Assembly: GCF_900115595.1 (NCBI RefSeq)
Contig: NZ_FOXA01000027.1
Coordinates: 1-37,140, forward strand
DNA length: 37,140 nt
Source of the DNA: Tranquillimonas alkanivorans
Lineage (GTDB): Bacteria; Pseudomonadota; Alphaproteobacteria; Rhodobacterales; Rhodobacteraceae
Direction: 5' to 3'
The notes under the pieces are model-generated. The model saw only the letters and a program-made list of their open reading frames with translations. It did no database searches and was not told the DNA's origin. Made by a program: the position numbers and the translations under genes. How positions within the stretch are numbered: the first letter of the stretch is position 1; every line of letters starts with the position of its first letter. Positions 1-37,140 of this stretch are shown in pieces.

Positions 1-1526
1 TCAGCCGCGAGGGCTACCTGCGGCAGGAGATCGACGCCGAGGGCCGGCAGGTCGACCACCCCGACCCCTGGGATCCGGCAGAGTGGGCGACGCCGCTCGG
101 CGCCATGGTGGCGGTGCCAATCGAGGGGCGGCAGGTCTGGATCAGGCCGTGGCTCTACGTGCTGACCTGCCCGTTGGGCCACTCCGTCCCGGTGCTGCTG
201 CTCGACACCCGGCTCGATCAGAACACGCCCGAGGACCGCGGCATCACCGACCGGCTCTACGGCGGCGACACCGCCTGGCGGCTCAGGCAGGAGATCGTGC
301 TCGGCATCGGCGGCGAAATGCTCCTGCAGGCGCTCGGCTTCGAGATCGAGACCTACCACATGAACGAGGGGCATGCGGCGCTGCTGACGGCGGCGCTGTT
401 GCGTCGGCACCCCCGAACGCGGCGCATCTCGACGGGCGACGTGCTCGACTACGACGATGACCGAGTGCGCGAGGTCTGCGTCTTCACCACCCATACGCCG
501 GTCGAGGCGGGGCACGACCACTTTGCCTACGACCTCGTCGAGCGGCAGCTCGACGGGCTGATCCCGGTCAGCCAGCTTCGCCTGCTGGGGGGCGAGGACC
601 GGCTCAACATGACGCGCCTCGCGCTCAACCTCAGCGGCTTCGTCAACGGCGTGGCGCTGCGCCACGCCGAGACGACGCGGAAGATGTTCCCGGGCTACAC
701 GATCCGGGCGGTGACGAACAGGGTCCACGTCCCGACCTGGACGCATTCCGCAACTGCGGCGCTGTTCCAGCGGATCGCGCCGGCCTGGGGCCACGACCCC
801 GAGCAGCTCGCCGTCGCGGACACGCTCCCGGACGCCGACATCCGCGCGGCGCACGACGCGGCGAAGTTGGATCTCATCACCGAGGTCCGCGCCCGCACGG
901 GTGTTGAACTCAAGCCCGACCTGCCGGTGATCGCCTTCGCACGCAGGATGACGGGCTACAAGAGGCCCGACCTCATCTTCGCCGACCTCGCGCGGCTACG
1001 CGCGATCCACGCGGCACGGCCGTTCCAGCTGGTCATGGCGGGCAAGGCGCACCCGAAGGACGACGGCGGCAAGGCGCTGATCCAGCACGTCCACCGGGTG
1101 ATGGATGAGCTCCGCGGTGAGGTGCCGATGGCGTTCCTACCGGGCTACGACATGGCGCTCGCCAAGATCATGGTCGCCGGCGCCGACATCTGGCTCAACA
1201 CGCCGCTGCCGCCGATGGAGGCGTCGGGGACGAGCGGCATGAAGGCGGCGGTGAACGGAGGGCTGAACCTCAGCGTCCTCGACGGCTGGTGGATCGAGGC
1301 CTGGATCGAGGGCGTCACCGGTTGGGCTCTCGGCGGCGATGACCGCCGGCACGAGGATGACGCGCAGGACCTCTACGACAAGCTCGAGCGCGTGGTCCTG
1401 CCGCTCTGGTACGACGACCCCCGCCGCTGGAGCTGGATGATGAAGCAGGCGATCAGCAAAATCGCCCCGCGCTTCAACAGCCAGCGCATGATGCGTCGTT
1501 ACGCCAGCGAGGCTTACCTGAGATGA
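1..1526 (+). CDS. glgP: Alpha-glucan (glycogen/maltodextrin) phosphorylase, 5' end cut by window
   Basis: Phosphorolysis of alpha-1,4-glucans to glucose-1-phosphate in the cytoplasm (GT35 family). The frame is open from base 3 to the TGA at 1524-1526, about 507 codons, so the N-terminal part lies outside the window. Recognisable family blocks are HMNEGHAA (around 360), FARRMTGYKRPDL (around 940) and the C-terminal pyridoxal-phosphate region EASGTSGMKAAVNGG (around 1220-1265), whose lysine in GMK is expected to hold the cofactor. The order of blocks fits the shorter Thermotoga-type maltodextrin phosphorylases. The last 30 codons have a diverged second copy at 4819-4949. It is followed by an unrelated, damaged cytochrome gene with no shared operon logic. 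Product confident; the exact substrate (glycogen or maltodextrin) is not decided by the sequence. Confidence 0.9.
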   Translation, partial: SREGYLRQEIDAEGRQVDHPDPWDPAEWATPLGAMVAVPIEGRQVWIRPWLYVLTCPLGHSVPVLLLDTRLDQNTPEDRGITDRLYGGDTAWRLRQEIVLGIGGEMLLQALGFEIETYHMNEGHAALLTAALLRRHPRTRRISTGDVLDYDDDRVREVCVFTTHTPVEAGHDHFAYDLVERQLDGLIPVSQLRLLGGEDRLNMTRLALNLSGFVNGVALRHAETTRKMFPGYTIRAVTNRVHVPTWTHSATAALFQRIAPAWGHDPEQLAVADTLPDADIRAAHDAAKLDLITEVRARTGVELKPDLPVIAFARRMTGYKRPDLIFADLARLRAIHAARPFQLVMAGKAHPKDDGGKALIQHVHRVMDELRGEVPMAFLPGYDMALAKIMVAGADIWLNTPLPPMEASGTSGMKAAVNGGLNLSVLDGWWIEAWIEGVTGWALGGDDRRHEDDAQDLYDKLERVVLPLWYDDPRRWSWMMKQAISKIAPRFNSQRMMRRYASEAYLR

Positions 1527-1594
1527 GCCGGTCGCACTGCTTTTCCGGGCCCTCGGACCGCCGACTGGGCCGGCACGACCCATACGAGGAACCC

Positions 1595-2177
1595 GAAGGA
1601 GGAGAAGACGATAAGAGTGCTGATGATTGCGACGCTGGTTTGAGCCGGCACGGGAACTGCCGCTCTGAGGAGGGCACGAGCACGACGAGGCGGTCGAGGC
1701 GAGTCCGGCGGGGCGGACATGATCGAGCAGATGTGCGAAGTACACGCCGGCCACGAGCATAGCCACGACTTCGAGGCCATGGAGGACATCGAACCCGAGC
1801 AGATGGAGCGGGTCATGAAGGCGATGCTCGACTTGGGGCTGGCCTTGCCGCCCCTGCGGAGCGTGCGCGGCCAGGAGATCTTCGCCGAGAAGGGCTGCGA
1901 GGTTTGCCACTCGGTCAACGGCGTCGACGGCGAGATCGGCCCTTCGCTGAATGCAACCGACACGCCCGGATCGGTGAACGTCTTCCACTTCGCGGCCAGG
2001 ATGGGGCGCGGTGCGGCCCCGATGGTTCAGAAGCAGAAGGACCTCTTCGGCGAGAAGATCGACCGCAGCGGCGAGGAACTGTCGGCGCTGGTGGCTTTCG
2101 CCCACGACGAGGAGGAGCAGCGAAATCTGTCGCCGGAGCAGGTGCCGGCGCGGTTCAAGGAGTTGATCAGCGAGTGA
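1595..2177 (+). pseudogene. c-type cytochrome, probably decayed (signal peptide broken)
   Basis: The open frame from ATG 1719 gives 152 residues with one heme c motif, CEVCH, and His-rich N-terminal stretches, but no export signal, which a c-type cytochrome needs for heme attachment in the periplasm. Upstream in the same frame is a good Shine-Dalgarno (GAAGGAGG, 1595-1602) followed 8 nt later by ATA AGA GTG CTG ATG ATT GCG ACG CTG GTT TGA: a typical signal peptide beginning whose start codon reads ATA and which is stopped by TGA at 1641-1643. A neighbouring frame between 1674 and 1718 reads GHEHDEAVEASPAGR, in style with the mature N-terminus, so frameshifts are likely too. I read this as a degraded cytochrome gene; a cytoplasmic 152-residue protein or sequencing errors are the alternatives. 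Confidence 0.6.
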
Positions 2178-2206
2178 GCCTCGCAATCCTCCGGTCCTGA
2201 GCGGCT

Positions 2207-3718
2207 TCAGCCCCAAGCGGCCGCGAGAAGCAGCACGAGCCCTCCGAGCGCAACGTAGACGGCGCACACGCCGGACGTTCTTGTTAGCACATCGCCTTCA
2301 CGACCGATCATGCCGACGGTTGCGCTTCCGGCGATGATATTGTGCGGCGCGATCACGTTGCCGATCGCTGCCCCGAAGCCCTGCGATGCGGCCATGAGGC
2401 CGGGACCGAGCGACAGCGCCGTTGCCGTCGTGACCTGAAGCTCGCTGAAGAGGATGTTCGACGCCGTGGCCGAGCCGGTGATGAAGGTCCCGAGCACGCC
2501 CACGGCGGGCGATAGCAGCGGCCAGAGGACGCCGGTCCGGGCGGCGGCCGCCGCGAGGAGGTCGATCATGCCAAACTGGACCATGATGCGCGAAAGCGCG
2601 AGCATTGCCAGCAAGGCCAGTGCGACCGGCAGGATTCGCCATATGGCCTCCGCCACCGCGCCGCCGAGGGTGCGGCGGCGTGTCCCGACCAACGCGCCGG
2701 CCAGAAGCCCCAGCAGGAGGATGGTGCCGGGGTGGTAGGCGGGCTGGAAGCCGACCGTGGCACCGGGGGCGATCTCCCACTGCCAGACGTAGGACGCCAG
2801 CGCCTGCCGCAGGGGCGGGATCAGGCGGGTGAACAGGACAAGAACGAGGATCACGAGGTACGGCAGGAGATCGGCCCGGAGGCCGCCGAACCCGAGGCCC
2901 GCCGCTCTTCCCCCGCGCAGTCGGATCGCGATGAAAGCGCTCACGCCGATGAGTGCGCCGCCGAGGGTCGGCAACTCAGGCCCGATCGTCCAGGCGATCG
3001 CGAGGTAGGGCACGAGGAAGCAGAGCGCCGCCAGCCCCGTCGTGCCGAGTTCCGCGCGCGTGAGGGGCGTGTCCCCGGCGAGCCGGACCATGAGCCCGAG
3101 CAGCACAGGCGCGGCGATCGCGTGCAGCGTTGCGGTCCTGCCGGCGATGTCGCGGCCGCCGAGGCCTGTCACCTCGACCTGGGCCAGCACCGGCGTGCCG
3201 ACGGCGCCGAACGACACCCCCGCGGCGTGCCCGAGGAGGGCGAGGCTGACGGCGCGCGCCGGGCTGTAGCCGAGACCGACGAGCAGCGGCGCCCCGAGGG
3301 CCACCGGCGTCCCGAACCCCGCGGCTCCCTCGACAAAGAGCCCGAAGAACCACGCAATGAGGATCGCCTGCACCCGTCTCTCCTCTGTGATATGCGCCAG
3401 AGCATTGCGGATGCGGTCGATCGCGCCGGTCCGTTTCTGGAAGGCGAAGAGCGCGAGAGCCGGCAAAATAATCCAGAGGATGGTAGCCGTCGCATGCGCC
3501 GCTTCGGCGCCGGCGACCAATGCCAGCGTAGCCGCGGACCCGGCGGGCCGAAAGTAGGTGAGCGCGAGCACGGTGGCGACGACAACGCCGAGCACTCCGG
3601 CCACGGCCGCCGAGCGTTTTAGAACGCCAAGCCCGACGAGGACGACTCCGAGGGGAGCGGCTGCCAGGAGGACTGGAACCATGACTGCTACATAGCAAGA
3701 AGCCGCGTTCGCTTCCAC
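2207..3718 (-). CDS. LctP-family (L-lactate/glycolate permease-like) transporter
   Basis: Polytopic inner-membrane carboxylate permease of 503 residues, hydrophobic almost throughout. Family signatures seen are FVEGAAGFGTPVALGAPLL, ITGSATASNILFSELQ and AIGNVIAPHNIIAGSATVG, which match the conserved blocks of the lactate permease family (PF02652). It is slightly shorter than the usual 540-560 residues. The upstream ATG at 3718 leaves a 12-residue polar start; the second ATG at 3682 (MVPVLLAAAPLG) starts directly at the first membrane helix and is equally plausible. No clear Shine-Dalgarno decides between them. It converges with the damaged cytochrome gene with a 29-bp gap. The transported acid cannot be named from sequence. 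Confidence 0.85.
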   Translation of the reverse strand: MEANAASCYVAVMVPVLLAAAPLGVVLVGLGVLKRSAAVAGVLGVVVATVLALTYFRPAGSAATLALVAGAEAAHATATILWIILPALALFAFQKRTGAIDRIRNALAHITEERRVQAILIAWFFGLFVEGAAGFGTPVALGAPLLVGLGYSPARAVSLALLGHAAGVSFGAVGTPVLAQVEVTGLGGRDIAGRTATLHAIAAPVLLGLMVRLAGDTPLTRAELGTTGLAALCFLVPYLAIAWTIGPELPTLGGALIGVSAFIAIRLRGGRAAGLGFGGLRADLLPYLVILVLVLFTRLIPPLRQALASYVWQWEIAPGATVGFQPAYHPGTILLLGLLAGALVGTRRRTLGGAVAEAIWRILPVALALLAMLALSRIMVQFGMIDLLAAAAARTGVLWPLLSPAVGVLGTFITGSATASNILFSELQVTTATALSLGPGLMAASQGFGAAIGNVIAPHNIIAGSATVGMIGREGDVLTRTSGVCAVYVALGGLVLLLAAAWG

Positions 3719-4019
3719 CCTCGGACCCGACCGCCTCTCGGGCCAACAGGTGCCGTCTGCTGCGGGCCTCGCTCAAACGCTCTTCCTTCCGGCCTGCGGC
3801 GAAACGCGCATTGACGGTGACGCGGACGGCGTCTCGACCCAGTTCCTGCTGTACGTGAAAAGACTAAGTCCTTGGGTCGTGCGCCACGGCGTCCGTGTGG
3901 CGGCTGAAGGAGATGCCCGAGAATGAGCGAGCCTCTTCCAATAGGCCGGCGCGGCGATCGTGGTGACGTCAAGTTTGCGGTATTCGTGGCACGATCCTGC
4001 GCCGGTCCGCTTGGACGCA
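3719..4019. other. Gene-free stretch upstream of the LctP-like gene
   Basis: About 300 bases between two minus-strand genes. It should hold the promoter of the permease gene. I see no convincing coding frame, no strong hairpin, and only a short near-palindrome (GACTAAGTC around 3863). Nothing else can be supported. Confidence 0.4.
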
Positions 4020-4667
4020 TCACCTGGTAGGTTGGAGTTCGGTCACAAGATAGGCAATCCCGGTCAGAAGGGCGACGACTCCGCCGAAGAGCATGAGTGA
4101 TAAGGCCACTGCAATTCCCCGGACTGGCCGATGCGCCGCCAATCCGGCTTCCGTTAGCCAACGCTGGATCACAGTGACATAGAGGGGAATGGCGCTGACC
4201 AGCGTCGCATACAGATAGACCCCCGAGATGTTCTCGAAGAAGGCCGAACGCGCGAGGGTGGGTGCCACGACGCGAACCGCCGTGGCGCGGCTGCCTCCGA
4301 AGGACCCGAACCAGTCGGCGGACAGGACGTAGATCAGGATGTGCAGAGCTATGAAGGAAATGATCCTCGCCGATATGTCGAGGAACAGGGTCAAGCCCGG
4401 TCGTCGCTCAAGGTCTCCTCTCGCCTCGGTCGACGCATAGAGGAAGAAGGCGAGAAAATTCATCACGAAAACGATCGGCAGCCCGTTGGTGATGACCTGA
4501 CGCAGAAATCGCCCGAGTGCCTGGCCGCTCTCGGACAATGCGGACGCGAAGCCTGGCGTCAGAGTGACGAAGAGCACGAGGAGCGGCGTGAGCCCCGCCA
4601 GGCTCAAGAGCATGGTGTTCCGCGCAAATCGCAGGAACGGCATATCAAGTGCAAAGAAGCGTTGCAT
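4020..4667 (-). CDS. Unknown integral membrane protein
   Basis: A 215-residue protein with about four to five hydrophobic segments: roughly TMLLSLAGLTPLLVLFVTL, GLPIVFVMNFLAFFLY, IISFIALHILIYVL, the VYLYATLVSAIPLYVTV stretch, and a C-terminal GIAVALSLMLFGGVVALLTG. The start at 4667 was chosen because AGGAG lies 5 bases before ATG (CCAGGAGAAAAATG read on the minus strand); the frame stays open 23 codons further upstream but without a ribosome site. I do not recognise the family. It stands alone, between the permease and a glgP remnant, so context gives no function. Confidence 0.65.
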   Translation of the reverse strand: MQRFFALDMPFLRFARNTMLLSLAGLTPLLVLFVTLTPGFASALSESGQALGRFLRQVITNGLPIVFVMNFLAFFLYASTEARGDLERRPGLTLFLDISARIISFIALHILIYVLSADWFGSFGGSRATAVRVVAPTLARSAFFENISGVYLYATLVSAIPLYVTVIQRWLTEAGLAAHRPVRGIAVALSLMLFGGVVALLTGIAYLVTELQPTR

Positions 4668-4818
4668 TTTTCTCCTGGAGGCCGATCGCGGTCGCTCGGG
4701 AGCAAGCCAATCATGGCCCGTATCCCAAGTCGACACCGAGTGCCAGTCGCCTCAAAAGGCAGGAGCCTTTAGGTTCTTCGAGAGCCATCAAGATCAGCTG
4801 GCTGGGCGAAGCACGAGG

Positions 4819-4949
4819 TTTTGCCGCTATCTAACGGAGATCGTGCGGCCTGTGTGGCGATGAGGAAGCGATCAATCGTCAAAATCGCACCTCGCTTCAG
4901 CAGTCAGCGTATGGTGCACCGGTACGTGAGCGAAGCGTACCTGCGGTAA
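4819..4949 (+). pseudogene. Remnant of the 3' end of a second alpha-glucan phosphorylase gene
   Basis: From 4860 the frame reads MRKRSIVKIAPRF, then SSQRMVHRYVSEAYLR, then TAA. Aligned to the last 29 residues of the phosphorylase at the window start, 21 are identical. A second short block just upstream in another frame (4819-4857, ending LTEIVRPVW) resembles that gene's KLERVVLPLW, with the roughly ten residues between the blocks missing. Many of the differences are at third codon positions, so this is an old, diverged copy and not a recent duplication. It has no start region and cannot make a phosphorylase. It ends 90 bases before the Rieske gene. Confidence 0.75.
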
Positions 4950-5025
4950 GTCGGGCCGCGACACTTTGGCTCGTCCAAGCTGTTTGACCTTCCGGCGCGG
5001 GAGGCTGCGATCAAGATGTCTCACC

Positions 5026-5033
5026 AAGGAGGA
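5026..5033 (+). promoter_or_regulatory. Ribosome binding site deciding the Rieske start
   Basis: AAGGAGGA sits 6 bases before ATG 5040. An in-frame ATG at 5016 would place this site inside the coding region and has no Shine-Dalgarno of its own, so 5040 is preferred. Confidence 0.75.
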
Positions 5034-5039
5034 CGCAGC

Positions 5040-5615
5040 ATGGTTGACGCGACATCAGAAAGTCCTGCGAGGCGCGATTTCCTCTTCTACGCCACGGCGG
5101 GCGCGGCGACGGTGACCGCCGGCGCGGCAATATGGCCACTGATCGATCAGATGAACCCGACGGCGGACGTGGAGGCTCTTTCCGTGATCCGCGTCGATCT
5201 CTCTAACGTCGAGCCAGGCACGCAGCTTACCGTGCAGTGGCTCGGCAAACCGGTCTTCATCCGCCACCGCACCGAGGAGGAAGTCCTCGCTGCCCGCGAC
5301 ACGGACCTCGATGCGCTGCCGGATCCGGTGGCACGGAACGCCAATATCGACGGCACAGCGCCTGCGACCGATGCGAACCGGACCGTTCCGGGTCACGAGG
5401 AGCTCCTCGTCATGATCGGCGTGTGCACACATCTCGGCTGCGTACCGCTGGGTGACGGCGCCGGCGATTTTGGCGGCTGGTTCTGCCCGTGCCACGGCTC
5501 GCACTACGACGTGTCGGGCCGCATCCGGAAGGGTCCGGCCCCCGAAAACCTGGCAGTGCCGCTCTTGACCTACGAGGAGGGCGGCACGCTCACGCTGGGC
5601 GCAGCACTCGCGTAG
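5040..5615 (+). CDS. petA: Rieske 2Fe-2S subunit of ubiquinol-cytochrome c reductase (lone copy)
   Basis: Iron-sulfur subunit of the bc1 complex, carrying electrons from ubiquinol to cytochrome c1 on the periplasmic side. The 191-residue protein has the normal layout: an [12 protein letters not shown] twin-arginine-type N-terminus that becomes the single membrane anchor (to about residue 45), a hinge, then the cluster-binding boxes CTHLGC and CPCHGSHYD, each with the Cys and His ligands and the disulfide Cys. Length is normal. Usually petA is followed by petB and petC; here neither is present and lgt follows instead. A plausible reading is a second, inducible or replacement Rieske protein. 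Function as a Rieske protein is sure; its partner complex is not known. Confidence 0.93.
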
Positions 5616-5644
5616 CCGCAAAACACAAGCTCACTTTTTCGCAT

Positions 5645-5675
5645 CTACGGCACGAGCGGCTCCGACATGCCGTAG
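5645..5675. other. Hairpin between petA and lgt
   Basis: CTACGGCA (5645-5652) and TGCCGTAG (5668-5675) form a perfect 8-bp stem around a 15-base loop, 30 bases after the Rieske stop. It may slow transcription or protect the petA message end; there is no T-run after it. Confidence 0.4.
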
Positions 5676-5749
5676 CTGAGGGTCATCGGCCCGTCCCATA
5701 TCTTGCGGACTGTCGGCCGACGTGCCCGCAAGCTTCTGAAAGACATAAA

Positions 5750-6682
5750 ATGTTCTCTGCAGCCATCCCGTTCCCGAATCTCGACCCTGAGATCTTCTCG
5801 ATCCACATTGGTAACTTCGCCTTCGCCCTGCGCTGGTATGCCCTTGCCTACATCGCCGGCATCCTCCTCGGTTGGCGTCTCTGCGTGATCGCGCTTCGTG
5901 ATGCGGAGCTGTGGTCGACAGGCGACCCGCCGTTGTCGCGACAGCAGTTGGATGACCTCGTAACCTGGGTGATCCTGGGAATCGTCCTCGGAGGACGCCT
6001 CGGCTTCGTGCTGTTCTACCAGCCTGGATTTTACCTCCAGCACCCGCTCGAAATCCTCAAGGTCTGGCAGGGCGGCATGTCGTTCCACGGCGGTTTCATC
6101 GGAGTCGCGCTCGCCGTGCTGGTCTTCTGCGCCCGTCACAAGGTCCGGCTGATGAACACCGCGGACTTGCTCGCCTTGGCCACGCCACCTGGGCTGTTTT
6201 TCGGTCGCCTGGCGAATTTCATCAACGCGGAACTCTGGGGGCGCCCGACAGACCTCCCCTGGGGCGTCGTCTTCCCCGGCGATGCGGCGCGGGCCTGCGC
6301 CCAGATTGCCGCCCCCTGCGCGCGGCATCCTTCGCAGATCTACGAGGCGCTGCTGGAAGGCGCGCTCCTCGGCGGCGTGCTGGTCTACCTCGCATGGAGA
6401 CGCGGATGGTTCGCGACGTCCGGGGCGATGACAGGAGCCTTCCTCACCGGTTACGGCGCTGCGAGAAGCCTGGTGGAACTCGTCCGCCAACCGGATGCGC
6501 AATTCGTCGCCGAGGGCAACCCGGTCGGACATGCCCTGCATTTCGCGGGCTGGGGCCTGACCATGGGACAGATCCTGTCCCTCCCGATGATCGCTGTCGG
6601 GCTGGGCCTGATATGGCGGGCCCGCCACCGGGGGCTTTCGTCACCGCCACGCCGTGATGCGACGGCACGAGCGGCGCGCTGA
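5750..6682 (+). CDS. lgt: Prolipoprotein diacylglyceryl transferase
   Basis: Inner-membrane enzyme that moves diacylglycerol from phosphatidylglycerol to the lipobox cysteine of prolipoproteins. The 310-residue product has the family's hydrophobic build and its conserved boxes: [15 protein letters not shown] near the N-terminus, [11 protein letters not shown] (catalytic His region), and [22 protein letters not shown] (the Lgt signature with the essential Arg/Asn). The start at ATG 5750 fits the family's N-terminus; GAAAGA lies before it. An lgt gene is normally a single core gene, so a copy inside a metal/redox region is unusual. At least four lipoprotein-type products are encoded nearby (18677, 18895, 27708 and others), which would be its natural clients. 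Confidence 0.93.
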
Positions 6683-6746
6683 GGCCCGGGAAACGGGTCC
6701 AGGTGTCTGTGAACGCTCGCCAACCGCGATGGCCAGGCGGAGGATC

Positions 6747-6766
6747 GGATACACAGCGATACAAAT
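6747..6766 (+). promoter_or_regulatory. Tandem half-site (site A) for a proposed OmpR-type regulator
   Basis: GGATACACAGCGATACAAAT contains GATAC at 6748 and again at 6758, exactly 10 bp apart, followed by AAA. The same layout occurs at 28064-28084 and near the response regulator gene. Spacing by one helical turn is what dimers of OmpR/PhoB-family regulators use. It lies 77 bases before the start of the 6843-10543 operon. Confidence 0.5.
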
Positions 6767-6842
6767 CTCGAGGCCTCGTCAGTTGATCACGGGCCGGCGT
6801 TGGGGGACACTACAGCTCAGAACAAGAACGACGAGGCACACG

Positions 6843-7409
6843 ATGAGCAGGTTTCGACCGCCCCGGCTGGGGCGCAGGAATTTTATTCTCGGCGGAGCAG
6901 CCTTGGCCGCAGCCCTTCCGGCGGCTCTCGAAGCGGAACCCGGCGTCGTGCGAAGGAACGTGTCGTCCTTCCGGCTCCATGACTGGCGCGATCACTTCGA
7001 CGCCCTCGGAAAAGGGATCATCATCTCCGACACGCGCACGCGCGTCCTTCAGCACTGGACCTTGGATGGCGAGATGCGGGTCTATCCGACGTCGGTGCCG
7101 CTCAGCGACGAGCTGACCCGCAGGGGATACACCGAGATCGTCTTCAAGGACGAGGCGCCGGACTGGGCGCCGACCCCCTCCATGCTGGAACGCGACCCCT
7201 CCCTGCCCCGCTACGTCGGCCCCGGCCCCCAGAACCCGCTTGGCGTGCGCGCGATGCACCTGACCTGGCAATATTACCGCATCCACGGGACGAACGACAC
7301 GCGCAAAATCGGCCGGCGGTCCAGCAACGGGTGCATCGGCCTTTTCAACGAGCACATCGTGGAGGTGTTCGACCGCACGCCGGTGGGAACGCAGGTGAAG
7401 CTGATCTGA
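6843..7409 (+). CDS. L,D-transpeptidase (YkuD-type) domain protein, Tat-type signal
   Basis: Periplasmic 188-residue protein. The N-terminus LGRRNFILGGAALAAALPAALEA is a twin-arginine-type signal peptide. The catalytic region is HGTNDTRKIGRRSSNGCIGL, matching the YkuD pattern in which His is followed by the S-x-G-C box holding the nucleophilic Cys (about residue 165). Such enzymes make 3-3 crosslinks in peptidoglycan or attach proteins to it; a role here is inferred. Start ATG 6843 follows GACGAGG weakly. First gene of a plus-strand operon running to 10543; the next gene starts 22 bases later. Confidence 0.88.
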   Translation: MSRFRPPRLGRRNFILGGAALAAALPAALEAEPGVVRRNVSSFRLHDWRDHFDALGKGIIISDTRTRVLQHWTLDGEMRVYPTSVPLSDELTRRGYTEIVFKDEAPDWAPTPSMLERDPSLPRYVGPGPQNPLGVRAMHLTWQYYRIHGTNDTRKIGRRSSNGCIGLFNEHIVEVFDRTPVGTQVKLI

Positions 7410-7431
7410 AAAGGCAGCGGGGCCGAGCGGG

Positions 7432-7791
7432 ATGTCGAAAAGCTGGAAAGCGAGCCTGGACGTACTTCGCGCACTGCTCTGCGGGATCGTCGTCCTGATT
7501 GCAGCAGGGCTCGCCACGAACGCAGGCGCGGCTCCGGCAAGCGGTGCGGATTCTGCGCTCCATGATCGGCAAGACGCGCATCCTCCCGCTTCGGACCATT
7601 CTGCGCACGAGGATGACGGGTGCCACGCCGGCCCCGACTGCAACGTCACCGCCGCCTTTCTGCCCACCGCCGCTCGTCCGCTGCCTACCCCGGACGCACC
7701 TGAAGCGTTTCTTCTGACCCATGTGCGACGCACGTCGCTCAGCCCCGAATCCGAACCGCCGCCTCCACGAGCCGGGCCTCTGAAGCAATAG
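7432..7791 (+). CDS. Small secreted His/Cys-rich protein
   Basis: 119 residues. An N-terminal hydrophobic segment (about 12-34, ending AGAAPA) is a signal peptide or anchor. The mature part is His/Asp-rich (LHDRQDAHPPASDHSAHEDD), then has a Cx5C pair (GCHAGPDC), AAFLP, and a proline-rich tail (ESEPPPPRAG). No family is recognised with certainty. Two other small proteins in the window (18210 and 23940) share the same build. His plus Cys clusters suggest periplasmic metal binding, which is inference. Sits between the transpeptidase and cytochrome c' genes in one operon. Confidence 0.7.
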   Translation: MSKSWKASLDVLRALLCGIVVLIAAGLATNAGAAPASGADSALHDRQDAHPPASDHSAHEDDGCHAGPDCNVTAAFLPTAARPLPTPDAPEAFLLTHVRRTSLSPESEPPPPRAGPLKQ

Positions 7792-7826
7792 CCCGAGACG
7801 CGGAATACGGAACAGGATTTGGACAG

Positions 7827-8453
7827 ATGAAAAAGATGATAATGATCGCTGCGCTGGCGACGGCCGCCGGGGCTGCCGTTTGGGCGCATGGCGGTGCGAC
7901 AGGCGTGGTCAAGGAGCGGATGGACGGCATGGCTGCGATGGGCAAGGCCGTGAAGTCGCTCGCTCCCATGATGCGCGGCGAAGAAGAGTACGATGCCCAC
8001 GCGGTCCGCGAGGCGGCGGCGGTGATTTCCCGGCACGCCGGAGAGGCGATCACCTCGCGCTTCCCGGAGGGAACGACCGCCCCGCCGTCGGAGGCCAAGG
8101 ATGCGATTTGGGAGAACTGGGGCGATTTCAGCGCCTTGGCGCAACAACTCGCGGTCGCAGCCGATGGCCTTGAGCTGGCGGCCGCCAACGGCCTCGCGGC
8201 TGCGGGCGGCGGAATGTCCGCAGACAGCATGATGGGCGGGAACTCGATGATGGGCGGGAAGCCGATGATGGGCGGAAGCTCCATGATGGGCGGGTCCGAC
8301 ACGATGATGGGAGGCGGGTCGGCCATGGGAGGCGCTCCTGGTCAAGGCATGACAGCCGAGCAGATCGGCGCGATGCCCGCCTCCGCCGCCTTCGAGATGA
8401 CGAGCCGGGTCTGCTCCACGTGCCACACCCGGTTCCGCGCCGAGGACGACTGA
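7827..8453 (+). CDS. Cytochrome c' with a Met/Gly-rich insert
   Basis: Periplasmic 208-residue protein with signal peptide ending near residue 20 (AAVWA). The four-helix cytochrome c' pattern is present: VKERMDGMAAMGKAVKSL in helix 1 and the C-terminal heme site CSTCHTRFR (Cys196, Cys199, His200). Family members normally have about 150 residues. The extra length is a stretch at about 128-175 with five MMGG units plus an MGG (MMGGNSMMGGKPMMGGSSMM and onward), placed in the loop before the heme helix. Cytochromes c' bind NO or CO at a five-coordinate heme; methionine clusters of this kind bind Cu(I) or Ag(I). The combination suggests a copper-binding cytochrome, which is inference. The next gene begins 3 bases after its stop. 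Confidence 0.87.
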   Translation: MKKMIMIAALATAAGAAVWAHGGATGVVKERMDGMAAMGKAVKSLAPMMRGEEEYDAHAVREAAAVISRHAGEAITSRFPEGTTAPPSEAKDAIWENWGDFSALAQQLAVAADGLELAAANGLAAAGGGMSADSMMGGNSMMGGKPMMGGSSMMGGSDTMMGGGSAMGGAPGQGMTAEQIGAMPASAAFEMTSRVCSTCHTRFRAEDD

Positions 8454-8456
8454 CCC

Positions 8457-9377
8457 ATGAAGCGGATGATCGGAACCGGCGTCGCGGCGGTCGCAGCGGG
8501 TGTCGCGGCACTCGCGGCGGTCGCAGCCTGGCCGATTGGCAAACCTCCGGCAGAAATCATGCCGGAGGGCGATGTTCAGCGCGGGGCGTACCTCGCCCGC
8601 GCGAGCGGATGCATTGCCTGTCACACGAACTTCGAAGCCGGCGGCCCTCCGCTCGCCGGCGGCGCCCCGCTCGAGACCGACTTCGGCGTGTTTCATCCGC
8701 CGAACCTCACAACCGATCCCGATGCCGGCATCGGAAGCTGGAGCATCCGCGATTTCGCCCGGGCAGTGCGCCAAGGCATTTCACCGGACGGCGAGCCGTA
8801 CTACCCGACCTTCACCTACCCGTTCTACGCATCCTTCAGCGACCAGGACATCGCGGACCTCTGGGCCGCCTTCCGAACGGTGGCGCCGGTGGATGAGCCG
8901 ACGCCGGAACACGAGGTGGCTTTCCCCTTCGACCAGCGCTGGGGATTGAAGCTGTGGCGCGCTGCCTACCTGCGCACCCCCGCGACCGCGCCGAAAGAAG
9001 GAAGAAGCGACGCCTGGAACCGCGGCAAGGAACTCGTGCGCGGAGCGGCTCATTGCGGCGCATGCCACACGGACCGCAATTTCGCCGGCGCACGCGTGCT
9101 GGAAGCGGTGCTTTCGGGAAGCGACGATCTCCCGGGAGGAGGCAAGGCTCCGTCGATACGGCCCGACGCGCTGAGGACGGAGGGATGGACGGTTTCGAGC
9201 CTCGCCTACGCGCTTCGGACCGGCATCACGCCTGCAGGCGACGCGTTCGGAGGCAGCATGGGCGAAGTGGTTGCGCAGGGAACCGCGTTCCTGAGCCAGG
9301 CTGACCGGGAGGCGATGGCGATCTACCTCCTGGACAACGACCTGAGCGGCGGTGTGCAGGTTGCGGCGGGCGACTGA
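8457..9377 (+). CDS. Diheme cytochrome c (alcohol/sugar dehydrogenase cytochrome-subunit type)
   Basis: 306 residues with an N-terminal hydrophobic anchor/signal (about 1-26) and two c-type heme motifs, CIACH (52-56) and CGACH (200-204), each in its own cytochrome domain. Blocks such as GGAPLETDFGVFHPPNLTTDPDAGIG and ARAVRQGISPDGEPYYPTFTYP are typical of the cytochrome subunits of membrane dehydrogenases and related soluble diheme cytochromes. No dehydrogenase gene is adjacent, so its electron donor is not known; the following monoheme cytochrome is a likely partner. Start ATG 8457 follows the cytochrome c' stop after three bases, so translation is probably coupled. Confidence 0.88.
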   Translation: MKRMIGTGVAAVAAGVAALAAVAAWPIGKPPAEIMPEGDVQRGAYLARASGCIACHTNFEAGGPPLAGGAPLETDFGVFHPPNLTTDPDAGIGSWSIRDFARAVRQGISPDGEPYYPTFTYPFYASFSDQDIADLWAAFRTVAPVDEPTPEHEVAFPFDQRWGLKLWRAAYLRTPATAPKEGRSDAWNRGKELVRGAAHCGACHTDRNFAGARVLEAVLSGSDDLPGGGKAPSIRPDALRTEGWTVSSLAYALRTGITPAGDAFGGSMGEVVAQGTAFLSQADREAMAIYLLDNDLSGGVQVAAGD

Positions 9378-9446
9378 GAGCGCCTCTTCGCAGGGAAACC
9401 ATGACCAGCTTGCGGGGCCGCGTCGGCCTCGCACCGGAGGACATTC

Positions 9447-9926
9447 ATGCTGCGCTATCTCATCGCCGGAGGAGCGATCGCTGCCGCCGCCGCGGCCGTC
9501 GCCTGGTGGGTCACCGGACAGAAACCCCCTTCGGTGACGTCCTTCCGGCAACCCGCGGCCGTCGACCTCGCCCGTGGAGAGGCCCTCTACGGGGAGTACT
9601 GCTCCTCCTGCCACGGCGCAGACCTCCAGGGGCAACCGGACTGGAGAACGGCCGGCGCCGACGGGCGCCTGCCCGCCCCACCGCACGACGAGACGGGTCA
9701 CACCTGGCATCACCCGGACAGGGTGCTGTTCGACTACACGGCGCTCGGCGGAAAGGAAGCGCTTGCGAAGGACGGGATCGAGTTCGACAGCGGCATGCCC
9801 GGCTTCGGCGAGGCGCTGGACGACCAGGACATCTGGAACATCATCGCCTTCATCAAGTCGACCTGGCCCGAGCGACAACGCAATGTGCAGGCAGAGAGAA
9901 CGGCGGCCGACCTCGCCGGCTCCTGA
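9447..9926 (+). CDS. Monoheme cytochrome c, membrane-anchored or secreted
   Basis: 159 residues. Ala-rich hydrophobic N-terminus (1-22), heme motif CSSCH (52-56), and a probable axial Met in SGMPGFG (Met117). Middle part is HDETGHTWHHPDR, His-rich. This is the class I cytochrome c layout. GGAGG lies 5 bases before the ATG. It follows the diheme cytochrome by 69 bases and precedes the DUF411 gene, so it probably belongs to the same operon. Role as an electron carrier is inferred. Confidence 0.88.
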   Translation: MLRYLIAGGAIAAAAAAVAWWVTGQKPPSVTSFRQPAAVDLARGEALYGEYCSSCHGADLQGQPDWRTAGADGRLPAPPHDETGHTWHHPDRVLFDYTALGGKEALAKDGIEFDSGMPGFGEALDDQDIWNIIAFIKSTWPERQRNVQAERTAADLAGS

Positions 9927-10066
9927 GAGGGCCCCCTCCCTCGGTTTCGCTATCCGCGACCTTCGGGCACATTCCCGACCGCATGACCATCCACATCCTG
10001 CAACCCACGACCCGCCGCCGGCGCAACAGCGAAAGGCGGCGCCTCACTCGCACAGGAGAACCAGGA

Positions 10067-10543
10067 ATGAGAAGTTACAGTCTCGCCGCCGCTGCCGTCG
10101 GTGCGCTCGCGACGGCGTTCGCCGCGCTGCCCCACAACGCCCATGCCGAGAGCGTATCTGCCGGGGAGGCCGTGCTCGAGGTGCGGAAGACACCCACCTG
10201 CGGATGCTGCGGGGCATGGGCGGCGCTTGCCTCGGAGCACGGCTACCGTGTCGAGCTTGAAGATGTCGAGGACTACGAGGGGATGAAGGTGGAGGCAGCC
10301 GTGCCGGAAGACCTTTGGGCCTGTCACACTGCCACGATCGCCGGCTACGTCATCGAAGGACATGTGCCGTTCGAGGCGGTGAAGAAGCTCCTCGACGAGC
10401 GCCCGGACATCGACGGCATCGCAGTGCCGGGTATGCCGGCTGGCTCGCCCGGAATGGGCAACGATCTCTCCGCAAGCTTCGAGGTCATCGCCTACGGCGG
10501 GACGGCCGGGGATGGCGTGGTGTTTCACTCGGTCGGCGGCTGA
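10067..10543 (+). CDS. DUF411-family periplasmic metal-binding protein
   Basis: 158 residues with a signal peptide ending AHAES (about 27). The DUF411 signatures are all present: KTPTCGCCGAW (Cys45, 47, 48), CHTA (86-89), GHVP (98-101) and the Met box GMPAGSPGM (122-130). DUF411 proteins are common in copper-resistance clusters and are thought to bind copper. Start ATG 10067 follows CAGGAGA. The 140-bp gap to the preceding gene may hold a promoter, but the orientation and theme match the operon. It is the last gene before a strong two-way terminator. Confidence 0.9.
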   Translation: MRSYSLAAAAVGALATAFAALPHNAHAESVSAGEAVLEVRKTPTCGCCGAWAALASEHGYRVELEDVEDYEGMKVEAAVPEDLWACHTATIAGYVIEGHVPFEAVKKLLDERPDIDGIAVPGMPAGSPGMGNDLSASFEVIAYGGTAGDGVVFHSVGG

Positions 10544-10572
10544 AGCCCCGTCGATCAGGCCAGCGAACGACA

Positions 10573-10602
10573 ACGAGCGCCGCCAGAACTGGCGGCGCTC
10601 GT
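10573..10602. terminator. Bidirectional terminator hairpin
   Basis: A perfect 14-bp stem, ACGAGCGCCGCCAG, with its complement after two bases (AA), lies between the convergent DUF411 and EF-hand genes. No long T-run, as usual in GC-rich genomes, but the position and stem strength support a terminator serving both strands. Confidence 0.75.
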
Positions 10603-10650
10603 CTTCCGGCCGGGGCTACCGCGCCGTAGGTGCATGGCGGCGAGAGCCGC

Positions 10651-11310
10651 TCAGTTTTCCTGCATCTCCATCCCATTGCCCTCCATCATGCCGGAGGCGT
10701 CGTCATCCTGCATCATGCCTTGGGAATTGCCGTTCATCATCCCGGGCTGCCCCGCGGACGCCGCGCTCCCGCCCGGACCGCTCATCATCCGGTTGCGCAT
10801 CTCCTGCATGCGTTCCATTCGATCTGCGGGAGTGGCCATCTCCTCAGGCGTCACTTCGCCGTCGCCGTCGTTGTCGAGGAACTGGAAGCGATCGACGGTG
10901 GCTTCGCGCATCATTGCGCTATGCAGGGTCTCGAACTCGTCCAGCGACAGGGTGCCGTTTCCGTCGGCGTCATACTCCTGAAGCAGGCCCTGCAGCGCCG
11001 TGCGAAGCTCCTCGGGCGTCACCGTGCCGTCCCCGTCCGCGTCGAATCGCTCCATCATCGCCATCATGGACATGCCGCCCATCATCGGCATGCCGCCTGC
11101 ACCCATCATGCCCATTCCCGGCATACCGCCAGAGCCAGCCATGCCGGAATGCATCTTCATCATCTGCATCATGTCGTGGCCGCCGCCCTGGGCGCCGTAC
11201 ATCCCGGACCCGCCGGCACCGCGACGGCCGTGGCCGTCGTCTGCCAAGGCCGCACCGGCCGTTAGAGCGAGCGCCGCCGCGAGCGCTGCCGATCCAAACG
11301 TTTTCATCAT
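10651..11310 (-). CDS. Met-rich EF-hand protein, secreted
   Basis: 219 residues from the ATG at 11310, chosen because GGAGAGGAG lies just before it. Signal peptide to about residue 24 (AGAALADD). Residues 36-86 are Met/Gly-rich (MYGAQGGGHDMMQMMKMHSG, later GMMGAGGMPMMGGMSMM), then three EF-hand loops: DADGDGTVTPEE (90-101), DADGNGTLSLDE (114-125) and DNDGDGEVTPEE (146-157), and a second Met-rich tail (GMMQDDDASGMMEGNGMEM). EF-hands bind calcium; the methionine runs resemble periplasmic Cu(I)/Ag(I) binders. It is transcribed divergently from the response regulator gene across a region with paired inverted repeats, so control by that regulator is likely (inference). Confidence 0.8.
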   Translation of the reverse strand: MMKTFGSAALAAALALTAGAALADDGHGRRGAGGSGMYGAQGGGHDMMQMMKMHSGMAGSGGMPGMGMMGAGGMPMMGGMSMMAMMERFDADGDGTVTPEELRTALQGLLQEYDADGNGTLSLDEFETLHSAMMREATVDRFQFLDNDGDGEVTPEEMATPADRMERMQEMRNRMMSGPGGSAASAGQPGMMNGNSQGMMQDDDASGMMEGNGMEMQEN

Positions 11311-11349
11311 ATTCTCCTCTCCATATGTATCCGTGCCACACACTTGGGC

Positions 11350-11371
11350 ACTTCACCCGCGAACGTGAAGT
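11350..11371. promoter_or_regulatory. Inverted repeat in the divergent promoter region
   Basis: ACTTCAC (11350-11356) and GTGAAGT (11365-11371), a perfect 7-bp dyad with an 8-base spacer, 40 bases upstream of the EF-hand start. A candidate operator or part of the EF-hand promoter; the binding protein is not known. Confidence 0.4.
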
Positions 11372-11387
11372 CCCAACAAGGGATGCT

Positions 11388-11438
11388 TTTGTATCGATGT
11401 GTCGCAGAGACCGAAGCTGATACAAACCGTGACAAAAC
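11388..11438. promoter_or_regulatory. Paired tandem half-sites (sites C and D) in front of the two-component operon
   Basis: TTTGTATC (11388-11395) and GATACAAA (11419-11426) are perfect 8-bp inverted repeats. Each arm continues as a degenerate 10-bp tandem: on the minus strand GCGACACATCGATACAAAAG, on the plus strand GATACAAACCGTGACAAAAC. The half-site matches sites A and B elsewhere. The two sites face each other across about three helical turns between the EF-hand gene and the response regulator, as expected for autoregulation. Confidence 0.5.
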
Positions 11439-11480
11439 CGGGCCTCACTACAGCCCCGGGAGAGCGCTATAAGGCCAGTT

Positions 11481-12203
11481 ATGAACGGGTCTCCGCATAT
11501 TCTCGTCGTCGACGATCATCGCCAGATCCGCGAGTCCGTCACGCGCTTTCTCGAAAAGAACGGGATGCGCGCGACAGCGGCGGGAGATGCGAAGGAAATG
11601 GACGCGAAACTTTCCTCCGGCCATTTCGATCTTCTGGTGCTCGACGTCATGATGCCGGGGGAATCCGGCCTCTCGGTCTGTCAGCGTCTTTCCGCCGAGA
11701 GACGCTTGCCCATCATAATGCTCACGGCCCTGGGACAGGAAATGGATCGGATTGCCGGACTTGAGATCGGTGCCGACGACTATCTTCCCAAGCCGTTCAA
11801 CCCGCGCGAACTCCTCGCCCGGATCAAGGCGGTGCTGCGACGGGCCGAGCCGGGCGAAGCTCATGCGGGCCAGTTCGCAGGAAAGAACGTCCGTTTCGCC
11901 GACCTTACGCTGGTGTCGGACCGGCGGGTTCTGCAAACCGACGCGGGTAAAATCATCCCGCTCACGACGGCGGACTTCCGGCTTCTCACAGTCCTGCTGG
12001 AACGTCCGCGCATGGTGCTGAGCCGCGAGCAACTTCTGGACCTGACGTCCGGGCGCGCTGCCGGGCCGATGGACCGCATCATAGACAACCAGATCAGCCG
12101 TCTGCGGCGGAAGATCGAGCCCGATCCGCTTCGGCCCAGCGTCATCACCACCGTCCGGAACGGCGGCTATTGCCTGGCGACGGAGGTGGAGGTTCTCGAG
12201 TGA
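11481..12203 (+). CDS. OmpR-family response regulator
   Basis: Cytoplasmic DNA-binding regulator of 240 residues. Receiver domain about 6-118 with the acidic pair DD (11-12), phospho-acceptor Asp55 in LVLDVMMPG, Thr82 and Lys104 in LPKPF. C-terminal winged-helix domain about 135-235, with LTTADFRLL and RIIDNQISRLRRKIE, and the usual TVRNGGYCLA end. The stop overlaps the GTG start of the sensor kinase. The genes controlled are not shown by sequence, but its own promoter region carries a repeated motif found at two other operons. Metal sensing is suggested by the surrounding copper genes only. Confidence 0.93.
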   Translation: MNGSPHILVVDDHRQIRESVTRFLEKNGMRATAAGDAKEMDAKLSSGHFDLLVLDVMMPGESGLSVCQRLSAERRLPIIMLTALGQEMDRIAGLEIGADDYLPKPFNPRELLARIKAVLRRAEPGEAHAGQFAGKNVRFADLTLVSDRRVLQTDAGKIIPLTTADFRLLTVLLERPRMVLSREQLLDLTSGRAAGPMDRIIDNQISRLRRKIEPDPLRPSVITTVRNGGYCLATEVEVLE

Positions 12204-13681
12204 CCGTTCCTCCGTTTCGCGGCCTGCGGGCGCAACTCATCCTTCTTATCGTCGCGGCGCTCGCGGCGGCGCAGGCGATCAGCCTCTGGCTCTTCGTGGA
12301 CGAGCGCAGCCTTGCCGTCCGAGCCGCCCTCGGTTTCGAGGCGGCGGGACGGGCGGCCAACGTGGCCCGACTCCTCGAAGAGGCGCCGCCCGAGCTTCAA
12401 CCCTCGATCCTGCGCGCCGCGAATTCCCCGCTCGTGCGCTTCGACTTGTCGAGCGCGCCCGAGGTGAGCCACCAGGAGCACGCCGACGGCGGCCGGATCG
12501 AGCGTCACGTCCGCACGCTGCTCGGCGACAGCTACACACGCGAGATCCGCGTCGAGCTTCACAGGATCGAGGGACAGATCCTGCCCCTCCCACATCTTTC
12601 GCCCGAAATGGCGGAACTGCACCGCGCCATGATGCGCGGTGAACTCTCTGCAGTGGAGATGAACCTGTCGATCGCCCTCGCCGGCGGTGACTGGCTGAAC
12701 GTCGGGACCCGCTTCGAACGCCCGCCTCTGCAATGGCCGATGGTCTCGATCTTCTCTTTCGCTGTCACGGCCGGCCTTATCCTCGTCACCGCCTTCTGGT
12801 TCCTCGTGTCGCGGCTCACCCGACCACTGCGCGGACTGGCGCGGGCGGCGGATAGACTCGGCCGGGGCGAAGAGGTCGATCCTCTTCCTGCCGTGGGACC
12901 CGCCGAGGTGCAGGACCTGACGCAGGCGTTCAACCGGATGCAGGATCGCCTGACGCGCTTCGTCGCGGACCGGACGCGCCTTCTCGCCGCGGTCGGCCAT
13001 GATCTGCGTTCGCCGCTGACCGCCCTGCGGGTCCGCGCCGAGATGGTCGATGACGCTGAAACGCGGGAAAGCCTGATCGAGTCCGTCGAGGAGATGCAGC
13101 GGATGGCAGAAGCGACGCTGACCTTCGCGCGCGGACTGACCGGGGCGGAGGAGCCCGAGACAGTGGAGATCGCGGGATTCCTCGACGCCTTGGCGCGCGA
13201 CATGGTCGAGGAGGTGGAAATCGGCGCGGGTCCTGTCGTCAAGGCCCGCGTGCGACCCACTGCCTTCCGACGCGCCGTGCGCAACGTCCTCGAGAACGCC
13301 AGCCGCTATGGCGGCAGCGCCCGGATCGACTGGCACACGTCGGACGGCGACCTCGTCATAGAGGTCACCGACGACGGCCCGGGCATTCCGGCCGACCAGA
13401 TCGAACAGGTGTTCGACCCGTTCTACCGGCTCGAAGCCTCGCGATCACTGGAAACCGGTGGCCACGGCCTCGGCCTCTCGATCGCCCGTTCGATCGTCCG
13501 GGCGCACGGCGGCGATGTCAGGCTTTCGAACCGCCCCGAAGGCGGCCTCAGGGCCTCGATCATCGTCCCGCTCGGCGGCGACGCGCCGATGCATCGCTCC
13601 GACACGGTCGAGCGGCAGACCGCCGTGTCCATCGGGCCCCTGCGGTCCGACCCGGGCAGCAGAACGGAGGAAAGCCGATGA
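12200..13681 (+). CDS. Sensor histidine kinase, partner of the preceding regulator
   Basis: 493 residues from GTG 12200, which overlaps the regulator's TGA (GTGA). Two membrane helices (about 11-33 and 182-205) enclose a periplasmic sensor region of about 150 residues containing several His (SHQEHADGGRIERH). Then a HAMP domain (about 206-255), the H-box AVGHDLRSPLTALRVRAEM with His267, N-box NVLENASRYG (Asn366), G1 DDGPGIP and G2 GGHGLGLSIAR. All catalytic boxes look intact. The stop overlaps the ATG of ccmF, so kinase and heme-lyase genes are on one message. The signal sensed is not known; His in the loop would suit a metal, which is inference. Confidence 0.92.
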   Translation: MTVPPFRGLRAQLILLIVAALAAAQAISLWLFVDERSLAVRAALGFEAAGRAANVARLLEEAPPELQPSILRAANSPLVRFDLSSAPEVSHQEHADGGRIERHVRTLLGDSYTREIRVELHRIEGQILPLPHLSPEMAELHRAMMRGELSAVEMNLSIALAGGDWLNVGTRFERPPLQWPMVSIFSFAVTAGLILVTAFWFLVSRLTRPLRGLARAADRLGRGEEVDPLPAVGPAEVQDLTQAFNRMQDRLTRFVADRTRLLAAVGHDLRSPLTALRVRAEMVDDAETRESLIESVEEMQRMAEATLTFARGLTGAEEPETVEIAGFLDALARDMVEEVEIGAGPVVKARVRPTAFRRAVRNVLENASRYGGSARIDWHTSDGDLVIEVTDDGPGIPADQIEQVFDPFYRLEASRSLETGGHGLGLSIARSIVRAHGGDVRLSNRPEGGLRASIIVPLGGDAPMHRSDTVERQTAVSIGPLRSDPGSRTEESR

Positions 13682-15678
13682 TACCTGAACTGGGCCACTT
13701 CGCCCTCGCTCTCGCACTGGGGCTCGCCCTGGTCCAAAGCGTTCTTCCGCTGGCAGGCGCCTCCCGGGGGAACCTTCTCTGGATGCGCTCCGCACGCGCC
13801 TCCTCCCTCGGGCAGCTTCTGTTCGTCGCGGTCGCGTTCGCCGCGCTCATGCGGTCCTTCGTCGTCAGCGACTTCACCGTGCGCAACGTCGTCGAGAATT
13901 CGCACTCCCTCAAGCCGATGCTCTTCAAGATCGCCGGCACCTGGGGAAGCCACGAAGGCTCGCTCGTGCTCTGGGTCCTGATCCTCGTCGCCTTCGGTGC
14001 GGCCGTCTCTCTCTTCGGGGCCAACATTCCCGAACGACTGAAGGCGCGCACGCTGGCCGTGCAGGCCTGGATTTCGACCGGCTTCCTGTCGTTCCTCCTG
14101 CTGACGTCCAACCCGTTCGAGCGGGTCTTTCCTCCGCCGCCCGACGGCAACGACCTGAACCCGCTCCTGCAGGATGTCGGGCTCGCGATGCATCCGCCAC
14201 TTCTCTACGTCGGATACGTCGGGTTCTCGATCGTCTTCTCCTTCGCCGTCGCGGCGCTCCTCGAGGGTCGGGTGGACGCGGCCTGGGCGCGCTGGGTGCG
14301 GCCGTGGACCCTGGCCGCCTGGATGAGCCTCACCGCCGGCATCGCGCTCGGGTCGTGGTGGGCCTATTACGAGCTCGGCTGGGGCGGCTGGTGGTTCTGG
14401 GACCCGGTGGAGAACGTGAGCTTCATGCCGTGGCTGCTGGGCACCGCGCTGCTGCACTCGGCCATCGTGACGGAGAAACGGGACGCCTTCAAAAGCTGGA
14501 CGATCCTGCTGGCGATCCTGACCTTCTCGCTGTCGCTCCTGGGCACCTTCATCGTCCGCTCCGGCATGCTGACCTCGGTGCACGCCTTCGCGGTCGATCC
14601 CGAGCGCGGACTTTACATCCTGATGCTGCTCGCGCTGTCCATCGGCGGCTCGCTCGCGCTCTACGCCTGGCGGGCGCCGATGATGGAGGCTGGCGGCCTC
14701 TTCCGGCCGATCAGCCGGGAAAGCGGGCTTCTCGTCAACAACCTGATCCTCGCCGCCGCCACCGGCACGGTGCTGTTCGGCACGCTCTACCCGCTCTTCT
14801 ACGAAGCGCTGACCGGCGGCGACAAGCTGTCGGTGGGCCCGCCCTTCTTCAACTCGTCCTTCGTGCCGATGATGCTCCCGCTGGTCTTCGTCATGGGGCT
14901 CGGTCCGTTCCTGTCGTGGAAGCGGGCGGACCTCGGCGGCGTTCTCCAGCGCCTGCGCTTCGTGGCGGCGCTGTCGGGGCTGGCCGCCCTCGCCGTCTGG
15001 TATGTCGCGGAGCGCGGCCCGGTACTGGCGTATCTCGCGATCTTCCTGGCGGTCTGGCTGCTTCTGGCCACGCTGCGTGAGTGGGGCCTGCGCATCAGGC
15101 TCGCCGAGGTGCCTCTCGGCGAGTCCCTTCGCAGAGCGCGGAAGCTTCCACGAGCGGCGCACGGCATGACGCTCGCCCACGCGGGCCTCGCGGTCGCCAT
15201 CTTCGGGTTCGCCGGGTCCAGCGCCTGGAAGTCTGAGGAAATCGTCTTCGTCACCCCGGGTTCCGACGTCTCGATTGCCGGCTTCGACGTCACGTTCGAG
15301 GGCGCCAAGCGTCTGAACGGGCCGAACTACATCGCCGACCGCGGCACGCTCACGGTGCGCCGGGACGGAGCCTTTGTGAAGACCCTCTATCCGGAGCGGC
15401 GCAGCTATCCGGTGGCACAGAGCACGACGACGGAGAGCGCCATCCGCTCGACGCTCGCGGGCGACCTCTATGCCTCCCTCGCGGAACCCGCCTCCGACGA
15501 GGCCAGCGCATCGGGTGCCTGGACACTGCGCATCCTCTACGAGCCGCTGGTCAACTTCATCTGGCTCGGCGCCGTGATGCTCTTCGCGGGCGGAGGGCTA
15601 TCGCTTTCGGACCGCCGGCTGCGCGTCGGGGCGCCGAAGCGTCCTTCCGCGACGCCAGCGGCCGTGGCGGCGGAGTGA
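13678..15678 (+). CDS. ccmF: Cytochrome c maturation heme lyase subunit CcmF
   Basis: Inner-membrane protein of 666 residues that with CcmH joins heme to apocytochrome c in the periplasm (system I). About 14-15 membrane helices. The tryptophan-rich WWD domain ELGWGGWWFWDPVENVSFMP is at about 233-252; conserved histidines include His172 in AMHPPLLY and His260. TWGSHEGSLVLWVL near 88 is also family-typical. ATG 13678 overlaps the kinase stop (ATGA). It heads ccmF-G-H-I; ccmA, B, C, D and E are not in the window, so heme delivery must come from elsewhere in the genome. Confidence 0.95.
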   Translation: MIPELGHFALALALGLALVQSVLPLAGASRGNLLWMRSARASSLGQLLFVAVAFAALMRSFVVSDFTVRNVVENSHSLKPMLFKIAGTWGSHEGSLVLWVLILVAFGAAVSLFGANIPERLKARTLAVQAWISTGFLSFLLLTSNPFERVFPPPPDGNDLNPLLQDVGLAMHPPLLYVGYVGFSIVFSFAVAALLEGRVDAAWARWVRPWTLAAWMSLTAGIALGSWWAYYELGWGGWWFWDPVENVSFMPWLLGTALLHSAIVTEKRDAFKSWTILLAILTFSLSLLGTFIVRSGMLTSVHAFAVDPERGLYILMLLALSIGGSLALYAWRAPMMEAGGLFRPISRESGLLVNNLILAAATGTVLFGTLYPLFYEALTGGDKLSVGPPFFNSSFVPMMLPLVFVMGLGPFLSWKRADLGGVLQRLRFVAALSGLAALAVWYVAERGPVLAYLAIFLAVWLLLATLREWGLRIRLAEVPLGESLRRARKLPRAAHGMTLAHAGLAVAIFGFAGSSAWKSEEIVFVTPGSDVSIAGFDVTFEGAKRLNGPNYIADRGTLTVRRDGAFVKTLYPERRSYPVAQSTTTESAIRSTLAGDLYASLAEPASDEASASGAWTLRILYEPLVNFIWLGAVMLFAGGGLSLSDRRLRVGAPKRPSATPAAVAAE

Positions 15679-15682
15679 CACG

Positions 15683-16252
15683 ATGGTCAGGCTGCTCGCG
15701 CTCATTCCCCTGCTCATCGCGATCGTCTTCGGGGCGTTCTTCCTCTGGGGACTGAACCCGGATCGCGATCCGAGTGAACTTCCCTCGGTTTTGATCTCCC
15801 AGCCCGCCCCCGCCTTCGACCTGCCCCCCGTCCCAGGCGCCGGCGTGCCCGGCCTCGCGCAGGAAGATCTCGCGGACAACGACGGCGCCGTGGTCGTCAA
15901 CGTCTTCGCCTCCTGGTGCGTGCCATGCCGGGCGGAGCATGCCGTCCTCACCCGCTTCGTCGACGAGGAAGGCGTGCGGCTCTTCGGCATCAACTACAAG
16001 GACCAGCCCGAGGATGCCGTCGCCTGGCTCGAAAACCTCGGCAACCCGTACGAGCGGATCGGCTCCGATCTCGATGGCCGCGCCGGGATCGAATGGGGCA
16101 TCTCCGGCGTGCCGGAAACCTTCATCGTCGGCTCCGACGGCACGGTCCTCTTTCGCTACGTGGGCCCCGTCGTCGGAGACGAGGCGGTGGAAGAATTCGG
16201 TATCGCCCTCGCGCAGGCTCGCGCGGTCCCTCTGCAAGGAGAAGGCTCATGA
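15683..16252 (+). CDS. ccmG: Thiol:disulfide interchange protein CcmG/DsbE
   Basis: Membrane-anchored periplasmic thioredoxin-like reductant for apocytochrome/CcmH cysteines. 189 residues: anchor helix 4-24, then a thioredoxin fold with active site WCVPC (Cys79, Cys82) and the cis-Pro region SGVPETF near 150, as in this family. It starts 4 bases after the ccmF stop and its TGA overlaps the ATG of ccmH. A DsbD/ScsB-type protein encoded at 25260-27413 is a candidate electron donor (inference). Confidence 0.94.
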   Translation: MVRLLALIPLLIAIVFGAFFLWGLNPDRDPSELPSVLISQPAPAFDLPPVPGAGVPGLAQEDLADNDGAVVVNVFASWCVPCRAEHAVLTRFVDEEGVRLFGINYKDQPEDAVAWLENLGNPYERIGSDLDGRAGIEWGISGVPETFIVGSDGTVLFRYVGPVVGDEAVEEFGIALAQARAVPLQGEGS

Positions 16253-16725
16253 AAAAGCTCATCGCGGTTTTTGGCCTTGCCTTGCTGCTGCCGGTTGCGG
16301 CCAGCGCCGTAGAGCCCGACGAGATCCTCGCGGATCCGGCGCTCGAGGCGCGGGCGCGCGGAATTTCGCGACAGCTTCGCTGCGTGGTCTGCCAAAACCA
16401 GGACATCGACAGTTCCAACGCGGGCGTCGCGCGCGATCTGCGCCTGCTCGTGCGCGAGCGACTGGAGGCGGGCGACACCGACGAGCAGGTCATCGCCTTC
16501 GTCACGGCCCGGTACGGCGACTTCGTTCTCCTGAAGCCGCCGTTCAAGCCCGAGACTTACGTGCTCTGGTTCGCGCCACCCGCGCTCGCCCTTCTCGCGC
16601 TGGCCGCAGGGGCGGCCGTTGTCGCCGGGAACCGCAAGCGCCGCCGACAGGCGGCTCTCGACCCGGAGGACGACGCCCGGGTGGCGCGCATCATCGAGGA
16701 CTACAAAAGGGAGCCGCAGTCTTGA
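16249..16725 (+). CDS. ccmH: Cytochrome c maturation protein CcmH (CcmL)
   Basis: 158 residues: signal peptide to about 20, then the redox motif LRCVVCQNQDI (Cys45, Cys48), a short three-helix domain, and a C-terminal membrane helix (about 103-126) followed by a basic tail. It holds apocytochrome cysteines reduced for heme attachment together with CcmF. ATG 16249 overlaps the ccmG stop. Its own TGA overlaps the TTG start of ccmI. All family residues look intact. Confidence 0.94.
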   Translation: MKKLIAVFGLALLLPVAASAVEPDEILADPALEARARGISRQLRCVVCQNQDIDSSNAGVARDLRLLVRERLEAGDTDEQVIAFVTARYGDFVLLKPPFKPETYVLWFAPPALALLALAAGAAVVAGNRKRRRQAALDPEDDARVARIIEDYKREPQS

Positions 16726-17888
16726 TCTGGATGTTCTTCGGCCTCATGGGGCTCCTTTCGGCCATCCTGATGGCGTTCCTGCCGCTCAGGGCCGCGAGGG
16801 CGGACACTGCTCCCGCTGCTGACGGGGTCGGCGTGTTTGTCGATCAGCTCGACGAGGTCGAACGTGATCTCGAGCGAGGGCTGATCTCGGAGGACGAGGC
16901 ACGCTCGGCCACTGCGGAGATCAAGCGGCGACTCCTCGCCGCCTCGCGCCGGGACACCGGCCACCGCGCCCCCTCCGGGGGCCGCAGTGCCATCTTCGTG
17001 GCGGCGCTCCTCGTCCCCCTCGCCGCTGCCGGCTATTATACTCTCATGGGTGCTCCCGGCGTGGCGAGTGCAGCCTTCGCCGAACGCGGCGCGGAACGCG
17101 CACAGGCGGAACAGATCGCGGACCTGAGTGAACGGCTGCGGGAGAGGCTTGAAAGCGCGCCGGACGGCGGCCCGAGCGAAGGGTGGATGCTGCTTGGGCA
17201 GACATACCTTCGCATGGGCCGGTTCGACGGAGCGGCTCGCGCCTTCGCCACCGTTGCCGAGCGCGACGGCGAGGCCACCTCGGCCACCTTCTCGCTTCTC
17301 GCCGAAGCGCTCATTGCCGCCGAGAGCGGCATCGTCACCCCACGGGCGGAGCGAGCGCTCGAACGCGCGCTCACGCTCGACCCCAGCAACCCCGCCGCAA
17401 GCTTCTACAGGGCGATCGCGCTCGAGCAGGCTGGCAAGCTCGCCGAGGCGCACGAAACGCTGGTTGCGCGGCTGGAGGCCGCGGAGGGGCCCGCGCCGTG
17501 GATGCAGTCCTTCATCGCGCAGGCCAACCGCATCGGAGAGGCGCTGGACCGCGAGCCACTGACGATGGCCGACTTCGCCCCGATGCTCGTGACGCAACCG
17601 CGGGGCCCAAGCGCGGCCGACGTTGCTGCCGCACAGGAAATGAGTGAAGAGGACCGCAGCGCCTTTATCCGGTCGATGGTGGACAGGCTGGCGGCGCGGT
17701 TGGAACAGCAGCCCGAGGATCTCGACGGATGGCTGCGGCTGGGCAACGCCTACCGGGTGCTCGGCGAAACCGATGCCGCGCGCGACGCGTATCTGCGTGC
17801 CAAGCCGCTCCTGAACAATGTGCCGGAAGCCGATCCGCGTCGTGGCGCCGTACAAGACGCCCTGGCGGCGCTCGATGACCGCGAGTGA
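16722..17888 (+). CDS. ccmI: Cytochrome c maturation apocytochrome chaperone CcmI
   Basis: 388 residues. N-terminal membrane helix (2-20), cytoplasmic leucine/acidic segment, second helix (about 88-105, IFVAALLVPLAAAGYYTLM), then a periplasmic TPR region with SEGWMLLGQTYLRMGRFDGA and LDGWLRLGNAYRVLGETDAARDA. This is the CcmI layout; it brings apocytochrome c to CcmF/H. The start is taken as TTG 16722, which overlaps the ccmH stop (TTGA) and has GGGAG 8 bases before it; ATG 16731 is the alternative. Last gene of the two-component/ccm operon. Confidence 0.9.
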   Translation: MIWMFFGLMGLLSAILMAFLPLRAARADTAPAADGVGVFVDQLDEVERDLERGLISEDEARSATAEIKRRLLAASRRDTGHRAPSGGRSAIFVAALLVPLAAAGYYTLMGAPGVASAAFAERGAERAQAEQIADLSERLRERLESAPDGGPSEGWMLLGQTYLRMGRFDGAARAFATVAERDGEATSATFSLLAEALIAAESGIVTPRAERALERALTLDPSNPAASFYRAIALEQAGKLAEAHETLVARLEAAEGPAPWMQSFIAQANRIGEALDREPLTMADFAPMLVTQPRGPSAADVAAAQEMSEEDRSAFIRSMVDRLAARLEQQPEDLDGWLRLGNAYRVLGETDAARDAYLRAKPLLNNVPEADPRRGAVQDALAALDDRE

Positions 17889-18209
17889 CTGCGAGATTGC
17901 GCTCCGCAGGGCGCGAGCTGGCGGCAGCTATGCGGGTAAGGACGACCTTTACGGCACTGCAGACGGCTGCCGGTAGGCGCACCGGCCCGTGCGCTACATT
18001 CCGGCGTTACGCCGGCCGGCAACTCTTCGGCGCCCGCATGGGCGACGTTGTGAGGCAGGCACCTTCCGGCTGTTCGACACGCCGGCATACTTCATGGACC
18101 TAATGGCGAGGCTATAGGCCGCTTTCCGCCGGCGGTGAGGCGCAGCCGGACCTTCCCGTTGCGAAGGCCGATTGACAGGCCGCGCGACCGGCACCAATAC
18201 CATTTTAAG
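17889..18209. other. Gene-free stretch with a degenerate CueR-like box
   Basis: About 320 bases between ccmI and the copper cassette. ACCTTCCCGTTGCGAAGG (18150-18167) looks like the CueR/HmrR copper operator (ACCTTCC-N7-GGAAGGT) with two bases missing from the centre. A possible TTGACA lies at 18172-18177. One frame ends with FRLFDTPAYFMDLMARL just before 18117, perhaps a gene remnant. No intact gene is seen. Confidence 0.4.
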
Positions 18210-18590
18210 ATGAGACTATTGCACCCCCTCCTCGGGCGGTTCTGCGCCATAATCCTTCTGGTCCTGTCAGGACCGGTGGGCGCGCAGGCCGTCGTGCAGG
18301 GGGTGGGCCACGGCACGCATTGCGAGGAGCCTGCGGTCGCCTTGCAAGCCGTAGCCGCGCATGCCTCGGCCCAGTCTGTCTCGCGTGACGGCGGGCACGA
18401 TCATGGCGCGCATGCACCCCATGACGGTGCGCAGGGGTCTTGCGCCTTCCATCAATGCGCAGGTCCGGTGTATCCTGATCCGGTCCTTGACACTGCCCGG
18501 CGTCTGGTGCGCGCGGATTCCGAATGCTCGGCCGAGGCCGTCCATGCTGCGTTCGAGCCCGACGCACTGCAAAGGCCACCCAAGGCCTGA
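18210..18590 (+). CDS. Small secreted His-rich protein
   Basis: 126 residues from ATG 18210. Hydrophobic signal/anchor (about 10-26, ending VGAQA). The mature part has many His: VGHGTHCEE, then RDGGHDHGAHAPHDGAQG, then CAFHQC and a tail EPDALQRPPKA. It shares a Cys pair with four or five residues between, and a proline-rich RPP end, with the small proteins at 7432 and 23940. No family name is certain. Leading position in the copper cassette suggests a copper-binding periplasmic protein (inference). Confidence 0.65.
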   Translation: MRLLHPLLGRFCAIILLVLSGPVGAQAVVQGVGHGTHCEEPAVALQAVAAHASAQSVSRDGGHDHGAHAPHDGAQGSCAFHQCAGPVYPDPVLDTARRLVRADSECSAEAVHAAFEPDALQRPPKA

Positions 18591-18676
18591 CCCCGCCTCG
18601 CCCGGCGCTCCCGCCGGGACGGGCGACTGGCACGCATCCGCGTGTGCCACAGGCTCACCTTGGACAGGACAAATCT

Positions 18677-18898
18677 ATGACCATTCGATATGCGGCCCTT
18701 GCGCCGCTGGCTTTGGCCGGCTGTGCGGCCGCCGCGCCCTTGCCACCGGCCGCCCCTCTGGCGCCAGCGGCCAGCGTCGCGCCTCTCGTCACGGCGCCGA
18801 CGGTGCCCGCCTTGCGCGACACGCCCGCCGACCTCACCCAGCCGGGCGACTGGCGCGGCCTCAACGACCGTCAGTCACCCGCGGGAGCGAACCGATGA
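18677..18898 (+). CDS. Small lipoprotein
   Basis: 73 residues. Lipobox LALAGCAA near residue 15-16 marks it as an outer-membrane or periplasmic lipoprotein; the rest is Ala/Pro-rich, ending DLTQPGDWRGLNDRQSPAGANR. Its stop overlaps the ATG of the TolC-like gene (ATGA), so the two are surely co-expressed. Family not recognised. It could be an accessory of the TolC-like channel. Confidence 0.6.
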   Translation: MTIRYAALAPLALAGCAAAAPLPPAAPLAPAASVAPLVTAPTVPALRDTPADLTQPGDWRGLNDRQSPAGANR

Positions 18899-20361
18899 AC
18901 GCGCGTCTCAGGGTCACCGCAGGCCTCGCCGTCGCGGCCGTTCTGGGCGGCTGCGCCGCGCCGGCGGGCTTTGGCCCCGCGATGGAGCGCGCTGGCTTCG
19001 CGAGCGTCGCCAGCACCTCCCGCAGCGCCACGGGTGCGAATGCCGTCTGGCTTCAAACCCCGGCCGAGATCGCCGCCAATTCCGAGCAGGTGGCCGCCAT
19101 CGTGCGCGGCAAGACCATCTCAGCCGATACCGCCGTTCAGGTCGCACTCCTGAACAACCGAGCGCTTCAGGCAGCCTATGCCGATTTGGGCATCTCGGCC
19201 GCCGAGGCATGGCAGGCGGCGCTCTTGCCCAACCCGGTGCTGCATCTGGGCGTGCTGGGCATCGGTTCGCCCTCGCTCAACGGCTACCGCGTCATCGAGG
19301 GCGGCGTGGCTGCCAGCGTGATCGGCTTGACGACGCGCAAGCAGCGGAGCCGAATTGCCGAGCTGCGCTTCCGGCAGGCGCAACTCGCCGCCTCCGCCGA
19401 TACATTGCGCGTGGCCGCGGAGGCTCGCCGGGCCTGGATCGAAGCCGTCGCCGCTTTCGAGCAATCCGCGCTTTTGGGCCAGGCGCAGGAGATGGCGGCA
19501 GCCGGCGCGGAGTTGGCGCAGCAGCTCGGGGCTACCGGTGCACTTAATCGTGCGGGGCAGGCTCGCGAACTCGCTCTTGCCGCCGAACTGGAGGCGCAGA
19601 GGGCCCGGGCGCGGCTGGACGCCCAACTGGCCAAGGAGCGGCTGACTCGGGCGATGGGCCTTTTCGGTGCGGACCTGCGCTACTTCGTGCCCGACGCGCT
19701 GCCGCCATTGCCGCATCTCTCGGCGCGCGAAAACCTTGAGGCCGAGGCGTTGGCTGCGCGCGTGGACCTCGCCGCCGCCGCACTGGAGTTGGAAGCGGTG
19801 GCGCAGGAGTACCGTCTGGCCGACCGAACGCGCGTACTGTCGGACATCGACCTCGCCCTCGGTGTGGAGGTCGAGCGCGAGGAGGAGGACGGTGCCGTTG
19901 AGAGCGCTGAGACCGTCGGATTGGATGCCGAGATCGCGCTGGAAATCCCCGTCTTCGACAATGGCGCTGCGCGGCTGCGCCAGGGCGAGGCGGCTTATAT
20001 GCGCGCCGCGCATCTGCTGGCGCTCAAGGCAGTGGAGGTGCGCTCCGAGGCGCGCGAGGCGCATGTCGCCCTGGTCGGGGCGCATCGCATCGCCCAGCAG
20101 TGGGAGGAGCGCGTCTTGCCTCTGCGCCGCACGATCGAGGAGGAGGCGCTGCTCAGCTACAACGGCATGATCACCTCGACCTTCGATTTGCTGGCTGACA
20201 CCCGCGGCCGGCTGGACGCCAGCCTCGCGGCCGCGGCCGCGCGAGCGGACTACTGGATGGCGGAGGCCAACGTGACGGCCGCACTTTACGGTGGCGGGGC
20301 GGTAGCGCCCGCCGGCGGGGGCGGAGAGGGTCCGGCCGCGGCGGCCGAGCCCGGACATTGA
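18895..20361 (+). CDS. TolC/OprM-family outer-membrane lipoprotein
   Basis: 488 residues with lipobox LGGCAAP (about Cys20). The body has the two-repeat helical layout of outer-membrane efflux proteins: VQVALLNNRALQAAYADLGI and WQAALLPNPVLHLGVLG in the first half, then VDLAAAALELEAVAQEYRLAD and EIALEIPVFDNGAARLRQGEA in the second. The last part is Gly/Ala/Pro-rich. No RND pump or adaptor is encoded beside it; instead a multicopper oxidase follows 5 bases after its stop. The same pairing is known in copper-resistance clusters, where the channel's exact job is unclear. Confidence 0.88.
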   Translation: MNARLRVTAGLAVAAVLGGCAAPAGFGPAMERAGFASVASTSRSATGANAVWLQTPAEIAANSEQVAAIVRGKTISADTAVQVALLNNRALQAAYADLGISAAEAWQAALLPNPVLHLGVLGIGSPSLNGYRVIEGGVAASVIGLTTRKQRSRIAELRFRQAQLAASADTLRVAAEARRAWIEAVAAFEQSALLGQAQEMAAAGAELAQQLGATGALNRAGQARELALAAELEAQRARARLDAQLAKERLTRAMGLFGADLRYFVPDALPPLPHLSARENLEAEALAARVDLAAAALELEAVAQEYRLADRTRVLSDIDLALGVEVEREEEDGAVESAETVGLDAEIALEIPVFDNGAARLRQGEAAYMRAAHLLALKAVEVRSEAREAHVALVGAHRIAQQWEERVLPLRRTIEEEALLSYNGMITSTFDLLADTRGRLDASLAAAAARADYWMAEANVTAALYGGGAVAPAGGGGEGPAAAAEPGH

Positions 20362-20366
20362 GGAAC

Positions 20367-21719
20367 ATGGAGATGATGCACAAGTTCAGCCGCCGGAATT
20401 TTCTCGCCGCCGGTGCCACCCTGGTCGCCGCCGAGGCGGTGGCCCAAACCTCGCAGGGCGCGGTTCCCGAAGCGCCTGCCACCGGTGCGGCCGTTCCGCC
20501 GCCCCCCTCGCAGGGTCGGCCTTACAATCCGGTCGTCACGCTGAACGGCTGGTCTCTGCCGTTCCGCATGAAGGACGGCGTCAAGGAATTCCACCTCGTC
20601 GCCGAACCCGTCGAGCGCGAGATGGCCGACGGCATGGCTGCGCGTCTGTGGGGCTACAACGGCACGTCCACCGGACCGACCATCGAGGCGGTGGAAGGCG
20701 ACCGGGTACGCATCTTCGTCACCAACCGCCTGCCCGAGCACACATCCGTGCACTGGCACGGCCTGATCCTGCCCTCGGGCATGGACGGGGTGGGCGGCCT
20801 CAGCCACAAGGGCATTCCTTCGGGCAAGACCTTTGCCTACGAGTTCGACCTCGTGAAATCTGGCACCTTCATGTACCACCCACACGCCGACGAGATGGTG
20901 CAGATGGCGATGGGCATGATGGGCCTGTTCATCGTGCATCCCCGGGATCCGGCCTTCATGCCAGTGGACCGCGACTTCGCATTCCTGCTGGCCGCCTACG
21001 ACATCGACCCCGGCAGCCACGTTCCCCGCGTCATGGAAATGACGGACTTCAACCTCTGGACGTGGAACAGCCGGATTTTTCCTGACATCGACCCGCTCGT
21101 CGTGGCGAAAGGCGACCGCGTACGGGTGCGGGTCGGCAACCTGACGATGACCAACCACCCGATCCACATGCACGGCTACGACTTCAAGGTGACCTGCACC
21201 GACGGCGGCTGGGTGCCGCCCGAAGCCGCTTGGCCCGAAGTGTCCATCGACATTCCCGTGGGCGCGATGCGCGCCTACGAGTTCGACGCCGTGCACGAGG
21301 GCGACTGGGCGATCCACTGCCACAAGTCGCACCATACCATGAATGCGATGGGCCACGACATTCCCACGTTCATTGGTGCCAGCAAGGACCGGCTGTCGCA
21401 GATGATCCGCCGCCAGCAGCCCGAATACATGCCCATGGGCACCGCAGGCATGGCCGACATGGGTGAGATGAGCATGGAGTTGCCCTCCAATACCGTGCCG
21501 ATGATGGCCGGATGGGGGCCGCACGGCCCGCTGGAGATGGGCGGCATGTTCTCCGTGGTGAAGGTGCGCGAGGGAATTGCGCCCGACGACTACGCCGACC
21601 CCGGATGGTACGAGAATCCGCCGGGAACCGAGGCCCTGGAATGGACGGGCGACCTGCCCGACCCGGTCCGGCAGATCAGCGCCCGGACCGTTCTGACGCC
21701 ACGCCCGCAAGGGTCGTGA
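20367..21719 (+). CDS. Multicopper oxidase, Tat-exported (CopA/CueO-like)
   Basis: 450 residues; probably oxidises Cu(I) to the less harmful Cu(II) in the periplasm. Tat signal SRRNFLAAG at 8-16. All four copper boxes are present: HWHG (129-132), HPH (171-173), HPIHMHG (264-270) and HCHKSHHTMNAM (317-328) with the type 1 Cys318 and Met328. It is shorter than CopA and lacks a long Met-rich domain, though the C-terminal part has MPMGTAGMADMGEMSMEL. Start taken as ATG 20367 after GAGG; ATG 20373 or 20376 are possible. Follows the TolC-like gene by 5 bases. Confidence 0.92.
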   Translation: MEMMHKFSRRNFLAAGATLVAAEAVAQTSQGAVPEAPATGAAVPPPPSQGRPYNPVVTLNGWSLPFRMKDGVKEFHLVAEPVEREMADGMAARLWGYNGTSTGPTIEAVEGDRVRIFVTNRLPEHTSVHWHGLILPSGMDGVGGLSHKGIPSGKTFAYEFDLVKSGTFMYHPHADEMVQMAMGMMGLFIVHPRDPAFMPVDRDFAFLLAAYDIDPGSHVPRVMEMTDFNLWTWNSRIFPDIDPLVVAKGDRVRVRVGNLTMTNHPIHMHGYDFKVTCTDGGWVPPEAAWPEVSIDIPVGAMRAYEFDAVHEGDWAIHCHKSHHTMNAMGHDIPTFIGASKDRLSQMIRRQQPEYMPMGTAGMADMGEMSMELPSNTVPMMAGWGPHGPLEMGGMFSVVKVREGIAPDDYADPGWYENPPGTEALEWTGDLPDPVRQISARTVLTPRPQGS

Positions 21720-21747
21720 GGCGTGAACCAAAATAGGAAACAGCAAA

Positions 21748-22224
21748 ATGAGCAGGAAACTGATCGGCGCCGCGGCGCTGAGCCTTATAACGGGGGCCGC
21801 GGTGGCCAGCGGCACCCACACGGCCCCCCATCACGAAGAGATGGCCGCCGGCCGTCCCGGCGAAGCTGCGGAAGCGACGCGGGTGGTTGAGATGACCATG
21901 CGCGAGCTCGACAACGGCGAGATGGTATTCGAGCCGAGCGAGCTGTTTTTCGCGGAAGGCGAGACGGTACGCTTCGTCGTCAGCAATGAGGGGCTGGCCG
22001 AGCACGAATTCGTGCTGGATAGCCACGCGAAGAACGGAGAGCACATGGAGCTAATGGCGCGCTTCCCCGAGATGGAGCACGACGACCCGAACTCCGTGCG
22101 CCTGGAGCCGGGCGAGACCGGCGAGATCATCTGGACTTTCTCGAAGGCTGGCGGCTTCGAGTTCGCCTGCCTGCTGCCCGGCCATTACGAGTCCGGCATG
22201 CAAGGCCCCATTCTCGTCAACTGA
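21748..22224 (+). CDS. Cupredoxin (blue copper protein, CopI-like)
   Basis: 158 residues with signal peptide to about 21. Type 1 copper ligands are clear: His86 (AEHEF), Cys141, His146 and Met151 in CLLPGHYESGM. The N-terminal mature part has extra His (THTAPHHEE). The protein resembles the CopI-type copper-resistance cupredoxins of photosynthetic bacteria more than azurin. AGGAA before the ATG. It lies between the multicopper oxidase and a CusF-like gene, and may accept or deliver copper or electrons for the oxidase. Confidence 0.9.
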   Translation: MSRKLIGAAALSLITGAAVASGTHTAPHHEEMAAGRPGEAAEATRVVEMTMRELDNGEMVFEPSELFFAEGETVRFVVSNEGLAEHEFVLDSHAKNGEHMELMARFPEMEHDDPNSVRLEPGETGEIIWTFSKAGGFEFACLLPGHYESGMQGPILVN

Positions 22225-22240
22225 ACTCTCGGAGAAACTC

Positions 22241-22519
22241 ATGAAACGACTGATCCCTCTCTTTGCCGCGCTCAGCCTCTCGGTCGCGCCCGCCTTCGCC
22301 GACGCGCATTTTGTAAAAGGCAAGGTGAAGAAGCTCGATGCGGAGGGCGGCAAAGTCACGCTGATCCACGAGGAGCTTACGAGCCTCGACATGCCGGCGA
22401 TGACCATGGTCTTCGTGTTGGCCGATCCGGCCATGGCCGGAATGCTGTCCGAGGGCGCCGAGCTCGAGTTCGCCGCCGATCGCGTGAACGGAAAGCTCAC
22501 GGTCACCGAGCTACGCTGA
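22241..22519 (+). CDS. CusF-like periplasmic copper-binding protein
   Basis: 92 residues, signal peptide ending AFADA (20-22), then a small OB-fold-like domain. The metal site of E. coli CusF (His36, Trp44, Met47, Met49) aligns with His43, Met51, Met54 and Met56 (DMPAMTM) with the same spacing, so the capping Trp is replaced by Met. It probably binds Cu(I) or Ag(I). In CusCFBA it hands copper to an RND pump, which is absent here. GGAG precedes the ATG. Last gene of the cassette. Confidence 0.88.
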   Translation: MKRLIPLFAALSLSVAPAFADAHFVKGKVKKLDAEGGKVTLIHEELTSLDMPAMTMVFVLADPAMAGMLSEGAELEFAADRVNGKLTVTELR

Positions 22520-22526
22520 ACGGCCG

Positions 22527-22552
22527 CCGCGCCGCCCCACGGGGCGGCGCGG
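22527..22552. terminator. Terminator after the copper cassette
   Basis: CCGCGCCGCCCC and its exact complement, separated by AC, make a 12-bp all-GC stem 8 bases after the CusF-like stop. It closes the plus-strand unit and may also serve the minus-strand propeller gene that ends at 22727. Confidence 0.7.
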
Positions 22553-22726
22553 TGTATCGAAATCTGAACCCGTACGGCGCTGGAGCATGTGCTCTCCGGG
22601 GGCGCGGCACGCCCGCGGCCCGCGACAGCGGAGCCGAACGTGTCCGGCTGCGGGCAGCGTGATCGCCGTGCGTATTCACCTTCCCGTTGCATGTCATGCG
22701 CGGACGGCCCGGCTCGCTCGAAGCGC

Positions 22727-23791
22727 TTACGGGAGCGCAACCATCTGGTGGCCTTCGCCTTGGACCGCAAAGTCGCTCGTGGGCTTCAGCGTCGCCGCGT
22801 CGACCACCCAGACCTTGGGCTCCGCCCGCGACGACACGAACAGCACACCGGTGCCCGGCACCGGCGTCAAGTGATAGGGTTCGGGGCCCAGCGGTGCGGC
22901 GGTCGTCGTGCCGTCGGACAGATCGATCGAGACGAGCTTGTCCTCTCCCCGCCCTGCCACGACCAGTCGTCCGCCGTCGGCGGTCAGGCCCAGCCCGTGG
23001 ATCTCGCCGCCGATATCGAAGCTACGTTCGGTCTCGCCGCTGTCGAGCGACAGCTCCAGCACCCGGCCCGCCTCGGCATCGGCCACGTAAAGCGCGTTTG
23101 CGGACGGATCGAGGACAATGTGCTCGGGGGTTTCACCGGCGACCAAGTTGCGCCGGACGATCCCGCGGGTCAGATCCACCTCGCTTACCGTGCCGTTGCC
23201 CGTGTTCGAGACGTAGACCGTTTCGGGATCTCTGCCGAATACGGCGTAGTTGGGCATCGCGCCGGTTGGCACGAAGGCGACGGTTTCGTTGTCGTGCAGG
23301 TCGACGACCGAAATCCCGTCGCCCGCCGGGTGCGTCGCCACGGCGAAGCGGCCGTCGGGCGAGACGGCTGTGTGGTGCACAGCACCGGGCACCTCGATGC
23401 GGCGCAGGATCTCGCCCGTTTCGACGTCGATCACGCTGAGCATGCTCAGCGCTGCATTGGCTGGTCCCTTTCGGCCCTCCGGCTTGGCGTGGTGGACGGC
23501 GTGATCGTCGGCCGAGACACCGGCGGGACGGTCTGCGGCCATCGCGTCGGCGCGGTCGACCTCGGCGAAACTGCCCGCGACCAGCACCGGCACGCCGGAG
23601 GCACCGCCCAGGCCGTGCACGGCCTCGACGCCCTCGATGCGGTTGAGCGTCCGGCCGGTTGCGCCGTCCACGACGAGAACAGAATTGCCGCTGCCCTCGG
23701 GGACATAGACGGTCTGCGCCACGCCTGCGCCGGCGGTCAGCGCGGCAAAGGATGCGGAAGCGAGGAAGGTTGCGAGTGTCTTAATAACCAT
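22727..23791 (-). CDS. YncE-like beta-propeller protein, secreted
   Basis: 354 residues, signal peptide to about 25 (GAGVAQT). Repeated blades of the YVTN/lactonase-like type: VYVPEGSGNSVLVVDGATG, TVYVSNTGNGTVSEVDLTRG, ALYVADAEAGRVLELSLDSG, GVLFVSSRAEPKVWVVDAAT. A His-rich insert (SADDHAVHHAKPEGRKGP, about 92-109) interrupts an early blade. Proteins of this type accompany copper and cytochrome genes in many bacteria; the function is not settled. Transcribed toward the copper cassette, away from the small gene at 23940-24290, with which it may share a message (148-bp gap). Confidence 0.8.
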   Translation of the reverse strand: MVIKTLATFLASASFAALTAGAGVAQTVYVPEGSGNSVLVVDGATGRTLNRIEGVEAVHGLGGASGVPVLVAGSFAEVDRADAMAADRPAGVSADDHAVHHAKPEGRKGPANAALSMLSVIDVETGEILRRIEVPGAVHHTAVSPDGRFAVATHPAGDGISVVDLHDNETVAFVPTGAMPNYAVFGRDPETVYVSNTGNGTVSEVDLTRGIVRRNLVAGETPEHIVLDPSANALYVADAEAGRVLELSLDSGETERSFDIGGEIHGLGLTADGGRLVVAGRGEDKLVSIDLSDGTTTAAPLGPEPYHLTPVPGTGVLFVSSRAEPKVWVVDAATLKPTSDFAVQGEGHQMVALP

Positions 23792-23939
23792 GGGCTGTGT
23801 CCTTCGCGCCCCCGATCGCGCCCGCGGCCGCCACGAAAATGACAGGACGCGCAGACCGCCGGAGGCCGATGTTGGGTCAGAGAGATTGGCGTCCGGGCGG
23901 GCGCCGGGTGCGGCACGACAGCAAGGCCTGTCACGCGGG

Positions 23940-24290
23940 TCAGGCCTGCGGCGGAGGCCGAAAGAGGTCGCCCAGATGATCCGACGCCGCTATCTCACGC
24001 GCCGGCATCGGGGATGCGCCGGCGAGGCCTGCCCCTGACATCGGCAGCGCCGCGGGGATGACGGCGGCATGGCAACCGACATTGTCCTGGCAATGGCTGA
24101 CGGCCGCAGCGGCCAACACGCCCTGCAGCGGCGCCGCTTGGACCTGCAACGCCTCGTGCGTGGGGTAGTACGGCGGGTGTTCGGGAATTGGCAGGTCCAG
24201 CAGCGTACCGAAGGTAAAGGTTACCGCCACCAGGATCACGACGATCCCGGATACGTTGAACTTCGCTGTCCTCTGCATGAATTGGCGCAC
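23940..24290 (-). CDS. Small secreted Cys/His protein
   Basis: 116 residues from GTG 24290, chosen because AAGGAGG lies 6 bases before it. Single N-terminal hydrophobic segment (about 13-29, VSGIVVILVAVTFTFGTLL), then HPPYYPTHEALQVQAAPLQG, a Cx5C pair in HCQDNVGCHAAVIP and a tail SDHLGDLFRPPPQA. Same build as the proteins at 7432 and 18210. Unknown function; likely periplasmic and anchored. An FNR-type palindrome lies 52 bases upstream of its start. Confidence 0.65.
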   Translation of the reverse strand: MRQFMQRTAKFNVSGIVVILVAVTFTFGTLLDLPIPEHPPYYPTHEALQVQAAPLQGVLAAAAVSHCQDNVGCHAAVIPAALPMSGAGLAGASPMPAREIAASDHLGDLFRPPPQA

Positions 24291-24341
24291 CGGCACCTCC
24301 TTTTCTGCCCGCAGCCATAGCTCGCCGCTGCTGCCCAGGCC

Positions 24342-24355
24342 TTGACGCAAGTCAA
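24342..24355 (-). promoter_or_regulatory. FNR/Dnr-type box
   Basis: TTGACGCAAGTCAA is a perfect 14-bp dyad of the CRP/FNR type (TTGAC-N4-GTCAA). It begins 52 bases upstream of the GTG at 24290, the same distance as a second box from its gene at 35505. Control by an FnrL, Dnr or NnrR regulator is inferred. Confidence 0.55.
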
Positions 24356-24638
24356 ACGAGTGCTGGCCGCAATGACTCCCGACGGCTCGTCTCCTTGGCG
24401 CGGCCCCCGTTGAATGCCCTCCAGCGAGTAGGCTCGCCGCGGGGCCATTTGAGCCCCGGCATCACTCACTTCAGGCAGTCGCATAACCGGGGTGCTCACG
24501 GGAGCAGCTATCGCGTGGCGGGCGGGCTTCTGGGCGGCGACCTGAGCCGGCACGCCGCGACCCTGCACTGCGTGGTAATGGTCACCCAAAGCTCTGCGCC
24601 GCACCGCGTGCCTTCGATCATTAACCCGTTTCGCTGCC
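24356..24638. other. Stretch without a recognised gene
   Basis: I see no convincing coding frame here. It lies between the FNR-type box and a transporter remnant and may be decayed coding sequence of the same remnant. Confidence 0.35.
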
Positions 24639-24840
24639 TTCGCCGGAAGCTGGGCCAACATCGGCAGCCTCGCGGGAATGCGTCTGGGCTTAGGTGCGGC
24701 GTCACCGGTCACCAATCTGATGGAGCCGGAGGTCGTTGCGGCCTGGGCTACGTCTGCCGTTCCTGTTCGGAGCAGTCTTGGACGTGGTCGTGCTGGCGCT
24801 GCGCCGCAGGTTGCCGGAGGCGCCGCACTTTCAGCGATAC
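24639..24840 (+). pseudogene. Fragment of an MFS transporter (MHS-type), frameshifted
   Basis: One frame reads FAGSWANIGSLAGMRLGLGA then TNLMEPEVVAAWA; the next frame continues GLRLPFLFGAVLDVVVLALR then RRLPEAPHFQR. Joined across a frameshift near 24745 this matches the central part of metabolite:H+ symporters, whose pattern is a helix, acidic E-x-x-x-x-W-x-W-R-x-P-F-L and a basic loop RRRLPETP. Start and end of the gene are missing. Recognition rests on motif memory and not on a search. Confidence 0.6.
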
Positions 24841-25259
24841 GAGGCGGTGCACTGCCCCTACTCGCCCCAATGGGAAGGCTTCACATGCAATCGCCCCGAC
24901 ATGGTGCAAGGCATGCTCTTTGCCTCTCTGGTCTACGGGCGCACCGCGCCGCGACTGCGCACGAGCGCCCGGCCTCGGACCGCCTGGCGGACCGGCATGG
25001 GCCGATACGGAAGGGTGAGACGCGTCATGAAGCTTCCTTCGCCGCGACCCTGAGTCACGAGTGCGCCGGAGCCGAGAACATGCGGTGCAAGTCGGTGAGC
25101 CGCCGAACCGCGACAGCGCCGCCCGATCAGGCCAGAGCCCACTACGTTCCGGCTTCGACCAAGCGCCGCCGCGGAAACGGCCCCGACCGCCCTCCCGGCC
25201 CCGTTTTCCGAGGCGCGACGCACGGAAATGCCGGGCTGCCCCGCGGAAGCCGGACGTTC
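24841..25259. other. Stretch without a recognised gene
   Basis: About 420 bases between the MFS fragment and the end of the DsbD-like gene. Frames are open on the plus strand but match no family I recognise; probably decayed sequence. Confidence 0.35.
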
Positions 25260-27413
25260 CTAACTGCCTTTGCCCACCCGCCCCGCACCACCTGCCTGAT
25301 CGAGCGCCGTCATCACCGCTTCCAACGACAGCAGTTCCGGAAGGACGACGCCGCCGGGCGCTTGGGGGCCATACACGGCATTGAACGGGATGCCGAAGCG
25401 GTCGAAGCTCTCAAGATAGCGCGAGATCGCCTCGTCGGGTTGGGTCCAGTCCGCCTGCATCGCCGTGACGCCCTCCCCGGCGAGCGCAGGCGCCACCGGC
25501 TCCCGCTCGAGCACCAGCGCCTTGTTGGCCTTGCAGGTCAGGCACCAGTCCGCCGTCACGTCGACGAAGACGATTTCCCCCCGCGAGACCCGCTGTGCAA
25601 TCCCGGCCCGGTCGAACGCGATCCATGGTATCCCGTCGGTCGCTGCACTGTCTCGAGCGCCCCCTGCGCCGCCGTCTGCGAAGGCGCCGGCCAGCACCAG
25701 CGGCAGCACCGCGAGAGCAGAGGCAAGGCCGAGTCGGGCCGGGCGCGGCAGCCGAGGCAGCCCCAGCGTCAGGATCAGAGCCACGCTCGCGCCGGTGACG
25801 AGGCGTGCGCTCGTCGCGCCCGCGACGCCGGACAACACCCAAACCAGCCACGCGGCGGTCGCCGCCAGCAAAAGCGCCAGCAGCCCCTTGACCACGAGCA
25901 TCCAGCGTCCCGGTCGCGGCATGTGACGCACCAGGCCCGGGGCGGCGGCGATCAGCAGGTACGGGGCCGCGAGGCCGAAACCGAGAAAGGTAAACACGAT
26001 AACGATGTCGAGGCCGCGCCCGGCGAGGGCGAAGGCAATGGCGGTGCCCAAGAACGGCGCAGAACAGGGCGTCGCGAGCACGGCTCCGAAGGCTCCGGTC
26101 AGGAAGTCGCCCGCATGGCCGCCGGACGCGCCGGCTTGCGCCAGCCGGGTCTGCAGCCCGCTGGGCAACCGGATCTCGAACAGCCCGGCGAGGTTGGCGG
26201 CGAAGATCGCCAGGAGCACGATCATGAGCGCAAGGAAAACCGGGTTCTGGAACTGCACCCCCCACCCCACGGTGACGCCCAGCCGCTGCAATGCGTAGAG
26301 GACCGCCGCGAGCCCCCACATGAAGGCCATGACACCTGCGGCCGAAGCCAGGAACCCACGCCGGACCTTCGCCCTCGCGGTGCCTTCGAGCTTGAGGGCC
26401 GCGCTCAGCTTGATTGACAGCACCGGCAGGACGCACGGCATGACGTTGAGGATCAGTCCCCCGAGGAGCGCCGTCATCGCAATCCAGAAGAGGTCGGCCG
26501 CGTCGGGCGCGGCCGACGACGTCGCGAACGGCGCAGGAGGCGCCGCCATGGCTCGGTCCGGTGACAAGGTCACCGCCCGTGCGCCTTCATCGGTGACTGT
26601 GACCGACATCTCCGACAGAGGCCCTGCCGGCGCCGCAAGTATAGGGACCCGGGCCCAGAGAAGGCGTCCGCCCTCGCCCATCCGGATGTCCGGAGCCCCC
26701 AGTGACACCCCTGCCCCGAGTTCCGGGAAGACGTCCGGCCGGTCGAACGGGACATTGCTGCGAACGGAGACGACCAGTTCCGTCGTCTTCCCGTCGATAT
26801 ACGCCTCCGCCTCCGTGACCGCCGAGGCAGACTGTATCACCGGAACGCGCTTCGCGAACTCCGCAATACGCGCAGCACTTCGCGCGTCGAGGCCTGTGCC
26901 GACGGGTACTTCCAAGGCAAGGTCGAACTCCTGCGGCACGCAGATGTCCGAGCACGTGAGAAGCCTGACGTGCGCTTCCAGCCGCGCCGGCTGCCCAGGC
27001 TCCTCGAGCGCGATGCGCAGCGGGAAAACGACTTCGCCGTGATAGCCGAAGTTCTCGATGCCGAAGGCGGTGAACCTTTCGGGCGCTGGCCATTGAAATT
27101 CGACGTCTTCGACGTTCGACGACTCGGACCAGTCTACCTCGGGCGGAAATCCGACGTCGCCGGGCGTCCGCCAGTAGGTTTTCCACCCCTCTTCGAGCTG
27201 AAGCTCCAGCCCCGCGGAGAGGCTCTGCGCCCCCGGCACCACCCCTTCTTCCGCAACGATGAGCTTGGCAGTCACCGCCGCCGTGGAGGCGGTATCGGAG
27301 ACAGCGGCAGAGGCAGGGTGTGAGCCAGCGATCGGGAACGCCAGCAGGACCGCGAGCGTGGCCCGGGCCGGCCAAAGGGATTTCCGAAGTCCCCCGAGAA
27401 CGACCTGTTTCAT
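25260..27413 (-). CDS. ScsB/DsbD-like thiol:disulfide interchange protein
   Basis: 717-residue inner-membrane protein that moves reducing power from cytoplasmic thioredoxin to periplasmic partners. Signal peptide to about 36; N-terminal domain with the Cys pair LLTCSDICVP (Cys154, Cys158); membrane core of about eight helices with the paired cysteines NVMPCVLP (Cys327) and ATPCSAPF (Cys450); C-terminal thioredoxin-like domain with DWCLTCK (Cys624, Cys627). This is the ScsB layout and not that of short CcdA. Start at ATG 27413 follows GGAGGG; the frame is open upstream but without a ribosome site. It follows the small lipoprotein by 34 bases. Likely clients are CcmG and the DsbA-like protein encoded nearby (inference). 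Confidence 0.92.
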   Translation of the reverse strand: MKQVVLGGLRKSLWPARATLAVLLAFPIAGSHPASAAVSDTASTAAVTAKLIVAEEGVVPGAQSLSAGLELQLEEGWKTYWRTPGDVGFPPEVDWSESSNVEDVEFQWPAPERFTAFGIENFGYHGEVVFPLRIALEEPGQPARLEAHVRLLTCSDICVPQEFDLALEVPVGTGLDARSAARIAEFAKRVPVIQSASAVTEAEAYIDGKTTELVVSVRSNVPFDRPDVFPELGAGVSLGAPDIRMGEGGRLLWARVPILAAPAGPLSEMSVTVTDEGARAVTLSPDRAMAAPPAPFATSSAAPDAADLFWIAMTALLGGLILNVMPCVLPVLSIKLSAALKLEGTARAKVRRGFLASAAGVMAFMWGLAAVLYALQRLGVTVGWGVQFQNPVFLALMIVLLAIFAANLAGLFEIRLPSGLQTRLAQAGASGGHAGDFLTGAFGAVLATPCSAPFLGTAIAFALAGRGLDIVIVFTFLGFGLAAPYLLIAAAPGLVRHMPRPGRWMLVVKGLLALLLAATAAWLVWVLSGVAGATSARLVTGASVALILTLGLPRLPRPARLGLASALAVLPLVLAGAFADGGAGGARDSAATDGIPWIAFDRAGIAQRVSRGEIVFVDVTADWCLTCKANKALVLEREPVAPALAGEGVTAMQADWTQPDEAISRYLESFDRFGIPFNAVYGPQAPGGVVLPELLSLEAVMTALDQAGGAGRVGKGS

Positions 27414-27447
27414 CTGTTCCCTCCGGCATGTGCGCATGGCGGCGTCC

Positions 27448-27708
27448 TCACGGGTAGGCAGCTCGGGAAGACGAATTGAGGGCGAATCCAATCCGGCCGC
27501 CCGAGCACGAGAGCCGCGCCACACCCTCGTCCTGGTCCACCACGACACACTCCGCGGGAAGGTTCGTCGCAGTCGGTGCCTCCGGTGGCCGCTCGGCGTC
27601 CGGCTGAAGCGAGCACTGCTTGGCACCGCCCGTCGAACAGCCGGCGAGAACTGCCGGCCCGAGGACCATAAGCATGCGAAGCCGGTCTGCCGTGCCGCGT
27701 GCGGTCAC
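27448..27708 (-). CDS. Small lipoprotein
   Basis: 86 residues from GTG 27708, which overlaps the stop of the upstream gene (GTGA). Lipobox VLAGCS; mature part contains further Cys (KQCSLQPD, PAECVVVDQ, RLSCSGGRIGF). Two or more conserved-looking cysteines and a position before the DsbD-like gene suggest an envelope protein whose thiols are handled by that system, but no family is recognised. Confidence 0.6.
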   Translation of the reverse strand: MTARGTADRLRMLMVLGPAVLAGCSTGGAKQCSLQPDAERPPEAPTATNLPAECVVVDQDEGVARLSCSGGRIGFALNSSSRAAYP

Positions 27709-28001
27709 CGTGGCGCAGGCTTGGCGGCCTCGACCGGCACCGGGATGGGGGCTGTTTCCGCTCCGTCGGCTTCCTCGCTTTCCTGCTTTCCGTGACAGCT
27801 CCGCCCCATCATCCTGTGCATGACCAGATGCATCCCGAGGCACAGAACAAGCGGTGCAAACACGGCTGCGTTCGACCACAAGCCCGCCAGCGTGCCGCCG
27901 GATGCGAAGAAGCCGGCGACAGGCAGGAGCATGATGGCGCAGCACGCCATCATGCCCAGCTTCATGACCTTCGTAGATCCGATCCCTGATTTCTGTTTCA
28001 T
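27705..28001 (-). CDS. DUF2933-like small membrane protein
   Basis: 98 residues from ATG 28001 (ATG 28007 and 28016 are alternatives). Two membrane helices: GMMACCAIMLLPVAGFF with a CC pair, and AAVFAPLVLCLGMHLVMHRM, ending MHRMMGRSCHGK. The Met/His/Cys end of helix 2 is typical of the small DUF2933-type proteins of copper-resistance loci. Tail is Glu/Pro/Ala-rich. First gene of the minus-strand unit with the lipoprotein and the DsbD-like protein. Confidence 0.65.
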   Translation of the reverse strand: MKQKSGIGSTKVMKLGMMACCAIMLLPVAGFFASGGTLAGLWSNAAVFAPLVLCLGMHLVMHRMMGRSCHGKQESEEADGAETAPIPVPVEAAKPAPR

Positions 28002-28063
28002 TTGCATTCCGCACATCCACCAATTCACGATCCTTATCACCGCCACCCGCGCGGGAAGGTCAA

Positions 28064-28084
28064 GGATACATTCCGATACAAAAA
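28064..28084 (+). promoter_or_regulatory. Tandem half-site (site B)
   Basis: GGATACATTCCGATACAAAA: GATAC at 28065 and 28075, 10 bp apart, followed by A-rich bases, as in site A. It lies between the divergent DUF2933-like gene (64 bases) and cytochrome c gene (160 bases) and could serve both. Confidence 0.5.
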
Positions 28085-28244
28085 TCACCTGCTTGTCAGA
28101 TTGATGCGAGGGCCGGAGTCGATATGGTTCGAGGGCAAGACAAGACGCAGCGCCTGTTTCACGAACAGAAGATCACGACCTTCGGCGGGAAGTCGAACGC
28201 CGTTCTCACTTAGATAGTGACAGGAGACAAACGGAAACGGATAC

Positions 28245-28703
28245 ATGAAATTACTTTCGGTGGCGATCGGCGGCGTGCTTCTTGCCGGCGTCGGCGTCTT
28301 TGCCTGGCAGATCTCTCAGCCCATTGCAGCCCCACAAGGCCATTCGATGGTTCCACCGGACACGTCGGCGATCGCCGAGGGAGCGCCGATCGTCCAGGTA
28401 TCGGTGCCGCCCGAGCTGTCCGCCGAAGCGCAGATCGGAAAGCGCGCATTCGAGGCGGTCTGTGCGACTTGTCACGGCACCAACGCTGCGGGCCGCAACG
28501 GCTTCGCGCCGCCCCTGGTCCACAAGATCTACGAGCCCAGTCACCACAGCGACAGAGCTTTCCTGAATGCCGCGGAAAACGGCGTGCAATCCCATCACTG
28601 GAACTTCGGCAACATGCCGCCCGTCGACGGGCTGACGCGGGCTGACGTGAAGTACATCGCGGCTTACGTCCGCGAGCTCCAGAGGGAAAATGGCATCGAT
28701 TGA
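28245..28703 (+). CDS. Monoheme cytochrome c
   Basis: 152 residues with N-terminal signal/anchor (1-21, LSVAIGGVLLAGVGVFAW), heme motif CATCH near residues 73-77, and a candidate axial Met in FGNMPPVDGL. His-rich loop SHHSDRAF and QSHHWNFG. Class I cytochrome c. Ribosome site is weak (CAGGAGA about 19 bases before ATG). The DsbA-like gene follows 23 bases after its stop. Confidence 0.87.
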   Translation: MKLLSVAIGGVLLAGVGVFAWQISQPIAAPQGHSMVPPDTSAIAEGAPIVQVSVPPELSAEAQIGKRAFEAVCATCHGTNAAGRNGFAPPLVHKIYEPSHHSDRAFLNAAENGVQSHHWNFGNMPPVDGLTRADVKYIAAYVRELQRENGID

Positions 28704-28726
28704 AGCATGCCAAGGGGACATACGGA

Positions 28727-29461
28727 ATGACCATGAAGGCCACGATTTCGGCCGCGCTGCTCGCGGCAACCTTGCCATGGACCGCCGCTGCAGACGTGCT
28801 CGACGAGGGCCGTGTCCGCGAACTGGTGCTCGAGACGATCCGGGAAAACCCGGAGATCGTGCTCGAGGCCGTGACACTGCTCGAGCAGAGAAAGATCGAT
28901 GCTCAAGCCGCGACGCAAGCCGATGTTCTCACTCGAGAGCGCGAATTGCTCGAACGGGACCCCAATGCGCCCGTGCTGGGGAACCCCGACGGCGACGTCA
29001 CCGTCGTCGAGTTCTTCGACTACAACTGCCCTTACTGTCGCCGTGTGAAGCCCGAGGTGCAGGCTCTCATCGCGTCGGACCCGGACATCAGGCTCGTCTA
29101 CCGCGAATGGCCGATCCTCGGGAAAGGATCGGAGTTCGCCGCCCGTGCGGCGCTCGCGGCGCGGGAGCAAGGCAAGTACGAGGCCTTCCACTGGGCCCTT
29201 ATGGCGCTCGAGGCCCGCGCAGACGAAGCCTCGGTCATGCAAGTCGCACAGAACCTTGGCCTTGATACCCAGCGGCTGCGCAAGGACATGGCCGCGCCCG
29301 AAATCGACGAACACATCGCCACCTCCATGCGGCTCACACGGGAGCTTGGCTTCAACGGGACACCCTCATTCGTGATCGGCGATGCTCTCGTGCCGGGCCT
29401 CGTCGATCTGGATCGGCTACAGAGCCTTGTCACCGAAGCGCGGAACGAAGAAAGGGAGTGA
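28727..29461 (+). CDS. DsbA-like periplasmic thiol:disulfide oxidoreductase (ScsC/BdbD-type)
   Basis: 244 residues from ATG 28727, after AAGGGG. Signal peptide to about 22 (TAAADV), an N-terminal coiled-coil-like segment (about 27-75) as in oligomeric ScsC-type proteins, then a thioredoxin fold with VVEFFDYNCPYCRRV (Cys101, Cys104) and the cis-Pro box FNGTPSFVIGD. ScsC-type proteins are kept reduced by ScsB, which is encoded divergently. ScsB/ScsC pairs are known for copper tolerance. The gene is co-directional with the cytochrome c gene. Confidence 0.9.
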   Translation: MTMKATISAALLAATLPWTAAADVLDEGRVRELVLETIRENPEIVLEAVTLLEQRKIDAQAATQADVLTRERELLERDPNAPVLGNPDGDVTVVEFFDYNCPYCRRVKPEVQALIASDPDIRLVYREWPILGKGSEFAARAALAAREQGKYEAFHWALMALEARADEASVMQVAQNLGLDTQRLRKDMAAPEIDEHIATSMRLTRELGFNGTPSFVIGDALVPGLVDLDRLQSLVTEARNEERE

Positions 29462-29523
29462 CGGCCGGCACGCCAAAGGTGCGCGTGCGCACCTTGATGA
29501 ATGAGCCGGTTTTCTTAGCCCAG

Positions 29524-29548
29524 GAGCGCCGCCGGTCCGGCGGCGCTC
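29524..29548. terminator. Bidirectional terminator hairpin
   Basis: GAGCGCCGCCGG, one base, then its exact complement, between the convergent DsbA-like and SPW genes. The stem is nearly the same as the terminator at 10573-10602 (shared GAGCGCCGCC core). Confidence 0.75.
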
Positions 29549-29557
29549 GCGGTCATC

Positions 29558-29929
29558 TCACTTCAGCTTCTTGGCAGCCGAGGCGCTGTAGGCCCCCAGG
29601 ACGAGCACCACGATGCCGACGATGACGTCGTTCCAGACCGCGGCCGACAGGTAACCGGCCAGCACCCAGGGAGCGATGATCAGCCATGCACCGATGCCTG
29701 CGTTCGTCCAGCTCGCCCACTCCGCATGCGCGGGCTTGCCGAGCCGAACCCCCGCAAGAATGGCGATCAGAAGACCGCAAACGAGGTCATTCCAGAGAGG
29801 GGCGGGCAAGCCGGAATAGCCGAGCACGAATGGTGCGATGATCAGCCAGATACCGAGCGCAAGATTGGTGCCGCTGGTCCAGCGCACAGTGCCCGCTGCC
29901 CGCGGGTCGGTCGTCGTCTCGTTTACCAT
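29558..29929 (-). CDS. SPW-repeat membrane protein
   Basis: 123 residues, four membrane helices as two copies of the SPW unit: RWTSGTNLALGIWLIIAPFV followed by LWNDLVCGLLIAILAG, and SWTNAGIGAWLIIAPWVLAG followed by VWNDVIVGIVVLVLGA. Both repeats keep the W-x-N/G...IAP and WND elements. AGGAG lies before the ATG. Function of the family is not known. Single gene, convergent with the DsbA-like gene. Confidence 0.88.
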   Translation of the reverse strand: MVNETTTDPRAAGTVRWTSGTNLALGIWLIIAPFVLGYSGLPAPLWNDLVCGLLIAILAGVRLGKPAHAEWASWTNAGIGAWLIIAPWVLAGYLSAAVWNDVIVGIVVLVLGAYSASAAKKLK

Positions 29930-30171
29930 GGCGTTACTCCTACTCGTTGCGAAAACACCGTCCGAAAACGGAAGCCGGAGCGCTTTCTACAGCGCAGTCT
30001 GGGGCAGAGTCGTATTGGACGCCTTGCCCTTGCCTGAAAAACGCACGGCCGATGCGCCAGTTTCAGCCGAAGTCAAAGATTCCGAGAGAAACGCCGGCCG
30101 GATCCGCGAAACCCTTTTGGCCGACATTCTTCATTTCAGGAAATGCCGTATAACCGTAGGGAACAGCAAAC

Positions 30172-30828
30172 ATGGCACGATTTTGGAAGCCCACCGGGAC
30201 AGAATACGCCCCGCTCTGGGAAATCCGCACAGCTTGGGTGCTGCGAGCCCTTATCCTCGTAACGGCGGCGCTGCACATGGCCCGCGGACAATGGCTGTTC
30301 ACCATGCTGTGCCTGGTCGCGCTGGCGCTGATACTGGTGCCGCCCCTGCTCGCCCGCTCGAGCCGCCTAAACATCCCCCTTGAGATCGAACTGGGTCTGC
30401 TCTGGTGGCTGGTGACCGACATGACCCTCGGCCGGCTGATGCAATTCTACGGAGCCGGGATCTTTTACGACAAGATCATCCATTTCGGGAATTCGGGCCT
30501 GCTGGCGATGGTGGCGTTCCTGGGGGTCTACACGTTGAGCATGACAGGTCGCCTCAGGATCGGCACGGCACTGAGCCTGGCGACGATCTTTTTCGTCACA
30601 CTGGGAGTGGGTGCGCTGTGGGAGATCGCCGAATTCGTCTCGGACAACATCACCGGCGAGAACACCCAAGGCTCGCCGCTGATGTCTCCGCTCGAAGACA
30701 CGATGTGGGACCTGATCGTTGACGGCGCAGGCGGCTTTATCGGCGGCGGCGTCGGCGCAGCGTACATGCGAGTGTCCAAGCGCAGCCTCGCCCGTTGGCG
30801 ATGCTTCATGGCCCGTCTTGCCGGCTGA
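30172..30828 (+). CDS. DUF2238/YjdF-like membrane protein
   Basis: 218 residues with about six membrane helices. Typical features are DKIIHFGNSGLLAMVAFL, a helix with LGVGALWEIAEFVSDNITG, and the C-terminal DTMWDLIVDGAGGFIGG. AGGGA before the ATG. Function unknown. Its stop is only two bases from the stop of the convergent HlyD-type gene; a small palindrome (30822-30837, CGGCTGA-TC-TCAGCCG) covers both stops. Confidence 0.75.
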   Translation: MARFWKPTGTEYAPLWEIRTAWVLRALILVTAALHMARGQWLFTMLCLVALALILVPPLLARSSRLNIPLEIELGLLWWLVTDMTLGRLMQFYGAGIFYDKIIHFGNSGLLAMVAFLGVYTLSMTGRLRIGTALSLATIFFVTLGVGALWEIAEFVSDNITGENTQGSPLMSPLEDTMWDLIVDGAGGFIGGGVGAAYMRVSKRSLARWRCFMARLAG

Positions 30829-30830
30829 TC

Positions 30831-32039
30831 TCAGCCGCCAGCACGCTCGGCAAGACGCGCGCCGTCGGTGACGCGGTCGCTGGGGTAAAGCACGACCCGG
30901 TCACCCGGTTCGAGCCCCTCCAGGACCTGCGCTTCGTCTTCATTCATCCGCCCGATCGCCACCTTTCGCACCGCGGCGCGCCCGGCTTGCACCACGAATA
31001 CGGCCCAATCCTCCCCCTCGCGGAACAGCGACGCCACCGGCACCTTTAGCACCGAGTCCGCTTCCCACAGCAGAATCTGCGCCGTCACGCGATAGCCGTG
31101 CCCAAGCCGCTGCCACGTCCCCGGCGCTGCCTTGATGTCCAGGACCACCCGCGCACGCAGTTCCTCGATGCCAAGCGCCGAAATCTTCGGGAAGGCGATC
31201 GGCTCGACTTCGGCGACGCGGGCGTCAAGGGGCGCTCCACCCCAATCAACGATGCGCGCCGGAGCGCCCACCTCCACCTGCACCGCATCGGTGGACAGCA
31301 AGTCCGCCACCACCTCCAGGTCGCCCAGGTCGCCCACTTCGACGAGCGGCGCGCCGGCGGGAACGATGCTCTCGCTCTCCTGCAGGATCCGCAATACTTC
31401 GCCGGAAACCGGGGCCTTGACGTGCACCTTGCGGTCAGGCTGTTCACTACCGCTCGGTTCTTCCAGACGCGCGGCGATTTCGGTCCGGCGACTGCGGCGA
31501 ACCTCCAGTTCCGCCTGCGCTGCCTCGAGCGCATGTTGGGCGGTTCGCACACGCGTCTCCGCCTCCTCAAGCGCCTCCCGGGACAGCACGTTGCGACCGG
31601 ACAGGGACTGCTTTCGCTCCAGCTCGCTTTCCGCGAAGCGAACCTCGGCCTCACGTCCGCCGATCTCGTGCCGGGCCAGATCGGTCGCCGCGTCCGCGGC
31701 GGTCAAGGCGGCGAGCAGTTCGCTCCGTGTCCGCTCATCCACCAGACCCGAGGGTGTCGGCAGGATCGTCGCCAGAACCGTCTCCCCCTCCGCCACGGTG
31801 TCGCCGACGCGAACCGGCGTGCGGAGCACGCGGCCCGAAACAGGGGCCGAGACGGTGAAGAGGTTGCGAATCCGTGTGTGCGCCTCTTCCTCGACAGTCA
31901 CCGCAAGCGAACCTGTCTCGGCACGGCCGAGGTCCACCAGAACCGGCCTTGGGCGCAAGAGCACAGCCGCGGCCACGGCGATCCCGATCAGCACAAGGGC
32001 AAACAGCGCCCAACCTTTGTGACGTGACAACATGATCAT
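30831..32039 (-). CDS. HlyD/MacA-type periplasmic adaptor subunit
   Basis: 402 residues from ATG 32039, overlapping the permease stop (ATGA). One N-terminal membrane helix (about 10-30), a lipoyl-like half (VSAPVSGRVLRTPVRVGDTV), a long coiled-coil hairpin (about 110-215, AEVRFAESELERKQSLSG), the second lipoyl half (VHVKAPVSGEVLRILQESES) and a beta-barrel/membrane-proximal end (ADSVLKVPVASLFREGEDWA). It would link the FtsX-type permease to an outer-membrane channel; the TolC-like protein at 18895 is a possible partner (inference). Confidence 0.9.
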   Translation of the reverse strand: MIMLSRHKGWALFALVLIGIAVAAAVLLRPRPVLVDLGRAETGSLAVTVEEEAHTRIRNLFTVSAPVSGRVLRTPVRVGDTVAEGETVLATILPTPSGLVDERTRSELLAALTAADAATDLARHEIGGREAEVRFAESELERKQSLSGRNVLSREALEEAETRVRTAQHALEAAQAELEVRRSRRTEIAARLEEPSGSEQPDRKVHVKAPVSGEVLRILQESESIVPAGAPLVEVGDLGDLEVVADLLSTDAVQVEVGAPARIVDWGGAPLDARVAEVEPIAFPKISALGIEELRARVVLDIKAAPGTWQRLGHGYRVTAQILLWEADSVLKVPVASLFREGEDWAVFVVQAGRAAVRKVAIGRMNEDEAQVLEGLEPGDRVVLYPSDRVTDGARLAERAGG

Positions 32040-34399
32040 TCTCTCGTTTTCATGGCCGCGACGAGGTCGAGTTCCCTCACCCGGCGCCAGAGCAGGAGGG
32101 CGGACGCGGCAGCTCCGGCGAAGACGCCCGAGCTGGCGATGGAGTACGTCTGAAGGTCGAGCGCCAGCGGCATCCGCATGAGGTCGGCGTCGAGACCCGA
32201 CTTCATCAGCATGGCGATCCCGTATCCGGCGCCCCATCCCACGGGCTGCGACAGCAGGACCAGCAACGCCAGCTCGGCCACCAGGATTCCGAAAGTCTCG
32301 GCTCGGCCGAAGCCAAGGATCCGCAGACTCGCCAGGTCACGCTCGCGCTCCAGAAGCGCGACGCGGGCGACGTTGTAGACGACACCGAAGGCGATGACGG
32401 CTGCGAGGCCGGTATAGATCGACGACATCGCGCTGACAATGACCGCAACGGCCTCGCGAAAGCTGCCCAGAGAGGACGCCTGAAGGGAAATGCCGCTGAT
32501 CCCCGGCGTCTCCTTGACCTTTGCATACAATGCGTCGAGTTCGGCATCGTCGATCTGCACCTCGACCTCGTCCGCCAGTGGCCGCTCCCCCATCAGCCGT
32601 GCCAGGGCCTGGATGTCGATGACCGCGCGCATTCCGATGTAGTCCTCAAGCAACCCCATCACAGGCAGCGCCACCGTGCGCCGGCGGCCCTCCAGCAGAT
32701 CCACCTCTATCCGGTCGCCCGGCGCAACGCCCAGACGGTCGGCAAGCCACTTCGTCAATGCGAGGCCAGCTATGGGCGGTGCGACCGGACGCAGCTCGGT
32801 GTCGAGAGGGCGGTGCAGGCGGGCACTAACAGCGCGGCCGTAGAGCGTGACGCGCTTCTCTATAGAGCCTTTGCGCACCCGTACCGGAACGGCGCGCACC
32901 GCTTCGCCCGCCAGCACGCCCGGCAGTCGCTCCACCTCACGCACAACGGCCTCGGGCGCAGCGTGCGAAAGGCCCAAGGTAGCATCCTGTCGCTCAACCC
33001 TGAGGTATTTCACCTCGATCAGCCGTTCCAGAGAATCGCTCAGGTAAAGCGACGCAATCAGGATGGCGGTGCTGCCTGATATCGCCAGAAGCGTCATTGC
33101 CGCCCGCCACGGATGCACCAGTAGGGTGCGCAGCGTCATCGCGGCCGCGGGCGGAAGACGAACTCCAAACGGCCGACCCAGCGAGGCACCCGCCCGAAGC
33201 GTCGGCGGCACCGCTGGCTGCATCGCCACCGCCGGCGGCAGGCGCACCACCCGGTTCAGGGCCTGAACCGCCCCAAGCGCCCCGGCCACCACCGGCAACG
33301 CCGCCGCCACGGCATAGACATCCGGCGCGGGGGCGAAGACCAGATCGGGGAAACTGAAGAACTCAGCATAGATCCGGGCGACATACTGTCCAAGCAGCGC
33401 TCCCGCAGACCAGCCGAGGGCAATACCCGCGATGGCAAGAAGTGCGACAAACTTCAGATAGTGCATGGCGATGGTGAGGTCGCGATACCCCAGCGCCTTC
33501 ATCAGGCCGATTTGCCCTCGCTCCAGCAGGACCAACCGGCCCAGCGTCATGTTCACAAGAAACAGCGCTACGCCGAAGAAAATCGGCGGCAGTGTCCGGC
33601 TCATGGCGCGCAACATGTCGAGCCCGTGATCGAGGAACGCATGAGAATATTGGTCGCGACGACCATGTGCCGCCTCGCCACCATAGGATGCCAGAAGCGC
33701 GTCGAGCCGGCGGATCACGTCAGCTTCGGCCGCGTCGCGCCGGACGGTCAGCGCCACGGACGAAAACGCCCCCTCGAGATCGAAAATCGCCTCGAGCGCT
33801 GCCTCGCCCATCCAGACGATGCCGAAGCGGCGATCGTCGGGCATCAGGTCACCCGGGCCGGTGGCGTAAACGAACTCGGGCGACAGGGCGATACCGACGA
33901 TCCGCAGCCGGTACCTGCGGCCGTCGAGGATCGCGCCGAACTCGGAGCCCGGCGAATAGCCGTGGGCGTCGGCGAAGCCCTCGTTTACCACGACCTCGCG
34001 GGACGCATCCCGAACCGGCATCCGGCCCTCACGCAAGTAGGGGACATTTACGCGCGGCGGCCGCCCCTCAGGGAGCGATACGAACAGGCCGGTCGCAGGA
34101 GCGGCCACGCGATCGAGATCGAGGAGCCCCGGCTTGACGATCCGGGTCTCCATCGCCTGCACGCCGGGAATGCGCGCGATATCGTCCGCCACCCGGTCCG
34201 GCGCACGCTCCAACGTGGCGAAGACATCGGCGAAGCGCTGACGCTCGTAATACGCGATCCGCGTCTCTTCCAGCGAGCGGTAGGAGCCGACCGCCAGCAC
34301 CACCGTCGCGGCGCCGCCGGCCATCACCAGCGAGATAGCCAGCGCCTGCGTCCAGAGGCGCCAAAGGTCGCGCAGAAGTTTGCGGTCGAGCGTGTGCAT
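32036..34399 (-). CDS. FtsX-type ABC exporter permease (two FtsX units)
   Basis: 787 residues. N-terminal helix, large periplasmic domain (about 45-260), three helices near 270-390 with GQIGLMKALGYRDLTIAMHY, another N-terminal-like helix near 430-450, a second periplasmic domain and a C-terminal FtsX unit with RERDLASLRILGFGRAETFG. This is the duplicated permease layout of exporters that work with a MacB-like or LolD-like ATPase. ATG 34399 has only a weak ribosome site. An FNR-like box begins 34 bases upstream. Transported substrate unknown. Confidence 0.9.
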   Translation of the reverse strand: MHTLDRKLLRDLWRLWTQALAISLVMAGGAATVVLAVGSYRSLEETRIAYYERQRFADVFATLERAPDRVADDIARIPGVQAMETRIVKPGLLDLDRVAAPATGLFVSLPEGRPPRVNVPYLREGRMPVRDASREVVVNEGFADAHGYSPGSEFGAILDGRRYRLRIVGIALSPEFVYATGPGDLMPDDRRFGIVWMGEAALEAIFDLEGAFSSVALTVRRDAAEADVIRRLDALLASYGGEAAHGRRDQYSHAFLDHGLDMLRAMSRTLPPIFFGVALFLVNMTLGRLVLLERGQIGLMKALGYRDLTIAMHYLKFVALLAIAGIALGWSAGALLGQYVARIYAEFFSFPDLVFAPAPDVYAVAAALPVVAGALGAVQALNRVVRLPPAVAMQPAVPPTLRAGASLGRPFGVRLPPAAAMTLRTLLVHPWRAAMTLLAISGSTAILIASLYLSDSLERLIEVKYLRVERQDATLGLSHAAPEAVVREVERLPGVLAGEAVRAVPVRVRKGSIEKRVTLYGRAVSARLHRPLDTELRPVAPPIAGLALTKWLADRLGVAPGDRIEVDLLEGRRRTVALPVMGLLEDYIGMRAVIDIQALARLMGERPLADEVEVQIDDAELDALYAKVKETPGISGISLQASSLGSFREAVAVIVSAMSSIYTGLAAVIAFGVVYNVARVALLERERDLASLRILGFGRAETFGILVAELALLVLLSQPVGWGAGYGIAMLMKSGLDADLMRMPLALDLQTYSIASSGVFAGAAASALLLWRRVRELDLVAAMKTRE

Positions 34400-34408
34400 G
34401 CCGCCAAC

Positions 34409-34771
34409 TTACTGCGGAAGACCCGACCCACCGTGATCTGCGTCAAGGTCAGGCACACTTGTGCGCAGCTGGCCTTCACCCCGACCGAACTGGGCGGGCG
34501 AACGATGTCGATGGCGCTGATAAGCCTCCCCTCGTTGTATCGCGGCTGGAACGCAAACAGCGCCTGACGCAACACGTTGCTCTAAGGACGACGCGGGCGA
34601 AGTGCTGACGCCCGTGATAGTCCTCGCGCAAGGCCTATAAACCCGGATCGGGCCGAAGGCGGTAAGAAGGATGGCGACCCCGCAGGCAAGCCCCAGGTAG
34701 ATCGCGACCGACTGGTCGCGCATGAGCCACTGGTCCCGCAGAAGCTTCTTGTCCAGCGCGTGCAACTTCAC
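34409..34771 (-). pseudogene. Truncated FtsX-type permease (N-terminal 45 codons only recognisable)
   Basis: From GTG 34771, which overlaps the ATPase stop (GTGA), the frame reads [15 protein letters not shown] followed by a membrane helix IYLGLACGVAILLTAFGPI. The first 12 residues are nearly those of the intact permease (MHTLDRKLLRDLW), but after about 34637 the sequence is unlike a permease, though still open to 34409. The original second gene of the ATPase operon thus seems cut short, and the intact permease follows. Confidence 0.7.
34433..34446 (-). promoter_or_regulatory. FNR/Dnr-like box
   Basis: Minus strand reads TTGACGCAGATCAC, one base off the TTGAY-N4-ATCAA pattern, 34 bases before the intact permease start. 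Weaker than the boxes at 24342 and 35557. Confidence 0.4.
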
Positions 34772-35505
34772 CACGTGATCTCTTCGGCACGGACCCGTTC
34801 GGCGCTAACCTCGGTCTCGGCCACGCGCCCGTCGTGAAAGCGGACGATCCGGTGGGCCATGCGGCGGATGCCGGCATTGTGGGTGATGACGAGGGTCGTC
34901 GTGCCGAACCGCGCGTTGACGTCCTGCAGCGCGGCGAGTACCGCGGTCCCCGTGCGGCTGTCCAGCGCCCCGGTGGGTTCGTCGCAAAGCAGCACGCCCG
35001 GGCGCTTCGCGATCGCCCGCGCGATGGCAACGCGCTGCTGTTCGCCGCCCGACATCTGAGATGGAAAGTGGTCGAGCCTCTTCTCGAGGCCGACGAGGGT
35101 GAGCGCCTCCTCGGCCGTCATCGGGTCGGGCGCGACGTCGGTGACAAGATCGACGTTCTCGCGTGCGGTGAGGCTGGGCACGAGGTTGTAGAACTGGAAC
35201 ACGAACCCGACATGGTTGCGCCGGTAGCGGGTCAGCTGGCGTTCGCTCATCGCCGTAAGCTCGGCGTCGCGGAACCAGGCGCGCCCCGCGCTCGCCCGGT
35301 CGAGGCCGCCGAGGATGTTGAGAAGGGTCGACTTGCCACTCCCCGACGGCCCGAGCAGTACGACGAACTCGCCCTCCGGCAGTTCCAGGTCCACCCCGTC
35401 GAGCGCCCGCACGGCCGTCGGGCCGCTGCCGTAGGTCTTGCCGACACCGGCGGTTCGGAAGACCGGCCGGACCGTGCACGGGTCGGGGACTATGGATTGC
35501 TGCAT
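34768..35505 (-). CDS. ABC transporter ATPase (MacB/LolD-type)
   Basis: 245 residues. Walker [10 protein letters not shown] (53-61), Q-loop in [18 protein letters not shown], signature [13 protein letters not shown] (152-164), Walker [13 protein letters not shown] (171-182), and H-loop TLVITHN (His209). All catalytic residues are intact; sequence style is that of exporters working with FtsX-type permeases. Start ATG 35505 has GGGAG before it; the open frame upstream lacks a ribosome site and crosses the FNR box. Heads the operon with the truncated permease, permease and adaptor. Confidence 0.93.
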
Positions 35506-35556
35506 GGTGCTCTCCCGCTTCGTCCGGCATCTTTGCCGAGAAGCAAGCAATGCACG

Positions 35557-35570
35557 TTGATCGGGATCAA
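35557..35570 (-). promoter_or_regulatory. FNR/Dnr box
   Basis: TTGATCGGGATCAA is a perfect match to the FNR consensus TTGAT-N4-ATCAA, 52 bases before the ATPase start. Suggests activation of the exporter when oxygen is low, or by NO if a Dnr-type regulator is used. Confidence 0.7.
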
Positions 35571-36607
35571 TGTGGAGCGGAGCGTCGGCGTACGTGTGCT
35601 TATGAGGGTGGCAGAAGGTCTCCGTCGTTCGGACTGTCAGGCAAAGTGTTGCAACGCCCGAGGGTCTGGCCGCTTTCGCACCCGGCCGAGATCTTCGGAG
35701 CGCCGCCGCGCGGGGCCGCGATACCAGGAGCCGGTTACCGTGGGAGTGGCTCTGAAGGCCGGCTTTTATTATGAGCAGGCGTACGGGGCGGCCAGTGAGC
35801 GCATGCATTCCGAGATGGACATCGCGTACTCGGAGTTCCTGCAGGATTGACTCCAATCACGACAGCAATAGCCTCAGGTGACGCCGGCCACCTTGTATCG
35901 ATCGGAGGCCGGAGTAACCGCTACAGCGGTTGTAGCTTAATGCGGGAAATCAGCCGGAGCGCGGGGCGGCGCCGGACCACGACGGCACCTCATGCGGCTG
36001 CTGCCTACCGCAGGAAGGTCTGCACTTCCGACCTCGACCCGATGGACGATGCTGCACGGCCACATGCTTCGGGCTACCGAGGCCTCGACAATGTCGGCTT
36101 CCGCATATCGGCAGAACGCATGTTGCATCCGCGGCGAAAGCCCGAAGTCCGGCCTTCTCAACAGAGGCCTTCGTGGTCGCGGAAAAAATCGAGCACGTGC
36201 GGCGAACGGCAGGAAGGACCCGCACTCCGGTCATCGGGCTCGTGAAAATGCTGCGCACTGCACGAATGGCCGTTTCGGTGAAGCCGCGCCGCGGCGCCGA
36301 TCCCCGCCTCGAGTGTCGGCTGTGGGCCGGGGGCGTCATGTTGCTCGTCAGCGTGGTCACGCGACCCGCGGCAGTGCCGCATGACCGCTTCGAGCCCAAA
36401 CTGACCACGTTGGCCGTAGGAGGCTTCGCAGTCGCAGCATGGGGCACCTGCCGCAACCGGCCCACTCCTGCCGCTCGCTGATGTACTGGGTGCTGCGCCG
36501 CAGCTTCACCAGACCGGACATTGCTACATTGCGCAGCAATTTTCGGAGGCTGCGCGGCATCAACTCGGTCGTTCCGGCCGTTCGCGTCAGGTGATCGGTG
36601 TCTTACA
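35571..36607. other. Long gene-poor stretch
   Basis: About 1 kb with no gene I can support. A short plus-strand frame ends [17 protein letters not shown] then [14 protein letters not shown] at 35850, possibly the tail of a lost gene. TTGACTCCAATCAC (35847-35860) is a weak FNR-like box. Between about 36060 and 36580 the sequence has the look of a decayed interspersed repeat, with low coding quality on both strands. Confidence 0.4.
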
Positions 36608-37140
36608 TTAGCCGAAAACAAGCATCCGAACCGGCATCCAGACGCCCATGACCAGCATCATCACGTTCTCGGTCAAGGAAACGACCCCGAGCGGCACGTT
36701 GCTGGAGCCGCCGACGCAGGCGCATTTCAGTTCCCGCTTGTCGATGTAGACGGCCTTGAAGACCGAGATCGCGCCGACCGCGCCTATGAAGATGGCCACC
36801 GGCGAGGCGATCCAGATCAGTGCGCCGGCAATCATCAGGATGCCCGCCAGAGCCTCGCCGAACGGGTAAAGATAGCCGTAGCGCACCCAATGCCGCGCCA
36901 GAAGGTCGTAGTTCAGGAACATGGTCGAGAAGCTTTCGACATCCTGGAGCTTCTGGATGGCGAGGACGCACATGCTGATGGCGATGAACCACTCGAAGGC
37001 CCGGACGCTGATCACGCTGCCGAAGGTGTACCAACTGACGGCGAGCGCCATCAGGAACGCGGTCGAGAAGATGGCGATGACGGGCCGGTAGCTGGTTTCG
37101 CCCTCGCTCTTCACTTCGTGACCGAAGTGCTCTCGAAGAT
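36608..37140 (-). CDS. MauE-like redox membrane protein, probably C-terminal part of a glutaredoxin fusion; cut by window end
   Basis: The frame stays open to the right edge. From GTG 37114 there are 168 residues; upstream codons read LREHFGHE, which resembles the end of a glutaredoxin domain as found in Grx-MauE fusions, so the real start is probably outside. Four membrane helices follow (AIFSTAFLMALAVSW, FEWFIAISMCVLAIQKL, ALAGILMIAGALIWIAS, IGAVGAISVFKAV) and the typical KRELKCACVGGSSNVPLGVV with a CxC and SLTENVMM. The family takes part in periplasmic thiol redox, as MauE does for methylamine dehydrogenase. Confidence 0.8.
   Translation of the reverse strand, partial: LREHFGHEVKSEGETSYRPVIAIFSTAFLMALAVSWYTFGSVISVRAFEWFIAISMCVLAIQKLQDVESFSTMFLNYDLLARHWVRYGYLYPFGEALAGILMIAGALIWIASPVAIFIGAVGAISVFKAVYIDKRELKCACVGGSSNVPLGVVSLTENVMMLVMGVWMPVRMLVFG

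Follow-up and report, generated by a model that had tools for sequence, protein, structure and literature searches.

A stretch of DNA from Tranquillimonas alkanivorans carries genes for c-type cytochromes, cytochrome c maturation and a thiol relay around a two-component system, and a short tandem repeat recurs between them. This raises the question of whether the repeat is the operator of one regulon, and if so, which protein would bind it and which signal it would answer. The window, i.e. the whole stretch of 37,140 nucleotides that was analysed, is contig C71 of a 92-contig, 4,543,020-base genome. On its forward strand, an L,D-transpeptidase gene (YkuD, PF03734; 6843..7409) heads an operon with three cytochrome c genes (cytochrome c', a longer and a small cytochrome c; PF01322, PF00034; 7827..9926), followed in the same direction by a DUF411 protein (PF04214; 10067..10543, start inferred by eye). 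A Met-rich EF-hand protein on the reverse strand (PF13202; 10651..11310, start inferred) is divergent from an OmpR-type response regulator (RR; PF00072, PF00486; 11481..12203). The RR is followed, all on the forward strand, by an EnvZ-like sensor kinase (HK; PF00672, PF00512, PF02518; 12170..13681, with a TTG start as listed), a second CcmF heme lyase (PF16327; 13678..15678), the CcmG/DsbE thioredoxin (TIGR00385, above cut-off; 15683..16252), CcmH (PF03918; 16249..16725, start inferred) and CcmI (PF23914; 16722..17888, start inferred). Pfam scans place a TolC/multicopper oxidase/cupredoxin/CusF operon at 18135-22519; this copper-detoxification operon has no tandem site of its own in the window. 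Further along, a DsbD-like membrane thiol reductase (PF11412, PF02683; 25260..27437, start inferred) and a DUF2933 protein (PF11666; 27705..28001, start inferred) are encoded on the reverse strand, and a cytochrome c (PF00034; 28245..28703) and a DsbA-like protein with a ScsC N-terminal segment (PF01323, PF18312; 28700..29461) on the forward strand.

The first-pass annotation had placed the tandem motif at 6747-6766, 28064-28084 and 11388-11438, and the pattern GATACA-N4-GATACAAA was found in all three places. Two putative operators on the forward strand match it without mismatch: GATACACAGCGATACAAA at 6748..6765 (matrix score 25.4), which lies 77 bp ahead of the L,D-transpeptidase start codon, a distance identical in Dinoroseobacter shibae, and GATACATTCCGATACAAA at 28065..28082 (score 20.1), which has DUF2933/DsbD on one side and cytochrome/DsbA on the other and is 64 bp from DUF2933 (60-69 bp in many relatives). 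Both score below the two degenerate copies at the RR promoter, a putative left operator at 11388..11405 on the reverse strand (2 mismatches, score 28.0) and a putative right operator at 11419..11436 on the forward strand (2 mismatches, score 32.5), which are offset by 31 bp; the right one starts 62 bp ahead of the RR start codon, and the left one reads toward the Met-rich EF-hand gene. These two had been described as facing; they are indeed on opposite strands, but read outward, away from each other. A fifth match with three mismatches, at 11409, shares its second half with the first half of the 11419 site. With up to three mismatches the window therefore holds five matches, compared to 0.30 expected, and none of 100 shuffles gave five. 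Across the whole 4.54-Mb genome, a search allowing two mismatches returned four matches, all of them the window sites, and none with the reversed pattern, so the motif is not equally common elsewhere. Allowing three mismatches gave 31 matches against 19 for the reversed control, which indicates that the looser search is mostly noise and that only the tight form is informative; extension of the regulon by such a scan was dropped for this reason. By a gene list drawn up by hand, which leaves 16% of the window non-coding, all four sites are intergenic, and they adjoin the units that the annotation had named; the same promoters carry sites in relatives.

The same kinds of genes are found on plasmids of Roseobacteraceae and Martelella. 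Three such loci (L023, L024 and L025) contain RR-HK-ccmFGHI, together with DsbD and DUF2933 divergent from L,D-transpeptidase-cytochromes-multicopper oxidase-cytochrome-DsbA, and beyond those genes CopZ and, in some, CopA and CueR. RR orthologues with their flanks were taken from a species genome collection, and the best 80 of 488 relatives, which are related loci and include many near-identical plasmids, reduce to 66 distinct 110-bp upstream regions. With up to four mismatches, both sites are present in 57 of these 66 regions, one in nine and neither in none, and the paired sites are offset by 31 bp in 47 regions and by 32 bp in the other 10. Chance might account for a lone site at four mismatches; the constant offset carries more weight as evidence. 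The 10-bp direct repeats are conserved at the RR promoter among relatives, the half-sites being kept across the 66 distinct regions while the spacer positions are more variable, and in 56 of 62 rows the distance from the beginning of the right-hand site to the RR start codon is 59-64 bp. A 22-position matrix built from the relatives' RR promoters only, with the window left out, picks out exactly the four sites of the window, ahead of a next best position at 8.6, and 200 dinucleotide shuffles of the window reached 16.0 at most. Applied to 87 loci (1.66 Mb), the matrix finds 222 sites at a score of at least 12, compared to 1 to 9 for six column-permuted matrices; 165 precede an RR, including many on which the matrix was trained, and the other 57 do not. 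Both sites reach that score at 27 of 29 RR loci from family genomes, which probably share species with the best 80 of 488, and the other two have the right one only. Given the shuffles, the reversed controls and the matrix from relatives, an origin of the motif in chance or base composition was rejected.

Beyond the RR promoter, we considered the divergent regions between a DsbD, DUF2933 or DsbA2 gene and a cytochrome, cupredoxin or L,D-transpeptidase gene, counting the window's own 28065 region. A matrix site is present in 32 of 36 such regions (23 of 27 distinct ones), always in the same orientation, reading toward the cytochrome side. By comparison, among the other gaps of 100-900 bp that separate labelled genes, inside which unlabelled genes are possible, 16 of 343 have one. 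The four regions lacking a site are L021, on a record without the RR, and L022, L048 and L081, which do have the RR. A further site lies ahead of dsbB on the D. shibae plasmid pDSHI01 (position 3005). These observations support the proposed regulon of cytochromes, Ccm proteins and thiol relay, with the modification that ccmFGHI has no site of its own and instead lies downstream of RR-HK in the same direction. The L,D-transpeptidase at the head of the 6843 operon would also belong to the regulon. In several relatives a single DUF2933<>L,D-transpeptidase region stands in place of two, and the window looks like an ancestral promoter of this kind split in two, with the operator kept in both arms. 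The sequence downstream of the 6748 site also looks similar to that downstream of the 28065 site.

The distribution of the site among genomes was compared with that of the RR. In a family survey of 295 genomes, RR orthologues (E≤1e-90) were found in 47 and none in 248. The exact outward pair occurs in 21 of the 47 genomes with the RR and in 0 of the 248 without it (Fisher 2e-19; reversed control 0); it is absent from the remaining 26, and a comparison of coordinates by eye puts its 22 matches immediately upstream of the RR match. Single sites with at most one mismatch occur in 36 of the 47 against 63 of the 248 (Fisher 4e-11), 11 of the RR-carrying genomes being without any. Three distant RR relatives (54-59% identity), on plasmids of Rhizobium, Sinorhizobium and Pannonibacter, have site-like repeats ahead of the RR, scoring 29.4 where there is one, 18.0 and 16.4 where there are two, and 9.7 and 12.4 in a 31-bp pair. 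The Pannonibacter relative adjoins xanthine dehydrogenase genes, a non-copper context, and the Rhizobium and Sinorhizobium stretches carry no annotation. Taken with the family survey, the repeats ahead of these distant RRs, including the one at the non-copper locus, make it appear that the site follows the RR and not the copper genes. RR relatives are present on 105 plasmid records (E≤1e-70), 79 of them at 60-80% identity, and as 57 of the 105 are typed conjugative, the RR system is likely to be mobile.

The nearest protein family of the RR and the kinase is OmpR/EnvZ of enterobacteria, with which they share domain order. The RR has the receiver domain (PF00072, 105 bits) and the winged-helix Trans_reg_C domain (PF00486, 72 bits) of OmpR/PhoB-family regulators, both above cut-offs, and its residues D11, D12, D55, T82 and K104, which we take to be the phosphoacceptor pocket, are invariant among six aligned orthologues. 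Of named PDB proteins, OmpR gives the best alignment to the DNA-binding domain of the RR, and the recognition-helix stretch is nearly identical (IDNQISRLRR here, IDVQISRLRR in OmpR). The RR scores 246.4 bits against the OmpR equivalog NF007005 (cut-off 331), and the kinase 199 bits against the EnvZ model (cut-off 415), both below the cut-off. Assignment to the heavy-metal families was rejected for the RR (CusR/CopR/SilR, TIGR01387; 131.4 against a 279.2-bit cut-off) and for the kinase (CusS/CopS/SilS, TIGR01386; 133.8 against 292.55). Periplasmic Cu(I) is commonly bound by Met and His. A kinase frame was read at 78 of 81 loci, giving 69 distinct kinases, all of which have H151 and M154; M147 is conserved in 97%, M150 in 94%, M155 in 93% and H104 in 97%; the window kinase has Leu at 150, where 94% have Met. 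The strict motif MxxM/LHxxM(M/L) is present in 62 of the 69 and absent from seven, and none was seen by eye in the kinases of the three distant RR relatives. These conserved periplasmic Met/His residues suggest a kinase capable of sensing Cu(I)/Ag(I). The AlphaFold model of the sensor domain has a mean pLDDT of 78, low in the Met/His stretch, and a pTM of 0.52, and gave no Foldseek match in the PDB at E≤0.001, so no argument is drawn from the model. CopS/CusS are described with two dimer-interface His in the periplasmic domain (PMC7763554), to which the conserved His/Met of the kinases here may or may not correspond.

The gene context of the RR also points to copper. A labelled copper-handling gene (CopA, MCO, CopZ, CueR, CusF, cupredoxin, CopB or DUF411) is within the fetched flank of 59 of 80 RR loci (the best 80 of 488, many with incomplete flanks), and thiol or Ccm genes are in the flanks of 55 of the same 80; among 50 full-length loci these numbers are 41 and 39. 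The CueR box is palindromic, and its consensus was used for a box search. In the 87 loci, CueR-like boxes in the N6 form number 58 against 5 for the reversed control, several of them from near-identical plasmids, and 23 of the 58 have a tandem site no more than 120 bp away, the usual distances being 24, 39 or 48-49 bp. The alternative form ACCTTCC-N7-GGAAGGT was set aside (25 against 5, only one near a tandem site), as the N6 form fits better. In the T. alkanivorans genome, matches to the N6 box at two mismatches do not outnumber those of its control (25 against 27), so the CueR-like boxes support copper for the family and not for the window itself, and the weak boxes in the window at 4987 and 28041, the latter degenerate with four mismatches, are not used as evidence alone.

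We propose that the four sites are operators of one RR-controlled regulon, which answers periplasmic Cu(I)/Ag(I) and re-supplies the heme- and thiol-dependent steps that copper poisons, a reading to which we give a probability of roughly 0.8. The kinase would sense periplasmic Cu(I)/Ag(I) through its conserved Met/His residues, and the RR would sit on every tandem repeat as a head-to-tail dimer in which each 10-bp half is contacted by one subunit. The 11388/11419 pair would autoregulate the RR-HK-ccmFGHI operon and drive the divergent Met-rich EF-hand gene, which by position probably belongs to the regulon; an EF-hand match is found in 59 of 80 RR loci (best 80 of 488). The 6748 site would drive the L,D-transpeptidase/cytochrome operon, and the 28065 site cytochrome-DsbA and probably DUF2933-DsbD too. 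We take the repeat as an activator site, with activation favoured over repression, because all 32 divergent-region sites read toward the cytochromes and the right-hand RR site begins 59-64 bp from the start codon in most rows. Previous work describes Ccm as a major periplasmic target of excess Cu (PMC8456105), reports that excess periplasmic copper hits cytochrome c maturation (PMC6247083, citing Durand 2015) and that L,D-transpeptidases are inhibited by copper (PMC8263019), and it is for this reason that we infer re-supply of poisoned steps as the purpose of the regulon's products. A more specific form of the proposal, whose odds we would put a little short of even, is that periplasmic Cu(I) is sensed by a mobile system of the OmpR/EnvZ type, which in response switches on a second copy of the copper-poisoned enzymes. 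This spare set would comprise CcmF, its thiol partners CcmG/CcmH, the reductant DsbD, DsbA (DsbB in relatives), the L,D-transpeptidase with its active-site cysteine and several c-type cytochromes, and if this is true, copper tolerance would be due not to efflux alone but also to the replacement of damaged assembly lines in the periplasm. The other CcmF copy in the genome is 56% identical to that of the window; the only other DsbD match is weak and partial (31% over residues 55-307), and the spare-copy argument therefore holds for CcmF only.

The first-pass annotation had seen in the one-turn spacing of the sites a fit to an OmpR-family regulator such as the one encoded at 11481. An OmpR-type RR does adjoin the pair and the sites track it across genomes; binding is inferred from these associations, and the sites could instead be bound by a different regulator, such as a chromosomal OmpR/PetR-like protein, with the local RR merely a fellow target. 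OmpR-family proteins in general bind tandem repeats about one turn apart, and other OmpR-family RRs are encoded in the genome, the best match among them being 44% identical. We nevertheless consider this improbable, since the exact pair was confined to RR-carrying genomes (21, against 0 of the 248 others), seven other RR loci of the same genome (of 32 other RR matches) have no site at a score of at least 8, and a Jannaschia plasmid with DUF2933 and cytochromes and no RR on the same record has no site in the stretch fetched. It is less probable still that the repeats are leftovers of a duplicated promoter without regulatory role, the 6748 and 28065 sites being alike through one ancestral divergent promoter. 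Such a history would agree with the similar downstream sequences and with the single region of several relatives, but not with half-sites that outlast their spacers across 66 distinct upstream regions (best 80 of 488), the presence of the motif in the differently arranged RR-promoter pair, or the site ahead of dsbB in D. shibae.

The nature of the signal is the point at which an alternative carries more weight, albeit one that we still judge unlikely: the same RR-bound regulon may respond to periplasmic thiol/heme stress or another oxidant, e.g. tellurite, with the copper genes being co-selected neighbours on resistance plasmids. The site-linked targets are thiol and heme genes, the window's MCO/TolC operon is without a site, a related RR occurs in the non-copper Pannonibacter context, and tellurite is reported to affect cytochrome c assembly (PMC6247083). 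Opposed to this are the Met/His residues of the copper-cluster kinases, unseen in the three distant relatives, the recurring distances of CueR-like boxes from tandem sites in relatives, and the copper-labelled genes of 59 of the best 80 of 488 loci. On gene content, kinase residues and these boxes, copper or silver is the most likely signal of the proposed regulon. Against copper, a D. shibae strain that has an additional plasmid rich in metal genes (its sixth, which may or may not hold the cassette) is reported with unchanged copper, cobalt and zinc resistance and slightly higher silver resistance (PMC9426580); two other D. shibae plasmids, pDSHI01 and the 126-kb sister plasmid NC_009957 of the laboratory strain DFL 12, already carry the cassette.

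Among known copper systems, CusRS/CopRS/PcoRS resemble the proposed one in periplasmic Cu(I)/Ag(I) sensing and in the link to copper genes. The CusR box is, however, a palindrome, whereas the putative operators here are direct repeats, and the site-linked targets here are c-type cytochrome maturation and the thiol relay. In relatives, several of the corresponding promoters have CueR-like boxes close to the tandem site, as a link to the CueR regulon would suggest, but CueR is a one-component cytoplasmic sensor with a palindromic box, and the window's 28065 promoter keeps only the degenerate box at 28041. OmpR/EnvZ differ in that OmpR is described as having little DNA specificity (PMC3945435) in contrast to the sharp consensus here, and in that the proposed targets here are cytochrome/thiol genes in copper clusters, not porins. 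The nearest precedent is DsbRS of Pseudomonas aeruginosa controlling dsbDEG, a copper-responsive two-component system that induces thiol/disulfide genes and whose mutant is copper-sensitive and rescued by dsbDEG (PMC10141476); compared by description, DsbRS differs in that the available text of that paper names no ccmFGHI, cytochromes or L,D-transpeptidase for it. Neither a prior description of this regulon nor an account of regulated re-supply of heme lyase by a copper-type sensor was found in the open-access papers searched; the accessible text of the Martelella plasmid paper mentions copper-export operons and lacks the terms cytochrome, two-component and CcmF (PMC5613091). Cytochrome c assembly is already known as a periplasmic copper target, and the part that would be new is the proposed re-supply of heme lyase by a copper-type sensor. 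If confirmed, the regulon would provide a precise operator for finding its members genome by genome and an OmpR-type regulator with a sharp consensus in the copper response, and the rescue of copper-poisoned cytochrome assembly by a second Ccm system would become testable.

A minor observation concerns the RR promoter of the relatives. In many rows, inspection by eye shows a CTGACC-17 bp arrangement downstream of the right operator, considered as a candidate for -35/-10 promoter elements; it is not universal, and gives a hint that transcription may start near the ATG.

The tandem operator, a 10-bp direct repeat proposed to bind the OmpR-type response regulator, was sought in the window with a matrix built from the regulator promoters of relatives, and none was detected at the TolC/multicopper oxidase/cupredoxin/CusF operon (18135-22519), which is flanked on both sides by units with tandem operators. 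A CueR-like box, TTGACCTTCC-N6-GGAGGCT, lies at 4987-5006, directly upstream of the accessory Rieske gene (5016) and lgt; it departs at two positions from the CueR consensus, and such boxes occur in the T. alkanivorans genome at background frequency by a pattern count in that genome. Among the regulator loci of the best 80 of 488 relatives, 16 carry an lgt label and 8 a Rieske label. Adjoining the copper cluster is a candidate MacAB-like exporter (30831-35500), apparently composed of a HlyD-type adaptor and, both recognised by eye, an FtsX-like permease (a long frame at 32036-34399) and an ABC ATPase frame; adaptor and ATPase fall within 30831-35500.

On pDSHI01 of Dinoroseobacter shibae, dsbB and another L,D-transpeptidase gene lie behind a tandem site (3005-3022 of the fetched locus L147), and the same site pair, spaced by about 22.4 kb, was found again in several genomes of the family. 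The three distant regulator relatives on Rhizobium, Sinorhizobium and Pannonibacter plasmids (L191-L193) have site-like repeats and kinases in which inspection by eye showed no Met/His motif, and are related systems that perhaps respond to a different signal; xanthine dehydrogenase genes adjoin one of them.

A 166,348-bp plasmid, with the same match, is deposited under two names, Martelella lutilitoris and 'Dysgonomonadaceae bacterium zrk40', possibly reflecting a mixed culture or a wrongly labelled record. The cassette, elsewhere alphaproteobacterial, is also present in a metagenome-assembled genome labelled Porticoccus (L091), a gammaproteobacterial name, through either transfer or a binning error.
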